Of a stretch of DNA of 64,000 nt, positions 1 to 64,000 are shown in pieces. The position numbers and the translations under genes are program-made. This DNA comes from Gelidibacter salicanalis (lineage in GTDB: Bacteria > Bacteroidota > Bacteroidia > Flavobacteriales > Flavobacteriaceae): positions 54,201 through 118,200 of the forward strand of contig NZ_JAEHJZ010000008.1 of assembly GCF_016469035.1 (NCBI RefSeq). Direction: 5' to 3'. A model generated the notes under the pieces. That model did no database searches. It saw only the letters and a list, made by a program, of their open reading frames with translations, and had not been told where the DNA came from. The stretch's first letter is position 1. Each line of letters begins with the position of its first letter.

Positions 1-66
1 AAAAGGAACTTCTACTTGATACCTCGTACCCTTGGGTCGAGGTTGTTCATTCCACAGTTTCAATAA
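1..66 (+). other. unresolved end of an upstream feature
   Basis: The first 66 bases could be the tail of a plus-strand gene: one frame is open for 21 codons and stops at 64-66. They also hold a hairpin-like stretch (CCTCG ... CGAGG, about 22-42). I recognise neither a protein family nor an RNA, and the following terminator is consistent with something ending here. Confidence 0.2.
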
Positions 67-70
67 ATAT

Positions 71-104
71 AAAAAGGCGATTCAATTATTTGAATCGCCT
101 TTTT
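71..104. terminator. bidirectional intrinsic terminator
   Basis: A 10-bp perfect stem (GGCGATTCAA at 76-85, TTGAATCGCC at 90-99) with a 4-nt loop is flanked by an A-run on the left and a T-run on the right. It can therefore end transcription from both directions. It closes the leftward hemD operon and whatever gene lies upstream of the window. Confidence 0.8.
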
Positions 105-123
105 TAATGCTTTAAAAATTAGT

Positions 124-873
124 TTATTTTCCTTTATTTGTTTTTTCAATATATTTCTCCAGAGCCATAGTCATTGACGGGGTTTCGGGGCTCGGAGCCA
201 GAATATCAACTCGTAAGCCGTGCTCTTCAACAGCTTTAGCTGTAGTAGTTCCAAAAACAGCAATACGGGTGTCGTTTTGCTTAAAGTCTGGGAAATTATG
301 GAATAAGGACTCAATCCCTGACGGACTGAAAAATACTAAAATATCGTAGTACACATCTGCAAGATCAGATAAATCGCTAATTACAGTTTTGTAAAAAACG
401 CCTTCCTTCCATTTAATGTTTAATGCATTAAGGATTTCAGGGACTTCGTCTTTTAATTTATCAGTTGTAGGCAATAGGAAACTTTCGTCTTTATATTTCT
501 TAATTAAAGGAGAAAGGTCTTCAAAATTACGTTTACCCACATAAATTTTCCGTTTTCTATAAACCACATATTTTTGTAAGTAAAACGCTACGGCTTCACT
601 CTGACAAAAATACTTTAGGGTGTCTGGAACTTTAAAACGCATTTCGTCTGCCACTCTAAAAAAATGATCCACAGAATTTCTGCTGGTTAAAATAATTGCA
701 GTGTATTGTGTTAAGTCAACTTTTTGATGTCTGACGTCTTTTGCCGCGACACCTTCTACATGAATAAATGGGCGAAAGTCAATCTTTACTTTTTGCTTTT
801 CTTGGAGATCAAAGTAAGGCGAATTTTCGATTTTAGGTTCAGGTTGTGACACTAAAATTGTTTTCACTTTCAT
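124..873 (-). CDS. hemD: uroporphyrinogen-III synthase (HemD-like)
   Basis: A 249-residue soluble protein matching the Bacteroidota form of uroporphyrinogen-III synthase, which closes and inverts ring D of hydroxymethylbilane to give uroporphyrinogen III in tetrapyrrole synthesis. The family has few invariant residues, so the call rests on overall pattern: an N-terminal half with a TSRNSVDHFF segment near residue 65 and a C-terminal half with a FFSPSGIESLF segment near residue 183, as expected for the two-lobed fold. It lies 15 bases downstream of the DUF4271 gene on the same strand. That neighbour pairing is, as far as I recall, common in flavobacteria. A bidirectional terminator follows directly. 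Confidence 0.8.
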   Translation of the reverse strand: MKVKTILVSQPEPKIENSPYFDLQEKQKVKIDFRPFIHVEGVAAKDVRHQKVDLTQYTAIILTSRNSVDHFFRVADEMRFKVPDTLKYFCQSEAVAFYLQKYVVYRKRKIYVGKRNFEDLSPLIKKYKDESFLLPTTDKLKDEVPEILNALNIKWKEGVFYKTVISDLSDLADVYYDILVFFSPSGIESLFHNFPDFKQNDTRIAVFGTTTAKAVEEHGLRVDILAPSPETPSMTMALEKYIEKTNKGK

Positions 874-888
874 AGGCTTGGGATTGTT

Positions 889-1542
889 TTAAGCTTTATA
901 TTCTACAATTATTTTATACAAAATCAGATATGGCCCAATTTCAAGTGCGCAAAGATACAAAATAAAATAGAATATGTTGTTAATCACGGTCTTTTGATGA
1001 TTTTTAAAGGAGGTAATAAAGCCAATTACATTTATAATTAATAGTAGGAATATAACAACAATAATAAGGATCCTTGAAGGGGCTATAGTGTACAATAACA
1101 GCGCATTAATAGGTAAAAGAATAAGGCCGGTAAAATTCTTATAACTTATTTTTTGAAAGAGATAAGCATCAATTATTCCGTCAATTTCAAACACACTTCC
1201 TATGAGGCGCTCCACTAAAATTTTGATGAGCGCAAGGGTGCCTACTCCAAAAATAAACTTCAAAAACACTGTCAGCGCAAAGGTTTGCGTAGGTTCGAAA
1301 GTGAGATAAGAAAGATATGAAAAAGTAGAAATTGAGATGATAAGATTAAAAAATAGGAGCGCATCAAAGACATCAATAAATTTTTGATCTTTAGTATAAA
1401 TTTTGAGATATTTTGAATTTCCGAAGACTCCTAGGAAATCTAAAAACCGATTGGTAAAAGTTACCTTTGCTATGGTAATGAAAATTAATCCCAAAACCAT
1501 AAAAATGGTAAACCATTCGTAAGATATGACGTCTCTTAGCAT
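889..1542 (-). CDS. DUF4271 integral membrane protein
   Basis: A 217-residue protein made almost entirely of hydrophobic segments, with roughly six membrane helices. The first is near residues 10-28 and others lie around 60-80, 88-106, 140-160, 160-180 and 188-210. The length and its place just before hemD match the DUF4271 family of Bacteroidota. No enzymatic residues are recognisable and the function is unknown. The gene probably shares a transcript with hemD, and its divergent partner is the mannosyltransferase gene starting at 1631. Confidence 0.75.
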   Translation of the reverse strand: MLRDVISYEWFTIFMVLGLIFITIAKVTFTNRFLDFLGVFGNSKYLKIYTKDQKFIDVFDALLFFNLIISISTFSYLSYLTFEPTQTFALTVFLKFIFGVGTLALIKILVERLIGSVFEIDGIIDAYLFQKISYKNFTGLILLPINALLLYTIAPSRILIIVVIFLLLIINVIGFITSFKNHQKTVINNIFYFILYLCALEIGPYLILYKIIVEYKA

Positions 1543-1606
1543 GCCGCTAAATTATAAAGAATATTTTATCTGTTGATTTGAATAAAATTAATCTTTTAAA
1601 AAAACT

Positions 1607-1614
1607 TACTTTTG
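1607..1614 (+). promoter_or_regulatory. candidate -7 element (TACTTTTG)
   Basis: It matches the Bacteroidota -7 consensus TAnnTTTG and lies 16 bases before the start codon at 1631. The nearest upstream TTTG (1577-1580) is 26 bases away, longer than usual, so only the -7 part is well supported. Confidence 0.45.
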
Positions 1615-1630
1615 CTAAAATTTTTTATCG

Positions 1631-2353
1631 ATGAAAGACGCCATTGTCATCATTCCAACTTACAATGAGATTGAAAACATTGAAGCTATTATCATTGCAG
1701 TTTTTGCGCAAGATAAGGCCTTCGATGTTCTTGTGGTAGATGACAGCTCTCCAGATTTGACCGCTGAAAAAGTGGAATCCTTGCAAGCGGAGTTTCCTGA
1801 CCGATTGTTTCTGCTGAAGCGCAAGAATAAAACAGGCTTAGGTACCGCCTATATTGAAGGATTTAAATGGAGTCTTGAAAGAGCGTATGAATACATCTTT
1901 GAAATGGACGCCGATTTTTCGCATAATCCAGACGATTTGGTAAAACTGTACAAGGCCTGTGCTGAAGAGGGAGCTGACGTTGCCATTGGCTCCCGCTACA
2001 TTACGGGTGTTAACGTGGTCAATTGGCCAATGAATAGAATCTTACTATCTTATTTCGCCTCTAAATATGTCCGCTTCATTACAAGAATGAACATTCAAGA
2101 TACCACCGCAGGTTTTGTTTGTTATAAAAATAAGGTTTTAGAAACCATTAATTTGGATGCCATTAAGTTTGTGGGCTATGCATTTCAGATTGAAATGAAA
2201 TTCAAGGCCCATTTAAAAGGATTTACTATCGTAGAAGTTCCTGTGATTTTTACGGATCGTGCAAAAGGAAAATCGAAAATGAGCGGTGGAATTATTTCTG
2301 AAGCCATTTTTGGAGTTATAAACATGAAATTTAAAAGCCTATTGGGCAAGTAA
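1631..2353 (+). CDS. polyprenol monophosphomannose synthase (GT2)
   Basis: A 240-residue family 2 glycosyltransferase of the dolichol-phosphate mannosyltransferase type, which transfers mannose or another hexose from a nucleotide sugar to a polyprenyl phosphate at the inner membrane. The N-terminus shows IIPTYNEIENI, followed by VVDDSSPD near residue 36 and the metal-binding EMDADFSHNPDDL near residue 92. A GSRYITG segment follows at about residue 121, as in Dpm1 proteins. There is no C-terminal membrane domain, so this is the short soluble type. The dihydroorotase gene follows after about 90 bases. Confidence 0.88.
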   Translation: MKDAIVIIPTYNEIENIEAIIIAVFAQDKAFDVLVVDDSSPDLTAEKVESLQAEFPDRLFLLKRKNKTGLGTAYIEGFKWSLERAYEYIFEMDADFSHNPDDLVKLYKACAEEGADVAIGSRYITGVNVVNWPMNRILLSYFASKYVRFITRMNIQDTTAGFVCYKNKVLETINLDAIKFVGYAFQIEMKFKAHLKGFTIVEVPVIFTDRAKGKSKMSGGIISEAIFGVINMKFKSLLGK

Positions 2354-2444
2354 TATGAAACGAGCATGCTAAAAAAATCACCACCCATGGGAATGATTAA
2401 TTGCAAACAGCATGTGTCCGTTAAAGAACAAAAGAAATAAACAC

Positions 2445-3791
2445 ATGAAAGCAAGAACGGTACTGATTAAAAATGCTAAAATTGTTAATGAAGGACACAT
2501 TTTTGAAGGTGATATTTTGATTGAAGGCGAATTTATTAAGGAGATAGATACTTCAATTAGCGCAAAGACTCCTGATGTGGTAGTGATTGATATAGAAGGT
2601 AACTATGTGTTTCCTGGTGTTATTGATGACCAAGTGCATTTTAGAGAACCAGGGTTGACACACAAAGCAACCATTGCGTCAGAATCTCGAGCAGCAGTAG
2701 CTGGTGGAATTACTTCATTTATTGAAATGCCAAATACGGTGCCTCAAACCACAACCATTGAAAAATTGGAAGAAAAGTTTGAGATTGCTAAAAATACCTC
2801 TTATGCCAATTACTCATTTATGTTTGGAGGTACCAATACCAATTTGGAAGAAATACTAAAAGTGGATTCCAAAAATGTGGCGGGTCTTAAATTGTTTTTA
2901 GGATCATCTACAGGTGATATGCTTGTGGATAATACCGAGGTCTTGGAAAAGATCTTTAAAAGTACGGACCTCTTGATTTCTGTGCATTGTGAAGATGAAG
3001 CCACCATCAAAAAAAACCTTGAGGAGCATATTGAAAAGTACGGGAATGATATTCCTATGGAATGCCATCCAGATATTAGAAGTGCGGAGGCTTGTTATAT
3101 ATCGTCATCTAAAGCCATAGAATTAGCTAAGAAAACTGGTGCACGTTTGCATATATTTCATGTTTCGACCGCTAAGGAGACCAAATTGTTCACGAATAAA
3201 ATTCCGTTAAAGGATAAAAAAATAACCGCTGAAGTCTGTATTCACCATTTGTGGTTTAGTGATGAAGATTATAAGAAAAAAGGCAGCTTAATTAAGTGGA
3301 ACCCGGCAGTAAAAACGGCGCACGATCGTGATGAATTGTGGAAAGCCCTTTTAGACGGTCGTATTGATGTGGTGGCTACCGACCATGCACCGCATACTTT
3401 GGAAGAGAAACAAAACATCTACACAGAAGCTCCGTCTGGCGGTCCCTTGGTTCAACACGCGTTGGTTGCTATGATTGAAGCGTACCATAAAGGGAAGATA
3501 AGTTTAGAAAAGATTGCTGAAAAAATGTGTCATAATCCTGCCATATTGTTTCAAGTAGAAAAGCGTGGGTATGTCAAGCGTGGCTACTATGCTGATTTGG
3601 CCATTGTAGATATTAACAGCCCTTGGACGGTTAAAAAGGATAATATTTTATACCAATGTGGTTGGTCTCCTTTTGAGAACGTGTTGTTTAAATCGAGAAT
3701 CACCCATACCTTTGTAAATGGGTCGTTAGTGTACAAAAACTTTAAATTTCTAGACGTTAAGGCGGGAAAACGATTAACTTTTAAAAGATGA
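2445..3791 (+). CDS. pyrC: dihydroorotase
   Basis: A 448-residue amidohydrolase that interconverts carbamoyl-aspartate and dihydroorotate in pyrimidine synthesis. Visible motifs are DDQVHFREPG (residues 61-70), GLKLFLGSSTGD with the metal-bridging lysine, HCEDE, HIFHVSTA and ATDHAPHT. The usual DxHxH pair reads DQVH, so the first metal His is Gln63 while His65 is kept. I believe this variant is common in Bacteroidota. I chose the start at 2445 over the ATG at 2412 because homologues begin near this methionine and the extra 11 residues look like leader sequence. The stop overlaps the next gene by four bases. Confidence 0.9.
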   Translation: MKARTVLIKNAKIVNEGHIFEGDILIEGEFIKEIDTSISAKTPDVVVIDIEGNYVFPGVIDDQVHFREPGLTHKATIASESRAAVAGGITSFIEMPNTVPQTTTIEKLEEKFEIAKNTSYANYSFMFGGTNTNLEEILKVDSKNVAGLKLFLGSSTGDMLVDNTEVLEKIFKSTDLLISVHCEDEATIKKNLEEHIEKYGNDIPMECHPDIRSAEACYISSSKAIELAKKTGARLHIFHVSTAKETKLFTNKIPLKDKKITAEVCIHHLWFSDEDYKKKGSLIKWNPAVKTAHDRDELWKALLDGRIDVVATDHAPHTLEEKQNIYTEAPSGGPLVQHALVAMIEAYHKGKISLEKIAEKMCHNPAILFQVEKRGYVKRGYYADLAIVDINSPWTVKKDNILYQCGWSPFENVLFKSRITHTFVNGSLVYKNFKFLDVKAGKRLTFKR

Positions 3792-4219
3792 AACACATTT
3801 GTTACATAATGGTTTTAATGATAATGGTTGGGTGTAGCGGTATGGATAAACCTAAAAAACCTAAAAATTTAATCGCCAAGGAGAAAATGGCAGAGATCAT
3901 GTATGATCTGCACATTTTAAATGCCGCTAAAGGGGTCAATAGGAAAATATTAGAGGCCAGCGGAATCATGCCCTTAGAATATCTCTACCAGAAGTACAAT
4001 ATTGACAGCTTGCAATTTGCAGAGAGCAATACGTATTATGCCTATGATACCAAAGGCTATTTGGCAATCATAGAAAAAGTAAAAAAGGACCTCCAAAAAA
4101 ATAAGGACCTTTACGAAAAATTGAATGTGGAAGAACAAAAAGTTAAAGACTCGATAACTAAACTTAACAAAAAAAAGAAAGATACGCTGGTGGATTTAGA
4201 GCGTTCTTTACCTCAATAA
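3788..4219 (+). CDS. DUF4296 lipoprotein
   Basis: A 143-residue protein with a lipoprotein signal peptide (hydrophobic residues 4-15, lipobox VGC with Cys16). A charged helical body and a Lys-rich C-terminal coiled-coil-like stretch follow. The pattern KMAEIMYDLHILNAAKG near residue 32 is typical of DUF4296, a Bacteroidota family of unknown function. It overlaps the dihydroorotase stop codon by four bases (ATGA), so the two are translationally coupled. Confidence 0.75.
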   Translation: MKHICYIMVLMIMVGCSGMDKPKKPKNLIAKEKMAEIMYDLHILNAAKGVNRKILEASGIMPLEYLYQKYNIDSLQFAESNTYYAYDTKGYLAIIEKVKKDLQKNKDLYEKLNVEEQKVKDSITKLNKKKKDTLVDLERSLPQ

Positions 4220-4222
4220 GGC

Positions 4223-5242
4223 TCATTTTTTCAAATCGTTTAAGAATAACTTAGCGGTATCCTTTATGGAAATAGCCATGGGTTTGAATTGAAAATCCAA
4301 AGCATTTTTTAACTTGGAGGCATCATATGTTGTGATGCTCTTTGCGCTTTTGGTCATTTGTTTGGACAATCTTCGGCGTTTGCCTGTTAGCAACTGATAT
4401 AGCCAATCCAAACGCCAACCTAGTGCAAGGATAAAAGCTGTGGCCTCTTTTGCTGGGGGCTCTACATTGAGTGCCAAAGCCGTTTGGTGCTGAAATTCTT
4501 TAAACGATAGATTTTCTGAAATGACAATAAAACGTTCGTTTTTTATATCGCTGAGCATTAATAGAAGCATTGCATTAACCACATCATCCACATCTACATA
4601 GCCTGTAACACCATGCGTAAAATACGCCATGCCTTTGTAAATCTTTTTGATGAGACTGCTACTGCCGCCACTGTTCCAAAAGCCTGGCCCGATAATGATT
4701 CCCGGATTGAGTATCACGGCATCAACACCCTCTTGCGTACCGCGCCATACTTCAGTTTCAGCGCCATATTTTGTAATAGCGTAGGTGCTGTTATCGTCGT
4801 CTTGATTCCAAAACGTTTCTTCCGTGATGACTTGCCCCGGGTTTTGGTGATGGCCAATGGTGGCTATAGAGCTCACATAGCATAACTTTTTAATTTGGTT
4901 AGAAATACATAGGTTCACCACATTTGCTGTACCTTCAATATTGATTTTGCGAAGTTGGCGGTACTTATCAGGTTCAAAGCTTACAAGCGCAGCACAATGG
5001 TATACATAGTTGACCTGTTTAAAAGCCTCTGCCAAAGATGGTACATCAGTAATGTCAGCTTCTAGCCATTCAATTCTTTTGTAAAGCGATTCAACGTCTT
5101 CAGTGTAGTATGAAAAGACTTTCTTAACCAAATCCAATTTCTGTTCCCTTCTGTAAATTGCTTTCACTTTGGCATTGGTTTGCAGTAACTTAAAAAGTAA
5201 ATGGGAACCTACTAATCCTGTGCCTCCTGTAACTAATATCAT
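4223..5242 (-). CDS. NAD-dependent epimerase/dehydratase family protein
   Basis: A 339-residue extended short-chain dehydrogenase. The N-terminal Rossmann motif TGGTGLVGSHL is at residues 5-15, and the catalytic YAITK (Tyr and Lys of YxxxK) is near residue 154 with a preceding VSSIAT serine segment. It resembles dihydroflavonol reductase-like or 3-beta-HSD-like SDRs common in flavobacteria. The substrate cannot be read from sequence. The gene is convergent with the DUF4296 gene, with only three bases between the two stop codons. Confidence 0.8.
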   Translation of the reverse strand: MILVTGGTGLVGSHLLFKLLQTNAKVKAIYRREQKLDLVKKVFSYYTEDVESLYKRIEWLEADITDVPSLAEAFKQVNYVYHCAALVSFEPDKYRQLRKINIEGTANVVNLCISNQIKKLCYVSSIATIGHHQNPGQVITEETFWNQDDDNSTYAITKYGAETEVWRGTQEGVDAVILNPGIIIGPGFWNSGGSSSLIKKIYKGMAYFTHGVTGYVDVDDVVNAMLLLMLSDIKNERFIVISENLSFKEFQHQTALALNVEPPAKEATAFILALGWRLDWLYQLLTGKRRRLSKQMTKSAKSITTYDASKLKNALDFQFKPMAISIKDTAKLFLNDLKK

Positions 5243-5295
5243 GTGACTAAAATAAAGAATTATTAGATATTAATTCCTAATTCTCTAGTGATGTT

Positions 5296-5303
5296 TATCT
5301 TTG
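5296..5303 (+). promoter_or_regulatory. candidate -7 element (TATCTTTG) of tyrS
   Basis: A perfect TAnnTTTG match 31 bases upstream of the tyrS start codon. No clear TTTG -33 box is visible at the expected distance. Confidence 0.5.
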
Positions 5304-5334
5304 CAGAATATTTGAAAATTAATAAAAAGAATTC

Positions 5335-6645
5335 ATGACAAATGCGTTTGTAGAAGATTTACGTTGGCGAGGAATGGTCCACGATATCATGCCGGGAACA
5401 GAAGAGCAACTCAATAAAGAAATGACCAGTGCTTATATAGGCTTTGATCCTACTTCTGATTCATTGCACATTGGGAGTTTGGTACCTATCATACTATTGG
5501 TGCATTTGGAAAAGGCAGGCCATAAACCTTATGCGTTAGTTGGGGGTGCAACAGGAATGATTGGTGACCCTTCTGGCAAAAGCGATGAACGTAATTTGCT
5601 TGATGAAGAGGCGTTAGCGAAAAATGTGGCAGGAATAAAGTCTGTGTTGTCAAGGTTTTTAGATTTTAATTCCAAAGAAAAAAACGCCCCCGTATTAGTG
5701 AACAACTATGATTGGATGAAAAATTTCTCCTTCATAGATTTCGCCAGAGATGTTGGTAAGCGTATTACCGTCAATTATATGATGTCTAAAGATTCCGTTA
5801 AAAAGCGGTTTTCTGGAGAAGAAGGCAGTGTTGGGATGTCCTTTACTGAATTTACCTACCAACTGATCCAAGGCTATGATTTTTACTATCTACACAAGCA
5901 CCATAATGTGGTGTTGCAAATGGGAGGAAGTGACCAATGGGGAAATGTAACTACCGGAACTGAATTGGTAAGACGTATGAATGTGGGCGAAGAAGCAAAA
6001 GCTTACGCCATGACCTGTCCGTTAATCACTAAAGCAGACGGTTCGAAGTTTGGAAAGAGTGAGGGCGGAAATATTTGGCTGGATACCGATAAAACATCTG
6101 TATATAAATTCTACCAATTTTGGTTGAACACGAGTGATGAAGATGCTGAAAGATACATTAAGATTTTTACGTTTTTAGACAAAGAAGCAATAATCAGTTT
6201 AATTGCTGAACACAAAGAAGCACCACATTTACGTCTGTTGCAAAAACGTTTGGCAGACGAAGTCACCACTTTTGTGCATTCTAAGGAAGATTTTGAAAAT
6301 GCTGAAAGAGCCTCCAATATTTTATTTAGTGCCAGTTTTAAGCAAGACATAAAAACCTTAAATGAAGCCATGTTTTTAGAAGTTTTTGAAGGGGTACCTC
6401 TAGCAGAAATTTCTAAAGCAGAATTTGATGAAGGTGTAGATATGATTGCGGCACTTGCGGCCAAGACTAATTTTTTAAATTCTAATGGTGAAGCCCGCCG
6501 TGCATTAAAGGAAAATTCGATCTCTGTGAATAAAGAAAAGGTAGGCGAAGATTATATATTGTCTGCTGATGATTTGATTAATGGTAAATATATCATTCTT
6601 AATAAAGGAAAAAAGAATACCTATATCATAAAAGTGAACGCTTAG
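5335..6645 (+). CDS. tyrS: tyrosyl-tRNA synthetase
   Basis: A 436-residue class I aminoacyl-tRNA synthetase that charges tRNA-Tyr. The signature sequences are the HIGH-like LHIGSLVP near residue 45, the [12 protein letters not shown] region just before it, [10 protein letters not shown] near residue 196, and the KMSKS-equivalent KFGKSEGG near residue 239. A C-terminal S4-type RNA-binding stretch starts near residue 370. Length is normal for bacterial TyrRS. It is a single gene with its own promoter element, followed by repeats and a leftward terminator. Confidence 0.95.
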
Positions 6646-6701
6646 TGTGAAGTCATTTCACCTATGGGCGAAAATGATATGATTTAAATTTTCATTTAGA
6701 G

Positions 6702-6721
6702 ATCCCGCCTAAAAGCGGGAT
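6702..6721. repeat. inverted repeat of the GATCCCGCC type
   Basis: A 7-bp stem ATCCCGC/GCGGGAT encloses CTAAAA. The same core (GAGATCCCGCC...GCGGGAT) recurs at 19641-19665 and in decayed form at 19581-19600. It is therefore a dispersed small palindromic repeat, possibly also acting as a weak tyrS terminator. The gene-free stretch 6646-6955 holds only this element and the terminator at 6786-6820. Confidence 0.6.
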
Positions 6722-6785
6722 TAGTTTAGCTACGCCATCTTAAAAAGTTGCTTTGAAGCTTTGTAAGATTACTGTATAACTAAAA

Positions 6786-6820
6786 AAACGCCTGACGAAG
6801 TAAACTTCAATTAGGCGTTT
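6786..6820 (-). terminator. intrinsic terminator of the LuxE-like gene
   Basis: A long hairpin: AAACGCCT (6786-6793) pairs with AGGCGTTT (6813-6820), with an inner GAAG/CTTC pair. Read on the minus strand, the stem is followed by a T-run, so it terminates the leftward gene ending at 6956. Confidence 0.7.
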
Positions 6821-6955
6821 AAAAAACCAACCAATCAACTTAAAAACTTCTCTTTTTCAATTATAGAATACTTTTTTTTGGTTTCCCAAAGTTAGCTTTT
6901 TAAGTATAGGGTCAGTCGTATCTAACCCATTGGCATTACAGACTTTAACATAGAT

Positions 6956-7936
6956 TTATAATACCATGAGGTTGCAACCTCTAATATCTGAGTTGTCAAA
7001 TCGGCCAATAATTTCAAATCGGTTGCCCGGCAATAACTTCCCTAAATCTTGAGTGGCAATAAAAGCACAAGAATTGATATTTGCCAAATCAATTACATTA
7101 ATGCCGCCAGTTTTATTTTTTGGAAGGATGGTCAGCGCATCTTCAGGATCTCTTGTCAATACCTGCATCCATTTTGGACATTCAAAAATACCTTGACCTT
7201 TAGAGTACGCCTGACTCAATAATTCAGTCATTCCATATTCACTATGGATAGCGGTTACGCCAAAACCTTTTTGCAAAATATCATGAAGTTCTTCTCTTAT
7301 CAATTCCTTACGTCTGCCTTTCATGCCCCCAGTTTCCATGATGATGGTATTTTTCAATTGAAATTGATACAATTCAACAAGATCTAAAAGCGCAAAAGAG
7401 ACCCCAATAAGCAATACCTTCTTTCCTTGCGCATCTAAAGAAATCAATATGTCCTTCAGTTCTGATAAGTTATCAAGATAAAAGCCACTCGCTAGTTGTC
7501 GAGACTGTTTGATTAAATCGTCTACCATATAGATCAATGAAGAGCCGTCGCGCTCCAAATAGGACGGTAATAGTGCTAATACGACATAATCTTCAATAGC
7601 GCCATAAAAATGTGAAAACGCACGTCTAAAGCTTTCTTTGTAAACCGCAATATCGGTTACTTGATGCTTGCTGGTGATTGCGCCCGTAGTTCCTGAGCTT
7701 GTAAATACCTTTTCAACGGGTTGTGCACTGCTTAATACATCGTGAGATTTAAAGAATTGGATCGGTAAAAAAGGGATGTTCTCTATTTTGGTCACATCAC
7801 TAGGGTGGATGTAGAGCAAATCGCAAAATGAACGGTACACGCTATTGTTTTCAAATTGATATCTAAAAACCTCTAGGCACACCGATTCAAATTGCCCCCC
7901 TGTTTGAATATTAAAAATAGCGTTGGTCCTAATCAT
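6956..7936 (-). CDS. LuxE-type acyl-protein synthetase family protein
   Basis: A 326-residue protein of the LuxE/acyl-activating family. LuxE activates fatty acids with ATP and transfers the acyl group to an enzyme cysteine. The phosphate-binding signature VFTSSGTTGAITSKH is near residue 78, and a glycine-rich METGGMKGRRKE segment lies near residue 201, both typical of the family. There are no lux reductase or luciferase genes nearby, so a role in light production is not suggested. Flavobacteria carry this gene widely as a stand-alone acyl transferase of unknown substrate. It has its own terminator. Confidence 0.75.
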   Translation of the reverse strand: MIRTNAIFNIQTGGQFESVCLEVFRYQFENNSVYRSFCDLLYIHPSDVTKIENIPFLPIQFFKSHDVLSSAQPVEKVFTSSGTTGAITSKHQVTDIAVYKESFRRAFSHFYGAIEDYVVLALLPSYLERDGSSLIYMVDDLIKQSRQLASGFYLDNLSELKDILISLDAQGKKVLLIGVSFALLDLVELYQFQLKNTIIMETGGMKGRRKELIREELHDILQKGFGVTAIHSEYGMTELLSQAYSKGQGIFECPKWMQVLTRDPEDALTILPKNKTGGINVIDLANINSCAFIATQDLGKLLPGNRFEIIGRFDNSDIRGCNLMVL

Positions 7937-7957
7937 ACTGCAAAAATATAGAAAATA

Positions 7958-7992
7958 AGAAAAGCGCTACCTATATAAGATAACGCTTTTCT
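7958..7992 (-). terminator. intrinsic terminator downstream of the T9SS-domain gene
   Basis: AGAAAAGCG (7958-7966) pairs with CGCTTTTCT (7984-7992). On the minus strand the stem ends in a T-rich tract. It lies between the end of the gene at 8081 and the start of the LuxE-like gene. Confidence 0.6.
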
Positions 7993-8080
7993 ATTATTTT
8001 AAAATGTGTTAGTTCATCATGGATGTCGCTGATCTAGTGGCATAGAATTAAATGTTTACCAACATAGCATGGGGTAGTAA

Positions 8081-8416
8081 TTAACGCACCACCAATTTTC
8101 GAGTCGCAGAATTAACACCTTCCTTAATTTTTAAAATATAAATGCCGGGTGTGAGTCTAGAAATATTCAGCTCCTTTCCAAAAAGAGCGTTGGAAACAAT
8201 TTTTTTCCCCAAGACATCGTAGATTTCAACTTGTTTTGACAGGTTTTGTTTTGTGGTAATATAGATCTTCCCATTGCTTACAGGGTTTGGATAAATGACC
8301 AAATTAGCAATGTCATTTGATGTAGAGATTTTAGAAGGTATTGTTTGTGAAACACCCGTTGCGCCAAAACCAAGGCCAATCGTCAAAAAAAGAATAAAAA
8401 GGTAGTTTTTCATCAA
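8081..8416 (-). CDS. mini protein: signal peptide plus T9SS sorting domain
   Basis: Only 111 residues. Residues 1-24 form a Sec signal peptide ending near GVSQ. From about residue 38 to the end the protein is almost entirely a type A type IX secretion C-terminal domain (VIYPNPVSNGKIYI ... VEIYDVLGKKI ... LTPGIYILKI ... RKLVVR). Normally this domain follows a large cargo, but here there are only about 14 linker residues and no cargo. It would be exported to the periplasm and recognised by the T9SS. The role is unknown: it could be a small surface protein or the remnant of a larger one. It is transcribed divergently from the response regulator. Confidence 0.7.
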   Translation of the reverse strand: MMKNYLFILFLTIGLGFGATGVSQTIPSKISTSNDIANLVIYPNPVSNGKIYITTKQNLSKQVEIYDVLGKKIVSNALFGKELNISRLTPGIYILKIKEGVNSATRKLVVR

Positions 8417-8602
8417 ATGCGGTCTTTTAATAAAAGTAATGAATTATTACAAAACTCGTACCAAAATACTGTTAAACAATTATTTTTTTTATGGCAGAGT
8501 CACGCCAATGTTTCCTCTGGGTTATTTTATTGTTACCAATGCTTTGGTTTTTTTATCTATGTGTTAATAATCCTATCTTTACCTTATAATCTTGAAACAC
8601 TG

Positions 8603-9286
8603 ATGAAAAAAAAGGACATAAAAATACTGTTGGTTGATGATGAGCCAGATATTTTAGAAATAATTGGTTACAATCTCTCAGCAGAGGGGTACCACGTCAT
8701 TACCGCAGAAAATGGTGTCCAAGCCGTTAAAAAGGCTAAAAAAGAACGGCCCCAGCTTATTATTTTAGATGTTATGATGCCTGAAATGGATGGCATTGAA
8801 GCTTGCGAGCAAATTCGCAAAATTCCAGAACTCCGCAATACCATTATCACATTCTTAACTGCTAGAGGAGAAGATTATTCACAAATGGCAGGTTTTGATG
8901 TGGGTGCTGATGACTATATTACAAAACCTATCAAACCTAAAGTGCTGACCAGTAAAGTGAAGGCTTTATTGAGGCGCTTAAAAGAGGAAGAGCCCTCAGA
9001 AGCCATTTTGACAATTGGCGGATTGATCATTAATCGAGAAGAATACAAGATTTCAAATCAAGGTCAGGAGATTATTTTGCCCAGAAAGGAGTTCGAATTG
9101 CTATCTTTGTTAGCAACAAAGCCCAATAAAGTATTCAAACGAGAAGAGATCTTAGAAAAAGTATGGGGTAACGAGGTTGTTGTTGGTGGCCGGACCATTG
9201 ATGTGCATATCAGAAAGTTACGGGAAAAAATTGGCGACGACTGCTTTAAGACCGTAAAAGGTGTGGGCTACAAGTTTGTTGACTAA
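8603..9286 (+). CDS. two-component response regulator, OmpR/PhoB type
   Basis: A 227-residue regulator. The N-terminal receiver domain contains LLVDDEPD (acidic pocket Asp12/Asp13), the phospho-acceptor Asp56 in IILDVMMPEMDG, and the KPIKPK lysine segment. The C-terminal winged helix spans about residues 130-227 and contains FELLSLLATKPNKVFKREEIL and GRTIDVHIRKLREKIG. I start at 8603 because the receiver begins there. An upstream in-frame ATG at 8417 would add 62 unrelated residues. The stop codon overlaps the kinase start by one base, so the pair is co-translated. It is similar to RprY/PhoB regulators of Bacteroidota. Confidence 0.9.
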   Translation: MKKKDIKILLVDDEPDILEIIGYNLSAEGYHVITAENGVQAVKKAKKERPQLIILDVMMPEMDGIEACEQIRKIPELRNTIITFLTARGEDYSQMAGFDVGADDYITKPIKPKVLTSKVKALLRRLKEEEPSEAILTIGGLIINREEYKISNQGQEIILPRKEFELLSLLATKPNKVFKREEILEKVWGNEVVVGGRTIDVHIRKLREKIGDDCFKTVKGVGYKFVD

Positions 9287-10329
9287 TGAAAAAAACCATC
9301 AAAAAATCCTATAAGTTCGCGACCAAAACAGCCTTCTATATTACACTGGTTATAACAGTGCTCATCACTGCGGTGTTAATTGTATCTGAAGCTTTTAATA
9401 TTGGGGTGCTTTTAGGTTTTATTGCGTTTTGCTATATCACTTCATTTCTTATCATCCAATACCGTGTGGAACGTTTTATATACAGACGCGTCAAAAAAAT
9501 ATATGACGATTTAACGTTGTTGGAATCTGCCTCATTGCGCAAACAGCCCATTACTACAGACATGGCCACGTTAACTCAAGAAATTGACAAGTTTGCAAAA
9601 GATAAAAAGCTCGAAATTGAAACGCTCAAAGTACGGGAAGAGTATAGAAAAGAGTTTCTAGGAAATGTGTCCCACGAATTGAAAACGCCATTATTTACCG
9701 TTCAAGGCTATGTTTTAACCTTGTTGGATGGCGCCATGAATAATGAGAAATTAAGGGAAAAATATTTAGAGAGAGCCAATAAGGGCGTGGAGCGTTTAAT
9801 CTATATCGTGCAGGATTTGGATATGATAACCAAGTTGGAGGTAGGTGATTTAAGTTTAAATATTGAAATTTTTGACATTGTAGAGTTAGTGGCCAGCGTT
9901 TTTGATTTGTTGGAAATGAAGTCTGCCAAGAAAAAAATCACCCTCACTTTTGATATGCTGTATCCCAATCCTATATTGGTAAAGGCTGATAAGGAACGCA
10001 TCCGTCAGGTGCTGACCAATCTGGTGGTCAATTCTATTAAATACGGCAGAATTAAAGGCACCACTGAAATCAGTATCGAAAATTTAATAAAAAACAAGGT
10101 AATTGTGAGAGTCACCGATAATGGCGAAGGTATTGCCAAAGCCAATATTCCGCGTCTTTTTGAACGATTTTATAGAATCGATAAAAGTGGCTCGCGTAAA
10201 GAAGGGGGGTCAGGTTTAGGCTTGTCCATTGTAAAGCACATTATTGAAGCGCACGACGAAAAAATATATATTGAAAGTGAGCTGAGTGTGGGGAGTGAAT
10301 TCTCATTTACCCTCGAAAAGGCAAAATAG
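9286..10329 (+). CDS. sensor histidine kinase, PhoR type
   Basis: A 347-residue membrane kinase partner of the preceding regulator. Two membrane helices (about 13-33 and 39-58) with almost no periplasmic loop suggest intramembrane or cytoplasmic sensing. A HAMP-like linker leads to the dimerisation domain with the phospho-acceptor His130 in FLGNVSHELKTPL. The ATP-binding domain shows the N box (NLVVNSIKYG), DNGEGI, and GGSGLGLSIVKHI. Its last 27 bases overlap the 3' end of the convergent glycosyltransferase gene. Confidence 0.9.
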   Translation: MKKTIKKSYKFATKTAFYITLVITVLITAVLIVSEAFNIGVLLGFIAFCYITSFLIIQYRVERFIYRRVKKIYDDLTLLESASLRKQPITTDMATLTQEIDKFAKDKKLEIETLKVREEYRKEFLGNVSHELKTPLFTVQGYVLTLLDGAMNNEKLREKYLERANKGVERLIYIVQDLDMITKLEVGDLSLNIEIFDIVELVASVFDLLEMKSAKKKITLTFDMLYPNPILVKADKERIRQVLTNLVVNSIKYGRIKGTTEISIENLIKNKVIVRVTDNGEGIAKANIPRLFERFYRIDKSGSRKEGGSGLGLSIVKHIIEAHDEKIYIESELSVGSEFSFTLEKAK

Positions 10330-11358
10330 TTCTTTAAAATTAGTTTCCTGATCCTTAGTTTCAAATCCATTATAGCCCCCTACAGTGTTTAATCTTTCTA
10401 AACTGAAATTCTTTTGTTCACAACTCGGCGCCCAATTGTTTTTCATCATTATTTTTGCTAAATAGCGCTGTTCAGGTTGACCAGGAGTAGGAATAAAGAA
10501 AGCCCTTTTACCCAACTTTGCTAAATCCATAATGGTGGTATAACCGGAACGCGCAACAATCAATTTACTGGCGTTAAGTGATTTTTCTAGCATCTCCGTA
10601 GTCATGTAGTTATAGATGGTCAGGTTTTTAGAAGTGTAATACGTTTGCTCATTTTCCATAACGCCTCTAACAAAAAGGACTTTTGCATCATAATCCTTAA
10701 ATAGATCAAGCAATTTTCTCTCTAAAATATCGCGTTGCGGCTCAGGACCGGAGAGGAGGACCATAATCTCAAACTCAAAAGGGCATGTCAATTTTTGGAA
10801 CCTGCTAAGTGGTCCCATATAAGTCACATTAGGATGCGCCTTATTACGATGTCCCATAGTTCCGCTTAAGTTAGGCGTATCGGAATAATCAGGAACCCAG
10901 CACGCATCAAACCGTCTGATGATTTTTTGATGCAGGGCAGTGCTCAACCATGTGGTGTTTCCGCTTAGCACTTTTAACTGGTGTGTTATAAATACGGAAG
11001 GAATATCCTGGTGATAAATCCCAAAACGGTTATCAGAAATGATGCCGACAATGGCATGGTTTTTCACAATAGTATTGATAGCGCGCCGTTCCTGCTTAAT
11101 GGCTCTCAGGATTTTAGGCGTGTCCATCAGCAGCTTAAGTTTTAAATAGTAGCCGTTTTTAGAATAGCTAATGTTATATGAAGGCAATTCGACCGTCTCC
11201 AACTCAGGAAATTCTTTTTTTAAAAGAGACAAAGCAGCACCGTCACTTGCAATAATAGGAATAAAATTGTGTTGCAAAAGTGCATTAATAATGGGGATAC
11301 AGCGTGCCGCATGACCCAATCCCCAATTGAGAGGTGCAATGAGTATCTTTTTTTTCAT
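10303..11358 (-). CDS. GT28/MurG-like glycosyltransferase
   Basis: A 351-residue protein with the GT-B fold pattern of MurG-related transferases. The N-terminus KKKILIAPLNWGLGHAARC holds the donor or acceptor glycine loop. A C-terminal SKLIVARSGYTTIMDLAKLGKRAFFIPTPGQPEQ segment (about residues 280-315) matches the nucleotide-sugar site of GT28 enzymes. Substrates are unknown, perhaps a glycolipid or envelope glycan. The start at 11358 is preferred over the in-frame ATG at 11460, because the intervening bases form the conserved RNA-like element at 11369-11502 that ends 10 bases before this ATG. The 3' end overlaps the kinase gene. Confidence 0.75.
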   Translation of the reverse strand: MKKKILIAPLNWGLGHAARCIPIINALLQHNFIPIIASDGAALSLLKKEFPELETVELPSYNISYSKNGYYLKLKLLMDTPKILRAIKQERRAINTIVKNHAIVGIISDNRFGIYHQDIPSVFITHQLKVLSGNTTWLSTALHQKIIRRFDACWVPDYSDTPNLSGTMGHRNKAHPNVTYMGPLSRFQKLTCPFEFEIMVLLSGPEPQRDILERKLLDLFKDYDAKVLFVRGVMENEQTYYTSKNLTIYNYMTTEMLEKSLNASKLIVARSGYTTIMDLAKLGKRAFFIPTPGQPEQRYLAKIMMKNNWAPSCEQKNFSLERLNTVGGYNGFETKDQETNFKELFCLFEGK

Positions 11359-11368
11359 CTTTATATGG

Positions 11369-11502
11369 GCGCGACCACCCCTCTCCATAAAAGCCAAACG
11401 AGTGGTCGGGTTTTTCGCTGTATCTTTTTTTGCCAAATAAGCGGTAATTGGCTGTATCATCAGGACCAGGCAAAAAAAGGATGCCGCTGCAACCCCTCGC
11501 GC
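11369..11502 (-). ncRNA. putative structured RNA element, copy 1
   Basis: On the minus strand this begins GCGCGAGGGGTTGCAGCGGC, then ATCCTTTTTTT. It continues about 75 bases later with AGCGAAAAACCCG and closes with GTGGTCGCGC. The copy at 25450-25550 has the same ordered blocks (GCGC, AGGG, TTGCAG, GGCATCC, GGAAAGCCCG, GCGC), while the middle differs completely. That is the pattern of a conserved RNA rather than of a protein. It ends 10 bases before the glycosyltransferase start, so here it may be a 5' leader. From memory it resembles flavobacterial candidate RNAs such as the Flavo-1 motif. I could not verify that. Confidence 0.45.
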
Positions 11503-11537
11503 AAATCGAGTACCTATTCAAAACTTCTGATAACATT

Positions 11538-11581
11538 CAAAGATAAGAATATAATGGCTTCCATATATTTCCTTAATTTTG
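11538..11581. promoter_or_regulatory. divergent candidate -7 elements
   Basis: Minus-strand TATCTTTG (complement of 11538-11545) faces the glycosyltransferase and its RNA leader. Plus-strand TAATTTTG (11574-11581) faces trmB 79 bases away. Both are full TAnnTTTG matches, but -33 boxes are not clear. Confidence 0.45.
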
Positions 11582-11659
11582 CCAACTCTTAAAAGACAAG
11601 CGTAGTCGGATCGCGTTCAAACTTAAAACCTTAAATAGGAAACCTGAAACAATAACAAA

Positions 11660-12334
11660 GTGGGAAGTAAAAACAAACTCAAAAGATTTAGAGAAAATGA
11701 AACGTTTTCAAACGTCTATCAGCCAACACGAGATGAACTGGTTAAGGGTGAATTTCAAATTAAGGGCAATTGGAATGCTGAAGTGTTCAAAAATGACAAC
11801 CCTCTGGTCTTAGAACTGGGTTGTGGAAAAGGGGAATACACACTTGGGCTGGCAAAGAAGTATCCCAATAAAAATTTCATTGGTATCGATATTAAGGGCG
11901 CCCGTTTTTGGAGAGGGGCAAAAACTGCGGTTGAGGATGGTGTTTCTAACGCTGCTTTTTTAAGAACCCAAATTGAACTTATTGATCACGCGTTTGGTAA
12001 GCATGAGGTAGATGAAATTTGGATTACCTTCCCCGACCCACAAATAAAATATAAGCGCACCAAGCACCGCATGACCAATGCCACGTTTTTGGAGCGCTAT
12101 AAATCCATCCTTAAACCAGAAGGTGTGGTGCATTTAAAAACGGACAGCGAATTTATGCATGGGTACACCTTAGGCTTACTGCACGGTGCAGGGCATGAGG
12201 TGCTTTATGCTAACCATAATGTGTATAAACAAGAGGGTAGCCCTGCTGAGGTTACTGAAATACAGACCTATTATGAAGGTCAGTATTTAGAAAAGAACAA
12301 AGCAATTACTTATATTAGGTTTAAAATCAAATAG
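11660..12334 (+). CDS. trmB: tRNA (guanine-N7-)-methyltransferase
   Basis: A 224-residue SAM-dependent methyltransferase that makes m7G46 in tRNA. The SAM-binding motif is LVLELGCGKGEYTLGLA near residue 49, followed by NFIGIDIKGARFWRGAKT. The catalytic and tRNA-binding segment EIWITFPDPQIKYKRTKHRMTN is near residue 118. Translation begins at GTG (11660), since no ATG is available before the conserved KNKLKRF start. The LysE gene follows after two bases, giving a short operon trmB - lysE-type - alkyltransferase-like. Confidence 0.92.
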   Translation: MGSKNKLKRFRENETFSNVYQPTRDELVKGEFQIKGNWNAEVFKNDNPLVLELGCGKGEYTLGLAKKYPNKNFIGIDIKGARFWRGAKTAVEDGVSNAAFLRTQIELIDHAFGKHEVDEIWITFPDPQIKYKRTKHRMTNATFLERYKSILKPEGVVHLKTDSEFMHGYTLGLLHGAGHEVLYANHNVYKQEGSPAEVTEIQTYYEGQYLEKNKAITYIRFKIK

Positions 12335-12336
12335 TC

Positions 12337-12966
12337 TTGAATATTACTGTCATATTTTTTCTCGGGATGATTATCGCTCTTGTTGGTGTTATTCCACCCG
12401 GATTGTTAAATATGACCGCGGCTAAAATAAGTCTTAAAGAAGGGCATGTAAGAGGTGTTATGTTCTCTATTGGTGTTTGTGTGATTGTGTTTTTGCAGAC
12501 CTATATTGCCGCCATGTTTGCCCGGTATTTAACCAACCATCAAGATGTGGTTGAGGTGTTGCAACGGGTGGCCTTAGTGATATTTGTACTCATTACGGTG
12601 TATTATCTTCTGATTGCAAAAGCGACTTCCAAAACAGAAATCGACCCACAATCTAAAAGTAAGCACAGCCGATTTTTTCACGGACTCTTGCTGTCAGCCA
12701 TCAATGTATTTCCTATTCCCTATCAGGCGTATATGACCATTACTTTGGCATCTTTTGGATGGTTGGAGTTCAATAGAACCATGATTATTTCTTATGTGTC
12801 GGGTGCCGTATGTGGTACATTTGTAATGTTATATATGTATATTTTCTTTTTTGATAAAATCAAGAATAAAAATCTGACCTCTCAAAAAAATATGAACTAT
12901 ATCATTGGGAGTATTACAGGCATTATAGCCATTGTGACGCTAATCAATATTTTAACGGAATCATGA
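12337..12966 (+). CDS. LysE-family transporter
   Basis: A 209-residue integral membrane protein with about six helices. The N-terminal segment GMIIALVGVIPPGLLNMTAAKISLKEG is the usual LysE/RhtB signature, in which the P-G-x-L-N part is diagnostic. The family exports amino acids or related metabolites, and the substrate here is unknown. It starts with TTG at 12337, two bases after the trmB stop. Its own stop overlaps the next ATG by four bases, implying translational coupling. Confidence 0.8.
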   Translation: MNITVIFFLGMIIALVGVIPPGLLNMTAAKISLKEGHVRGVMFSIGVCVIVFLQTYIAAMFARYLTNHQDVVEVLQRVALVIFVLITVYYLLIAKATSKTEIDPQSKSKHSRFFHGLLLSAINVFPIPYQAYMTITLASFGWLEFNRTMIISYVSGAVCGTFVMLYMYIFFFDKIKNKNLTSQKNMNYIIGSITGIIAIVTLINILTES

Positions 12967-13292
12967 AACCTGAAACACTGAACTTTTTTGATAGGGTGTA
13001 TGCGGTGGCCAAGCAAATTCCCTATGGACGTGTCACCAGCTTTGGTGCAATTGCCAATTATTTGGGGGCGGCAAGAAGCGCAAGAATGGTGGGCTATGCG
13101 TTAAATGGCTCTGTTGAAAAAGATGTTCCAGCGCATCGGGTGGTCAATAGAATAGGCTTGCTTACTGGTAAGCATCATTTTGATGGCACCAATTTAATGC
13201 AACAGTTATTAGAAAATGAAGGCATTGTTATAAAGGATAATCAGATTCAAAATTTTGACGCCGTGTTTTGGGACCCGCGTTTAGAACTATAA
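12963..13292 (+). CDS. alkyltransferase-like protein (ATL, MGMT fold without catalytic Cys)
   Basis: A 109-residue protein with the DNA-binding domain of O6-methylguanine-DNA methyltransferase. The helix-turn-helix region IPYGRVTSFGAIANYLGA and the VGYALNG segment are present. The active-site loop reads VPAHRVVNR where MGMT has PCHRV, so the methyl-accepting Cys is Ala. Such ATL proteins bind O6-alkylguanine and hand it to nucleotide excision repair instead of repairing it directly. It overlaps the LysE gene by four bases. Confidence 0.85.
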   Translation: MKPETLNFFDRVYAVAKQIPYGRVTSFGAIANYLGAARSARMVGYALNGSVEKDVPAHRVVNRIGLLTGKHHFDGTNLMQQLLENEGIVIKDNQIQNFDAVFWDPRLEL

Positions 13293-13373
13293 AATTTAGA
13301 GCAGTGATGTATAAAATTCCAAACCACGTTAGTTCTTAAAACGGAATTTAAAATGCGACGCTTTCAAGATGAC

Positions 13374-13472
13374 AGCTGGACGCTCTAATTAGTCTAAAAT
13401 GAGATGTTTCTGGAATGGTTTGTATTTATAGAATTAGTCAATCTTATCATTGAAAACTTCGTGCGTCCAGCT
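13374..13472. repeat. 10-bp inverted repeat in gene-free stretch
   Basis: AGCTGGACGC (13374-13383) and GCGTCCAGCT (13463-13472) are exact inverted copies 79 bases apart. A further CCAGCT lies at 13481-13486. The gene-free interval 13293-13598 otherwise shows no coding signal, only a -7-like element before mrp. It may be a small dispersed repeat or an RNA stem. Confidence 0.35.
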
Positions 13473-13494
13473 TCCTTCTTCCAGCTATATTAAT

Positions 13495-13502
13495 TATATT
13501 TG
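13495..13502 (+). promoter_or_regulatory. candidate -7 element (TATATTTG) before mrp
   Basis: A full TAnnTTTG match 96 bases before the mrp start. A -33 TTTG at the right distance is not visible. Confidence 0.35.
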
Positions 13503-13598
13503 TACTTTAGAATGATTCTTAATTAATATAAGCAAAGAATATGGGAACGAATTTGCAACATCGTCTCTATTCTTTTACTTTTTAGCATCTCAGAAAAC

Positions 13599-14750
13599 AT
13601 GAAATTACATAAACAAGATATCTTTAAAGCTCTCGAAAGCATTTCTGTTCCAGGAGAAGGAAAAAATATGGTAGAGAGCGGTGCTGTAAAGAACGTGGTG
13701 ACTTTTGCCGACGAAGTTATTGTTGACATTACCATAAACAATCCAACGTTACAGGCCAAAAAGAAAACTGAAGTTGAAATCATGAAAGCCATTCATGAAA
13801 AAGTATATGAAAAAGCCAAAATTACAGTCAATGTAAAAGTTGATGCGCCTGCAAAATCTTTGGCCAACAGTATAAAAGGAAAAGCCATTCCCGGAATTCA
13901 AAATATTGTAGCCGTGGCGTCGGGAAAAGGTGGCGTAGGTAAATCTACAGTTACCGTGAACTTAGCGGTTACTTTGGCTCAAATGGGTTTTAAAGTGGGG
14001 ATTCTTGATGCCGACATATATGGGCCCTCAGTGCCTATTATGTTTGATGTAGAAAAAGAACGTCCTATGGCGGTCAACATTGATGGAAAATCGAAGATGA
14101 AGCCTGTAGAAAATTATGGAGTTAAGATTTTATCCATCGGATTTTTTACCCAACCGGACCAAGCCGTAGTATGGCGTGGACCAATGGCAGCAAAGGCTTT
14201 AAATCAAATGATTTTTGATGCGCATTGGGGCGAACTGGATTTTATGCTCATTGATTTACCACCGGGAACGGGAGATATTCATTTAAGCATCATGCAGTCC
14301 TTGCCAATAACGGGAGCGGTTATTGTGAGTACCCCACAAAATGTAGCGTTGGCAGATGCCAAAAAAGGTGTGGCCATGTTCCAACAGGAAAGCATTAATG
14401 TGCCAGTGTTAGGAATTATTGAAAATATGGCCTATTTTACACCTGAAGTCCCGATAGCTATCGGGATGCCAGAAAACAAATATTATATTTTTGGAAAAGA
14501 TGGTGCCAAAAACTTGGCTGAAGATTTAAATGTACCCTTTTTAGGGCATATACCTTTGGTGCAGAGCATTCGCGAAGCTGGAGATATTGGGCGTCCTGCA
14601 GCTATGCAAACCGCTACACCATTACAATTGGCTTTTGAAAAAATAACCCAGAATGTTGTGGAAGAAGTTGTGAGGCGTAATGACGATTTACCACCTACTG
14701 AAGCGATAAAAATAACCACCATGGCTGGTTGTTCAGCAGTAAAAAAATAA
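13599..14750 (+). CDS. mrp: Mrp/ApbC-type P-loop iron-sulfur carrier ATPase
   Basis: A 383-residue Mrp/NBP35-type protein that carries Fe-S clusters to apo-proteins in the cytoplasm. Residues 1-90 form the MIP18/DUF59 domain. The deviant Walker A GKGGVGKST lies at 109-117, and LIDLPPGTGD near residue 221 is the Walker B region. Residues 284-290 (VPIAIGM) are encoded by an 18-bp palindromic repeat inserted in frame between YFTPE and PENKYYIFG. The protein should tolerate it in this surface loop. The NifU-domain gene follows, consistent with a shared Fe-S role. Confidence 0.92.
   Translation: MKLHKQDIFKALESISVPGEGKNMVESGAVKNVVTFADEVIVDITINNPTLQAKKKTEVEIMKAIHEKVYEKAKITVNVKVDAPAKSLANSIKGKAIPGIQNIVAVASGKGGVGKSTVTVNLAVTLAQMGFKVGILDADIYGPSVPIMFDVEKERPMAVNIDGKSKMKPVENYGVKILSIGFFTQPDQAVVWRGPMAAKALNQMIFDAHWGELDFMLIDLPPGTGDIHLSIMQSLPITGAVIVSTPQNVALADAKKGVAMFQQESINVPVLGIIENMAYFTPEVPIAIGMPENKYYIFGKDGAKNLAEDLNVPFLGHIPLVQSIREAGDIGRPAAMQTATPLQLAFEKITQNVVEEVVRRNDDLPPTEAIKITTMAGCSAVKK
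14449..14466. repeat. 18-bp perfect palindrome inside mrp
   Basis: TCCCGATAGCTATCGGGA is its own reverse complement and lies inside the mrp reading frame. A one-mismatch copy occurs at 16721-16738 in an intergenic region. It looks like a dispersed small palindromic element that inserted without breaking the frame. Confidence 0.75.
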
Positions 14751-14788
14751 ACGACGATACTTTTAAAAGGTTTCGTTAATACCTTAAT

Positions 14789-15040
14789 ATGAGAAAGATG
14801 ACAACTGAAGAATTGAGATTAAATGTTGAAAAGGCACTTGATGAGATACGTCCATTTCTTCAAAGCGATGGAGGCGATATTTCGTTGTTGTCCATAGAAG
14901 ATGATAATCTAGTTAGAGTGCAGTTAGAAGGTGCCTGTGTAGGATGTTCAGTCAATCAAATGACCTTAAAGTCTGGTGTTGAAATGACCATCAAAAAATA
15001 CGCACCACAAATTGAACACGTCATCAATGTTGAGGGATAA
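14789..15040 (+). CDS. NifU C-terminal domain protein
   Basis: An 83-residue protein equal to the NifU/Nfu C-terminal scaffold domain. It carries LDEIRPFLQSDGGDISL and the cluster-binding CVGCS (CxxC), and carries or donates Fe-S clusters. The start could be 14789 or the ATG at 14798 (MTTEELR). It sits 38 bases behind mrp and ahead of a flavoprotein and a ferredoxin, forming an Fe-S/redox neighbourhood. Confidence 0.88.
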   Translation: MRKMTTEELRLNVEKALDEIRPFLQSDGGDISLLSIEDDNLVRVQLEGACVGCSVNQMTLKSGVEMTIKKYAPQIEHVINVEG

Positions 15041-15232
15041 TTTCTATTTGTATTAAATTGCTGACTACAATTTGGCAGACCTAAGTTTGTCAGAGAAATA
15101 GGAGTTCCAAATGCAAATCCTAATGATTTTTTAATATGATTAATATCATAAAATTTAAATTTCATTAGTTGGATTTTTGCATGCTAAAATGAAGTTGAAT
15201 TAAATGAGTTACCCGTTTTTTGGGTCTATTAT

Positions 15233-16294
15233 ATGATTAAAACAGATATACTTATCATTGGCGCAGGACCAACAGGATTATTTGCTGTGTTCGAAGCTGG
15301 ATTATTAAAATTGAAATGCCATCTTATTGACGCTTTACCCCAGATTGGAGGTCAATGTTCTGAAATTTATCCCAAGAAACCCATATACGATATTCCTGGT
15401 TTTCCTGAAATATTGGCGGGAGATTTGACCACTAATCTTATGGAGCAGTGCAAGCAATTTGAGCCTGGATTTACTTTAGGAGAACGCGCAGAAACTATAG
15501 AAAAACAAGCCGACGGTAGCTTTATTGTTACCACTAATAAAGGCACACAACATCAAGCGCCGGTGGTTGCAATTGCTGGTGGCTTGGGTAGTTTTGAACC
15601 GCGTAAACCCTTAATTGCCAACATTGGTTATTTTGAAGACAAGGGGGTTGAGTACTTTATAAAAGATCCTGAAATGTACCGCAACAAGCGTGTGGTGATT
15701 TCTGGCGGCGGCGATTCTGCTTTAGACTGGAGCATTTTTCTTTCTAATATCGCTTCAAAAGTAACCTTAATCCATCGCCGTAATGAGTTTAGAGGTGCGC
15801 TGGATTCTGTGGACAAAGTTCAAGAGTTAAAAAACCAAGGCAAAATCAATCTTATCACCCCTGCAGAAGTGATTAATATTGTAGGAGATCATAAGGTGGA
15901 AGCTGTGGTAGTGGCGCAATCCAAAAATATCGAACGAGAATTTGAGGTGGAATGTGATCACTTTATTCCTTTATTCGGGTTGTCTCCAAAACTCGGTCCT
16001 ATTGGCAATTGGGGGCTTGATATTGAGAAGAATGCGATTGTGGTGAATAATGCCTTGGACTACCAAACCAACATTCCTGGTATTTTTGCCATTGGCGATG
16101 TCAATACCTATCCAGGGAAATTGAAACTGATTCTTTGCGGTTTTCATGAAGCGACCTTGATGTGCCAAGCAGCGTATCAAATTATCAATCCGGGAAAAAA
16201 ATATGTTTTAAAATATACCACCGTGAGTGGTGTGAATGGATTTGATGGAACACGTAAAGAAGCCCCCAAACAAGTAGTTAAAGCAATAGATTAA
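15233..16294 (+). CDS. ferredoxin-NADP+ reductase, thioredoxin-reductase-like type
   Basis: A 353-residue flavoprotein of the YumC/TrxR-like FNR class, which passes electrons between NADPH and ferredoxin. The FAD motif GAGPTG lies at residues 9-14 and the NAD(P) motif GGGDSALDW near residue 161. HRRNEFRGA carries the phosphate-binding arginines for NADPH. The C-terminal GDVNTYPGKLK...GFHEA segment completes the FAD site. There is no CxxC pair, which rules out thioredoxin reductase. The 2Fe-2S ferredoxin gene begins two bases after the stop and is the obvious partner. Confidence 0.88.
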   Translation: MIKTDILIIGAGPTGLFAVFEAGLLKLKCHLIDALPQIGGQCSEIYPKKPIYDIPGFPEILAGDLTTNLMEQCKQFEPGFTLGERAETIEKQADGSFIVTTNKGTQHQAPVVAIAGGLGSFEPRKPLIANIGYFEDKGVEYFIKDPEMYRNKRVVISGGGDSALDWSIFLSNIASKVTLIHRRNEFRGALDSVDKVQELKNQGKINLITPAEVINIVGDHKVEAVVVAQSKNIEREFEVECDHFIPLFGLSPKLGPIGNWGLDIEKNAIVVNNALDYQTNIPGIFAIGDVNTYPGKLKLILCGFHEATLMCQAAYQIINPGKKYVLKYTTVSGVNGFDGTRKEAPKQVVKAID

Positions 16295-16296
16295 CA

Positions 16297-16629
16297 ATGG
16301 AACAGGATATTACTATAAAAATAACGGATAGAGAAGGGGTTGCCCATACAGTGTTAGCGCCTACTGATATGGCCATGAATCTTATGGAGGTGGTTAGAAG
16401 TTATGAGCTAGCTCCTGAAGGGACTATTGGAGTCTGTGGCGGAATGGCCATGTGCGCCTCATGTCAATGTTATGTGGTGAGTGCTACTGAACTCCCAGAA
16501 ATGCAAGATGACGAAGAAGCAATGCTTTCTGAAGCATTTTATGTAAAAGACAATTCAAGATTGGGATGTCAAATTCAAATCACTCCAGAAATGGAAGGCC
16601 TAGAGGTGGAACTGGCGCCTGAATCTTAA
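16297..16629 (+). CDS. 2Fe-2S ferredoxin
   Basis: A 110-residue adrenodoxin/putidaredoxin-like ferredoxin. The cluster cysteines are visible as GVCGGMAMCASCQCY (C-x5-C-x2-C) near residue 47 and the fourth as LGCQI near residue 90. It is co-transcribed with the reductase just upstream (two-base gap). It is a second, housekeeping ferredoxin, distinct from the one in the P450 operon at 33286. Confidence 0.9.
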   Translation: MEQDITIKITDREGVAHTVLAPTDMAMNLMEVVRSYELAPEGTIGVCGGMAMCASCQCYVVSATELPEMQDDEEAMLSEAFYVKDNSRLGCQIQITPEMEGLEVELAPES

Positions 16630-16720
16630 TAACGTTATACGAAGGTAAAACCTTTCACCTTTCAGTTTTGAATTTTAATACATTATTGTCCGACAAGAAT
16701 TAAGACCGCTTCGCTTCTAG

Positions 16721-16738
16721 TCCCGGTAGCTATCGGGA
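16721..16738. repeat. imperfect copy of the 18-bp palindrome
   Basis: TCCCGGTAGCTATCGGGA differs by one base from the palindrome inside mrp. The gene-free stretch 16630-17015 holds this copy and the terminator at 16930-16959. Nothing else is recognisable there. Confidence 0.65.
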
Positions 16739-16929
16739 AAAGAACAAAGATTTGATTGTAACTGACTGATAAACGGTTGTTGTTCTAAATTAAATTTGCC
16801 CAATCACTCTAAGTGGAATTGGTCTTAAAAAGCAAAGTGTCATTTTTAAGATCTCGTATCAGGTCTTGCCTTAATGGGGTTTGTAAACTTTTCACCTGTT
16901 TTACCGGACACTCATGGTTTTAAATACAA

Positions 16930-16959
16930 AAAAATGCTTCCCTTAAGAGAAGCATTTTT
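16930..16959. terminator. bidirectional intrinsic terminator
   Basis: AAAAATGCTTC (16930-16940) pairs with GAAGCATTTTT (16949-16959), with A-rich and T-rich flanks. It serves the leftward acyl-CoA dehydrogenase gene and probably the rightward ferredoxin gene. Confidence 0.8.
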
Positions 16960-17015
16960 TGTTTTAAAGAAGTCTTTCAATTCAAATTACAAGATTACTG
17001 TTGGTACAGGTAAAT

Positions 17016-18194
17016 TTATTTAAAGGCACTCAGTCCTGTAATATCAAGCCCTGTAATCAGTAAATGGATGTCATGTGTCCCTTCATAAGTAATAACGCTT
17101 TCAAGATTCATGGAATGGCGCATAATGCTGTACTCGCCAGTAATACCCATGCCGCCTAACATTTGCCGTGCATCACGCGCAATGGTAATTGCCATATCCA
17201 CATTGTTACGTTTTGCCATAGATATTTGGGCTGAGGTAGCTGTTCCATTTTCTCTCATTACACCCAACCTCCAAGCCAACAATTGTGCTTTGGTGATTTC
17301 AGTAATCATTTCAGCCAATTTCTTTTGTTGCAACTGGAATTGACCGATTGGTTTTCCAAACTGCATGCGTTCTTTACTGTACCTTAAGGCTGTGTCATAA
17401 CAGTCCATTGCTGCACCAATAGCGCCCCAAGCAATACCATAACGAGCCGAGTCCAAGCAACCCAGCGGTGCGCCTAAACCAGATTTATTTGGTAATAAGT
17501 TTTCTTTTGGAACTTTGACATTGTCAAAAATAAGCTCTCCTGTTGAAGAGGCTCTCAACGACCATTTGTTATGCGTTTCTGGAGTTGTAAAGCCTTCCAT
17601 ACCACGTTCTACAATTAATCCGTGAATACGACCTTCTTCACTTTTGGCCCAAACAACGGCTACTTGACAAAAAGGGGCATTTGAAATCCACATTTTTGCA
17701 CCATTTAAAAGGTAATGGTCGCCCATGTCTTTAAAATTAGTAGTCATGCCGGCAGGATTGCTGCCGTGATCAGGTTCAGTCAGTCCAAAACTGCCCATCC
17801 ATTCGCCACTAGCAAGTTTAGGTAAGAATTTTTGGCGTTGGGCTTCGTTGCCATATTTCCAAATTGGATACATTACCAATGATGACTGCACAGAAGCTGT
17901 ACTTCTCACGCCCGAATCACCACGCTCAATTTCTTGCATGATCAATCCGTAAGAAATTTGGTCTAGTCCTGCACCGCCATATTCTGCAGGAATATAAGGT
18001 CCAAAAGCGCCTATTTCAGCAAGGCCGTTGATGATTTGTTTAGGGAATTCTGCTTTTTGGGCATATTCCTCAATTATTGGCGACACTTCACGTTTTACCC
18101 ATTCTCTTGCGGCATCACGCACTAAACGATGCTCGTCATTTAATAACTCGTCTATATTGTAATAATCTGGTGCTTGGAACAAATCTGGCTTCAT
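17016..18194 (-). CDS. glutaryl-CoA dehydrogenase-like acyl-CoA dehydrogenase
   Basis: A 392-residue FAD acyl-CoA dehydrogenase. The segments VRSTASVQSSLVMYPI and GSFGLTEPDHGSNPAGM, and the C-terminal catalytic glutamate in VITYEGTHDIHLL, follow the glutaryl-CoA dehydrogenase pattern. That enzyme converts glutaryl-CoA to crotonyl-CoA in lysine and tryptophan breakdown. I chose the start at 18194 rather than 18218. A -7 element (complement of 18222-18229) would put the transcript start close to 18215, so the upstream ATG would barely be transcribed. It is a single gene with its own terminator. Confidence 0.85.
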   Translation of the reverse strand: MKPDLFQAPDYYNIDELLNDEHRLVRDAAREWVKREVSPIIEEYAQKAEFPKQIINGLAEIGAFGPYIPAEYGGAGLDQISYGLIMQEIERGDSGVRSTASVQSSLVMYPIWKYGNEAQRQKFLPKLASGEWMGSFGLTEPDHGSNPAGMTTNFKDMGDHYLLNGAKMWISNAPFCQVAVVWAKSEEGRIHGLIVERGMEGFTTPETHNKWSLRASSTGELIFDNVKVPKENLLPNKSGLGAPLGCLDSARYGIAWGAIGAAMDCYDTALRYSKERMQFGKPIGQFQLQQKKLAEMITEITKAQLLAWRLGVMRENGTATSAQISMAKRNNVDMAITIARDARQMLGGMGITGEYSIMRHSMNLESVITYEGTHDIHLLITGLDITGLSAFK

Positions 18195-18221
18195 GCTGTT
18201 GAATTTAATTTTAGTCAATTA

Positions 18222-18229
18222 CAAAAGTA
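18222..18229 (-). promoter_or_regulatory. candidate -7 element (TACTTTTG) of the acyl-CoA dehydrogenase
   Basis: The complement of CAAAAGTA at 18222-18229 gives a perfect TAnnTTTG 27 bases before the preferred ATG. It helps decide between the two possible starts. Confidence 0.5.
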
Positions 18230-18259
18230 ACGAAATCGTTTGCAGTGTACAATTTAAAA

Positions 18260-18991
18260 TTACATTTTGAGATAGAAGTCTTTGGTCAGTGCAATATAAT
18301 CCTCAGTGTATTGGTGTCTAGCGGTTTCGATAACTAATTCCTTAGGATTGACAGTCGTTTCCTGAAACGAAAATTCAATTAAACTGCGTTTGATTTCGGA
18401 CTCTGGAGTTCCTTTCACTCTTAAAATTCGCTGCGGATACAAGTGTTCTTTAGATGCCAACACCATAAAATCTTTCTCTTCTGAAAATGGAATGATCACA
18501 GAAAACAGACCTTGTTTAGAAAGTAATTTTGAAACACTTTCTATCAGATGTCTAAAGGGCATCGCATCTGCAAACCGTGCTAAATCGCGTTGCTGATTAT
18601 CGCTTTTATAAGTGTCAGTGTAAAACGGCGGATTGGAAATAATTAAATCGTACGAATCATCCATCCCTGATTCGTCATCAGAAAGATCTTCAACAAACTC
18701 GTCTAAAGCAGCATGGTAGCAAAAGAGTCGATCGGCCCATGGCGACTGTTCAAAATTATCCACACACTGTACGTAAGCCGCATCGTCTATTTCAATGGCA
18801 TCAATAAGTTCTGCTGCACTGCGTTGCGCCATCATTAAGGCCAAAACTCCTGTGCCCGCGCCAATATCTAAAATTGAATAGGGGTTGGCGTCTAAAGATG
18901 CCCAAGCGCCCAGTAAGACTGAATCTGTACCAATTTTCATGGCGCAACGGTTTTGGTAGACTGTAAACTGTTTGAATTGAAAAGGTTTCAT
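18260..18991 (-). CDS. trmN6: tRNA1(Val) (adenine37-N6)-methyltransferase
   Basis: A 243-residue SAM methyltransferase of the YfiC/TrmN6 type that makes m6A37 in tRNA-Val. It begins MKPFQFKQFTVYQNRCAMKIGTD. The SAM site is ILDIGAGTGVLALMMAQ near residue 42, and the N6-adenine methyltransferase motif is LIISNPPFYTD near residue 126. I start at 18991. An in-frame ATG at 19024 would overlap rimM by 20 bases and adds non-conserved residues. It sits downstream of rimM on the same strand. Confidence 0.85.
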   Translation of the reverse strand: MKPFQFKQFTVYQNRCAMKIGTDSVLLGAWASLDANPYSILDIGAGTGVLALMMAQRSAAELIDAIEIDDAAYVQCVDNFEQSPWADRLFCYHAALDEFVEDLSDDESGMDDSYDLIISNPPFYTDTYKSDNQQRDLARFADAMPFRHLIESVSKLLSKQGLFSVIIPFSEEKDFMVLASKEHLYPQRILRVKGTPESEIKRSLIEFSFQETTVNPKELVIETARHQYTEDYIALTKDFYLKM

Positions 18992-19004
18992 AGAAAACGT
19001 CAAT

Positions 19005-19532
19005 TTATTGTAGGTAGAGATCAATCAATCCTTCAGGCGCCTCTACTACAATCAATTTATTTTTTTTATCAACGTTCTTAATAAAAGCGTCGTTAAGCGG
19101 AATCAAGATTTCAATACCGTCACGATCAATTTCAAAAAGGGCTTGCGCCGTAGAGTCATTAACCGATTTGACAATGCCCACGGTTCCGAAATTGACATCT
19201 TCAACAGTAAACCCGATGATCTCGTGAAAATAAAATTTGTTACCCTCTAGCTTCGGAAGAAATTCTAAAGGAAGATAAATGTCAGATTTTAATAGGGCAT
19301 CGGCATCCTGTTCGGTGTCTACATCTTCAAATTTGATGCGTAACAATTCTGATTTGTGCAACTGGGAAGATTCAATAAAAAAGGGTACTAAATTATTGCG
19401 AAGCTCTACAAAAACAGACTCCATATCTTCATAGATCTCTGGTTCGTCAGTATCCAATTTTATCAGTAATTCACCTTTAAAACTGTATTTTTTTACAATT
19501 TTACCAACGTAGAAGCAGTCTTTTTTATCCAT
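19005..19532 (-). CDS. rimM: 16S rRNA processing protein RimM
   Basis: A 175-residue ribosome maturation factor that binds protein S19 and aids assembly of the 30S head. The N-terminal YVGKIVKKYSFKGELLIKLDTDEP and the C-terminal PRC-barrel, with EIIGFTVEDVNFGTVGIVKSV and ILIPLNDAFI, are typical. It follows rpsP on the same strand, the standard bacterial order. A terminator and repeats lie between them, so expression is probably lower than that of rpsP. Confidence 0.92.
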   Translation of the reverse strand: MDKKDCFYVGKIVKKYSFKGELLIKLDTDEPEIYEDMESVFVELRNNLVPFFIESSQLHKSELLRIKFEDVDTEQDADALLKSDIYLPLEFLPKLEGNKFYFHEIIGFTVEDVNFGTVGIVKSVNDSTAQALFEIDRDGIEILIPLNDAFIKNVDKKNKLIVVEAPEGLIDLYLQ

Positions 19533-19580
19533 TGAAACTATTTATTTTCATTTCCGCGAAGACGGAAATCCTAATTATTT

Positions 19581-19665
19581 ATTATGAGATCTCGCTAAAA
19601 GCGCTGAAATTTACTGAAGAATTATGAGATCCCGTTATTTATGAGATCCCGCCAAAGGGCGGGAT
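19581..19665. repeat. cluster of degenerate GAGATCCCGCC repeats
   Basis: Three starts of the same unit occur: ATTATGAGATCTCGCTAAAA at 19581, ATTATGAGATCCCG at 19621, and a complete inverted version ATGAGATCCCGCC...GGGCGGGAT at 19641-19665. They match the element at 6702-6721. They lie between rimM and rpsP. Confidence 0.6.
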
Positions 19666-19717
19666 TTGTTCAATCACGCATTCTATTTAAAAAAATAGAA
19701 TGCTATTTCACAAAAAA

Positions 19718-19744
19718 AAACTCCGATAGGTCATATCGGAGTTT
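19718..19744 (-). terminator. intrinsic terminator of rpsP
   Basis: AAACTCCGATA (19718-19728) pairs with TATCGGAGTTT (19734-19744). On the minus strand it is followed by nine or more T residues. It lies 22 bases beyond the rpsP stop and before rimM. Confidence 0.8.
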
Positions 19745-19766
19745 AAAAGTATAAAAAATAAATTCT

Positions 19767-20336
19767 TTATTCTTCTGTTTTTGTTTCAGCATCATCCGCT
19801 GGAGCTTCTTCAGTAGTAGCTTCAACATCTGTAGCCTCTTCAGCAGGAGCATTTGCAGCCGCTTCAGCAGCTTCTGCGTCAGCAACTAACTTGGCCGCTT
19901 CAGCTTCACGTTTAGCATTTACTTCTTTTTCAGCTTCAAGAGCTTTAGCTTTAACATCAGCTTGCGCTTTTGCTAAACCATCCTTCTTAGCGTCAACTTT
20001 GTTTGCTTTTTCATCTAACCAAGCTGTAAATTTCTCTGCTGCTTGCTCTTCTGTTAAAGCACCTTTTCTGACACCACCTGCAAGATGATTTTTCAACATG
20101 GCACCCTTGTAAGACAAAATTGCTCTTGCCGTATCCGTAGGTTGTGCACCATTTTGAAGCCACTTAACAGCATCATCAACGTTTAATTCAATAGTTGCTG
20201 GGTTAGTGGTTGGATTGTAAGCACCGATTTTCTCTAAGTATTTACCATCTCTTTTTGATCGTGCATCAGCTGCAACAATCCAGAAATAAGGTTTCCCTTT
20301 CTTTCCGCGTCTTTGTAATCTAATTTTAACTGACAT
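19767..20336 (-). CDS. rpsP: 30S ribosomal protein S16 with long acidic tail
   Basis: A 189-residue S16. Residues 1-80 are the conserved core (VKIRLQRRGKKGKPYFWIVAADARSKRDGKYLEKIGAYNP). The remainder is a charged extension, very rich in Ala, Glu and Lys, ending in an acidic tail. Typical bacterial S16 has about 80-90 residues. Long tails are usual in Bacteroidota, so this is not an anomaly. The leader upstream contains a hairpin and a -7 element. Confidence 0.92.
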   Translation of the reverse strand: MSVKIRLQRRGKKGKPYFWIVAADARSKRDGKYLEKIGAYNPTTNPATIELNVDDAVKWLQNGAQPTDTARAILSYKGAMLKNHLAGGVRKGALTEEQAAEKFTAWLDEKANKVDAKKDGLAKAQADVKAKALEAEKEVNAKREAEAAKLVADAEAAEAAANAPAEEATDVEATTEEAPADDAETKTEE

Positions 20337-20384
20337 AAAAAATTAATTAGTGAGGTTCGCGACCTCTATTATTAATAATAAGAG

Positions 20385-20417
20385 CCTGCCCGACATAAAC
20401 AATTTATGTCCTTCAGG
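20385..20417. repeat. hairpin in the rpsP leader
   Basis: An inner stem GACATAAA/TTTATGTC (20392-20399 and 20403-20410) is nested in CCTG/CAGG (20385-20388 and 20414-20417). The flanks GCCTGCCC and AGGCGGGC resemble the GCCTG...CAGGC dispersed repeats of flavobacteria. It lies in the 5' UTR of rpsP and could affect translation, but may be just a repeat. Confidence 0.45.
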
Positions 20418-20423
20418 CGGGCG

Positions 20424-20431
20424 CAAAGATA
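20424..20431 (-). promoter_or_regulatory. candidate -7 element (TATCTTTG) of rpsP
   Basis: The complement of CAAAGATA gives a perfect TAnnTTTG 88 bases before the rpsP start. A -33 box at standard spacing is not evident. Confidence 0.45.
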
Positions 20432-20574
20432 CTATAAAATTTGTATTGATGTGTAATTTGTTGCAAATAAACATGCGTTTTAATATTCTTACAAATCTAA
20501 ATGTAAGTAATTTTTTTACAGTTTATGTGGTTTGGTGTGAGGTTGTTACCTAAAGTGCCGCTATGGGATATTAG

Positions 20575-21011
20575 GTCGTTACTGATGATGGCCCTCACAC
20601 TAAATCGAGAGAAAGAACTATTAAATCAACAGTTATTTCAGATCCTCAACAATCACTTCCTAAAGATAAAACCTGTCAAGTAGTTTCAGTGAACTTATAT
20701 AGCGATCAAAGAGCGCGCTAAACTAATGAAGACGCGCCATCAGGAATTGTTCCAATTTTTATTTGAAACTGTTTATAACTTTCGTTTCAAAAAGCGTTAA
20801 TTATATGTAATTTTAAAAACTTTTCTTTCAAAAAAAAACATTACTTAACGATTTAATAGTTAGGGGTGTCGATTTGAGTCTCTGTAAATAGAGACGTTAG
20901 CATTCACTTGGAAGAGCTTTTCTTTGATGGTATGGAAGTAGTCGCGACCCCAATAATTTATAAGCGATTTCAACTGACAGATTATAAAGAAAGAAACGAC
21001 AAGGGTATATA
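20575..21011 (+). pseudogene. decayed coding sequence upstream of dnaE
   Basis: Two stretches read like protein but lack start codons. One is 20575-20721 (48 codons, beginning VVTDDGPHTKSRERT and ending YSDQRAR); it continues past its stop codon as TNEDAPSGIVPIFI. The other is roughly 20880-21011 (LEELFFDGMEVVATPIIYKR, ending NDKGI). Stops and an AT-rich tract separate them. I do not recognise the family. They may be parts of one eroded gene. The rest of the 20337-21041 interval holds the rpsP leader. Confidence 0.3.
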
Positions 21012-21041
21012 AGAATTCACAATATATAGATTAAAAAAAGC

Positions 21042-24000
21042 ATGTATTTAATTTTCGATACGGAAACCACAGGATTACCAAAACGTTGGGATGCACCCAT
21101 TAGTGATACTGACAATTGGCCAAGATGCATCCAAATTGCATGGCAATTACATGACGCTTTGGGCAACTGCATTGAGCATCAGGATTATTTGGTAAAACCT
21201 GAGGGCTTCAATATTCCTTATGATGCCGAGAAAATCCACGGTATTTCTACCGAGCTTGCCCAGCAGCAAGGGATTCCGTTGGCCGAAGTTTTGGAGAAAT
21301 TTAATGCGGCGTTGGCTAAAACGAAGTTTGTGGTGGGCCAGAATGTGGGGTTCGACTTGAATATCATGGGCGCGGAATTCCACCGTGAAAACGTTGACAA
21401 TGTTTTGCAGAAACTTCCGGTTTTGGATACCTGTACGGAACATACTGCAAGTTTATGTCAACTGCCAGGAGGACGTTATGGTAAATTTAAGTTACCAACC
21501 TTAACAGAATTACACCAATTTTTATTCCATCAACCCTTTGCAGAAGCACATAATGCCACTGCCGATGTTGAAGCAACCACGCGTTGTTTTTTAGAATTGG
21601 TCAGACGTGAAGAGTATACCATTGAGCAGTTAGACGCCCCTTCAGATTATTTTGAGAACTTTACGAGGGAGAATCCGGCAACGATTCAGCTAATAGGGTT
21701 AAAGCATATCAACCTTAAGGCAGAAAGTGCGAAAATCAAAAAGCAGATTCAGGCGTTGCAGGAATCTGATGAGCCTTCCAAAACGGAGATTGCTCAAAAT
21801 ATTAAAGAATTAAAGGAGGTTGAGTTTGCGCATTTACACAACCACTCTCAATTTTCTGTTTTGCAATCTACCATCAGCGTGCCTGATTTGGTTGCTGCCG
21901 CAGCTCAGCAAAATATGCCTGCTGTAGCGCTTACGGATCATGCCAATATGATGGGGGCTTTTCATTTTGTAAAAGCGGTAAGCAATCATAATAGAGGGGT
22001 CGAAGCCAGAAATAAAACTGCTGAAGAACGCGGCGAAATTCCAAAGGAAAAGATTATTAAACCTATTTTAGGGTGTGAGTTTTTTGTGTGTGAAGACCAT
22101 AAAGATAAAAGTAGAAAAGATAATGGCTACCAAATTGTGCTGTTGGCAAAAAACAAAAAAGGCTACCACAATTTAGCCAAATTATCTTCTCATGCCTTTG
22201 TAGATGGGTTTTACTATCTACCACGAATTGATAAAAAATTGATCCAACAGTACAAAGAAGATTTGATTGTGCTGACGGGGAATCTCTACGGCGAGGTGCC
22301 GAGTAAAATCTTGAATGTTGGCGAAAATCAAGCGGAAGAAGCACTGCTTTGGTGGAAACAAGAATTTGGAGCTGATTTGTATATTGAGTTGATGCGCCAT
22401 AATCAGGAAGATGAAAATCGGGTTAATCCGGTGTTGGTAGACTTTGCCAGAAAACATGAAATCCAATTGGTGGCCACCAACAATACCTATTATTGTAAGA
22501 AGGAAGATGCCAATGCGCATGACATTTTATTGTGTGTAAAAGACGGTGAAAAGCAGGCCACACCAATAGGTCGTGGGCGTGGTTACCGTTACGGAATGCC
22601 AAATCAGGAATATTATTTCAAGTCGTCTGAAGAGATGAAAAAACTCTTTAAGGATTTGCCTGACGCGATTTCCAATATTCAGGAGGTGGTTGATAAGATT
22701 GAGCCTTTTGAATTGGCTAGAGATGTTTTATTACCGGCCTTTGGAATTCCTGACGAGTTTAAACATGACGAAGATCTAATTAACAAAGGGAAGCGAGGTG
22801 AAAATGCCTATTTGCGCCACCTCACCTATGAAGGCGCCAAAAAACGTTACCCTGAACTGACGGACGAAATTAAAGAACGGCTTGATTTTGAGTTGAGCGT
22901 TATTGAAAACACAGGATATCCAGGGTATTTCTTGATTGTTGAGGATTTTATACGGGAGGCACGTAATATGGATGTTTCTGTGGGGCCGGGACGTGGTTCA
23001 GCAGCAGGATCGGTGGTGGCGTACTGTTTAAAGATTACCAATATAGACCCATTGAAGTACAATCTGCTTTTTGAGCGTTTCTTAAATCCCGATCGTGTCA
23101 GTATGCCAGATATTGATATTGATTTTGATGATGAAGGTCGAAGTAGGGTTATGGATTATGTCATCAAAAAATACGGCAGTAGCCAGGTAGCACAAATTAT
23201 TACCTATGGTACCATGGCGGCTAAGTCGTCCATTAGAGATACCGCCAGGGTTTTAGATTTACCACTTTTTGATGCGGATAGGATTGCAAAGCTCATCCCG
23301 ACCATGTCCAAATTGGGCAAAATTTTTGGGTATGATGAAAAGCAGTTGAGTAAAGCCTTTAGATCAGAAGATTTAGAAAAAGTAAACGAGCTCCTCAATA
23401 TCGCTGAAGGGTCAGGCTTAGAGTCGGAAACCGTTAATTTGGCACGCATGCTGGAAGGTTCTGTGCGTAATACGGGAATTCATGCCTGTGGGGTGATTAT
23501 TACACCTGATGATATTACGAAGTTCGTACCAGTAGCTACGGCAAAAGATTCTGATTTATATGTGACCCAATTCGATAACTCCGTGGTGGAGGATGCGGGG
23601 TTGCTGAAAATGGATTTCTTGGGACTAAAAACCTTGACCTTAATTAAGGATACGGTAAAAATCGTAAAAGCAAAACACGATATTTTACTTGATCCGGATA
23701 CCTTTCCTTTAGACGATGAACTGACTTATGAGTTGTTCCAAAAGGGAGAAACTGTGGGGGTGTTCCAGTATGAATCACCCGGTATGCAAAAACACCTTAA
23801 GGAATTAAAGCCGACTGTTTTTGAGGATTTAATTGCGATGAATGCCTTGTACCGCCCGGGACCAATGGAGTATATCCCGAGTTTTACCAGACGTAAACAT
23901 GGCGACGAAGAGATAGAATATGACCTTCCTGCCATGGAAGAATACCTTAAGGAAACCTACGGAATTACGGTATACCAAGAGCAAGTGATGTTACTGTCTC

Positions 24001-25430
24001 AAAAATTGGCAGGGTTTACCAAGGGTGAGGCTGACGTTTTACGTAAGGCTATGGGTAAAAAGCAAATTGCGGTTTTGGACAAAATGAAACCTCAGTTTAT
24101 TACTCAAGCAGCAGCAAAAGGCCACGATGCCAAAAAGTTAGAGAAAATTTGGAAAGATTGGGAAGCTTTTGCGAGTTATGCCTTTAATAAATCGCATTCT
24201 ACCTGTTATGCTTGGATTGCCTACCAAACCGCCTATTTAAAAGCCCATTATCCTGCCGAATATATGGCGGCGGTATTGAGTAATAATATGAACGACATCA
24301 AGCAGGTGACCTTCTTTATGGAGGAATGCAAGCGTATGAAGTTGAATGTGCTTGGGCCAGATGTTAACGAATCCTATTATAAGTTCTCTGTAAATAAAGA
24401 TTATGCCGTTCGGTTTGGAATGGGGGCGATTAAAGGCGTGGGGCAAGGTGCCGTCATGACCATTGTTGAAAATCGCAGGAAAGATGGTCATTATAAATCT
24501 ATTTTTGATTTTGCCAAGCGTGTCGATTTGAGGGCAGCCAATAAGAAGGCTTTTGAAAACCTCGCTTTGGCGGGAGGATTTGATTGTTTCAGTGATACTC
24601 ACAGAGCGCAGTATTTCCAGGATGAAGGTGATGGGATTACCTTTTTGGAAAAAGCAATTAAGTACGGCAGCAAACATCAAGAAAATGAAAACTCAGCCCA
24701 AGTCAGTTTGTTTGGAGATGCCAGTGATGTTCAGATTGCAGAACCTCTAGTGCCGCCCTGTGAAGAATGGGGGACTATGGAAAAATTGGCCCAAGAACGG
24801 GAAGTGGTCGGCATTTATATTTCTGGCCACCCACTGGACGATTTTAAAATTGAGATGAAAACCTTTTGTAATGCCGCTTTGGCACTCTTTTCAAATCTTG
24901 ACCCTTATGTTAATAGAGAACTCACCTTTGGAGGTGTGGTTACAGATGTAGAGCACCGCGTAAGTAAGCAAGGCAAGGGTTGGGCCATGTTTACTATTGA
25001 AGATTATACAGATAGTTTTGAGTTTCGGATTTTTGGAGAAGAGTATCTGAGGTTTAGACATTTTTTGGTTAGAAGCTCTTTTGTGTACGTGAAAGTGTAT
25101 GTTAAGGAAGGCTGGACCAATAAAGACACGGGAAAGAAAAGTGAGCCGAGGATGCAGTTTACCAGTTTCCAGTTGTTACATGATGTGATGGATACCTATG
25201 CTAAGAAGTTGTCCATTCAATTGGAAATTAAAGATTTGAAAGAAAGTAAAATCAAAGCACTCGATGAGGTGTTGAGTATGCATGAAGGCAATCATGCCTT
25301 GAGTTTTGTGGTTTATGACAACGAAGAAAAGATGAAATTGCATATGCCGAGTAGAAAACAAAAAGTGAAAATATCCCAGGAATTATTGGACGAATTGAAC
25401 TATCAGAATGTGTATTATAGATTGAATTAG
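21042..25430 (+). CDS. dnaE: DNA polymerase III alpha subunit with N-terminal exonuclease domain
   Basis: A 1462-residue replicative polymerase. Residues 1-200 form a DnaQ-type 3'-5' proofreading exonuclease: FDTETTG supplies Asp6 and Glu8, GQNVGFDLN follows, and AHNATADVEAT is the His-Asp end of the DEDDh set. The PHP domain begins near residue 266 (HLHNHSQFSVLQST). The polymerase core contains GPGRGSAAGSVVAYCL and the catalytic aspartates in MPDIDIDFDD. The helix-hairpin-helix and OB-fold regions make up the C-terminus. Ordinary DnaE lacks the exonuclease and is about 1160-1270 residues. Here the proofreading subunit is fused to the polymerase. Confidence 0.93.
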   Translation: MYLIFDTETTGLPKRWDAPISDTDNWPRCIQIAWQLHDALGNCIEHQDYLVKPEGFNIPYDAEKIHGISTELAQQQGIPLAEVLEKFNAALAKTKFVVGQNVGFDLNIMGAEFHRENVDNVLQKLPVLDTCTEHTASLCQLPGGRYGKFKLPTLTELHQFLFHQPFAEAHNATADVEATTRCFLELVRREEYTIEQLDAPSDYFENFTRENPATIQLIGLKHINLKAESAKIKKQIQALQESDEPSKTEIAQNIKELKEVEFAHLHNHSQFSVLQSTISVPDLVAAAAQQNMPAVALTDHANMMGAFHFVKAVSNHNRGVEARNKTAEERGEIPKEKIIKPILGCEFFVCEDHKDKSRKDNGYQIVLLAKNKKGYHNLAKLSSHAFVDGFYYLPRIDKKLIQQYKEDLIVLTGNLYGEVPSKILNVGENQAEEALLWWKQEFGADLYIELMRHNQEDENRVNPVLVDFARKHEIQLVATNNTYYCKKEDANAHDILLCVKDGEKQATPIGRGRGYRYGMPNQEYYFKSSEEMKKLFKDLPDAISNIQEVVDKIEPFELARDVLLPAFGIPDEFKHDEDLINKGKRGENAYLRHLTYEGAKKRYPELTDEIKERLDFELSVIENTGYPGYFLIVEDFIREARNMDVSVGPGRGSAAGSVVAYCLKITNIDPLKYNLLFERFLNPDRVSMPDIDIDFDDEGRSRVMDYVIKKYGSSQVAQIITYGTMAAKSSIRDTARVLDLPLFDADRIAKLIPTMSKLGKIFGYDEKQLSKAFRSEDLEKVNELLNIAEGSGLESETVNLARMLEGSVRNTGIHACGVIITPDDITKFVPVATAKDSDLYVTQFDNSVVEDAGLLKMDFLGLKTLTLIKDTVKIVKAKHDILLDPDTFPLDDELTYELFQKGETVGVFQYESPGMQKHLKELKPTVFEDLIAMNALYRPGPMEYIPSFTRRKHGDEEIEYDLPAMEEYLKETYGITVYQEQVMLLSQKLAGFTKGEADVLRKAMGKKQIAVLDKMKPQFITQAAAKGHDAKKLEKIWKDWEAFASYAFNKSHSTCYAWIAYQTAYLKAHYPAEYMAAVLSNNMNDIKQVTFFMEECKRMKLNVLGPDVNESYYKFSVNKDYAVRFGMGAIKGVGQGAVMTIVENRRKDGHYKSIFDFAKRVDLRAANKKAFENLALAGGFDCFSDTHRAQYFQDEGDGITFLEKAIKYGSKHQENENSAQVSLFGDASDVQIAEPLVPPCEEWGTMEKLAQEREVVGIYISGHPLDDFKIEMKTFCNAALALFSNLDPYVNRELTFGGVVTDVEHRVSKQGKGWAMFTIEDYTDSFEFRIFGEEYLRFRHFLVRSSFVYVKVYVKEGWTNKDTGKKSEPRMQFTSFQLLHDVMDTYAKKLSIQLEIKDLKESKIKALDEVLSMHEGNHALSFVVYDNEEKMKLHMPSRKQKVKISQELLDELNYQNVYYRLN

Positions 25431-25449
25431 AATGTTTAGTTCAAATTTT

Positions 25450-25550
25450 GCGCAAGGGATTGCAGTGGCATCCTTTTGGCTACAGTTTAGCAGTAAAAAG
25501 ACCCGCCTGAACGAACGGACAGGTATAACGGAAAGCCCGGTTTTATGCGC
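25450..25550 (+). ncRNA. putative structured RNA element, copy 2
   Basis: It begins GCGCAAGGGATTGCAGTGGC then ATCCTTTT, and ends with GGAAAGCCCGG followed by ATGCGC. These blocks match copy 1 (11369-11502, minus strand) in order, with an unrelated centre. A CCTG...CAGG repeat-like hairpin fills the middle at about 25504-25523. It lies between dnaE and trxA, 130 bases before trxA. An ORF of 67 codons running through it has no family and is discounted. Confidence 0.45.
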
Positions 25551-25632
25551 ACAAAAAGCAGTCATAACTAGCACACATCCAACGATAACCAAAACAAATG
25601 TTAAGCGTGTAAGGATTGCTAAAATTTTTGAC

Positions 25633-25640
25633 TAATTTTG
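25633..25640 (+). promoter_or_regulatory. candidate -7 element (TAATTTTG) of trxA
   Basis: A full TAnnTTTG match 40 bases before the trxA start. A TTG at 25616-25618 is 14 bases away, shorter than the usual spacing. Confidence 0.5.
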
Positions 25641-25680
25641 TGCATTAAATAGAAGTGAAACAAATTAAAGTATAGAAAAT

Positions 25681-25998
25681 ATGGCATTAGAAATAACAGA
25701 TGCAAACTTTGAAGAAATGGTTTTAAAAAGTGATAAACCAGTAATGGTAGATTTTTGGGCAGCTTGGTGCGGACCATGCAGGATGGTTGGCCCGATCATT
25801 GACCAAATTAGTGAAGAATATGAAGGTAAAGCTTTAGTGGGTAAAGTTGACGTAGATGCAAATCAGGAATTTGCTGCCAAGTATGGTGTGCGTAACATCC
25901 CAACCGTATTAGTGTTCCAAAACGGAGAAGTTGTTGGAAGACAAGTAGGTGTAGCTCCTAAAAATGCTTACACTGACGCTATTGACGGACTTTTATAG
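25681..25998 (+). CDS. trxA: thioredoxin
   Basis: A 105-residue cytoplasmic thioredoxin, the general disulfide reductant. The active site is WCGPC (Trp29, Cys30, Cys33) within VDFWAAWCGPCRM. The cis-proline segment NIPTVLVFQNGE and the final glycine-rich helix are present. Length is standard. It is a single gene with its own promoter and a strong terminator at 26109-26137. Confidence 0.96.
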   Translation: MALEITDANFEEMVLKSDKPVMVDFWAAWCGPCRMVGPIIDQISEEYEGKALVGKVDVDANQEFAAKYGVRNIPTVLVFQNGEVVGRQVGVAPKNAYTDAIDGLL

Positions 25999-26108
25999 AT
26001 CGTTTTTTAACAGAATTGGCATTTGTCGCTAAGGCCATTTTATATGTGCTAAGGGTAATGTATGATCCATTTTCTGTTAGTAACAATAGAATAATCAGAT
26101 AAAATGAT

Positions 26109-26137
26109 AAAAGGTTTGCTGTTATGGTAAACCTTTT
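26109..26137 (+). terminator. intrinsic terminator of trxA
   Basis: AAAAGGTTT (26109-26117) pairs with AAACCTTTT (26129-26137), followed by more T residues. It lies between trxA and clpP. Confidence 0.75.
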
Positions 26138-26164
26138 TTTAATTTAGATAAAAAATTAAGAATA

Positions 26165-26710
26165 ATGAGCGATAAAAAGAAAATACAAGATGCTATTGAC
26201 AGCAAATTGATAGAAGAGCGTAAAGTGTTCCTTTGGGGACAGGTAGATGACAAATCGGCAAAACATGTGGTTGACCGTTTGATGTATTTGGATGCTTTAG
26301 AGACCAAAGACATTCATTTATATATCAATAGTCCGGGAGGTTACGTGACCTCAGGTTTCGCTATTTATGACTGTATGAGGTCTTTAAAGAGTGAGGTTTC
26401 TACCATTTGTACTGGATTTGCAGCCTCAATGGGGTCAATTTTGTTGTCAGCAGGAGAAAAAGGCAAACGTTTTATTCAGCCTCACGCCCGTGTGATGATT
26501 CATCAACCAAGTGGTGGTGCGCGTGGACCTGCAAGTGATATTGAAATTACGGCTCAGGAAATCATTAAAACTAAAGAGTTAAGTGCACGCTTATTAGCGG
26601 AAAATTGTGGTCAGACGTTGGAAAAGGTCATGAAAGACTTTAATCGTGACCATTGGATGGGTGCCGATGAATCTGTGGCTTATGGCATTGTTGACGAAAT
26701 TTTGAAATAA
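26165..26710 (+). CDS. clpP: ATP-dependent Clp protease proteolytic subunit (short paralogue)
   Basis: A 181-residue ClpP serine protease subunit. The catalytic triad is recognisable as Ser88 (GFAASMG), His113 (MIHQPSGG) and Asp162 (NRDHWM). The oxyanion NSPGGYVTSG loop is near residue 55. It lacks the N-terminal propeptide and is shorter than the usual 195-220 residues. It is not next to clpX or tig, so it is probably a second ClpP paralogue rather than the main one. The partner ATPase is unknown. Confidence 0.88.
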   Translation: MSDKKKIQDAIDSKLIEERKVFLWGQVDDKSAKHVVDRLMYLDALETKDIHLYINSPGGYVTSGFAIYDCMRSLKSEVSTICTGFAASMGSILLSAGEKGKRFIQPHARVMIHQPSGGARGPASDIEITAQEIIKTKELSARLLAENCGQTLEKVMKDFNRDHWMGADESVAYGIVDEILK

Positions 26711-26795
26711 TAGGAATTGGAGTGTTTGTTTCGAAATGAACTATATTAAGAATGTATCGAGAATCTAATGGAAATAACTAAAGGTTCTCGATATA

Positions 26796-26830
26796 TTTTT
26801 AGATATCCTGCTGAGCAGGTTATCTAAAAA
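26796..26830. repeat. long intergenic hairpin
   Basis: TTTTTAGATA (26796-26805) pairs with TATCTAAAAA (26821-26830), and CCTGC pairs with GCAGG inside. That gives about 15 base pairs with one mismatch and a 3-nt loop. It has no downstream T-run on either strand, so it is not a classic terminator. It could stabilise the clpP mRNA end. Confidence 0.5.
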
Positions 26831-26993
26831 CACTCGAACTGACATTATTATATATTTTAAATTTTTGTGATGAAATTTTGCAAGATCTAATGGGTATTAC
26901 CAGCATTAAGATATGGCTTCTAAAAGTATAAAACGGTGTTTTAATAATCTTAATACTTAATACTAAAAGCAAAGCGGTCTAACATCTTATTCA

Positions 26994-27923
26994 ATGAATT
27001 TACAGGCAGAACTTAATAAAACCGGAGGATTTAAAAACCTCGAACTCCTCGCCAAACAGGTAGTGGAAGGCTTTATTGCGGGGATGCACAAAAGTCCGTT
27101 TCATGGGTTTTCAGCAGAATTTGCGGAACATAAGATTTACAACCAAGGTGAAAGTACCAAGCATATTGATTGGAAGCTGTATGCCAAAACCGACAAGTTG
27201 TTTACCAAGCGCTATGACGAGGAAACCAATTTACGGTGCCATTTGATTATTGATAACAGTAGCTCAATGCATTATCCTGAGATGACATCGTTTTCGATTG
27301 ATAAGCTGAACAAAATAGCGTTTGCAGCGTTGGCATCAGCAAGTTTGATGCACATCCTTAAAAAGCAGCGTGATGCCGTGGGCATGAGTATTTATAGTGA
27401 TGCTTATGATTACTATGCTCCAGAAAAAGGGAGTGAACGTCACCATCACATGTTATTGGGCGAACTGAGTAAAACAGTCGTTCAGAAACCCATTCAAAAA
27501 CAAACGGAGACCTATACGTATTTACATCAAATTGCCGAGAAACTTCATAGACGATCATTGATCTTCTTTTTTACGGATATGTTCCAAACAACCACTGACG
27601 ACTCTAAGGTGTTTGAGGCGCTCCGGCATTTAAGACATAAAAAGCACGAAGTGGTATTGTTTCATGTATTTGATAAAGGTAAAGAGGTGACGTTCGATTT
27701 TGAAAACACGCCTAAGAAGTTTGTAGATGTCGAGACAGGTGCACAGATCAATATGTATCCAGAAACTATAAAAGAGGCTTATGAGAAGGCGGTAAGTTCT
27801 TATTTTGACGCGTTACGGCTGAAATGTGGTCAATATCAAATTAAATATGTAGAGGCAGACATCACAAAGAATTTCGATAAGATCCTGACAACATACATGG
27901 TAGAGCGCGGGAAATTTAAGTAG
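26994..27923 (+). CDS. DUF58 domain protein (vWA-like)
   Basis: A 309-residue DUF58 protein. The family hallmark is the segment GQGESTKHIDWKLYAKTDKLFTKRYDEETN-like (about residues 50-80), followed by LIIDNSSSMHYPE, a MIDAS-like DxSxS, near residue 86. In Bacteroidota these proteins usually accompany MoxR ATPases and BatA/BatD proteins in envelope or aerotolerance loci. Here it is alone on this strand, directly before tRNA-Asp. No signal peptide is present. The exact function is unknown. Confidence 0.82.
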   Translation: MNLQAELNKTGGFKNLELLAKQVVEGFIAGMHKSPFHGFSAEFAEHKIYNQGESTKHIDWKLYAKTDKLFTKRYDEETNLRCHLIIDNSSSMHYPEMTSFSIDKLNKIAFAALASASLMHILKKQRDAVGMSIYSDAYDYYAPEKGSERHHHMLLGELSKTVVQKPIQKQTETYTYLHQIAEKLHRRSLIFFFTDMFQTTTDDSKVFEALRHLRHKKHEVVLFHVFDKGKEVTFDFENTPKKFVDVETGAQINMYPETIKEAYEKAVSSYFDALRLKCGQYQIKYVEADITKNFDKILTTYMVERGKFK

Positions 27924-27954
27924 GAAATTTTTTTTTAAAAAACCGCAAAAAATA

Positions 27955-27985
27955 TTTGCGATATTGAAAATGCAGTGTATATTTG
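27955..27985 (+). promoter_or_regulatory. Bacteroidota-type promoter of tRNA-Asp
   Basis: A -33 TTTG (27955-27958) and a -7 TATATTTG (27978-27985) are separated by 19 bases, the textbook spacing for the Bacteroidota housekeeping sigma factor. It lies 58 bases before the tRNA. Confidence 0.75.
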
Positions 27986-28043
27986 CACCCGCCTGAGCGA
28001 TGAAAACGATAAGTTTAGTCGGGTAGGCTTGCATTAACGCAAC

Positions 28044-28117
28044 GGTCTGGTAGTTCAGTTGGTTAGAATGCCGCCCTGTCACGGCGGAGGTCGCGGGTTC
28101 GAGTCCCGTCCAGACCG
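28044..28117 (+). tRNA. tRNA-Asp (GTC)
   Basis: A full cloverleaf: acceptor stem GGTCTGG/CCAGACC, D arm with AGTTCAGTTGGTTAGAA, and anticodon stem CCGCC/GGCGG around CTGTCAC with anticodon GTC at 28078-28080. The T arm has GGTTCGAGTCC, and the discriminator is G28117. CCA is not encoded. A terminator follows at 28142. A tyrosine recombinase starts 229 bases downstream, so the tRNA 3' end is the probable attachment site of the island. Confidence 0.97.
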
Positions 28118-28141
28118 CGGAAGAGGTTGTTAAAAGCCTTC

Positions 28142-28175
28142 AAAACCCTGTAAATCTTATGATTTACGGGGTTTT
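28142..28175 (+). terminator. intrinsic terminator after tRNA-Asp
   Basis: AAAACCCTGTAAATC (28142-28156) pairs with GATTTACGGGGTTTT (28161-28175), allowing one wobble or mismatch, around a TTAT loop. Confidence 0.75.
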
Positions 28176-28345
28176 ATGCTTTTCAGGAAATCATAGAATT
28201 TGGTTCTATTTGATTCTGAAAGGTCACAAATCGTCAACATCTTTTGATTCTCCTAACTATGTTGACAGAATGATGTATCTTAATACCATATTTTAGTTGA
28301 TTTGACTTTCGTCTATATAATGTTTAACCATTAAAGACGACAACT

Positions 28346-29566
28346 ATGAGAACTTCTTCAACATTTTCAGTACTGTTTTGGGCATACGGTAAACGCGCCG
28401 TAAATAACAAAGCAAACATTTACGTGCGAATTACTTCAAACGGAAAACGTGTCAACATAAGTCTTAAAAAGAAAATCAATATTGCTACTTGGGATGAAAA
28501 ATCTCAAAGAGCGAAAGGGAAAGATAAGGATTCACGTATTTTGAATTTATATTTGAATGAAGTGCAATCAAAAATCTATCGGATTTATGAAGAACTAAAA
28601 ACAGCAGATAAGCCGTTTACCTCTCAAATGATTAAGGCTAAATTTCTAGGAGAGGATAAAAGGCACTTTACCTTTCGAGCTCTTATTGATTATTATAACA
28701 ATAAGATGCAGCACAAGCTGCACATAAATACGAAAGGCCAATATAAAACTAGCCAAAAGTATATGTTATTGTATATTTCTGATGAATACAAGTTAACAGA
28801 TATGCCTCTTTCTGACCTTGACTATGGTTTTGTAATAGGTTTTGAGAATTTTCTTCGTTCCTACATCCCAAAGATTGGACAACCCAAAATTGGAAACAAT
28901 ACAGCAATGAAGCATATTAAACGTTTGCGTAGAATGGTAACTCTTGGTTACCGAATGGAATGGATTGATAGAGATCCATTTGTCAATTTTAAAATGAAGA
29001 TTGAGAAGAAAGAGCGAGGATTCCTTACAAAGGCAGAACTACAAGCTGTTGAAGATTTAAATTCCTCAATTGAACGTCTGGTTATTGTTCGAGATTTATT
29101 TGTTTTCAGTTGCTACACAGGTATATCCTATAGTGATATCATGGAATTGACAAGCAAAAACATTGTGAGTGGAATAGATGGTAATCCTTGGATAATGGCT
29201 ACGAGAACAAAGACTGGAACTCCGTTTAAAATCCCGTTATTAGCAAAGGCTGGATATTTAATTGATAAATACAGTGAGCATATAAGGACTTGTGAAACTG
29301 ATAATCTTTTACCCAAACTGTCCAATCAAAAATTGAACAGCTATCTGAAGGAAATAGCAGATCTTTGTAGTATCAAAAAAAATCTTACTTTTCATATGGC
29401 ACGACATACCTTTGCTACGATTGTGACCTTAAGTAATGGAGTGCCAATCGAAACAGTTTCTAAATTACTAGGTCATACTAAATTGACAACAACCCAAATT
29501 TATGCACAGGTAGTGGAAAAAAAGGTAAGTCAGGATATGGAAAAATTGAAATTGATATTGGAGTGA
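28346..29566 (+). CDS. tyrosine recombinase (site-specific integrase)
   Basis: A 406-residue phage-type integrase. The N-terminal arm-binding domain covers about 1-105 and the SAM-like core-binding domain about 105-215. The catalytic domain contains CYTGISYSDIMELT, where the first catalytic Arg is replaced, as in IntDOT-type Bacteroidota recombinases. It also has the HMARHTFAT box (HxxR) and LGHTKLTTTQIYAQV with the nucleophilic Tyr. It lies directly downstream of tRNA-Asp and points into the accessory region, as expected for the integrase of a genomic island or integrative element. No relaxase or transfer genes are visible in the window. Confidence 0.9.
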   Translation: MRTSSTFSVLFWAYGKRAVNNKANIYVRITSNGKRVNISLKKKINIATWDEKSQRAKGKDKDSRILNLYLNEVQSKIYRIYEELKTADKPFTSQMIKAKFLGEDKRHFTFRALIDYYNNKMQHKLHINTKGQYKTSQKYMLLYISDEYKLTDMPLSDLDYGFVIGFENFLRSYIPKIGQPKIGNNTAMKHIKRLRRMVTLGYRMEWIDRDPFVNFKMKIEKKERGFLTKAELQAVEDLNSSIERLVIVRDLFVFSCYTGISYSDIMELTSKNIVSGIDGNPWIMATRTKTGTPFKIPLLAKAGYLIDKYSEHIRTCETDNLLPKLSNQKLNSYLKEIADLCSIKKNLTFHMARHTFATIVTLSNGVPIETVSKLLGHTKLTTTQIYAQVVEKKVSQDMEKLKLILE

Positions 29567-29709
29567 CATTGAGATGAATTATTTAATGGACTGAATTGAG
29601 GTGTTCAACTCGTGAGATATGACGCAATTTATGGTCAATAAGTTTGGTCAAAACAAAGTATCAAAGACATAGGGCTTAACCAAATAAATGTCCGTAAATT
29701 ATTGAAAAA

Positions 29710-29796
29710 GCGGTCGTGGTGTTTGAGCTGACAGAAACGCTAGACTTAGGATCTGGTGGCACGAGGTGCGGAAATTTGAATCTCCACGCCAGTACC
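29710..29796 (+). pseudogene. tRNA-Leu(TAG)-like relic
   Basis: The segment reads like a degraded leucine tRNA. It has a D-arm-like region, an anticodon stem-loop CTAGA-CTTAGGA-TCTGG with TAG in place, a variable arm, a T-loop-like TTTGAATC and a 3' end CGCCAGTACC. The 5' acceptor strand (GCGGTCG) does not pair with the 3' strand, so it cannot be functional. It shares AGGTGCGGAAAT with a similar relic at 47121-47175. The interval 29567-30090 holds this relic, the palindrome at 29927-29948 and no gene. Confidence 0.45.
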
Positions 29797-29926
29797 TTTT
29801 AAAGGTGATGATAGTCGTAGAGAGTCTCTCAATTTTAGGTTTTTTTTGCTCAGGTGCAACATTGGTGCAGCATTAATTTTTTTATTGTGAAAGGGACTAT
29901 CTGATAAAGTGTGTAAGTTAAAACAA

Positions 29927-29948
29927 TAGCGGGGGCCGGCCCCCGCTA
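29927..29948. repeat. 22-bp GC-rich perfect palindrome
   Basis: TAGCGGGGGCCGGCCCCCGC followed by TA reads identically on both strands. Its core is almost pure G+C in a region otherwise about 30 percent GC. No T-run follows, so it is not an obvious terminator. It lies between the integrase region and the esterase end. Confidence 0.7.
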
Positions 29949-30090
29949 ATGTTTGATTATAAAAAAAGTGTTCTAATTAAATTTTTTAATATTGAATTCA
30001 ACTTTCTCTTTTCATCCCAACTTTATAAAGGGCTACAAACGAAGAAAGATGTACCCTGCTTTATGTTTAATATGATTCAAAACCTAGAAC

Positions 30091-30897
30091 TTATGATTCT
30101 TTCTTTATAAAATCAAAAAACAACAGAGTATCTTGAATGTGCTTTTGCCAATAGGACCATTCGTGAGTACCATTAAATTCCTGATATATGTGATTCACAG
30201 CTATTTTATCGAGTTTTCTGTGCAGTTCTCTATTGTGTTCAATTAGCAAGTCATCCCTTCCACAATCAAATCGGATGGGGGGTAAGTTTTTTTTGTTTTT
30301 TTTCATCATGTCGAAAACACTGTCATCCTTCCTGCTGTTTAGATAGTGATGGTTTTCATTTTCTTCTATAAATAAATGCATCTGGTCTTTATTGGTGATT
30401 GAAGAATGTCCTGAAATTGCCTTGTATTTCTCAGGGTATTTTGCGCCAAGTCGCAATGCACCATAACCTCCCATTGATAATCCAGAAATGAACAAATCTG
30501 ATTTTGAGCTAGTACAGGTAATGTTTTCAATAACTGCATCAATTACATCTTCAACGATCCATTTCTCAAAATCAAGATTGTTATGTGGTATGTACGCAGA
30601 ACCATCACCCCATAGTCCGTCCGATGGCATGGCAATCACCATTGGTTTTATTATTCCTTTATTTATCATTCTTAAAGCGGTAAGATGCACGCCTGCTTTC
30701 TGGGTCCAAACCCAGGCACTACCATAAACGCCATGTAAAAGTGTAACTATGGGTAAGTCTTTTAAATCCTCACCAGGAGGAACAAATACACAAATGTCAC
30801 CTCTTCCTTTAAGATTATGAGTTTTTACTGTGATAAATCGAACGTGATTATTTTCAAATTCTGGTTCGGAAATTTCTGTGGTTCTGAATTTTGACAT
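30091..30897 (-). CDS. alpha/beta-hydrolase esterase of the P450 operon
   Basis: A 268-residue cytoplasmic esterase-D-like alpha/beta hydrolase. The nucleophile elbow is GLSMGG (Ser141), the acid is Asp215 or Asp216 in DCGRDDLL, and the base is His245 in FNGTHEW. An oxyanion HGVYGSAW segment is at residues 55-62. The fold family includes S-formylglutathione hydrolase, which would suit disposal of formaldehyde released by the P450, but the sequence does not settle this. It is the last gene of the operon P450 - ferredoxin - reductase - alcohol dehydrogenase - esterase, six bases after the dehydrogenase. Confidence 0.75.
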   Translation of the reverse strand: MSKFRTTEISEPEFENNHVRFITVKTHNLKGRGDICVFVPPGEDLKDLPIVTLLHGVYGSAWVWTQKAGVHLTALRMINKGIIKPMVIAMPSDGLWGDGSAYIPHNNLDFEKWIVEDVIDAVIENITCTSSKSDLFISGLSMGGYGALRLGAKYPEKYKAISGHSSITNKDQMHLFIEENENHHYLNSRKDDSVFDMMKKNKKNLPPIRFDCGRDDLLIEHNRELHRKLDKIAVNHIYQEFNGTHEWSYWQKHIQDTLLFFDFIKKES

Positions 30898-30903
30898 ATT
30901 ATT

Positions 30904-32028
30904 TTATTCGAAAACGATTACACCTTTGGCATTTTTGCCTGCCAACATATCATCAAAAGCTTGTTGCAGTTCACCAATAGTATATGTTCTAGTGATCATT
31001 TCATCTAACATTAAATCACCTTTATCATAAAGTTTCACTAATTTTGGAAAATCTATTTGTGGACGACACTTGCCGTAAAGCGGATTAATATAAATTTTAT
31101 CCCACTCAAACAAGTTCATATCAATTGAAATGGTTTCTTCTATACCACTAACTTGAACTGCTGTCCCGGCATTTCTTATCATGGCCAAAGGGGCTGCGCC
31201 TAAGGCTGGTACGGCAGTGCATTCAAATGCATAGTCTGCACCTCTACCTTCGGTTAATATTTTCACTTTTTCAGATGCCTGTAATAATCCGATATCATTT
31301 ATATCTGCAAGTATGGTGTGTGTAGCACCAAAATTTACAGCCATTTCAAGACGCTTTTTATTAATGTCTATTGCAATTATTTTAAATGCACCAGAAATTC
31401 TTGCTCCTTGAATAACATTTAAACCAACGCCCCCAGTACCTAGAATAACCGCTGAACTACCTGGAGTTAATTTTGCAGAATTTACTACCGATCCATAACC
31501 AGTCATTACACCACAGCTAATAATACTTGCCGAGGGCATAGGCATATCACTTTCTAACTTAACACAAGCCGATTCTTTAACCAAAGCGTATTCAGAAATA
31601 GTACCGATATTGAAAGAACGCTCTATAGGCTCGTTGTTCCATTTTGTGCCTTCCAAATGGGCATGACCGGGTGTGTAGCCATTTCCGCCAGCTGTTACAG
31701 GCGAATTATTTTCGCAAATATGTTGATTGCCTTCTTGACACTGAAAGCATTTCATACAAGGGGTAGCCCAATTTAAAATCACCTTATCGCCAATCTTAAA
31801 ATCTGTAATAGCGCTGCCAATCTGTTCTACAATACCTGCGCCTTCATGACCTATAACAATTGGTTTGCCCCATTTTAGAGAATCGTGATCGGTATGGCAA
31901 AGACCAGCAGCTTTTATTTTAACGATTATTTCATCTGCCTTAGGCTCTGCGATAGAGACTGTGTCGATGATAAAATTACCATCGCCTGTTGCTATTGCGC
32001 ATTTTGACTGTATCGACATATTTTTCAT
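30904..32028 (-). CDS. zinc-dependent alcohol dehydrogenase, class III-like
   Basis: A 374-residue MDR alcohol dehydrogenase. The catalytic zinc site is in AAGLCHTDHDSL and the GHEGAGIVEQIG segment. The four structural-zinc cysteines are in PCMKCFQCQEGNQHIC, and GTGGVGLNVIQGA binds NAD. It is closest to class III/formaldehyde dehydrogenase-type enzymes. A Zn ADH next to the P450 is conserved in porphyran-using flavobacteria. As I recall, published work found it necessary for 6-O-methyl-galactose growth but not for formaldehyde detoxification, so its real substrate is open. The start could also be the ATG at 32019. Confidence 0.8.
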   Translation of the reverse strand: MKNMSIQSKCAIATGDGNFIIDTVSIAEPKADEIIVKIKAAGLCHTDHDSLKWGKPIVIGHEGAGIVEQIGSAITDFKIGDKVILNWATPCMKCFQCQEGNQHICENNSPVTAGGNGYTPGHAHLEGTKWNNEPIERSFNIGTISEYALVKESACVKLESDMPMPSASIISCGVMTGYGSVVNSAKLTPGSSAVILGTGGVGLNVIQGARISGAFKIIAIDINKKRLEMAVNFGATHTILADINDIGLLQASEKVKILTEGRGADYAFECTAVPALGAAPLAMIRNAGTAVQVSGIEETISIDMNLFEWDKIYINPLYGKCRPQIDFPKLVKLYDKGDLMLDEMITRTYTIGELQQAFDDMLAGKNAKGVIVFE

Positions 32029-32041
32029 TTTAGTACGGAAT

Positions 32042-33286
32042 TTAAATAAAGCTGGTTGGTGTTATACCAATGGAAATATCTGAAAGTTTATTTTTATCAA
32101 TTATCTGATTTTTTTGAATAAATCTAGTTCCCAATATATACGCTTTTGCATTATTAATGGCATCAACTGCGAGTAATTCATCATCCTTAAAATACCAAAC
32201 TGATTGGCAGTTGTCCCTTTCTGTTTCTATTCGCTTAATAGTTTGATTGTACCCTTGTGATAAACCCACCATTTGTAATTTCACATCATATTGGTCTGAC
32301 CAAAACCAAGGAATGGAGTTATATGCTATGTCTTCACCACAAATAGATTTTGCCGCAATTTTTGCTTGATCCACCGCATTCTGCACTGATTCTAATCTGA
32401 TATATTTTTTGTAGTGCAAATTATAATGATAGGTACAATCACCTAAAGCATATATGTTTTCGTCATTGGTTTTGCAGTAGGCGTCAACTTTTATTCCGTC
32501 TTTAATTTCTAAACCAGCTTTCTCAGCTAATTCAGTATTTACTTTAATACCAACGCCAACGATGATGATATCTGCTTTATAGCTAGAACTATCATCACAA
32601 TGAACTTCATTGATCTTATTATGAAAATCAACTGATTTTACATTTTTATTCGATAAAATGGAAACCCCATGATTATGATGCAACTCTTCAAAATAGGTAG
32701 ACATTTCAGGAGCGGTAACACGAGAAAGCACACGTTCTTCGCGTTCTAAAACAGTTACCAAAGCGCCCTTTTTACTTAAAGATGCAGCAGTTTCTAGACC
32801 TATGTATCCACCACCAATAATGACTACTTTGTTATGGTTTTTTTTAAGTGCATTTCTAATATTAATAGCATCTTCTGCGGTTCGCATTGCAAAAACATTA
32901 TTTGCTGTATTCAACCCTTTTATTGATGGAATGAAAGGTCGTGACCCTGTTGAAATAACTAATTTATCGTAGTGCTGAACTGAACCATCAGAAATTGAGA
33001 TGCTTTTTTCTTTACGATGAATTGAGCTGATTGTTTGCCCTAATTTCAGGGTCACATTATCAGTTTCGTAATTTTGTTTCGGAAACAATAAATCGTGTTG
33101 TGTGCCTTCTTCACTCGTTAAATATGCTTTGGATAAGGGCGGTCTGTGGTAAGGGAAATCAGGATCACTATCAAATAAAATAATCTCACCTTCCCAACCT
33201 TCTTTTCGTAGCGCGAATGCGAAATTCACCCCTGCATGACTTGCGCCGATTACGACACAAATTTTATTTGATGTTTCCGTCAACAT
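32042..33286 (-). CDS. ferredoxin reductase of the P450 system
   Basis: A 414-residue FAD/NAD(P)H oxidoreductase like putidaredoxin reductase. The FAD motif is VVIGASHAGVNFAFALR (residues 11-27), the NAD(P)H motif is VVIGGGYIGLETAASL near residue 154, and YALGDC near residue 279 is the second FAD contact. It passes electrons from NAD(P)H to the 2Fe-2S ferredoxin encoded immediately upstream, whose stop codon overlaps this start by one base. Confidence 0.88.
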   Translation of the reverse strand: MLTETSNKICVVIGASHAGVNFAFALRKEGWEGEIILFDSDPDFPYHRPPLSKAYLTSEEGTQHDLLFPKQNYETDNVTLKLGQTISSIHRKEKSISISDGSVQHYDKLVISTGSRPFIPSIKGLNTANNVFAMRTAEDAINIRNALKKNHNKVVIIGGGYIGLETAASLSKKGALVTVLEREERVLSRVTAPEMSTYFEELHHNHGVSILSNKNVKSVDFHNKINEVHCDDSSSYKADIIIVGVGIKVNTELAEKAGLEIKDGIKVDAYCKTNDENIYALGDCTYHYNLHYKKYIRLESVQNAVDQAKIAAKSICGEDIAYNSIPWFWSDQYDVKLQMVGLSQGYNQTIKRIETERDNCQSVWYFKDDELLAVDAINNAKAYILGTRFIQKNQIIDKNKLSDISIGITPTSFI

Positions 33287-33594
33287 TATTTTACTACTTT
33301 TAAAACTACCCCATCAATTGCATCTGTTACATCGATTTGACAGCAAAGACGACTATATTCGCTTACATTTTCGTCGAACTCAAGCATGTCATTTTCTAAT
33401 TCACTTGGCGCTCCGATTTTCTCCCAATGCTCGGCTTCTACGTGTACATGACAGGTTGCACATGAGCAAACACCGCCACAGTCGCCGTCTATTCCTTTTA
33501 CTTTATTTTGGACTGCAAGCTCCATAACACTACCAGTAGTACCTTCTGCAATTATAGTTTCATTATCATTTGTAATAAATGTTATTGTTGCCAT
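33286..33594 (-). CDS. 2Fe-2S ferredoxin of the P450 system
   Basis: A 102-residue putidaredoxin-like ferredoxin. Cluster ligands are Cys39, Cys45, Cys48 (CGGVCSCATC) and, by analogy with putidaredoxin, Cys85 in SRLCCQID. It is the electron shuttle between the reductase and the P450. It starts three bases after the P450 stop and overlaps the reductase by one base, so all three are made together. Confidence 0.9.
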   Translation of the reverse strand: MATITFITNDNETIIAEGTTGSVMELAVQNKVKGIDGDCGGVCSCATCHVHVEAEHWEKIGAPSELENDMLEFDENVSEYSRLCCQIDVTDAIDGVVLKVVK

Positions 33595-33597
33595 TTT

Positions 33598-34767
33598 TTA
33601 TTTTTTTATTTTTTTTGAATTGAATTTAACGTGCAGGCTATCAAATCCTACTTTACGTTTAAAGGCCCCTAAATCTTCAATGTTTTCTTTATAATCTAAA
33701 ATGTCTATAGATTTCACTTCATTTATTAATGTCCTTATAAGAACTTTCATTATTTGTCTTGCATGTGTAGCTCCTAAACAGTTATGTGTCCCGAACCCGA
33801 ATGCGACATGCGGATTTATTTTTCGGTCTATAACGATTTCATTTGCATTTTCAAAAACGCTTGCATCACGATTTGCAGATGCCCAACATAACGATATTTT
33901 ACTATCTGCTTTTAAGGCATGTTCGCAAACTGAAGCACCTTCGGTAGATACTCTTCCCATTTGTGTTAATGGAGAGAAATAGCGAATAAGTTCTTCTATT
34001 GTTGAATTTAGAATTTCTGGTTCTTTGCGAAGTCTTTCAAGTGACTCTGGGTGCTCTGCAAAATAAGAAATAGAGTTTGTTACCGCATTTATAACCGTAT
34101 CTCTTCCTCCAGCAAAAGTTAATATTATGACCCCCTTAACTTCCTCTTTAGTTAATTTCTTACCATTAGCTTCAGATGCCAATAAAACAGAATATAAATC
34201 GTCGGTAGGATTAGCAATTGCTCTATCGATTTCTTTATCAATATAATCATATAAAATATTAGCCTTATCGCCATCTAAAGCGGTATCTTCACTTCTAAAC
34301 ACATGAGTACCCCAAGAAACCCAAGTATCTGCATGAGAATATGCGGTATTGAGTAGTAGAGTTAAAGCTCGAGACTGTAATGGCAATGCGAATTTGCTCA
34401 CCACATCTAAAGAGTCCATTTTCAAAACGGATTTCACTAAAGATTGTATTTGACTTTCAAGGTTTGAAGTATACTCTTTTTTTAATGGTCGTTTAAACCA
34501 AGCATCTAAAATCGCTCTATACCCCCCATGCAACGGTGGATCAACTTCAAAAGGTATTTGACGTGTTTCTCTAATATTTTCTTCAGAAGGTATTACAATT
34601 CTGCCGGGAGCCGCTCCAGATTGATAGATTTTATGATTATGTGCACATCTTCGAACATCTTTATGACCTAAGACCATGGTAACTTCTTCACCTTGGTCAT
34701 CCATTTTTCCATATCCTTTTTCAAGTCTTTCCTTTTCAAAAGGGTCTAAAAATTTACTTGCATTCAT
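33598..34767 (-). CDS. cytochrome P450, probable 6-O-methyl-D-galactose demethylase
   Basis: A 389-residue soluble bacterial P450. The oxygen-activating I-helix motif AGGRDT lies at 219-224, the ExxR pair at Glu259/Arg262 and the haem loop FGFGTHNCLG at 323-332 with ligand Cys330. In agar/porphyran loci of Zobellia and Formosa, P450s of the CYP236A group oxidatively remove the methyl group of 6-O-methyl-D-galactose, yielding galactose and formaldehyde. The same gene set (ferredoxin, reductase, Zn ADH) is present here next to agarases, so I infer the same reaction. It is the first gene of the five-gene leftward operon. Confidence 0.87.
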   Translation of the reverse strand: MNASKFLDPFEKERLEKGYGKMDDQGEEVTMVLGHKDVRRCAHNHKIYQSGAAPGRIVIPSEENIRETRQIPFEVDPPLHGGYRAILDAWFKRPLKKEYTSNLESQIQSLVKSVLKMDSLDVVSKFALPLQSRALTLLLNTAYSHADTWVSWGTHVFRSEDTALDGDKANILYDYIDKEIDRAIANPTDDLYSVLLASEANGKKLTKEEVKGVIILTFAGGRDTVINAVTNSISYFAEHPESLERLRKEPEILNSTIEELIRYFSPLTQMGRVSTEGASVCEHALKADSKISLCWASANRDASVFENANEIVIDRKINPHVAFGFGTHNCLGATHARQIMKVLIRTLINEVKSIDILDYKENIEDLGAFKRKVGFDSLHVKFNSKKIKK

Positions 34768-34884
34768 GGTGTTAGTCTTTGTGTTTTAAATTAAGATTCT
34801 TTGCTTCACAAAAATCAGCCTTTTAATTTGGTGCTTATTACACTTTATTAGCCATTAAGGTGCCTATTTTGATAAAGTAAAAGT

Positions 34885-34892
34885 TAACTTTG
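34885..34892 (+). promoter_or_regulatory. candidate -7 element (TAACTTTG) of the araC-type gene
   Basis: A full TAnnTTTG match 39 bases before the TTG start at 34931. A TTTG at 34868-34871 is only 13 bases upstream. The 163-base gap between the divergent P450 operon and this regulator presumably holds both promoters. Confidence 0.45.
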
Positions 34893-34930
34893 CCTTTTGA
34901 ACAACATAATTGATTATAATTTAAGATTAA

Positions 34931-35782
34931 TTGAAAGCACAATTTGAAAAAATAAGTTCGAATAAAAACGGTTTACACTGTTTTGTTTATGAGGATGTAG
35001 AATTTGACGCTCCATGGCACTTTCATCCTGAGTATGAGTTAACGTATATTGTTAGAGGAAAGGGAATGCGCTATGTAGGCAACAATATTCAAAAATTTGA
35101 GGAGGGAGATTTTGTTTTATTAGGGGCAAACTTGCCGCATTGTTGGAAAAACACAGATCAACACAAAGGTTCTGTAAAATCAATTGTATTTCAGTGGAAT
35201 GACGAATTATTGGGTAAAGACTGGGCTCAAAAGCCAGAATTTTATAATATAAATATGCTGTTTAAACAAGCATCAAAAGGTGTTCTATTTAATAGATCCT
35301 TTTCGGAAGGAAAACTGAATAAATTAATGAGTATTTTGGAAAAAACACCGTTGGATAGATTGCTAAGCTTTATTTATCTACTAGAAGGTTTATGCGATGC
35401 TGATAATAGGGAATTATTGACCACTGCAGGATTTTCACCTAATCTAAACTTAAAAGCAAATCACAGGATAGATTTGGTGTATGATTATGTAGAAAAGCAT
35501 TATAATAATAAAATTAAATTAGATGATGTTTCAACTTTGGTGTCTATGGGAAATGAAGCTTTCTGTAGGTTCTTTAAAAAAACATTAAATAAATCGTTTT
35601 TTACATTCGTAAATGAGTATAGAATTAATCTTGCAAGTAAAATGCTCTTGGAAACCAATAAGCAAGTGAGCCAAATTGCATACGATTGCGGTTATGAAAG
35701 TCTCCCATTTTTTTACAGGCAATTTCATAAATTCATGAAATGTTCACCGTTAGTGTTCAAAAACCAATACACAAAATTTTAA
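34931..35782 (+). CDS. AraC-family transcriptional regulator
   Basis: A 283-residue regulator. The N-terminal cupin sensing domain shows APWHFHPEYELTYIVRGKGMRYVG and GDFVLLGANLPHCW (about residues 24-77). The C-terminal pair of helix-turn-helix motifs covers about 180-283 (KLDDVSTLVSMGNEAFCRFFKKTLNKSF and VSQIAYDCGYESLPFFYRQFHKF). Translation starts at TTG, since no ATG precedes the conserved N-terminus. Divergent placement beside the P450 operon makes it the likely regulator of that operon. The ligand is probably a sugar. Confidence 0.88.
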   Translation: MKAQFEKISSNKNGLHCFVYEDVEFDAPWHFHPEYELTYIVRGKGMRYVGNNIQKFEEGDFVLLGANLPHCWKNTDQHKGSVKSIVFQWNDELLGKDWAQKPEFYNINMLFKQASKGVLFNRSFSEGKLNKLMSILEKTPLDRLLSFIYLLEGLCDADNRELLTTAGFSPNLNLKANHRIDLVYDYVEKHYNNKIKLDDVSTLVSMGNEAFCRFFKKTLNKSFFTFVNEYRINLASKMLLETNKQVSQIAYDCGYESLPFFYRQFHKFMKCSPLVFKNQYTKF

Positions 35783-35830
35783 AATTTACGTTTGCATTTA
35801 TAGTGGGTAATATAAACTGAGTAAAAAAGA

Positions 35831-35854
35831 AGAGAGTACCAAAAGGGACTCTCT
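35831..35854. terminator. intrinsic terminator between araC-type gene and SusCD operon
   Basis: AGAGAGT...ACTCTCT inverted repeat (35831-35854) with an AAAA loop. On the minus strand a T-run follows, so it ends the leftward susC-susD operon. It may also stop the AraC transcript. Confidence 0.65.
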
Positions 35855-35890
35855 ATCTTTTCATTAATATGTTAAGAAGTTAGTTTAGTT

Positions 35891-37459
35891 TTATGGCCTT
35901 AAATTTACCGGGGCTATTGTTAAATTGTCTAAATAAAACTTTAACTTTTGATTTGCGCCCTCATTATATCCTCTCAAAACTAAATCAATAGCTCCAGAAA
36001 AATCTGCGGTTATAAAACTAGATCTATAAACCCATTCTCCTATCGGGAAATTTTCATCGAAATTAACAGGTACTGCTTCAAAGTCGAAACTAGATGGGTA
36101 AATCCTAAGATCAGAAGCAAAAAGTCCAGGAAGAGGATAATTGCCTGGAGTAAACCATGGCTCTACAACATACACCCAAACTCCAATTTCATATGTTTGT
36201 CCAGATGTAAATGTCACCTTAATAGGGGTTCCGCCAATAGTATTATGACCAATAATCATGCCTCCTTGTTCATGATATTCAATGTAAGCACTTTTCGTTC
36301 CATCTTGAGCTCGGGATGAAGAGATAGCTAGGTCATACATTCCCCACGTTCCGCCCCACCATTGGTATGGCCATTGTGCAGCAGTGGAATTCTCAAAGCT
36401 ATAATCGAAGTTTTCACTTTTTAAAATATTGTTTAAATTGAACAGCAAAATCTCATCTGTAAATGCTGTAGCGGCCATCCCATCTAAAGTCGTTAAAGTC
36501 CCTGGGGTATAGGACACCTTTATCGTATCATCATTATAAATTCTTTCATTGTTTAAAGATAATATAACAATGTTTCCATTGCTTGGGTCAACTTCTGCTA
36601 ATTCAATATTGGTCGTTATAACGTCACTGCCATTTTCGATAGTTATTGCAAATTGAGCTGGGTTAAGTGTTGATGGATCGATGTCTCTACTAAATTCAAG
36701 AGCAACTTTCCCGTCTATATCGAAAACTCTTTCTAAATCAACCGGCTTTGTTGAAGGTATAACTTTAATTAATTTCTTAAATTGAATTGTATCTCCGCCA
36801 AATGGTCTCTCTCTTGAGGCAATAAATTGCATATCATAAGTGCCTACACTTCTATATTTTACATCGACTTCAGGATTTGCTCCTTCATATGTTTGAGGAC
36901 TTCCCCCTTCAAATGTCCATTGAAATATTTCAGGCTGCCCTATTACTGAATAAATGAATCTGACTTTTTCACTTGCAATAATTTCATTTTCTGCGTTATC
37001 AGACATAGTAAGCTCAGCTCCCAATGAATCATCCTCATTTAGTTTAAAGGCTTGAACAATAGCGCTAACAGGTTCTAATACAGTAATTACAATAGTAGTG
37101 TCTAGTTCTCTGCCTTTTAGAGTTTTATCTACATATGCATTTCCTTTAAATATTTGATGTAGAGTGACATTATGTGAGCCAACTTTGTTGAAAGTTGCTT
37201 TAACTACTGATTCAGAAGATGTTTCAATATTTGCTGCTCCTGATGGAAAAGTCCAAGTTCTAGATTCTATACCCGTAGATACGTCTCCAAATGTAATTTC
37301 TCCGTTTACTTCAATTTTATTGTCAAAATTCATTTGAGATGTATAAATAACCCTATGATTAGGTTCGCTAAAATCATTGTCATCAGAGTTGTCACATGCG
37401 CTTATACTTAAAAAAAGTAAAAGGTATATGCTAATTTTTGTTATCTTATAAATCTTCAT
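35891..37459 (-). CDS. PKD-domain surface lipoprotein (SusE/F-position glycan-binding protein)
   Basis: A 522-residue lipoprotein (hydrophobic residues 10-20, lipobox SAC with Cys22). Two PKD-like domains are visible: residues about 45-135 (STGIESRTWTFPSGAANIE) and about 140-235 (FQWTFEGGSPQTYEG). An Ig-like segment with a YTPGTLTTLDG motif follows, and the C-terminal 160 residues look like a carbohydrate-binding beta-sandwich with many Trp and Tyr. It is the third gene of the SusC-SusD operon, where surface glycan-binding proteins are usually encoded. The exact ligand is unknown, probably an agar oligomer. Confidence 0.75.
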   Translation of the reverse strand: MKIYKITKISIYLLLFLSISACDNSDDNDFSEPNHRVIYTSQMNFDNKIEVNGEITFGDVSTGIESRTWTFPSGAANIETSSESVVKATFNKVGSHNVTLHQIFKGNAYVDKTLKGRELDTTIVITVLEPVSAIVQAFKLNEDDSLGAELTMSDNAENEIIASEKVRFIYSVIGQPEIFQWTFEGGSPQTYEGANPEVDVKYRSVGTYDMQFIASRERPFGGDTIQFKKLIKVIPSTKPVDLERVFDIDGKVALEFSRDIDPSTLNPAQFAITIENGSDVITTNIELAEVDPSNGNIVILSLNNERIYNDDTIKVSYTPGTLTTLDGMAATAFTDEILLFNLNNILKSENFDYSFENSTAAQWPYQWWGGTWGMYDLAISSSRAQDGTKSAYIEYHEQGGMIIGHNTIGGTPIKVTFTSGQTYEIGVWVYVVEPWFTPGNYPLPGLFASDLRIYPSSFDFEAVPVNFDENFPIGEWVYRSSFITADFSGAIDLVLRGYNEGANQKLKFYLDNLTIAPVNLRP

Positions 37460-37464
37460 CGCTA

Positions 37465-39186
37465 TTATTTGTTTAATTGATTATTTGTTTGTACTTCACT
37501 CGAAGGAATAGGAAGATAATCATGCTGACTTGACGTATAATTTTGCGCTGCCAAAAAGAAATCTGGTCTAACTCTTTCTCTAATAAATAATGGAGCAATG
37601 CCGTTATTATTTAATTGAAGTAAATCAAGGTTATTCTCTCTCCATATTTCATCTTCACGCAGCTCAGAAAATACTTTATCTACTATTCCCCAACGCACTA
37701 AATCCTTCCATCTATGACCTTCGAAACATAATTCTAGCGGACGCTCCACACGTTGTAAATGCGTCATTATTGTTTCTGAGGTGGGTGAAACCATTGGATG
37801 TACGCCATGCACCTGAGCACTTACATGAAGTTGAGGGAATGTGTTTGAGTTTTCATCTAAATACTTCTGAATTGTTTTAACACCTGCTCTTTTTCTGACC
37901 TTATCAATATAGATTATAGCATTTGAATAATCTCCAGTATTCTTAATAAGGGTCTCCGCATACATTAAATACACATCTGCCAGCCTAATATGTCTGAAGT
38001 TTATGCCAGATCGATTATTGCTATCTTCAGCACTTAAATGATACCAGTTTGTATATTTTTTAACATAAGCGCTTTGTCCAAACCCCCATCCTGGTCGTTG
38101 ATTTATCTTAAGACCGTAGTACAAACCTTCGCCATTAAGAGGCACTATTGAGGCGTTCATCCTTTTGGATTGTAAATTGCCAGAATTATTTATAGGGTTT
38201 GTTGGGTCAATTTCATCGTACCAAAACAGTTCATGCAAATAATAAGAAGGTAATACCGTATTATAACCTCCAAAACTTAATTGTCCGATAGCAGATGCTA
38301 TTGTTGAAGCTTCTGCTCCACTTTCAGTTGGGCTATCATCAACTGCATCTCCACTTGCTCCAGGGTTTAATTCTGCAGAGTAAGCCACTTCAAAGATAGA
38401 TTCTGAATTAAATTCATTTTCATCAGTAAAGTTGTCCATTATTTTTGGTGTCAAAGCATATATGCCTGAGTTGATTACTTCTTCAAACATATCTGAAGCC
38501 ATTTGCCAATTTTCATTAAATAAATATACTTTCCCTAGAAGTGATTTTGCAGATCCCCAAGTAACTCTTCCTAAACTGCTAGCATCCCAAGACTTAGGAA
38601 GGTGGTTTTGTGCAAATTCTAAATCAGGAATAATAACAGTGTTAGTTACTTCTTCTATTGACGAAAAAGGTAAAGATTCATCGCTTACTTGTGTTCGAAG
38701 TACTGCTCCGCCATAATTATGAGCAACTTCAAAATAAAAAAACGCTCTCAAAAATCTTGCTTGGGCTTCAATTTCTAATTTACTGTTTCCCGAAAACTTG
38801 CTGTCGTCCGCCTCTTGGATATATTCAATAACTTGATTTGCTCTGAAGATGCCAACGTACAATTCGTTCCATTTATCCGATACATAATAGATCCCATCAT
38901 TATAGGTCAGATTTCTAAAGGCATATGGTCGATACCAAGATTCTGTGCCCGCAATATCTCCACGCACATAATCATACTGCAGTGAGCCTCCACTGATACT
39001 TTGAAATTGTAAGGCACCATATACAGTTGTTAGTGCTGCATTAAAATTTTTTTCTGTAGCCCAAAATGTTTCTGTAGTAATAGCATTTGGGTTAATTTCT
39101 TCTAAGAACTCCTCCTCACTACAGCTCGTGTATGTTAAAAGGAAAAGGAAAAAGGAAAATAAACTGATGTTTTTTATTTTTTTCAT
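37465..39186 (-). CDS. SusD/RagB-family outer-membrane lipoprotein
   Basis: A 573-residue SusD homologue with lipobox YTSC (Cys22) and the typical N-terminal EEINPNAITTETFWATEKNFNAALTTVYGALQ. TPR-like helices follow (ARFLRAFFYFEVAHNYGGAVL), and the C-terminal RPLELCFEGHRWKDLVRWG is diagnostic. It forms the lid of the SusC transporter and binds oligosaccharides at the cell surface. It lies 11 bases after susC and 5 bases before the PKD lipoprotein. Confidence 0.93.
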   Translation of the reverse strand: MKKIKNISLFSFFLFLLTYTSCSEEEFLEEINPNAITTETFWATEKNFNAALTTVYGALQFQSISGGSLQYDYVRGDIAGTESWYRPYAFRNLTYNDGIYYVSDKWNELYVGIFRANQVIEYIQEADDSKFSGNSKLEIEAQARFLRAFFYFEVAHNYGGAVLRTQVSDESLPFSSIEEVTNTVIIPDLEFAQNHLPKSWDASSLGRVTWGSAKSLLGKVYLFNENWQMASDMFEEVINSGIYALTPKIMDNFTDENEFNSESIFEVAYSAELNPGASGDAVDDSPTESGAEASTIASAIGQLSFGGYNTVLPSYYLHELFWYDEIDPTNPINNSGNLQSKRMNASIVPLNGEGLYYGLKINQRPGWGFGQSAYVKKYTNWYHLSAEDSNNRSGINFRHIRLADVYLMYAETLIKNTGDYSNAIIYIDKVRKRAGVKTIQKYLDENSNTFPQLHVSAQVHGVHPMVSPTSETIMTHLQRVERPLELCFEGHRWKDLVRWGIVDKVFSELREDEIWRENNLDLLQLNNNGIAPLFIRERVRPDFFLAAQNYTSSQHDYLPIPSSEVQTNNQLNK

Positions 39187-39197
39187 AATTCTATTTT

Positions 39198-42100
39198 TTA
39201 AAAACTTAATTGAAAACCTATAAAGAATTGACGAGTAACTGGGTAGTTTCCTCTGTCAACACCTCTTGTGAATAAACCATCTCCACCAACTTCAGGATCG
39301 TAACCTTCATATTTCGTAAATGTAAAAGGATTAACTGAAGAGAGATAAATCCTAACCTTTTCTATACCAACACTTTCTTTTGAATTATTAATGGTGTAAC
39401 CTACGGTAAGGTTTCTTATCCTCAAGTAAGTTCCGTCTTCTAAGAAATAATCTGATCTTGCCCTTACATTATTATGAAAAGCATTTTCTCTATCTGTGGG
39501 GATGTTAGAATCTGAATTCTGCGGAGTCCACATATAGAATTGGTCCGTGTGTCGACCTATTTGGTAAGCATATAGTTTTGCTCCATTATAAATTTTTGCA
39601 CCATGAGCATAATATGTTTGAGCAAAAAAGTCAAAATTTTTATACTCAAGATTTAGATTAAACCCAGCCTCAAATTCAGATTGTCCGGATCCTGAATAGA
39701 CTCTATCATTATCATCAATCTTATTATCTCCATTTTGATCAATATATCTCATATCCCCTAGTTGTGCGCTTGCATCAATTGTTCTATATTCAGCTAATTC
39801 TGCAACGTCTTTTATAACCCCCGCATTTTTCACTAAGAAAAATGCTCCAGCTTCATGACCTACTGCCAAATAGGTTGTATAATCTATATTTTCTCCTTGC
39901 GATAATACAGGTCTACCATTTGCATAACCTCTTTGAATTCCATTTAAATCTGTAACTTTGTTTTTATTTTTAGTAAAGGTTGCAGAAAGTTGGTAATTGA
40001 GGCCTTTTTCAGTTATATTTTTATAGCTCAATGCAAACTCCATCCCTTTATTAATCATGTTCCCTGCATTAATCACTTTAACATCATAAACGCCACTTGC
40101 TCGTGGTTGCGAAGTACCTGTTGAAGGTGCCAATCGTTCTTCAAGTAAGAAATCCTTTTTGTCGTTAGAATAAATATCTGCTGTAAAATTTAATTTATTT
40201 TTGAACATGGCGATATCTATTCCAATGTTTTTTGAAATAGTTGTTTCCCACTTAATGTTTTTATCATAAAACCTCTTTTGTACATAACCAAAACCTAGTT
40301 CTTCATTAGGGCCAAAAGGATAATTTATACCGCTTTCTATTACGGATTGATACGCATAATCTCTAATTTGATCATTTCCAAGCTCTGCCCAACTTGCTCT
40401 TATTTTTAAATTATTTAATGATTGTAAATTTAAGTTTTCAAAGAATTTCTCTTCGCTAATGTTCCATCCTGCCGAAAATCCTAAGAAAGTGCCATACTTG
40501 TTTGAATCTGAGAACTTCGAAGATCCGTCGCGTCTTATTCTTCCTGAAAGTAGATACCTATCATCATAATTGTATTGAAGTCTTAACATTTTTCCTGCTA
40601 GAGTAGATCTGTTGTCAACTCCAACTGGTGTTAATGCTTCTGCTCCAGAGCTTAAGTTTTGAAGATCATTTGTAGCATCTTCGCTAAAGATCACTCCAGT
40701 TCCAAGAGTTTTATTATCCAAACTTTCATACGCTAACACGCCAGTTAAGTCAAAACTATGGGCTCCATAGCTTTTATTATAGGTTGCAATATTCTCTATA
40801 GAATTTCTTTCTGACCATATAAAGTCTTCATTTAAAAGCGCTTGCTCGCGAGAAGCTGTGGGTTTTAAAGTGCCATCGATTCCATATACCAAATATTGAG
40901 GTCTAAAGAATTTTCTCTGATAGTTCCAGATGTTTCTACCTAGGCTAATTTTATATTTCAAACCCTCAAGCAATTCATATTCTACATTAAAGGCAATGTT
41001 AGTGCTGTTTACTTCTCTTTCATCAATATTTTTTAGTTGCTGAGATAAGTAACTATATAAAATTTCATTTCGAACGGGAATTATGACTCCGTTGTCACCA
41101 ACCGATTGAAGCTGATCTAATCCGGGTTGCCAAGGTCTTTGGCCAATTGCGTATTCATATAACGACCAAGGCTCTTCCTCTCTATTTTCTTTTGTGAACC
41201 CTATAGTCGCAAAGGCTTTGAATTTACCTTTTTTAAATTCACCAGTTAATCTATTGCTTAATCTGTTAAAACCAGAATTTATTAAAACTCCTTTTTGATC
41301 AAAATAATTTGTATTAAAACTTAAAGTTAAATCCTCATTTCCCCCAGATAGTTGCAGGTTGTAATTTTGTGTTATCGCATTATCATTTTGAACTTCGGCA
41401 ACAAAATCGGAATTATAATCTAAAGCATTGGGGTTAAAGAAAAATATTAAAGGAGCTAGTCCTAATGCTTCAAGTTTTACTTCTTCAGCATACATTTGTT
41501 GTAATGTATTCATCAAAGGTGTCCCTGAAGTGATATTTTGTATCCCTGTATAAGTAGTTAGGTCAATCGTCAATTTTCCCGCTGTACCTCTTTTTGTTTT
41601 AATTAAAATTACACCATTGGCACCTCTAACGCCATAAATGGATGCAGACGCCCCATCTTTTAAGATGTCAATGGATTCAATTTGTTCTGGAGCAATACCA
41701 GGATCACTGTTTCCTAAAGGCACACCGTCTACTACGTACAATGGGCCTAATGCTGAAGAATTGACAGAACCCAAGCCTCTAATCTGAACATTGGCAGCTT
41801 CTCCTGGTCTTCCACTTGATGCTTGAATATTCACGCCCGCTACTTGACCTTGTAGTGCTGTTCCAATATCTGAAACAGCAGTTCTGATAATGTCTTCGGC
41901 TTTAACATTATTGACAGCCCCAGTTACTTCTATTTTTCGCTGAGTTCCATAGCCTACTACAACTACTTCATCTAATTCGGAAGAATCGATTTCTAATACT
42001 AAATTTATTGTCGTATTGTTCCCTACCGTAATTTCTTTGGTTTTAAACCCTATATAACTAAATAATAAAACATCATTAGTTTTGGCGTTAATCTGGTAGT

Positions 42101-42293
42101 TGCCATCAAAATTTGTAATGGTACCGTTGTTTGTGCCTTTCACAATGATATTGACCCCAGGGATTGGTTTCCCATCAGCCGTCACATTTCCGCTTATTCC
42201 TAGGCTCTGGGCCTGAATTAAACTGAAACTAATTAACATCAGTGCGGTTATGCCGCATTGTTTGAGATTACGTATTCGTAATATTGATTTCAT
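39198..42293 (-). CDS. SusC/RagA-family TonB-linked outer-membrane transporter
   Basis: A 1031-residue TonB-dependent receptor. It has a signal peptide (residues 1-28), then a carboxypeptidase-regulatory-like domain (about 30-110, SGNVTADGKPIPGVNIIVKGTNNGTITNFDGNYQI). The plug domain contains the family hallmark LDEVVVVGYGTQRKIEVTGAV and IRGLGSVNSSALGPLYVVDGVP, followed by the beta-barrel ending in a terminal Phe. It imports large oligosaccharides with SusD. The operator motif at 42362-42381 and a -7-like element precede it. Confidence 0.95.
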   Translation of the reverse strand: MKSILRIRNLKQCGITALMLISFSLIQAQSLGISGNVTADGKPIPGVNIIVKGTNNGTITNFDGNYQINAKTNDVLLFSYIGFKTKEITVGNNTTINLVLEIDSSELDEVVVVGYGTQRKIEVTGAVNNVKAEDIIRTAVSDIGTALQGQVAGVNIQASSGRPGEAANVQIRGLGSVNSSALGPLYVVDGVPLGNSDPGIAPEQIESIDILKDGASASIYGVRGANGVILIKTKRGTAGKLTIDLTTYTGIQNITSGTPLMNTLQQMYAEEVKLEALGLAPLIFFFNPNALDYNSDFVAEVQNDNAITQNYNLQLSGGNEDLTLSFNTNYFDQKGVLINSGFNRLSNRLTGEFKKGKFKAFATIGFTKENREEEPWSLYEYAIGQRPWQPGLDQLQSVGDNGVIIPVRNEILYSYLSQQLKNIDEREVNSTNIAFNVEYELLEGLKYKISLGRNIWNYQRKFFRPQYLVYGIDGTLKPTASREQALLNEDFIWSERNSIENIATYNKSYGAHSFDLTGVLAYESLDNKTLGTGVIFSEDATNDLQNLSSGAEALTPVGVDNRSTLAGKMLRLQYNYDDRYLLSGRIRRDGSSKFSDSNKYGTFLGFSAGWNISEEKFFENLNLQSLNNLKIRASWAELGNDQIRDYAYQSVIESGINYPFGPNEELGFGYVQKRFYDKNIKWETTISKNIGIDIAMFKNKLNFTADIYSNDKKDFLLEERLAPSTGTSQPRASGVYDVKVINAGNMINKGMEFALSYKNITEKGLNYQLSATFTKNKNKVTDLNGIQRGYANGRPVLSQGENIDYTTYLAVGHEAGAFFLVKNAGVIKDVAELAEYRTIDASAQLGDMRYIDQNGDNKIDDNDRVYSGSGQSEFEAGFNLNLEYKNFDFFAQTYYAHGAKIYNGAKLYAYQIGRHTDQFYMWTPQNSDSNIPTDRENAFHNNVRARSDYFLEDGTYLRIRNLTVGYTINNSKESVGIEKVRIYLSSVNPFTFTKYEGYDPEVGGDGLFTRGVDRGNYPVTRQFFIGFQLSF

Positions 42294-42322
42294 GTTTTTT
42301 GTGAATTTTAATTAAACCTTCT

Positions 42323-42381
42323 CAAATATTGTTAAAATATTAACAATAATTAAATTGTGCTACTTGACAAAAACTGAACAA
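42323..42381 (-). promoter_or_regulatory. susC promoter region with shared operator
   Basis: In gene direction the operator TTGTTCAGTTTTTGTCAAGT (complement of 42362-42381) is followed after 31 bases by AATATTTG (complement of 42323-42330), one mismatch from TAnnTTTG. The start codon lies 29 bases further on. An ATTGTTAA/TTAACAAT inverted repeat (42328-42347) overlaps. The 14-base core of the operator recurs before two other transcription units of the locus. Confidence 0.7.
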
Positions 42382-43117
42382 CTCTATTTATTTGGGTTTA
42401 ATTAACTTGATTCTGCCTGCATATTAGAATTATACATATAAGAGTCATTCTCATTACTTTAGCATTAAAGGGCTTTTAGTGATATTCGAGCACTAATTAT
42501 CATTCAATTTGTATCATGGGTTAACTTACGTATTATAAAACTCTGATTTGTGTATTAATATAATTGTTCGACAGTTTCTGCTTAGTATGCACATTTTTAA
42601 AATCATTATCTCAAAATATCCCCACCCACTAGGTGAAGTTTTTTAAAAAATGACCTATGTTGAGTCTATTTCAGGAAGCTTAACTTTGTAAGTGTTGTTT
42701 TCTTTAAATTCTTTTATTGCATATTTATCTATAAATTGAATATAGGTTTGTTTCCAATCCTTCTAAATTATTTAAAAATCTGAACTAGCTCCGAAAGCTA
42801 AGTGCTCATAATTGAAACTCCATTAAAGCATTTTTTTACCTATGATTCATATATTTTTATGGACTACAGTCCTTTTGCAATGAGCACTTATTTATATGCA
42901 AAACTTTTAAATTGTGATTCTACTAAAAATGAGTATGATCTCCAATTTTTATCGCTGGCTTTTTTAATTAGATAGGTTTGGATGATAGCCATGTTTCTAA
43001 TGTTCAGCAAGCAAAAAAACATGGGAGGATTATATGCTAAATAATATAGGAGGTCACTGGTGTTTTTCTGTTAAATCAATGGTTTGGGTTTAAGTCATTA
43101 ATTTTGAGCATTCTAGT

Positions 43118-43150
43118 TTTGTTTTTTTTTTTTGGGGTATTGTAATTTTG
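43118..43150 (+). promoter_or_regulatory. promoter of the TPR-LuxR regulator
   Basis: TTTG (43118-43121) and TAATTTTG (43143-43150) are separated by 21 bases, within the Bacteroidota range, 74 bases before the start codon. A 12-T run lies in the spacer. Confidence 0.5.
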
Positions 43151-43224
43151 TTTTTTTCAGACTTTGATTATCTTTCCATATTAGTATAACACCCTTTTTA
43201 AATAAATCATAATATTATATTAGA

Positions 43225-44868
43225 ATGACAATACTTTTCAGAAATTTTAGCAATTCCGTTACTTTCAAATTTAAAGTTTGCTTTTTGAGTGCTTTTTGCA
43301 TAATTGCTTCTGGGTTTTCTCAGGAAGTGACAAAGCCTGATAAATATTTTACAGAGGGTTTGCAAATAAGGTCTCAAAATCCAGATAGTGCTGTAGCTTT
43401 ATTTGATTACAGTTACAAAAAGTATTTACAGTTAAATGACACAACGAATGCAACCAATAGTTTGCTTGAAAAATCAATGGTGTTAGAGAATAATGCTAAA
43501 TACGCACAATCTTATGATGCTTTATGGAGTGCACTCATTTTGATTGATAATACGGACGATGCAAGACAGAAGTCTGTTATATATTATAGGTTAGGAAGAA
43601 TTTACAGCTATTACAAAAGAGAAAGGGAGTCAATTAAGTATCTTAAAAAAGCTTTAGAACTTCAAAAGGAATTAGTGAAAAATTCTGATCTTAAACCATC
43701 AGATTTAGTGCCTTATTATTATTCAATTGCAGTTACAAACAGAGAGTTGGAGCGTAAAGAATTAACAAAGGTTTATTTAGACAGTTCCTATTTATATTAT
43801 TCAAATGATAATAAAATTTTACCTTATGAATACTTAGAGTTTGAAAAAGCGAATTTATTGGCCTTAAATAATGAGAATCAAAAAGCCATTGAAATTATGG
43901 ATAGTATTTATCCGTGGTTTAAAGAAAATGAACCAACTTACCTCGTCTTATTTTATAAGTACTTAGGGGATGTGTATCTGAATTTATCCCTTCTTGATGA
44001 AAGTGAAGGATATTATCTAAAATCTCTAAAAGTTTCTGAATATAATAAAAGTCATATTGATTTTACTCCGCTAGTATATGAAAAACTTACACAAATATAT
44101 GTCAAGAAAAATGATTACAAAAGCGCATTTGAAAGTCAAGGAAAGGCTAAAGAATTAGATTCTAAATATTTTGATGCTAGAGGGTCTATAAATCAATCTT
44201 TACTTGAAATAAGGAATGATTATCTTGTAGAAAAAGATCGCCAAGAAAAGCTTATACAGCATCAGTATTTAAAACAGTTGGAGCAAGAGGATAAGATAAA
44301 TAAACTTCAATTAATCATTTTATTAGGATCAATAGTTTTTATAACTATTATTGGTTTCGCCTATTTTAAGTACCTGCGTTCAAGGCATAAAATAGAAAAG
44401 GAATTAATTGCAAGAAATAAGGAATTAGAAATTCAAAAACAACGGGAGTTGATTGAGATGAAGAACAAAGAGCTTGCTTCTTCTGCACTTCAGCTTATAG
44501 AAAAGGATGAGTTTTTAAAAGACTTAAAGTCAAAAATTAGAGTAGGGAGTGATAAAATAAAAATTCACGAAATAAATAAGGTCCTAAGAACTGTTTCTAG
44601 TGGTAACAATAATAATTGGGAGGAGTTCAAGTTGCGCTTTATTGATGTGAATAAGGAATTCTACGATAAAGTTTATGAAAAATATCCTAATCTTAGTCAA
44701 GGCGATCAAAAAATATGCGCTTTGATAAAATTAAATTTGTCAAGTAAAGATATGGCCCGGCTTCTGGGTATTTCTGTGGAATCCGTGCATACTTCAAGGC
44801 ATCGCATCAGAAAAAAAATGGATTTAGCGCGAAGTGTTAATCTAGAAGATTTCATTAATTCACTTTAA
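43225..44868 (+). CDS. TPR-sensor membrane regulator with LuxR-type HTH
   Basis: A 547-residue one-component membrane regulator. It has a signal-like N-terminus (residues 15-33) and a periplasmic TPR region (about 35-330) with helical repeats such as SVIYYRLGRIYSYYKRERESIKYLKKALE. A membrane helix lies near residue 365 (LIILLGSIVFITIIGFAYF), followed by a coiled coil. The C-terminal LuxR/GerE helix-turn-helix reads LSQGDQKICALIKLNLSSKDMARLLGISVESVHTSRHRIRKKM. Its position between the SusCD operon and the anhydrogalactose operon makes it a good candidate for the activator that binds the shared operator. Confidence 0.85.
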   Translation: MTILFRNFSNSVTFKFKVCFLSAFCIIASGFSQEVTKPDKYFTEGLQIRSQNPDSAVALFDYSYKKYLQLNDTTNATNSLLEKSMVLENNAKYAQSYDALWSALILIDNTDDARQKSVIYYRLGRIYSYYKRERESIKYLKKALELQKELVKNSDLKPSDLVPYYYSIAVTNRELERKELTKVYLDSSYLYYSNDNKILPYEYLEFEKANLLALNNENQKAIEIMDSIYPWFKENEPTYLVLFYKYLGDVYLNLSLLDESEGYYLKSLKVSEYNKSHIDFTPLVYEKLTQIYVKKNDYKSAFESQGKAKELDSKYFDARGSINQSLLEIRNDYLVEKDRQEKLIQHQYLKQLEQEDKINKLQLIILLGSIVFITIIGFAYFKYLRSRHKIEKELIARNKELEIQKQRELIEMKNKELASSALQLIEKDEFLKDLKSKIRVGSDKIKIHEINKVLRTVSSGNNNNWEEFKLRFIDVNKEFYDKVYEKYPNLSQGDQKICALIKLNLSSKDMARLLGISVESVHTSRHRIRKKMDLARSVNLEDFINSL

Positions 44869-44903
44869 AACACAACTAACATTTTCTGCACACCCTTGTT
44901 TTG

Positions 44904-44966
44904 TTTACATGTAAAGTTTTTGTCAAGTAGCTAAAGCTGCTCGTGCATTTGTTTTAATCTATTTTG
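44904..44966 (+). promoter_or_regulatory. operator and promoter region of the anhydrogalactose operon
   Basis: ATGTAAAGTTTTTGTCAAGT (44909-44928) matches the susC operator at 17 of 20 bases, including the identical core AGTTTTTGTCAAGT. A -7-like CTATTTTG follows after 30 bases (44959-44966), a poor match to TAnnTTTG but at the same distance as in the other two copies. A TTTACATGTAAA palindrome (44904-44915) overlaps its upstream half. Confidence 0.65.
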
Positions 44967-45069
44967 GTTGTTGATTTAATACAAAAGGTATTTCATTTTA
45001 ATGACGAAGAGGGGGTCTCTTTTTTCTAAAATCAGATCAAATAAATTTAAAACTTATAAATCAATGTAT

Positions 45070-46098
45070 ATGAAAACTAAGATGATGGCAACCCAATATG
45101 AGGGCAATAAAACATTTACGATATTCGAAAAAGAAAAAGAGCAACCATCTAAAAATGAAGTACGCATCAAAGTCGCATTTGTAGGTGTTTGTGGAACTGA
45201 TGTACATATCTATCATGGAATGATGGATAAACGTGTGAATATTCCAGTAACCATTGGGCACGAAATGTCAGGAGTAATTGACGCAGTTGGAGAGGGTGTC
45301 TCAGATTTTGTCATTGGGGACAAAGTTGTAGTTAGACCATTGGATGATAGAAAAGTTAAGCCTTCTGATAAGGGTTTCAATCACATTTGTGAAGAATTGA
45401 AATTTATCGGTATTGATAGTCCCGGTGCAATGCAAGAGTATTGGAATGTTCCAGCATTCGTTCTTCATAAATTAAATAATGATACTGATCTTAAATTAGC
45501 AGCCCTAATTGAGCCATTATCCGTGGCTACTCACGATGTTAGAATGAGTGGTTTACAGGCGGGCGAAACGGTAGTTATATTAGGTGGGGGTCCAATAGGT
45601 TTACTAATTGCCTTGGTGGCAAAAGAATCAGGTGCTCAAGTGATTGTTTCAGAAATAAACGAAACAAGAATTGCAAAAGCGAAAGAATTAGGATTAACTA
45701 CTGTTAATCCGATGCAGGTTGATGTGGTTGCGTATGTGAAAGAGCAGACTGAAGGAAGGCTCGCCGATGTGGTTTTTGAGGTGGCTGGAGTTCAATCTGC
45801 TCTAGATGTTATGACAGAAGTGGCTGGAATAAGAGGCCGAATAGTTATGGTGGCAATTCATGGAGAAAAAAAACCTGTTGATTTATTTAAGTTTTTTTGG
45901 AAAGAATTGAAATTAATTGGCGCACGTGTTTATGAAAAAGAGGATTATGAAAAATCAATTGCATTAATAAATGCTAACAAATTACCATTTGAGGCTATGA
46001 TAACGGATGTGCAGCCGTTGAGTAACATTCAGCAGGTTTTCGAAAATATCGATAAGAATCCCGACGGCATGAAGGTGTTGATGGATTGTAGCTTATAG
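45070..46098 (+). CDS. Zn-type MDR dehydrogenase, probable 2-keto-3-deoxy-L-galactonate 5-dehydrogenase
   Basis: A 342-residue medium-chain dehydrogenase. It retains the catalytic-zinc region (GVCGTDVHIYHG and GHEMSGVIDAVG) and the NAD motif LGGGPIGLLIALVA. The structural-zinc lobe reads PLDDRKVKPSDKGFNHICEEL, so three of the four usual cysteines are gone. By position with the SDR, it should perform the oxidation step that turns 2-keto-3-deoxy-L-galactonate toward 2-keto-3-deoxy-D-gluconate. The frame is open from 45001, and ATGs at 45064, 45070, 45082 and 45085 are all possible. Homology supports a start at or after 45064. Confidence 0.75.
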   Translation: MKTKMMATQYEGNKTFTIFEKEKEQPSKNEVRIKVAFVGVCGTDVHIYHGMMDKRVNIPVTIGHEMSGVIDAVGEGVSDFVIGDKVVVRPLDDRKVKPSDKGFNHICEELKFIGIDSPGAMQEYWNVPAFVLHKLNNDTDLKLAALIEPLSVATHDVRMSGLQAGETVVILGGGPIGLLIALVAKESGAQVIVSEINETRIAKAKELGLTTVNPMQVDVVAYVKEQTEGRLADVVFEVAGVQSALDVMTEVAGIRGRIVMVAIHGEKKPVDLFKFFWKELKLIGARVYEKEDYEKSIALINANKLPFEAMITDVQPLSNIQQVFENIDKNPDGMKVLMDCSL

Positions 46099-46125
46099 AA
46101 TTGAATCATAATTAAAAAAATAGAA

Positions 46126-46896
46126 ATGAGTGTATTAAATAAATTTAGTTTAGAAGGTAAAACAGTATTGGTTACAGGTTGTAAAAGAGGAATTGGCAAA
46201 GCCATGGCTATTGGATTGGCAGAAGCCGGTGCAAATATTATTGGGGTTTCGGCATCATTAGAATTGTCTGGAAGTGCCGTAGAAAAAGAAGTGGTAGCCC
46301 GTGGAAAAAAATTCAGTGCATACCAATGTGATTTTTCAGATAGAAAAACATTGTACCAATTTATTGCTGAAGTAAAAAAAGACCATCCACAAATTGATGT
46401 CTTGGTAAACAATGCGGGAACCATTTTAAGAGCTCCCGCGGCTGAACATTCAGATGAATTGTGGGATAAGGTAATTGAAGTAAACCAAAATGCACAATTC
46501 ATATTAACTCGAGAAATTGGCAAGGAAATGGTAGCTCGTGGATTTGGAAAAATAATATTCACTGCTTCATTATTAACCTTTCAAGGTGGAGTTACAGTGC
46601 CCGGTTATGCTGCAAGTAAGGGTGCTATTGGACAGATGACGATGGCCTTTGCTAATGAATGGGCTGCAAAAGGTGTAAACGTAAATGCCATTGCGCCGGG
46701 GTATATATCTACAGACAATACCGAGGCATTACGTAAGGATCCTATAAGGTCAGAATCGATCTTATCTCGTATTCCGGCAGGACGCTGGGGGGAAGCTGAA
46801 GATTTTGCTGGGCCCACCGTGTTTCTAGCGTCGGAAGCTGCCAGTTATATGAATGGAGCGATTGTTCTTGTGGACGGTGGTTGGATGGGTAGATAG
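46126..46896 (+). CDS. kduD: short-chain dehydrogenase, KduD-like
   Basis: A 256-residue classical SDR. The cofactor motif TGCKRGIGKAMAIGLAEAG begins near residue 16, NNAGTILRAPA near residue 89, and the catalytic YAASKG near residue 160 with serine in FTASLL. It resembles 2-dehydro-3-deoxy-D-gluconate 5-dehydrogenase (KduD). Here it likely reduces the 2,5-diketo-3-deoxy intermediate to KDG, completing the epimerisation begun by the preceding dehydrogenase, 27 bases away. Confidence 0.8.
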   Translation: MSVLNKFSLEGKTVLVTGCKRGIGKAMAIGLAEAGANIIGVSASLELSGSAVEKEVVARGKKFSAYQCDFSDRKTLYQFIAEVKKDHPQIDVLVNNAGTILRAPAAEHSDELWDKVIEVNQNAQFILTREIGKEMVARGFGKIIFTASLLTFQGGVTVPGYAASKGAIGQMTMAFANEWAAKGVNVNAIAPGYISTDNTEALRKDPIRSESILSRIPAGRWGEAEDFAGPTVFLASEAASYMNGAIVLVDGGWMGR

Positions 46897-47506
46897 TCAG
46901 ATAAAAACTAATGGGGATAGTAGCAATTTCATCGGATGATACGGGATGCTCTGATTTTGGTTTTCGATAAAGTAGACATCACATATCCCTAATATAGATA
47001 AATCAGTTTCAAGAGAAGTGAGATTGACATAGGTTTAAATTATAGTACTGTTTGTTCGCCATACCATGCGAGACTTAAAACAGGGAATTGCTATAAAGAA
47101 ATTACTTAGAATATAAAAGAGTGCCAAGAATTAGGTGTTAATGGTGATCGCAAGGTGCGGAAATCGAATTCTCTTTAGATTCTATCACTGTTGTTAATCA
47201 TATATAACAATTCGGTTACTCAAATGTAACTTTATCTTGGAAAAAAAAGGGAAGCTCTTTACGAAGTGGGGGTTGAAGTCTATATTTCCAGATCGAACGG
47301 CAGAGCTTTAATTATGAGGTGAAAATATTTCAGACGTGAAAGATCTGTCTTCCAAATATCACTAAAGGGTAAAGGAAATAAATGTAGAAGAAATTATCTG
47401 AACTTACTCTAGACGAATGATTGGAAATCATGCAGAAAAAATTATTATGAAGCTGCTGAAGGGTGGATATACATAGAAAACAGAATTAAAAAATAAAACG
47501 AAAATC
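46897..47506. other. gene-free stretch splitting the catabolic block
   Basis: This holds 610 bases between the SDR and the aldehyde dehydrogenase with no intact reading frame. Short coding-like fragments occur (for example around 47240-47330 and 47390-47440), together with the tRNA-Leu-like relic at 47121-47175. It looks like decayed inserted sequence. The promoter of the downstream genes must lie here or they read through from 44966. Confidence 0.5.
47121..47175 (+). pseudogene. second tRNA-Leu-like relic
   Basis: GTGCCAAGAATTAGG then a GATCGCAAGGTGCGGAAAT stretch and CGAATTCTC align with the anticodon arm, variable arm and T arm of the relic at 29710-29796. The common 12-mer is AGGTGCGGAAAT. 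It is more decayed than the first. The two copies bracket the P450 and SusCD genes. Confidence 0.35.
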
Positions 47507-48961
47507 ATGACAGAAATAAAAGTTTATCAGCTTTTTATAAATGGAGAGTGGGTAGCGTCAACTTCAGGGGAAACAATAGATATTATTAATCCATCAACTG
47601 AAGTAATTGTTGCACGCGTACAAAACGGAACTGAAGAAGAAGCTGCTAGAGCATTAGAAGCGGCTGAAAGTGCACAGAAAGAATGGAAGAAGCTGCCAGC
47701 GCGTTCTCGGGCAAATTTATTATATAAACTTGCCGCTGAAATAAAAGCAAACTCAGAATATTTGGCTGAATTGCTTGTTAAAGAGCAAGGGAAATTATTG
47801 AAAGTTGCGAAAGGGGAGGTTGCTGCAGCTGCTTCTTTTATAGAATACGCTTGTGAAGGTGCGCGCCGAATAGAAGGAGATATCGTTCCTTCCGATAATC
47901 CAAATGAACAGATCTGGATTCAAAAAATTCCTAGAGGAGTCGTTGTTGCTATAACCGCATGGAACTTCCCATTAGCGTTAGCTGCAAGAAAATTGGGGCC
48001 AGCTTTAATTGCAGGAAATACTATTGTAATAAAGCCTGCTTCGGAAACACCTTTAGCGACTTTAGAATTAGGGTATCTCGCCAACAAAGTAGGTATTCCT
48101 GCGGGAGTAATCAATATTTTAACTGGACCTGGACGTCTTATGGGTAATGCCTTGGTAGAAAACCCTATAACCAAAATGGTAACAATGACAGGTTCTACTA
48201 CAGTAGGACAGCAAATTGCACGGAATGCGGCCGTTAACCTAACCCACGTTCAATTAGAGCTAGGTGGAAAGGCTCCTTTTATAGTGTTTGAGGACGCAGA
48301 TATTGATGCTGCTGTAGCTTCTGCTTTGCATTCACGTTTTGACAACTGCGGACAGGTCTGTACCTGTAATGAGCGTATGTACCTTCATGAAGAGATTTAT
48401 GATGTGTTTATGATAAAGTTCATTGCAGCAGCAAAAGCTCTGAAAGTGGGAGATCCCATGTTGCATGATACTGATATGGGACCAAAGATTAATGATGCAG
48501 AATTGAAAAACATGGAGCGCTTAGTAGAAATAAGTGTCAAGGAGGGAGCAACAATAGCAACAGGAGGAAAGCGTCCTGAAGGGGCGCAGTTTAATAATGG
48601 ATTCTGGTTTGAACCAACAGTACTCACTAATGTAACTCAGGACATGACTATTGTGCACGAAGAATCGTTTGGGCCAATACTACCAGTTTTGAAATTCAAA
48701 ACCTTTGAAGAGGTTATTTGCTATGCCAATGACAGTCACTATGGTTTAGCCGCCATGATATTTACCAATGATATGAATACAATCATGAAGTGTAATGAAG
48801 AACTTGAATATGGAGAGATTTATGTAAATAGAGGTCATGGCGAACAACATCAAGGCTTTCACAATGGCTATAAGTTATCGGGTTCAGGAGGTGAAGACGG
48901 TAAATATGGTTTTGAACAATATCTAGAAAAGAAAACTTTTTATATCAAACATAAAATATAG
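47507..48961 (+). CDS. aldehyde dehydrogenase, probable 3,6-anhydro-L-galactose dehydrogenase
   Basis: A 484-residue NAD(P)-dependent aldehyde dehydrogenase. The catalytic residues are Glu251 (LELGGKAPF) and Cys285 (CGQVCTC), with the cofactor segment AWNFPLALAARKLGPALIAGN. It resembles lactaldehyde/glycolaldehyde-type ALDHs, the group to which anhydrogalactose dehydrogenases belong. It is followed seven bases later by the cycloisomerase gene, so it most likely oxidises 3,6-anhydro-L-galactose to 3,6-anhydro-L-galactonate, the first step of the pathway. Confidence 0.85.
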   Translation: MTEIKVYQLFINGEWVASTSGETIDIINPSTEVIVARVQNGTEEEAARALEAAESAQKEWKKLPARSRANLLYKLAAEIKANSEYLAELLVKEQGKLLKVAKGEVAAAASFIEYACEGARRIEGDIVPSDNPNEQIWIQKIPRGVVVAITAWNFPLALAARKLGPALIAGNTIVIKPASETPLATLELGYLANKVGIPAGVINILTGPGRLMGNALVENPITKMVTMTGSTTVGQQIARNAAVNLTHVQLELGGKAPFIVFEDADIDAAVASALHSRFDNCGQVCTCNERMYLHEEIYDVFMIKFIAAAKALKVGDPMLHDTDMGPKINDAELKNMERLVEISVKEGATIATGGKRPEGAQFNNGFWFEPTVLTNVTQDMTIVHEESFGPILPVLKFKTFEEVICYANDSHYGLAAMIFTNDMNTIMKCNEELEYGEIYVNRGHGEQHQGFHNGYKLSGSGGEDGKYGFEQYLEKKTFYIKHKI

Positions 48962-48968
48962 TTAAAGT

Positions 48969-50063
48969 ATGAGTACTAGAATCTCTAAAATACAAACCCA
49001 GTTGTTTACGGTTCCTTTGCTAGAAGTCCTTTCTGATGCAAAACACGGAGATCATTATCATTTTGAGTTAGTTACCGTAAGTATAACTTTGGAGGATGGG
49101 AGCGAGGGTACTGGGTACACCTATACAGGAGGGAAAGGTGGTTTTGCCATTAAGGCTATGTTAGAGCACGATTTCACTAGTGCGCTTATAGGTAAAGATG
49201 GTGCGGATATTGAAGGAATCTACGAATTTTTAGAATGGCATATCCATTACGTCGGTAGGGGTGGAATTGCATCGTTTGCAATTTCTGCCGTAGACATCGC
49301 GCTTTGGGATATTCGTTGTAAAAAAGCGGATCAACCATTATGGAAAATGGCAGGTGGTGAGGGAAATACTTGTAAAGCATACTGTGGCGGAATCGACTTA
49401 ATGTTTCCTTTGGAAAAACTCTTAGCCAACATAAAAAATTATCTAGAACGTGGTTTTAATGCGATTAAGATTAAAATTGGTCGAGAAAATTTAAATGAAG
49501 ATTTGGAACGTATCAAAGCAGTAAGAGAATATGTTGGTCCAGATGTCACATTTATGGTCGATGCCAATTATTCTATGACCATACAGGAAGCTATCAATGC
49601 TATTGAGGGTTTTAAGCAATATGATATCACCTGGTTTGAAGAACCCATCATTCCTGATAACTACAAAGGTTACGGTGAGATAGTTGATGAAACTGGATTT
49701 CCTTTGGCTATGGGGGAAAATCTACATACTATTCATGAATTTGGATATGCCATGGAACAATCAAAATTAGCGTTTATTCAACCAGATGCCTCTAACTGTG
49801 GAGGTATTACTGGATGGTTGGCTGCCGCTAAATTGGCTGCTAAATACGATATTCCAGCATGTTCTCACGGCATGCAAGAGTTACACGTGAGCCTAGTGTC
49901 TTCACAACCTAATTCTGGATGGTTAGAAGTGCATAGTTTCCCTATTGATGAGTATACGATGCGACCTCTGGTAGTTAAAGATTACAGAGCGGTTGCGCCA
50001 GAAAACCCAGGGATTGGAGTGATTTTTAACTGGGAGAAATTAGAGCCATTTGAACAAAAATAA
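48969..50063 (+). CDS. 3,6-anhydro-L-galactonate cycloisomerase (enolase superfamily)
   Basis: A 364-residue mandelate-racemase-type enolase-superfamily enzyme. Catalytic lysines are in KIK (Lys167, Lys169), the metal ligands are Asp198, Glu224 and Glu250, and His300 in CSHG is the opposing base. In agar catabolism such an enzyme opens the anhydro ring of 3,6-anhydro-L-galactonate to 2-keto-3-deoxy-L-galactonate. The position between the ALDH and GH117 genes supports this over other enolase-superfamily dehydratase activities. Confidence 0.88.
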
Positions 50064-50067
50064 ATAT

Positions 50068-51186
50068 ATGAGAATAGAAATAACAGACGAACAGTTGGAT
50101 TTTTTGGGAATTACAAATAAAGATTATTTAAGCGCAGCTAGTAAGAGAGCATTACAATGGCCAATGGATTTAGGAAACGAATGGTTTTTTGAGTATGAAG
50201 TTGAAGATGTAAAAGGCGATTTAGCATACGAAGAAGGCATTGTAAGGAGAGATCCTAGCGCGATGATTAAGTATAATAATAAATATTTTGTGTGGTATTC
50301 GAAATCTGTAGGTCCTACTGACGGTTTTGCTGGTAATCTTGAAAACAGTAAAGTGTTTCCTTGGGATAGGTGTGATATATGGTATGCAACATCTTATGAT
50401 GGAATTACATGGAAAGAAGAAGGTTTAGCTGTAGCTAGAGGAAAAGCTGGGACTTATGATGATCGTTCTGTTTTTACTCCAGAAATTATGGAGCATGACG
50501 GAATATACTACCTTACTTATCAAACCGTAAAATGTCCTTATACAGTGAGAGTAAAAGAAGAGGTGGCTTTAGCTTGGGCAAATTCACCTTATGGTCCTTG
50601 GACTAAAAGTGTTGGACCAATATTAAGTCCTGCAAATAATGGCATTTGGAAAGATGATATAGATAGCAGATTTGCCGTTGAGAAAAAGGGGGATTTTGAT
50701 AGTCACAAAACCCATGACCCTTGTATAATACCATATAAAGGAAAGTTTTATTTGTACTATAAAGGAGAGCAAATGGGCGAAGCTATAACTTTTGGTGGCC
50801 GACAAATTAGGCATGGCGTTGCTATTGCTGAGAATCCAAAGGGGCCTTATATAAAATCTCCCTACAATCCGATCTCCAATAGCGGTCATGAGATTTGTGT
50901 TTGGAAGTATAATGGCGGCATAGCCTCTCTGATAACCACAGATGGTCCAGAAAAAAACACAGTCCAATGGGCTCCTGATGGAATTAATTTTGAAATAAAA
51001 TCCATTGTTAAGGGAGCGCCCCATGCCATTGGATTAAACCGAACTGTAGATGCGGAGATACATCCAACGCATATTTTACGATGGGGTTTGACTCATCAAT
51101 ATATGAATGATGACTATCAATATATTCGAAGATTTACCACTTGGGAAATAAAGCATCATACAGCTAAGGGGGAAAAAGAAAGTTAA
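50068..51186 (+). CDS. GH117 3,6-anhydro-alpha-L-galactosidase
   Basis: A 372-residue five-bladed beta-propeller glycosidase of family GH117, which releases 3,6-anhydro-L-galactose from the non-reducing end of neoagaro-oligosaccharides. Characteristic segments are [44 protein letters not shown], and [20 protein letters not shown], with acidic residues at each blade. No signal peptide is seen, so it should act in the cytoplasm on imported disaccharide. I start at 50068, four bases after the cycloisomerase stop. An ATG at 50050 would overlap that gene. Confidence 0.92.
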
Positions 51187-51216
51187 AATTATAAGAAGTA
51201 AAATTTTAAAGTGAAT

Positions 51217-52239
51217 ATGCAAAAAGTGGTCACATTTGGAGAGATAATGCTGCGATTTTCAACCGAACATCATTTACGATTTTCGCAGGCTAAATTCTTT
51301 GAAGCAACTTATGGTGGTAGTGAATTTAATGTTGCGGTTTCTTTGGTTAATTACGGTGTCCCAACAGTCTTTGTGACACGTATTCCTAATAATGATATTG
51401 GGCATTGTGCCTTGAAGGAAATGCGGAAATTTAATGTGGAGTCTACGAAAATACAGTTTGGTGGGGATCGATTAGGTGTGTATTACCTTGAACAAGGTGT
51501 TAGCTCAAGGGGAAGTAATGTGGTTTATGACAGAGCGAACAGTTCTATGGCAACCATTCAAAAAGGCTCTATCAATTGGGAGGAAGTCTTTCAGGGCGCT
51601 ACTTGGTTTCATTGGAGTGGGGTTACACCTGCTATCTCGGACTCGGCTGCGCAAGTTTGTTTAGAGGCCGTAATTGCAGCCCATGAATTAGGAGTCACTG
51701 TTTCTTCAGATCTTAATTTCCGATCTAAACTTTGGCAATACGGAAAATTCCCTAAAGACGTTATGCCTGAATTGCTCCAATACACCAATGTGATGCTTGG
51801 TGATCTTGAGACTGCCTTTTTTATGTTGGGAAAAGAGAAAATCAAACCAAAATATCAGGATAAAAAAGCACTGGCTCCGCTATACCAGACGTTGTTTGAG
51901 TTGTGTCCAAATTTAACTATTGCTGCCACAACATTAAGAAACTCTATCAGTGCTTCATATCAGCAAATTGGAGGCATCTTGTATGATGGAAATCAAATTT
52001 TTACTTCAGACATTAAAGATGTTAGACCTGTTGTGGACAGAGTTGGAAGTGGTGATGCATTTATGGGCGGATTGATTTATGGACTTTTGGAATATAATAA
52101 AGATTTGCAAAGAACATTGGACTTTGCAGTAGCCGCCTGCTGTTTAAAGCATACAATTTCCGGAGATTATAATTTAGCAACGCTTCAAGAAATTGAAAAA
52201 ATGCTCCAAGGTGATATAAGCGGAAAAGTTTCAAGATAA
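51217..52239 (+). CDS. kdgK: 2-keto-3-deoxygluconate kinase (PfkB family)
   Basis: A 340-residue ribokinase-like sugar kinase. The N-terminus reads VVTFGEIMLRFS and the catalytic PfkB signature DRVGSGDAFMGGLIYG is near residue 274, where the Asp of GSGDAF is the base. It should phosphorylate 2-keto-3-deoxy-D-gluconate to KDPG. An upstream GTG at 51211 is also possible. It is followed within six bases by the broken lacI gene and then KDPG aldolase. Confidence 0.9.
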   Translation: MQKVVTFGEIMLRFSTEHHLRFSQAKFFEATYGGSEFNVAVSLVNYGVPTVFVTRIPNNDIGHCALKEMRKFNVESTKIQFGGDRLGVYYLEQGVSSRGSNVVYDRANSSMATIQKGSINWEEVFQGATWFHWSGVTPAISDSAAQVCLEAVIAAHELGVTVSSDLNFRSKLWQYGKFPKDVMPELLQYTNVMLGDLETAFFMLGKEKIKPKYQDKKALAPLYQTLFELCPNLTIAATTLRNSISASYQQIGGILYDGNQIFTSDIKDVRPVVDRVGSGDAFMGGLIYGLLEYNKDLQRTLDFAVAACCLKHTISGDYNLATLQEIEKMLQGDISGKVSR

Positions 52240-52245
52240 ATCACT

Positions 52246-52730
52246 ATGATGACCTTAAAAAAAATATCATATCTCACCGACTTTTCACTATCAACAGTGT
52301 CCAAAGGGCTTAATAATAGTTTTGATATCAGCAACGCAACTAAAAAGATGATTCAAGATATTGCATTTGAGTACAATTATACACCACACCCTTTAAGAAG
52401 GAGCAAAACCAATATGATTGCCGTGATTATCTCACACGTAAACCATCTGTCTTATGGCAACTCCCTATTTGATATTGAGAAATCAGTTTCCAAATATGGA
52501 TATCGAATTTTGTTGCACCAATCCTTTGAAAAAGAAATAAAAGTAAAAGGAGTTTTTGCTAGAAATTACAGATGGTAATGTCGATGCGGCCATTATGCTT
52601 TCAACCATTGTTTATGTACAACAAGGCACAATTTATTGAACATGTACAAATCCATAAGCACCAAACAGAGGAGGATTTATTGGAAAGTTGTAAAATCAAC
52701 TTTCAAAATTTATTAAAACAGATCAACTAA
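52246..52730 (+). pseudogene. frameshifted, truncated LacI-family regulator
   Basis: The first 98 or so codons are a clear LacI N-terminus: the DNA-binding helix-turn-helix (LKKISYLTDFSLSTVSKGLNNSFDISNATKKMI) and the start of the ligand domain. Near 52545-52560, in AAAA/TTTTT runs, the frame shifts. The continuation LEITDGNVDAAIMLST is found in another frame and then stops. A third stretch (MYNKAQFIEHVQIHKHQTEE, from 52613) leads to a stop at 52728-52730. A normal LacI has about 340 residues, so most of the effector domain is missing. It is probably non-functional. Confidence 0.8.
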
Positions 52731-52732
52731 GT

Positions 52733-53410
52733 ATGGCACAATTTACAAGGATAGAAGTAGCGCAAATAATGAAAGATTCTGGTCTGGTTCCATTATTTTA
52801 TCATGAAGACATTTCAGTATGCAAAGCTGTTTTGAAGGCCTGCTACGATGGTGGCGCCCGTTTATTGGAGTTTACCTCGAGAGGAGATTTTGCTCATGAT
52901 GTGTTTGCTGATTTGATAAGGTATGCTATTAAGGAACTACCAGGAATGATTTTAGGTGTTGGTTCTGTAACCGATTCTGCTGGTGCATCATTATATATGC
53001 ACTTGGGAGCAAACTTTATAGTTACGCCTGTGTTAAGAGAGGACATAGCTAATGTTTGTAATAGACGTAAAGTGTTTTGGTCACCGGGTTGTGGAAGTCT
53101 AACAGAAATTACAAAAGCTGAAGAATTAGGTTGTGAAATAGTAAAGTTGTTTCCGGGAGATATTTACGGGCCACAATTTGTAAGAGCAATCAAGGGACCG
53201 CAACCTTGGACAAGCATTATGCCTACAGGAGGTGTATCTCCAACAGAAGAAAATTTAACAAGTTGGTTTCTCTCTGGGGTAACTTGTGTAGGTATGGGGT
53301 CTCAACTTATTGCAATGGATTCGGATGGACAATTTGATTATAACAATATTGAGAGGGTAATTCGAAATACCTTAAAGATAATAAAAAAAATAAGAGAGAT
53401 TAATCAATAA
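52733..53410 (+). CDS. eda: KDPG aldolase
   Basis: A 225-residue bifunctional KHG/KDPG aldolase type. The catalytic Glu46 is in LLEFTSRG and the Schiff-base Lys138 in EIVKLFPG, followed by PTGGVSP. It splits 2-keto-3-deoxy-6-phosphogluconate to pyruvate and glyceraldehyde-3-phosphate and completes the anhydrogalactose route. It starts two bases after the broken regulator, inside the same transcription unit. Confidence 0.9.
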   Translation: MAQFTRIEVAQIMKDSGLVPLFYHEDISVCKAVLKACYDGGARLLEFTSRGDFAHDVFADLIRYAIKELPGMILGVGSVTDSAGASLYMHLGANFIVTPVLREDIANVCNRRKVFWSPGCGSLTEITKAEELGCEIVKLFPGDIYGPQFVRAIKGPQPWTSIMPTGGVSPTEENLTSWFLSGVTCVGMGSQLIAMDSDGQFDYNNIERVIRNTLKIIKKIREINQ

Positions 53411-53426
53411 AAAATAAACTTTTAGA

Positions 53427-54986
53427 ATGTCAAGTAAGCAGTTATATACAATACGCATTTCGGCAATAGTTGCATTAGGCGGCTTTTTGTTAGGATTTGA
53501 TGCCTCGGTTATTTCGGGAGTCGTGAAATTTATAGAACCAGAGTTTAGCCTTACAAAAATTGAGCTTGGTTGGGCGGTAAGTTCTATAACATTAACAGCA
53601 GCCTTAGGTATGATAATTGCTGGTCCCATGAGTGATAAACATGGGAGAAGAAAGCTACTAAAATATGCCGCACTGTTATTTACAATTTCTGCATTAGGTT
53701 CTGCCTTAGCAGGAAGTTTCTTTTGGCTTATCATTTTTAGAATGATTGGTGGATTAGGTGTTGGTGCCGCCTTAATTATTGCACCTATGTATATTGCTGA
53801 AGTTGCGCCACCTGAAAAACGAGGGCAATTGGTGTCATTTAATCAGCTAAATATTGTTATTGGTATTTCAGTAGCCTTTTTTACCAATTACCTTATTCTC
53901 AAATGGGGTAGTTCAGACGCACAATGGACTAAAACGTTAGGTTTTGAGAAATGGAATTGGAGGTGGATGTTAGGTATTGAAACCCTTCCTGCTATATTGT
54001 ATTATATAAGTTTAAAAGTTGTGCCTAGAAGTCCACGCTGGTTAATGACTCAAAATAAAAGAAAAGAGGCATTAGAAGTCATGAAAATGGTGGTTTCTGA
54101 AGAAGCTGCAGTTTTCCAAATTAATGCAGTAGAGCAAAGTATTAATGAAGATAAAAATAATCAGAAAGCAAAATTTGGAGATGTCTTTAAAAAGTCAATG
54201 CGAAAAGTAATTATAATAGGGTTAATTGTTGGAGTTTTTCAACAAATAGTAGGTATAAATGCAGTGCTTTTTTACGCTCCAATGATTTTTGAGCAAACGG
54301 GTATTGGAACAGATGCTTCATTTATCCAAGCTGCTTTGGTAGGGGTTACAAACCTAGGTTTTACCATAGTAGCAATGTTGGTCATAGATAAGTTTGGGAG
54401 AAAACCTTTGCTAATTTTTGGAATGATAGGTATTGCCGTTTGTTTGTTCTTGCTGAGCTATGGGTTTAACGAGGCGACCTACACACTTACTCAAGATGCT
54501 ATAGCAAATCTTCCAAAAGAAATTAACCAACAACAAATTTCACAACTTCAGGATAAGGTATTTGAAAACGATCTTGACTTCAAAGCAGCTATAATCTCAA
54601 CTTTAGGTGAAGAGAATGCAAGAGTTCATGAAGGAACCCTAGTTACTGCATCAGCTAAAATGAACACGCTTTTAATTCTTATGGGAATTATAGGGTTCGT
54701 TGGTGCTTTTGCTATGTCCATTGGCCCTGTAATGTGGGTGTTGTTTTCCGAATTATTTCCAAATAAAATTCGAGGTGTTGCTATTTCATTTGTTGGATTG
54801 GTTAACCTTGGAGTTGCTTTTTTAGTACAGCTTTTATTTCCATGGGAACTTTCGGTGTTGGGCAATTCTGTGACCTTTTTGATATTCGGTGTATTAGCAG
54901 TCATAGGCTTAGTTTTTATTTGGTTTAAAGTGCCAGAAACTAAAGGGAAATCATTGGAGGAGTTAGAGACTTTATTAGTTAAATAA
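53427..54986 (+). CDS. MFS sugar porter
   Basis: A 519-residue inner-membrane sugar/H+ symporter-like protein with twelve predicted helices. Diagnostic sugar-porter signatures are GGFLLGFDASVISGVV near residue 16, SDKHGRRK after TM2, PRSPRWLM before the central loop, GINAVLFYAPMIF, and the final VPETKGKSLEEL. An insertion of about 60 residues occurs between TM9 and TM10. It probably takes neoagarobiose, galactose or anhydrogalactose from the periplasm to the cytosolic enzymes encoded around it. Confidence 0.9.
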   Translation: MSSKQLYTIRISAIVALGGFLLGFDASVISGVVKFIEPEFSLTKIELGWAVSSITLTAALGMIIAGPMSDKHGRRKLLKYAALLFTISALGSALAGSFFWLIIFRMIGGLGVGAALIIAPMYIAEVAPPEKRGQLVSFNQLNIVIGISVAFFTNYLILKWGSSDAQWTKTLGFEKWNWRWMLGIETLPAILYYISLKVVPRSPRWLMTQNKRKEALEVMKMVVSEEAAVFQINAVEQSINEDKNNQKAKFGDVFKKSMRKVIIIGLIVGVFQQIVGINAVLFYAPMIFEQTGIGTDASFIQAALVGVTNLGFTIVAMLVIDKFGRKPLLIFGMIGIAVCLFLLSYGFNEATYTLTQDAIANLPKEINQQQISQLQDKVFENDLDFKAAIISTLGEENARVHEGTLVTASAKMNTLLILMGIIGFVGAFAMSIGPVMWVLFSELFPNKIRGVAISFVGLVNLGVAFLVQLLFPWELSVLGNSVTFLIFGVLAVIGLVFIWFKVPETKGKSLEELETLLVK

Positions 54987-55017
54987 AACATATTAATTAA
55001 AAATTTACACATTCAAG

Positions 55018-57159
55018 ATGATTTTACTGAAGAAATGGGCAAGACTGGTAATGATGATGATAGTTATCTTTTTAATGTCTACCAATTGTAAAAGTGAACT
55101 AGATCGAAAGCAAAAACAAGAACACAAGCTGTTATTGTTTGATTTCGAAGATCTAGCGCAAACTCAATTCATAAAACCTCAAGATGCCACCTATGAATTG
55201 GTGGGAAATGAAGGGAATAGTCATGTCAATGTAGTTACGGGAACAACTTTAAGAGAGGCTGGTGTGCGACTGCTTAGTCCAGAGCATGAGCCATGGGATT
55301 TATCAAGTTATTTTCAAGTAAAAGCTGATATCACTAATCTCGGAGAAGAAATTATACAGGTTGAATTATTTGTAGGGAATGATCCAGATGATATGAAAAG
55401 ATGGTATTGTTCTGATTATGTAGATCTAGCACCTGGTGAAAGTAAAACTATTTCTGTAGACCTGGCTTGGACACCTTGGATTTTTGAACCACAGATTGAG
55501 GTTAAGGGACTGAGAGGGATTCCAGGCCAATTAAAAGCCGACTTGACAAAAATAACGGAGTTGACATTTTGCTCGAGATATGCAACAGAACCTAATAATT
55601 TTACAATAGATAATGTTAGAGCAGTAGGCAAGTATGAAAAAAGAAATCCTAGAAATTTCTTTCCATTTGTTGACGAATATGGTCAATATATTCATGATGA
55701 CTGGAAGGGTAAAATTCATTCTGACGAAGAATTAGAGGATAAGGCAAAAGGAGAATTAGAATATTTATCAAAAGCTACGGGCCCAAAGGATCGAGGTAAG
55801 TTTGGAGGCTGGACTGCAGGTCCGAAGTTGAAAGGAACTGGTTTTTTTAGGACGGAAAAAAAGGATGGGAAATGGTGGATTGTGGATCCTGAAGGATATC
55901 TATTCTGGACTGCAGGTTTAAATTGCGTTGCATCAGATGCAGTTCCTACTGGCGTTTCCAGTCGTGAAAATTATTTTTTAAATCTGCCTGAAAAAGATGG
56001 CGAATTTCATCAATTCTATGGTCAAGGAATAAATGCTTCACATGGTTTTTACAAAGATAAATATCCTTATGAAACCTATAACTTCTATCAAAGTAATTTG
56101 TATAGAAAATATGGTGAAGACTGGTTAAGTACATTTCAAGATTTAGCTCATAAGCGCATAAAAAACTGGGGGATGAACACCATTGGTTTCGTTTCGGATT
56201 TTGGTGCAACACGCCAGGCTAGAACACCTTACGTTGGTTCGATTTGGATTTATGAAACCCCGAAAATTGAAGGATCTGAAGGTTTTTGGGGTAAATTCCA
56301 TGATGTATTCGATCCTACCTTTAGATATGCGGTGCGTAATTCTATAGAAATTCAAAAAGAAGGCGCTAATGATCCATATTGTATCGGTTATTTTGTAGAC
56401 AATGAGCTGTCATGGGGTTTGTTGGGATCTTTGTCGATTAGCACATTAAAAAGTCCAGCTAGCCAATCAGCTAAAATCGAGTTTGTAAATGACCTTAAGG
56501 CAAAATACTCGCAAATTGAAAATCTGAATGCAGTATGGGGAACCAGTCATAAAACTTGGGAAGCATTATTACAATCTACGACACCTCCAAATCAGAAAAA
56601 AGCGAACGAAGATCTAGTGGAGTTTTATGGGAAAATAGCTGATACTTACTTTAAAACTATAAACGAAGAACTTAAAAAGATAGCACCACATCAAAACTAT
56701 TTAGGATGCCGATTCGCTTGGGCAAATAATGATGTTGTGTTATCTCAAGCAAGTAAATATTTAGACATTATGAGTTTTAATAAATACGAATATAGCATCG
56801 AGAATTTCTCATTACCTAAAGGTGTTGATATGCCGGTTATGATCGGAGAATTTCATTTCGGTGCATTGGATAGGGGAAGTTTTCATATAGGTATCAAAAA
56901 AGCAAAAGATCAAGCTGAACGTGGTCAGATGTATCAAGATTATATCCAAGGAGCTTTAAGACACCCTAATATTGTTGGCGCGCATTGGTTTCAATATATC
57001 GATGAACCAAATACAGGGCGTTTTGATGGAGAAAATTACAATGTGGGTTTTTTAGATATATGCGATAATCCTTATGAAGAATTAATAGCTAAAGTTAAAG
57101 AAACTACATATTCCATGTATGATTACAGAATTAATACAACTACAGATGAAAAGCAATAA
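55018..57159 (+). CDS. GH50 beta-agarase, lipoprotein
   Basis: A 713-residue lipoprotein (lipobox STNC, Cys24). Residues about 38-205 form a beta-sandwich, CBM-like domain typical of GH50 N-termini. The catalytic barrel follows (GTGFFRTEKKDGKWWIVDPEGYLFWTAG at 273-300), with the acid/base Glu463 in VDNELSWG and the nucleophile Glu611 in MIGEFHFG. GH50 enzymes cut agarose or neoagaro-oligosaccharides, usually exo-acting to neoagarobiose. It is anchored to the membrane, probably in the periplasm or at the surface. Confidence 0.9.
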   Translation: MILLKKWARLVMMMIVIFLMSTNCKSELDRKQKQEHKLLLFDFEDLAQTQFIKPQDATYELVGNEGNSHVNVVTGTTLREAGVRLLSPEHEPWDLSSYFQVKADITNLGEEIIQVELFVGNDPDDMKRWYCSDYVDLAPGESKTISVDLAWTPWIFEPQIEVKGLRGIPGQLKADLTKITELTFCSRYATEPNNFTIDNVRAVGKYEKRNPRNFFPFVDEYGQYIHDDWKGKIHSDEELEDKAKGELEYLSKATGPKDRGKFGGWTAGPKLKGTGFFRTEKKDGKWWIVDPEGYLFWTAGLNCVASDAVPTGVSSRENYFLNLPEKDGEFHQFYGQGINASHGFYKDKYPYETYNFYQSNLYRKYGEDWLSTFQDLAHKRIKNWGMNTIGFVSDFGATRQARTPYVGSIWIYETPKIEGSEGFWGKFHDVFDPTFRYAVRNSIEIQKEGANDPYCIGYFVDNELSWGLLGSLSISTLKSPASQSAKIEFVNDLKAKYSQIENLNAVWGTSHKTWEALLQSTTPPNQKKANEDLVEFYGKIADTYFKTINEELKKIAPHQNYLGCRFAWANNDVVLSQASKYLDIMSFNKYEYSIENFSLPKGVDMPVMIGEFHFGALDRGSFHIGIKKAKDQAERGQMYQDYIQGALRHPNIVGAHWFQYIDEPNTGRFDGENYNVGFLDICDNPYEELIAKVKETTYSMYDYRINTTTDEKQ

Positions 57160-57175
57160 ATTGATTAGAAGAATT

Positions 57176-58189
57176 ATGAAACGAAATAAATGGAAGCATA
57201 GTGTTTTGATGGTATCACTGGGCTCTTTGCTTTTTTTTATGGGCTGTAAAAACACATCTAGTTCGACAAATTCAAAGAAGATTAAAGAGATGTCTTCAAC
57301 TATTAAAGAGAGTGATTTCGGGTTTTCAATCGATGATTTTAAGAATTTAAATCCGGACTATCCTTCTTTTGTCTCCTTAGATGATACCACTCCTGAGGAT
57401 AAGAAATGGGTCAAATTGGAGGACATGTCCGATGAGTTCGAATTTTGGGATAGTTCAAAATGGTTTAAATCTACTTGGAATTATGAGGTTCCTGTTTACA
57501 TGTCGACATCCGATATAAATTCAGGTGTTATAAATGGTGAATTGTGGATAAAAGCAACTTTAAATGAAAGCAATCCTGAGGGAAGGTGGTTTCAAACGGC
57601 GAGAATACATTCTAAAGCTAAAATTAAATATCCAATGTACACAGAGGCAAGGATAAAGTCATCTTATATCTCTGCCTATAATACATATTGGCTGAATAAC
57701 GGAGATATCAATAACAGAGATGAGATTGATATTATTGAGAATAATGCAAAACCCTCTTGTGATGGATGCCAACCCGATTTTCCAAATAAAATGAATTCAC
57801 AGTATTTTCATGCGGATTCCAGTATGTCGCCAGAAACCATTAGAAATGCGAGTAATTTTTCAAACACATATTTATCAAATGCAAACCCGCAAAAGGGGGT
57901 CAAATGGAATGAGGACTATCATGTTTTTGGAGTTTGGTGGAAAGACTCTAAACACATACAATTTTACCTAAATGGAGAGCCAGCAGGAGCTGTTGTTGTT
58001 GGTGAGGATAGATCTGGAGAAATATATCATGGTCGTGAATTTACTCGTGATCTAGAAATAATCTTCGATTTGTGGACTAACGAAGCTGATTATCTCGGTG
58101 GTCTTCCTCCAAAAAAAGATTTAAATGATGACACTATTAATACGATGCGAATTGATTGGGTTAGAACATGGACATTAGAAGACTTGTAG
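57176..58189 (+). CDS. GH16 beta-agarase or porphyranase, lipoprotein
   Basis: A 337-residue GH16 lipoprotein (lipobox MGC, Cys24). The catalytic signature is EIDIIE with Glu183 (nucleophile), Asp185 and Glu188 (acid/base). The fold segments FQTARIHSKAKIKYPMYTEARIK and YHVFGVWWKDSKHIQFYLNGE are typical of red-algal galactanases in GH16. I cannot decide between agarose and porphyran specificity. It is clearly different from the GH16 at 61217. I take the start at 57176, 16 bases after the GH50 stop. Upstream ATGs at 57119 and 57146 overlap that gene. Confidence 0.85.
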   Translation: MKRNKWKHSVLMVSLGSLLFFMGCKNTSSSTNSKKIKEMSSTIKESDFGFSIDDFKNLNPDYPSFVSLDDTTPEDKKWVKLEDMSDEFEFWDSSKWFKSTWNYEVPVYMSTSDINSGVINGELWIKATLNESNPEGRWFQTARIHSKAKIKYPMYTEARIKSSYISAYNTYWLNNGDINNRDEIDIIENNAKPSCDGCQPDFPNKMNSQYFHADSSMSPETIRNASNFSNTYLSNANPQKGVKWNEDYHVFGVWWKDSKHIQFYLNGEPAGAVVVGEDRSGEIYHGREFTRDLEIIFDLWTNEADYLGGLPPKKDLNDDTINTMRIDWVRTWTLEDL

Positions 58190-58219
58190 TACTTTTTTAC
58201 TAAAACAAAAAACAATAAA

Positions 58220-60736
58220 ATGAAAAATATCAGTCAAGAAGAGAGAGAGTATTTAGCTCAACAAGGCAAAGAATCTAACGAAAAAGTTGTTTTCGATTTA
58301 AGCGGAAATAAATGGCAATTTGAAGGAATAAGACCAGATGAAGGTGTAAAAGTTGGTTTTCATGAATTGAACTTCGACATTACTGGAGATTCATTTAATT
58401 GGTCTTTTGCCAAAGTGCCAGGAGATGTATATACAGATCTTTGGAGAGCAGGTAGAATTGAAGACCCTCACTTTGGAAGAAATAGTGTAAAAGCAAAATG
58501 GGTTCCAGAAAACGAATGGTGGTATAAACGCCAGTTTGATGTACCAAAAACCATGTTTGATAAACATATTCAATTGGTTTTTGATGGTGTAGATTTTGGA
58601 TGCGATGTTTGGTTAAATGGGAAGTTTTTAGGATCTCATGAAGGAATGTTTTCTAAATTTAAGTTTGACGTTTCTGAAGATATTCGTTTTGAAAATTTAC
58701 GTTTTGGAACCAACGTTTTAATGGTTCGTTTGCATCCAGCACCAAGAAGATACAGTCAAGTTGCTGGTCGTAAACCTGCATGGCATGGAGATTATTGGGT
58801 AAGTTTACCTCCAACAGGAATTTGGAAACCAGTTTATTTAGAAGCAACAGGTAAAGTTACTATTGAAGATACATACGTAAAACCTGTTATTTTAACGGAA
58901 GATTCTGCAAGATTAGATATTGAAGTTGAGTTAAAAAATCATGAAGATGCAGAAAGAGAAGTAGCAATTAACATTGAAGTTGAAGGCGAAAATTTTGAAT
59001 CTAAAACATATCAAGTTCATAAAAAAGTTAAGGTTTCAGAAGGAACAAATAACTATGAAATCAGTTTAGATATTGATGATGCAAAACTTTGGTGGCCTTG
59101 GGATTTAGGAGATCAAAATTTATATATAGCTAAAGTTACTGTTATTGAAGGTGAAGATAGTTTATTAGATACAACAGATACTTCTTTTGGAATTCGTGAA
59201 GTAAAAATGGTACACAATCCTGGGTTTACTTTAGAACAAGTAGAAAACCCTTGGACAGTTATGATTAATGACAAACGTCATTTTATGCGTTCAGGAACTT
59301 GGGGAGGACCACCAGATATTTTTATGGGTCGAGCACATCCAAGTAAATATGTAGAGTTAATTCGTTTAGCAAAAGAATGTAACTTTAATAACTTAAGAAT
59401 ATTTGGTTGGCATCCAGAAGAAATTCCGTTGTTTTACAAATTATGTAACGAAGCCGGAATTACAGTTTGGCAAGATGTTTTACCATTAGCAAGTTTGTCT
59501 TTACCAAAAGATGAAGAGTTTAAACAAGCTGTTTTTGCAGAAGCAATTGCATCAGTTAAAGAACAAAGAAATCATCCTTGTTTAGTATTGTTAGAAGGTT
59601 CTGAAGAGTTATTCATGACTGCTTCTGATCCAGAACACAATTTAGAATTTGTAAATGCATTGGGTGAGGCTATTAAACCTTATACTCCTTTACATTTTAT
59701 TCCTTCTTCTCCTTTAAGTGATGAGGTTGGTTTAAATTTAGGTTTTAAACCAAACGAAAGTTTCCACGCTAATGATTTATTCTATGGTGAAGGAGAGTTT
59801 GTAATGGAAGAGTATTTCCCTAGTTTAGATTTTGCAGTAATTCCTGAATTAGCAATTTCATCATGTCCAAATGTTGAAAGTATTAAGAAGTTTATTCCTG
59901 CTGATGAAGTATGGCCTCCAGGACCAAGTTGGGGACATCACTGGACGGATTTTGATGCTTTAAGAACTTTAAATTTTGAAGTTCTAGGAGATCAAAGTAG
60001 AGATGGATTAGAAAAATTTGTTGAAGCTACCCAAATTGCACAAGGGGTTATCTTTCAATATGCATTAGAACACTTTAGAACAAGAAAACCAAAAACAAGT
60101 GCAGTTTGTATTTGTCACTATATCACTTTTGCTCCAGATATGAAATGGGGTATTGTAGATTATTATCAAAAGAAGAAAATATCTTTTGACTACGTGAGAA
60201 AAGCATATCAACCTATTTTAATTACTATGAAACATTATGACAGACGTTGGTTGCCTGGAGAAGATTTTAAAGGAGAGCTATGGGTTGTAAATGATTACTA
60301 TAAATCATATAACAATTGTAAAGCTATTATCAAATTCTTAAATAATAACAAGACTATAATTAAAGAAGAAACGTTTGATATTTCTGAAATAAAAGGGGAT
60401 AGTTCAGGTAAATTTGTTGATGTTTCTTGTAAAGTTCCAGGAGAAATAGGAGATAGATTCTATACTGAAATTTCTTTGGTTGATGCAGATGGAAATTCTA
60501 TTTCTGAAAACGACTATATGTTATTAGTTGCAGATAAAGAAAAAGACAGAAAAGAATTAAGAGCCATTGGTTTAGAAGCTTTTGAAACTAAGGAAAAATT
60601 TGGTTGGGCAAATTACTTTAGATATTATCCGAGTTTGGGTGGCGAAGAAGGTTATTTGGAAGCAGATCAAGAAATGCCAGTTGCAAGAGGTTTTGGAGAT
60701 AATGTTACTACTGAAAATAAAGGATTGGTAATTTAA
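58220..60736 (+). CDS. GH2 family glycoside hydrolase, beta-mannosidase-like architecture
   Basis: An 838-residue GH2 protein without signal peptide. The N-terminal sugar-binding domain is followed by a jelly-roll, an Ig-like domain (WWPWDLGDQNLY near residue 291) and the TIM barrel. Likely catalytic residues are Glu462 in LLEGSEEL (where beta-mannosidases have GNNE) and Glu543 in VIPELAISS. GH2 enzymes in agar/porphyran loci usually act as exo-beta-galactosidases on oligomers. The acid/base motif is unusual, so activity is a prediction. Codons look more A/T-ended than in neighbours. It is the last gene before the terminator at 60794. Confidence 0.8.
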   Translation: MKNISQEEREYLAQQGKESNEKVVFDLSGNKWQFEGIRPDEGVKVGFHELNFDITGDSFNWSFAKVPGDVYTDLWRAGRIEDPHFGRNSVKAKWVPENEWWYKRQFDVPKTMFDKHIQLVFDGVDFGCDVWLNGKFLGSHEGMFSKFKFDVSEDIRFENLRFGTNVLMVRLHPAPRRYSQVAGRKPAWHGDYWVSLPPTGIWKPVYLEATGKVTIEDTYVKPVILTEDSARLDIEVELKNHEDAEREVAINIEVEGENFESKTYQVHKKVKVSEGTNNYEISLDIDDAKLWWPWDLGDQNLYIAKVTVIEGEDSLLDTTDTSFGIREVKMVHNPGFTLEQVENPWTVMINDKRHFMRSGTWGGPPDIFMGRAHPSKYVELIRLAKECNFNNLRIFGWHPEEIPLFYKLCNEAGITVWQDVLPLASLSLPKDEEFKQAVFAEAIASVKEQRNHPCLVLLEGSEELFMTASDPEHNLEFVNALGEAIKPYTPLHFIPSSPLSDEVGLNLGFKPNESFHANDLFYGEGEFVMEEYFPSLDFAVIPELAISSCPNVESIKKFIPADEVWPPGPSWGHHWTDFDALRTLNFEVLGDQSRDGLEKFVEATQIAQGVIFQYALEHFRTRKPKTSAVCICHYITFAPDMKWGIVDYYQKKKISFDYVRKAYQPILITMKHYDRRWLPGEDFKGELWVVNDYYKSYNNCKAIIKFLNNNKTIIKEETFDISEIKGDSSGKFVDVSCKVPGEIGDRFYTEISLVDADGNSISENDYMLLVADKEKDRKELRAIGLEAFETKEKFGWANYFRYYPSLGGEEGYLEADQEMPVARGFGDNVTTENKGLVI

Positions 60737-60793
60737 TTTAGACTTTTCATATAAATTGTAAATTTACAACTAGATAATTCTTTTGTATACATT

Positions 60794-60824
60794 AAAAGCT
60801 GTTTCATAAACTGAAACGGCTTTT
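60794..60824 (+). terminator. intrinsic terminator of the catabolic operon
   Basis: AAAAGCTGTTTCA (60794-60806) pairs with TGAAACGGCTTTT (60812-60824), with one G-T wobble, followed by a T-rich tail. It ends the long rightward block after the GH2 gene. Confidence 0.8.
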
Positions 60825-61119
60825 TGTTTTCATTAGAAACTTCTTATTTATAAAATCAATACTGACGGATAAATATGATTCTTTTAAAATGTATCAATAG
60901 AGCGATTGAAATAAAAATTTATAAAATAGTTTGATATCCTAAAACTTTAGCTCCTCTTAAGTTGGGAGTGATTTTTCAAATTTCAAATTTGTTCAATTGA
61001 GATATGAAATAGCCGTCGTAGCGCAGAAGTTGGAAATAATGAAAGAGTTCATGGACTCTTGCACCGGATTACACCAATGGTAAAATGGAATTCAGATAAG
61101 TAGCTGATTTTAATGAAAA
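60825..61119. other. gene-free spacer
   Basis: Together with the flanking terminators it separates the convergent GH2 and GH16 genes (60737-61216). One plus-strand stretch at about 60996-61083 reads as a 29-codon protein-like fragment (beginning LRYEIAVVAQKLEIMKEFMD) without a start. I do not recognise it and treat it as possible decayed coding sequence. Confidence 0.3.
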
Positions 61120-61151
61120 AAAGCTGAATAATATTTTAATTATTCAGCTTT
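61120..61151 (-). terminator. intrinsic terminator of the GH16 agarase gene
   Basis: AAAGCTGAATAAT (61120-61132) and ATTATTCAGCTTT (61139-61151) form a 13-bp perfect stem. On the minus strand it is followed by TTTTTTT. Confidence 0.8.
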
Positions 61152-61216
61152 AAACAAAATAGTCCCATGATAATTTAGATTAGTCTTCCAGTTCCAATTA
61201 TAACTAAATAGTTATC

Positions 61217-62155
61217 TTAATTTTTAACTGGTTTAAATACTCTGATCCAATCAATTTTAAACGTATTGTTGTCTGGAATATGAAGTTCTTCATCAGTAGG
61301 TGTGAGACCCATTTCTGCGCGCCAGGTTTGATCTTCAGCATTTATAATAACATCCATTTCTTTATTTAGTCCTGTCCCATTTGTATAATTTAATGGATCT
61401 ATTTCAGAGACCCCTGATCGCGTTCTTACCAGTTGACCATTTATGTAATACTCTAGATTCCATGGATCTTTCCAATACACTCCAAATCTGTGGTAGTCGT
61501 TCCTCCAAACGGTGCTGTTATCGGTGTAAAAGCTGCCTTCATCACTTGGTTGCCAATCTTGGAACGGATCACGAATAAACACATGATGGCTTAAGTGAAC
61601 TCTTTTTGGGCTAAACCAAGTATTGGTCCAACGGTCTCCTCCATAAGCTTCAACAATATCAATTTCTTGGGTATCGTCAGGACTTAATAGCCAAAAAGCG
61701 TTTGCCAAAACGGAGTTCATTATTTTTACACGAGCTTCAATATAAACGGGGTATTGAACTCTAGTTTTAGAGGTGATAATTCCAGTATTGGTTATTGCAG
61801 TACCTTCAGGACGTGTGGCTAATATCTTTAATTTGCCATTTGTAACCAGAGAATTACTTCGTTTCCATTCCGTTGGTGGAGGGCCAGTCCAAGCATTATG
61901 ATACCAATCATTCCATTTACTTAAAAATGTAGCACTTTTCCCATCTGCTGGAGCTTCATATTCAAAGTCATCAGACACATTGGCTTGAAACTCCCATTTC
62001 ATTCCAGTGCCTGGATTTGCGGGCACTGGAATCGTAATCCATGTTTCTTCAATTTCTTCAGGGACTTCCTCTATTTTAGTTTGATCATCAGAATTAGATT
62101 CTGAGCAGTTTAAAACAAGAAAAAAAGTTAGTCCTAATAATAAATATTTTTTCAT
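61217..62155 (-). CDS. GH16 beta-agarase, lipoprotein
   Basis: A 312-residue lipoprotein (lipobox LNC, Cys17) with an acidic linker and a GH16 catalytic domain from about residue 39. The pattern is that of classical beta-agarases A/B: IPVPANPGTGMKWEFQ, ITSKTRVQYPVYIEARVKIMNS, FWLLSPDDTQEIDIVEAYG, KRVHLSHHVFIRDPF and GTGLNKEMDVIINAEDQTWR. Catalytic residues are Glu164, Asp166 and Glu169. It endo-cleaves beta-1,4 links in agarose at the cell surface. The upstream region carries the shared operator. Confidence 0.93.
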   Translation of the reverse strand: MKKYLLLGLTFFLVLNCSESNSDDQTKIEEVPEEIEETWITIPVPANPGTGMKWEFQANVSDDFEYEAPADGKSATFLSKWNDWYHNAWTGPPPTEWKRSNSLVTNGKLKILATRPEGTAITNTGIITSKTRVQYPVYIEARVKIMNSVLANAFWLLSPDDTQEIDIVEAYGGDRWTNTWFSPKRVHLSHHVFIRDPFQDWQPSDEGSFYTDNSTVWRNDYHRFGVYWKDPWNLEYYINGQLVRTRSGVSEIDPLNYTNGTGLNKEMDVIINAEDQTWRAEMGLTPTDEELHIPDNNTFKIDWIRVFKPVKN

Positions 62156-62178
62156 TTATTCACAGTTATTAGTTGGGT

Positions 62179-62236
62179 TAAAGATAAAGGATCAAATGTT
62201 TTTATACATCAAATCAACTTGACAAAAACTGAACAA
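62179..62236 (-). promoter_or_regulatory. GH16 agarase promoter with shared operator
   Basis: In gene direction TTGTTCAGTTTTTGTCAAGT (complement of 62217-62236) is identical over 20 bases to the susC copy. TTTG (complement of 62210-62213) and TATCTTTA (complement of 62179-62186) follow, giving 30 bases from operator to the -7-like element and a 23-base -33/-7 spacer. The start codon is 23 bases downstream. Confidence 0.7.
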
Positions 62237-62327
62237 TTAGGGATCAGGTAAAATATATAATGATAGTTCAGATTTTTATAAAGGGTGTTTTTCAAGCATA
62301 AAGGATGGTTTTTAAAGCGGACAATAT

Positions 62328-62341
62328 ATTGACATGTCAAT
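62328..62341. promoter_or_regulatory. 14-bp palindrome ATTGACATGTCAAT
   Basis: A perfect palindrome 69 bases before the FG-GAP gene. Its centre ACATGT is shared with the TTTACATGTAAA palindrome before the anhydrogalactose operon (44904-44915). It could be a regulator site. Confidence 0.35.
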
Positions 62342-62410
62342 TTTTTGTACGGCGTAAAATCTGGGCTTCGATTAGAAAATTGCTAATTTGCATAGTATAA
62401 ATGCAGTGTA

Positions 62411-64000
62411 ATGAAAAAAGTTTTACTTACGATTCTGTTGTCATCAATTTTTAGGGTAAATGCCCAAACTTCAAACCCTTTACATAAAGAAAAAGAAGAG
62501 GTGTTTAATGCCATTTTAGTGGATCCATCACAGCCTATAATAATAAATCACAAAATAAACGGGAGTTTGACAAAAAAGCTTGTTTTAAACGTTAATAATC
62601 CTGGATTGTACGCCGGTTTAAGTGTGTTTGCTGACAATGAGCTTATAATGGACGACTTCAATATTCCGAAAAAGGGAGATCAAACGATATCCGGTATTGT
62701 CAGCTTTCGTAAAAAAGGATCTGTTGAAATCCGTTTACAATCATTCGATGAGACATTAACCATAAATAGCTTCCATTTTGAAGACATCATAGGATTTAAG
62801 TTGCCAAGTTTTCAAGATATATCTGTTAAGGCGGGGTTAGATAAAGTCAGTTCCCTAAAATATGGAGGACCTTCAGTTGCCGACTTAAACAATGATGGAT
62901 ATTATGATTTTATAGTCAACAACCACAATCAAGAAACAAGTAAGCTTTATTGGAATAATGGTGATGGAACTGTAACCAAGCACGATAAAAACCTTTCAAG
63001 ATGGTTTAAGCATGATTTGCACGGTACAGCTCTTGGCGATTATGACAATGATGGAGATCTTGATCTTGTATTAACACAGGGAGGTAGTTATGGTGAAAAT
63101 CCTTCAAAGGTTAATTTATATCATAATAATAAAAATAAATTAATACTGTTTACGGGTGATGTGGAAATTGATAGAGGAGGCAGAGGTCGTGGTGCTAGAT
63201 GGATAGATATGGATTTGGATGGGGATCTTGATTTGTTGCTCGTTAACGAATCTAGTCTTAAGTATGACAAGCCTCAACATTTTTTTTATGAAAATAATGG
63301 TGACGGGACTTTTGTATATAAATCTGTAAAAGAAATACAAGATGTGGAAGAGTCTCGAGTTCTGGTTACAGACTTTAATAATGATAACATTGATGACCTG
63401 ATTTTTTATAGTCCACTAACATTATGGAAAGGAAATGGGGATTTCACTTATACAGATGTAACTGAACTTATTCCCGATCACATCCGTTCATTAAACCGAG
63501 TTATGGCAATAACAGATATTGACATTGATAATGATGGCGATTTGGACCTCTATTTAGCTCGAGGACTAGTTTTTGAGCGCGGGGTAGGAGAGACGCCCTC
63601 ACTTGATTTTAATCCGATTACATCTGAATTATCAATAAAAACGAGAGGTTATAAAGGATCAGATGCATTTGATTTTACATTGGATGGCAACATAAGGTTG
63701 CATAAATATTACTACCTCGCACAGGGTTCTTTAGTTGGAAAAACCTATCCAATATTTTTTGGGAAAAATAAAATAGAAAAGAATGTAGATTCAGGCGAAG
63801 AATTGGAAGTTACACTTGAAATGGCTCAAGGTTGGCCAGATGATATTTCGGAAAAAGGATTCTATTTAGGTCATATAGGAAACTCACAATGGAAAGCTAT
63901 TTTAGTAAGAGACGATAATATCTTTTGGCAATATAGATTCAGTCTTTCTGGTGTAACAAGTGTTACTCCAGATTTTATTCCGCAGAACAGAAATAATGCT
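62411..64000 (+). CDS. FG-GAP/VCBS-repeat secreted protein (3' end outside window)
   Basis: Open from ATG at 62411 through the last base (530 codons), so it is truncated by the window. A signal peptide covers residues 1-19 (ending VNA). Calcium-binding-type FG-GAP repeats recur: DLNNDGYYDFIV, DYDNDGDLDLVL, DMDLDGDLDLLL, DFNNDNIDDLIF and DIDNDGDLDLYL. Such repeats form beta-propellers in surface proteins that bind ligands or glycans. The location beside agarases suggests a surface glycan-handling role, but no catalytic domain is visible so far. It is divergent from the GH16 agarase. Confidence 0.8.
   Translation, partial: MKKVLLTILLSSIFRVNAQTSNPLHKEKEEVFNAILVDPSQPIIINHKINGSLTKKLVLNVNNPGLYAGLSVFADNELIMDDFNIPKKGDQTISGIVSFRKKGSVEIRLQSFDETLTINSFHFEDIIGFKLPSFQDISVKAGLDKVSSLKYGGPSVADLNNDGYYDFIVNNHNQETSKLYWNNGDGTVTKHDKNLSRWFKHDLHGTALGDYDNDGDLDLVLTQGGSYGENPSKVNLYHNNKNKLILFTGDVEIDRGGRGRGARWIDMDLDGDLDLLLVNESSLKYDKPQHFFYENNGDGTFVYKSVKEIQDVEESRVLVTDFNNDNIDDLIFYSPLTLWKGNGDFTYTDVTELIPDHIRSLNRVMAITDIDIDNDGDLDLYLARGLVFERGVGETPSLDFNPITSELSIKTRGYKGSDAFDFTLDGNIRLHKYYYLAQGSLVGKTYPIFFGKNKIEKNVDSGEELEVTLEMAQGWPDDISEKGFYLGHIGNSQWKAILVRDDNIFWQYRFSLSGVTSVTPDFIPQNRNNA

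Follow-up and report, generated by a model that had tools for sequence, protein, structure and literature searches.

A head-to-tail repeat upstream of agar-utilization genes in Gelidibacter salicanalis, a predicted operator of a membrane-anchored TPR-LuxR protein

Three transcription units in the agar locus of Gelidibacter salicanalis are preceded by the same short sequence, which raises the questions of whether it is an operator shared across the locus and which protein reads it. The window referred to throughout is the whole stretch of 64,000 nucleotides that was analysed. An identical 14-mer, AGTTTTTGTCAAGT, had been reported at three places in a first-pass annotation, and an exact search of the window recovers it at 42362-42375 (minus strand), 44915-44928 (plus) and 62217-62230 (minus); the susC and GH16 copies are alike over 20 bp and the operon and susC copies over 17 bp, as described. 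The motif goes beyond that first description in being longer (19 bp), in being a direct repeat and in having a fourth copy outside the window. The full motif, with the 14-mer at its core, is a head-to-tail repeat, TGTnnAGT-TTT-TGTnnAGT, whose half-sites are 11 bp apart, centre to centre, at all four sites of this genome. We think it highly probable that the repeat is the operator of a membrane-anchored TPR-LuxR activator encoded at 43225-44868, which would co-activate the agar genes. The window features are:

34931..35782, plus strand: AraC-family protein (Pfam), rival candidate reader of the repeat
39198..42293, minus strand: susC-like TonB-dependent transporter (Pfam Plug, CarbopepD_reg_2), putative target, followed by susD (37465-39186; Pfam SusD families) and then a PKD protein (35891-37459)
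42323..42330, minus strand: -7-like box of susC, AATATTTG, starting 32 nt past the operator
42362..42380, minus strand: predicted 19-bp operator of susC, TGTTCAGT-TTT-TGTCAAGT (motif search; 28.9 bits)
43225..44868, plus strand: TPR-LuxR protein, proposed regulator
44910..44928, plus strand: predicted 19-bp operator of the anhydrogalactose operon, TGTAAAGT-TTT-TGTCAAGT (motif search; 27.1 bits)
44960..44967, plus strand: -7-like box of the anhydrogalactose operon, TATTTTGG, starting 32 nt past the operator
45001..60736, plus strand: putative target gene series (anhydrogalactose operon, of presumed extent) encoding, in order, a zinc alcohol dehydrogenase, an SDR, an aldehyde dehydrogenase, anhydrogalactonate cycloisomerase, GH117, a PfkB kinase, KDPG aldolase, an MFS transporter, a protein that we take to be GH50-like from Pfam Agarase_CBM (55018-57159), a protein of unknown function and GH2
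61217..62155, minus strand: GH16 beta-agarase, putative target (matches beta-agarase B in the PDB by sequence, E 1.7e-108; no Pfam match at 0.001)
62179..62186, minus strand: -7-like box of GH16, TATCTTTA, starting 31 nt past the operator
62217..62235, minus strand: predicted 19-bp operator of GH16, TGTTCAGT-TTT-TGTCAAGT (motif search; 28.9 bits)

The motif is rare in its own genome: the 5.16 Mb contain four exact copies of the 14-mer, which lie within 35 kb of one contig, in the agar locus, against ~0.12 expected by base composition. Exact matches to the 19-mer pattern TGTNNAGTNNNTGTNNAGT are the same four; composition predicts ~1.2 matches per genome to this short pattern and 0.04 with the TTT spacer. 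When up to two mismatches are allowed the window holds seven matches to the 14-mer versus a shuffled mean of 1.42, and none of 100 shuffles reached seven. Genome-wide, the 14-mer with at most one mismatch occurs nine times (the four exact copies included) versus five for the reversed pattern, and TGTNNAGTNNNTGTNNAGT has 15 one-mismatch matches, its reversed control giving 24 at one mismatch or fewer. A scoring matrix of 23 bits, for which other genomes supplied all 76 training sites, places the three window sites at 27-29 bits, with the next best in the window at 13.2 and the best of eight shuffles at 17.5; its scores for this genome and for genomes lacking the regulator are independent, and those for TPR-LuxR loci are training data. 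The claim that the motif keeps one orientation relative to its gene holds for three of the four genome copies, the fourth being opposite.

The -7-like element that had been placed at a fixed distance is indeed there, with boxes beginning 31-32 nt past the motif at the three window sites, each agreeing with TAnnTTTG at 5 of 6 positions. Among 80 pooled sites, 54 have such a box (at least 5/6) beginning at +31 to +33 after the repeat, and other offset triplets give a mean of 3.4 and a maximum of 11. The flavobacterial sigma-A promoter is described in passages of PMC9723704 as carrying TAnnTTTG at -12 to -5, and the sequence at the conserved spacing agrees with this. No conserved TTG, as for a -33 element, is present 5′ of the -7 box at the pooled sites. 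By sequence, the repeat is placed at about -62 to -44 relative to the predicted start. It is over-represented, intergenic, conserved and at a fixed distance from a promoter element, as is general for operators. The GH16 promoter also contains a nearer ACATTTG, which does not fit the conserved spacing.

The repeat is conserved around relatives of the TPR-LuxR protein that share 32-64% identity with it. Ten orthologue loci contain 13 exact and 12 one-mismatch sites (0 and 1.6 in shuffles, mean of five), and forty loci of TPR-LuxR relatives contain 28 and 37 (0 and 4.0, mean of three); these forty regions represent 41 TPR-LuxR matches outside this genome, and the loci of the two sets partly overlap, L052 being the L142 contig and L055 the L147 contig. 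Sites are present in 33 of the 40 loci versus 0-3 of 40 in six shuffles, although some, such as the one-mismatch site of L166, may be chance. The seven siteless loci are a deduplicated count and include L147, a duplicate record that does carry sites and is scored siteless because pooled sites were deduplicated by sequence. Of 105 distinct pooled sites 103 are intergenic, though open reading frames make up 86% of that DNA, and for 15 of them gene starts up to 350 bp away lie in the reverse direction only. One-mismatch sites entered the pooled sets only if their spacer held at least two T, and the 11-bp half-site distance of these sets is built into the search pattern. In the region upstream of the regulator gene in this genome (42294-43224) nothing besides the susC site exceeds 0.3 bits with the matrix, which speaks against autoregulation here through such a site. 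In other genomes, L147 for example, sites lie closely 5′ of the regulator gene, and autoregulation may vary.

Across the family, the repeat and the TPR-LuxR protein occur together. The 14-mer alone matched 9 of 199 genomes, several matches being chance-like in context, and was dropped in favour of the 19-mer pattern; it is a poor family query because relatives often have CTAGT where this genome has CAAGT. TPR-LuxR proteins were sought at E 1e-80 with at most three candidates scored per genome, giving at least 42 matches in 27 genomes, a lower bound that may miss weaker relatives because of these settings. Among 397 genomes, 18 have both repeat and TPR-LuxR, 12 the repeat alone, nine the regulator alone and 358 neither (Fisher 4.8e-17, a p-value that overstates independence because the genomes are related); the sweep gave 46 repeat sites versus 13 with the reversed pattern. 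In eight of the nine regulator-only genomes a variant repeat, with another spacer or one mismatch, adjoins the regulator. The anhydrogalactose marker enzyme of agar utilization is present in all 27 TPR-LuxR genomes, and all five genomes with this marker and no TPR-LuxR match have no repeat (a small control, p 0.0099). Conservation near relatives, phasing to the -7 box, association across the 397 genomes and absence from the five marker genomes thus support the first-pass prediction of a locus-wide operator of the TPR-LuxR protein.

Could another regulator encoded elsewhere, such as a response regulator or a longer LuxR-type protein, read the repeat, the TPR-LuxR gene being no more than linked to it? 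Some response regulators typically use direct repeats ~11 bp apart, and 12 of the 30 repeat-bearing genomes of the 397 lack a close TPR-LuxR protein, some of these matches being chance. Three of them (G195, G363 and G257) have a box of 5-6/6 at the usual place and may use a different protein, and in G099, G257 and G077 the site shares a contig with the gene of a long protein (~930-950 aa frames) that has the C-terminal region in common, and is just a few kb away from it. However, the long proteins encoded near the sites of G077 and G099 have different recognition helices (RSVEIKRYR and HSVEIKRYR), and the strength of the TPR-LuxR association, together with the absence of the repeat from all five marker genomes without TPR-LuxR, makes such a reader quite unlikely. 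The AraC-family protein at 34931-35782, which the first-pass annotation had entertained, is encoded within the same locus and belongs to the best-known readers of direct repeats; passages of PMC9723621 describe direct-repeat binding as confined to few regulators, mostly of the AraC family, and some AraC relative at E 1e-30 is present in all 27 TPR-LuxR genomes. Its distribution across genomes and loci nevertheless led us to reject it, as orthologues of at least 50% identity occur in only 12 of these 27 genomes and are missing from nine of the 18 with both repeat and TPR-LuxR. Moreover, tblastn finds no match to it in eight of ten orthologue loci, several of which have exact repeats (L058 spans just 4 kb), and in four loci (L060, L061, L140 and L145) the AraC gene adjoins the P450 gene. 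By matrix scan the P450-AraC intergenic region contains no repeat. We consider the AraC protein very unlikely as the reader. A third reading, as an extended promoter element or a chance AT-rich likeness, is scarcely credible, for although the repeat is T-rich, lies 5′ of promoters and as a plain 12-base pattern is expected ~1.2 times per genome, just four exact copies exist in the 5.16-Mb genome, each within the agar locus, it ends ~31 nt 5′ of the -7 box, farther off than a sigma-factor -33 element would lie, and it is kept in genomes whose regulator orthologues have diverged to 32-64% identity.

The favoured reader, the TPR-LuxR protein, is laid out as an N-terminal hydrophobic segment, a TPR domain, a transmembrane segment (residues 357-384), a long helix and a C-terminal HTH. 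The single mid-protein transmembrane segment is present in all 48 relatives of 500-575 aa; the N-terminal segment speaks weakly for a periplasmic TPR domain because it is above threshold in just 23 of the 48. The HTH, putatively a tetra-helical domain of the LuxR/NarL type, has Pfam Sigma70_r4_2 (E 0.00011) and NCBIfam MctR response regulator (E 8.5e-6) matches, both below cut-off, and the structure model has C-terminal helices at 492-502, 507-514, 518-531 and 540-546. Its recognition helix is ESVHTSRHRIRKK, whose core, ESVHT, is shared by 38 of 49 distinct relatives and is absent from all six other LuxR-type proteins of this genome; the core is altered in 11 of the 49, eight of which are in site-bearing loci. 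By sequence, 23 solved structures match, all on the TPR region, and the best 50 matches of a PDB fold search with the model are mostly TPR proteins, none named as an HTH domain. Domain III of MalT (PDB 1hz4) ranks 34 in that search (TM 0.62 by target length, one domain only).

The fourth exact copy is 13.4 kb outside the window and adjoins a GH50 agarase operon encoding GH50, PhoD-like, FG-GAP, enoyl-CoA hydratase, aldehyde dehydrogenase and CoA-transferase proteins. It is inverted relative to its gene, and two further genomes show the same inversion at the corresponding genes. On neither side of the fourth copy does a -7 box lie at the usual distance; a properly oriented second site with at most three mismatches is not present before the GH50/PhoD operon in this genome, G119 or G246. 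Twenty of the 46 sweep sites were examined in context, 15 in TPR-LuxR genomes and five in genomes without. Six of these 15 distant sites face a relative of a locus gene (GH16 twice, GH50, GH2, FG-GAP and the unknown 57119-58189), two are inverted before GH50 or PhoD, and seven are neither. Together, the 23-bit matrix and the fixed promoter spacing have the specificity needed to nominate regulon members across whole genomes, and the matrix already adds the GH50/PhoD-like operon, which is likely part of the agar response.

We propose that the TPR domain, predicted to be periplasmic, senses agar breakdown products, and that two subunits place their cytoplasmic HTH domains side by side on the two half-sites, on one face of the DNA. 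From about -62 to -44, the geometry seen at the sites, the bound activator would recruit RNA polymerase to target promoters with a TAnnTTTG -7 box and no visible -33 element, so that uptake (susCD), agarases (GH16, GH50) and the anhydrogalactose pathway would be switched on jointly. Agar and other red-algal galactans form a large marine carbon pool. More tentatively, with chances somewhat short of even, TPR-LuxR proteins may be a class of Bacteroidota polysaccharide regulators with a common code, TGTnnAGT head-to-tail over one helical turn at -62 to -44 before TAnnTTTG, with an HTH on direct repeats (unusual outside AraC) and on an inverted site at some operons. Such a code would make regulons predictable from sequence, including distant genes and genes of unknown function.

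Among known systems, MalT of E. coli is a sugar-gene activator with a TPR-like superhelical sugar sensor and a C-terminal LuxR-type HTH that reads direct repeats, and is a soluble ATPase-type protein. The protein at 43225-44868 differs in its transmembrane segment and in that no ATPase domain was detected. It matches the BT3442 family (NCBIfam NF053779) weakly over residues 284-535 (E 0.00038), and membership is rejected at 19.3 bits against a cut-off of 940. The passages on agar loci that our literature search returned mention no operator of a TPR-LuxR protein in marine agar loci, and the motif strings matched only papers that are on animal biology by title. According to parts of PMC5849685, an HTCS is proposed for the gut agarose PUL of B. 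uniformis NP1, and HTCS regulators sense a glycan and activate its whole PUL, agar included, as we propose here; they differ in joining an AraC-type HTH to parts of a histidine kinase and a response regulator, none of which Pfam found in 43225-44868. CgrA of Zobellia galactanivorans is likewise one regulator over the anhydrogalactose pathway in a marine flavobacterium, although it is of the AraC family and acts in a carrageenan locus without a susCD pair, with no operator given in the relevant passages of PMC5698469. The SusR-like regulators of Bacteroides have box centres predicted to be 67 or 77 bp apart, rather than 11 bp as here, and the likeness to them is one of layout, the sensor here being TPR and the HTH giving weak Sigma70_r4/response-regulator profile matches. 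As portrayed in sections of PMC3878776, they too are membrane-anchored one-component PUL regulators, often encoded beside susC/susD, with a sensor region, a transmembrane segment and a C-terminal HTH, the arrangement found in 43225-44868, and with predicted direct-repeat operators 5′ of the regulated genes, as in the agar locus.

The 14-mer AGTTTTTGTCAAGT, which the first-pass annotation had proposed as an operator shared by three transcription units, is present as exact matches at all three places in the window. Comparison of orthologous loci shows it to be part of a tandem direct repeat of 19 bp, TGTnnAGT-TTT-TGTnnAGT, in which the half-sites are spaced 11 bp from each other. Across the assembly (5,163,451 bases in 682 contigs) there are four exact copies of the 14-mer, all on contig C662 and within 35 kb, the fourth (C662:131639-131652) lying 13.4 kb past the window end; about 0.12 are expected from composition, and the motif is thus not equally common elsewhere in the genome. 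Further one-mismatch matches number five genome-wide, as do those of the reversed pattern. All four copies match the 19-bp repeat, and the features concerned are as follows.

42362..42380, minus strand: site before the susC/susD/PKD series, half-sites TGTTCAGT/TGTCAAGT
44910..44928, plus strand: site before the anhydrogalactose operon (first gene, zinc alcohol dehydrogenase), half-sites TGTAAAGT/TGTCAAGT
62217..62235, minus strand: site before the GH16 beta-agarase gene, half-sites TGTTCAGT/TGTCAAGT
62179-62186: GH16 -7 box on the conserved spacing, TATCTTTA; a nearer ACATTTG is off that spacing
61217-62155: GH16 beta-agarase gene, E 1.7e-108 to solved beta-agarase B
C662:131634-131652 (L010:15635-15653, past the window end): site at the GH50 operon, inverted relative to it, half-sites TGTTAAGT/TGTCAAGT
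43225..44868, plus strand: TPR-LuxR protein
34931..35782, plus strand: AraC-family protein

The pattern TGTNNAGTNNNTGTNNAGT matches the genome exactly only at these four copies, and its 15 one-mismatch matches genome-wide show no excess over the control (24 matches with at most one mismatch). A weight matrix built solely from 76 sites of other genomes gives the three window sites the highest scores, 27-29 bits; no other match in the window exceeds 13.2, and eight shuffles reach at most 17.5.

Ten loci encoding TPR-LuxR relatives (43-60% identity), chosen purely by protein similarity, all include relatives of the agar-catabolism genes of the Gelidibacter locus, with two evident even in L058, which spans only 4 kb. 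Together they contain 13 exact and 12 one-mismatch repeats, where shuffled sequence gives 0 and 1.6. In a larger collection, 40 regions that surround 41 TPR-LuxR matches outside the source genome and lie partly on the same contigs as the ten loci, 28 repeats are exact and 37 have one mismatch (shuffled sequence, 0 and 4.0), and 33 of the 40 regions have a site compared with 0-3 in six shuffles; L147, removed by deduplication as the same contig as L055, would be the 34th. Of the 105 distinct pooled sites, 103 are intergenic, even though open reading frames make up 86% of the DNA. A gene starts within 350 bp downstream in the site orientation at 81 of the 105, in the reverse orientation only at 15, and in neither at seven, the other two being within reading frames. 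Of 15 further sites fetched from elsewhere in TPR-LuxR genomes, seven precede genes without recognised kinship to the locus, or no gene; these seven and the sites with only a reverse-oriented gene count against the operator model.

The sites also have a fixed relationship to the -7 box TAnnTTTG, which was scored independently of the motif definition. Boxes matching at least five of six positions start 32 nt after the repeat at 36 of 80 sites, 33 nt at 13, and 31 nt at five, giving 54 of 80 at 31-33 nt, whereas other offset triplets average 3.4 with a maximum of 11. The flavobacterial box is placed at -12 to -5 in the excerpted text of PMC9723704, such that the repeat covers about -62 to -44. 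The pooled sites show no visible -33 element, and the arrangement would correspond to the layout of an activator-dependent promoter.

Among 397 family genomes the repeat with a TTT spacer is present in 30 (46 sites, and 13 for the reversed pattern) and TPR-LuxR (E 1e-80, up to three candidates scored per genome) in at least 27. Both are found in 18 (Fisher 4.8e-17; 4.3e-16 with the source genome excluded), in 13 of which a regulator gene has an exact site no more than 25 kb away. Nine genomes have the regulator without the exact TTT form; in eight (G050, G134, G177, G180, G236, G289, G383, and G388) a variant repeat adjoins it, and in G237 none is present in the region fetched around it. The agar marker, anhydrogalactonate cycloisomerase (E 1e-110), is present in 32 genomes, among them every one of the 27 with TPR-LuxR. 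The remaining five (G011, G036, G129, G227, and G389) lack TPR-LuxR at the thresholds used, have no TTT-spacer repeat genome-wide, and no repeat with 0-1 mismatch around their anhydrogalactose operons (best matrix score 10.8), indicating that the repeat tracks the regulator and not the enzymes alone, in a small control of five genomes (p 0.0099).

That the repeat is a real predicted operator, with TPR-LuxR as its candidate reader, is well supported by these sequence comparisons. The AraC-family protein, put forward earlier as a possible reader, fits poorly, as an orthologue of at least 50% identity is present in only 12 of the 27 TPR-LuxR genomes and is absent from 9 of the 18 with both repeat and TPR-LuxR. 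Its gene is the divergent member of a block (30091-35782; esterase, zinc alcohol dehydrogenase, ferredoxin reductase, and P450, nearest solved structure 6g5o) that recurs in other genomes. The P450-AraC intergenic region lacks the tandem repeat, and the block may be a module for O-methyl-galactose demethylation under separate regulation.

In the TPR-LuxR protein (547 residues), a hydrophobic segment near the N terminus is followed by TPR repeats, a transmembrane segment (357-384), a long helix, and an HTH at the C terminus. A single such transmembrane segment is present in all 48 relatives of 500-575 aa, and the N-terminal hydrophobic segment in 23. The recognition helix keeps the core ESVHT unchanged in 38 of 49 distinct relatives (34 of 42 when counted over site-bearing loci), and the 11 exceptions are mostly near variants such as ESIHT and KSVHT. 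None of six other LuxR-type proteins of the source genome has this core (one, for example, has RSVEV). The maltose regulator MalT joins a sugar sensor to a LuxR-type HTH, and its sensor domain III (1hz4) is at rank 34 among the fold matches listed for the AlphaFold2 model (11 sequences; mean pLDDT 80, pTM 0.54), which are mostly TPR superhelices. The natural reading is that the TPR part would be a periplasmic sensor and the DNA-binding part cytoplasmic.

Also counting against the operator model, the repeat occurs in twelve genomes that lack a close TPR-LuxR gene, in part by chance; in G195, G363, and G257 a -7 box (5-6 of 6) is at the usual place. The box is at 32 nt in G195 (L201:6486, TGTCCAGTTTTTGTCCAGT) and G363 (L202:7006, TGTCTAGTTTTTGTCCAGT), where the sites lie before genes for very large proteins, of 1984 and 2437 aa; neither genome is among the 32 with the marker, and these are possibly the same operator type with another regulator. 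G286 encodes a second TPR-LuxR paralogue (L175, G286:C1:350306-351865; about 33% identity) in addition to a 66% orthologue; the paralogue is also repeat-flanked, and the two may share one operator code.

GH117 and the cycloisomerase of the anhydrogalactose operon were assigned by match to solved structures; a Pfam search of the GH16 gene at E 0.001 returned no family. Divergent from GH16 and pointing away from it is a gene for a 956-aa FG-GAP/UnbV/Big_2 protein (62411 to the window end; L010:612-3482), with no repeat in its own orientation in the source genome; a 67% relative in G119 does follow a repeat. The fourth site adjoins a GH50 agarase gene, followed by genes for a PhoD-like protein, FG-GAP protein, enoyl-CoA hydratase, aldehyde dehydrogenase, solute-binding protein, and two CoA-transferases. 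Relatives of the hydratase and aldehyde dehydrogenase in L052, L053 (Flavivirga algicola), and L054 have normally oriented upstream sites (one, two, and one mismatches, respectively), supporting regulon membership of both enzymes.

The inversion of the fourth site counts against the operator model, as does the absence from it of a -7 box at the usual spacing in either direction. G119 shows the same inversion at its GH50 genes, and G246 at its PhoD gene, such that in three genomes (L010:15635-15653, L215:6933, and L209:7163) the repeat at the GH50/PhoD operon is inverted and lacks a -7 box at that spacing. The flanks of these sites are mostly dissimilar, and the inversion may thus be kept by selection.

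Tyrosine-recombinase (phage integrase) genes flank the agar locus (28346-29566 and L010:17613-18644), and three sampled genomes of the same genus have neither TPR-LuxR nor cycloisomerase at the thresholds used; the locus may thus be an acquired genomic island.

No description of this operator or of a TPR-LuxR agar regulator is apparent in the titles, abstract openings, and passages of the papers surveyed. The closest described systems are the SusR-like regulators, whose operators are predicted, in the passages of PMC3878776, to be direct repeats with a centre-to-centre distance of 67 or 77 bp. The present operator is predicted to work like one of these, but its half-sites are 11 bp apart, and we do not class the operator as SusR.
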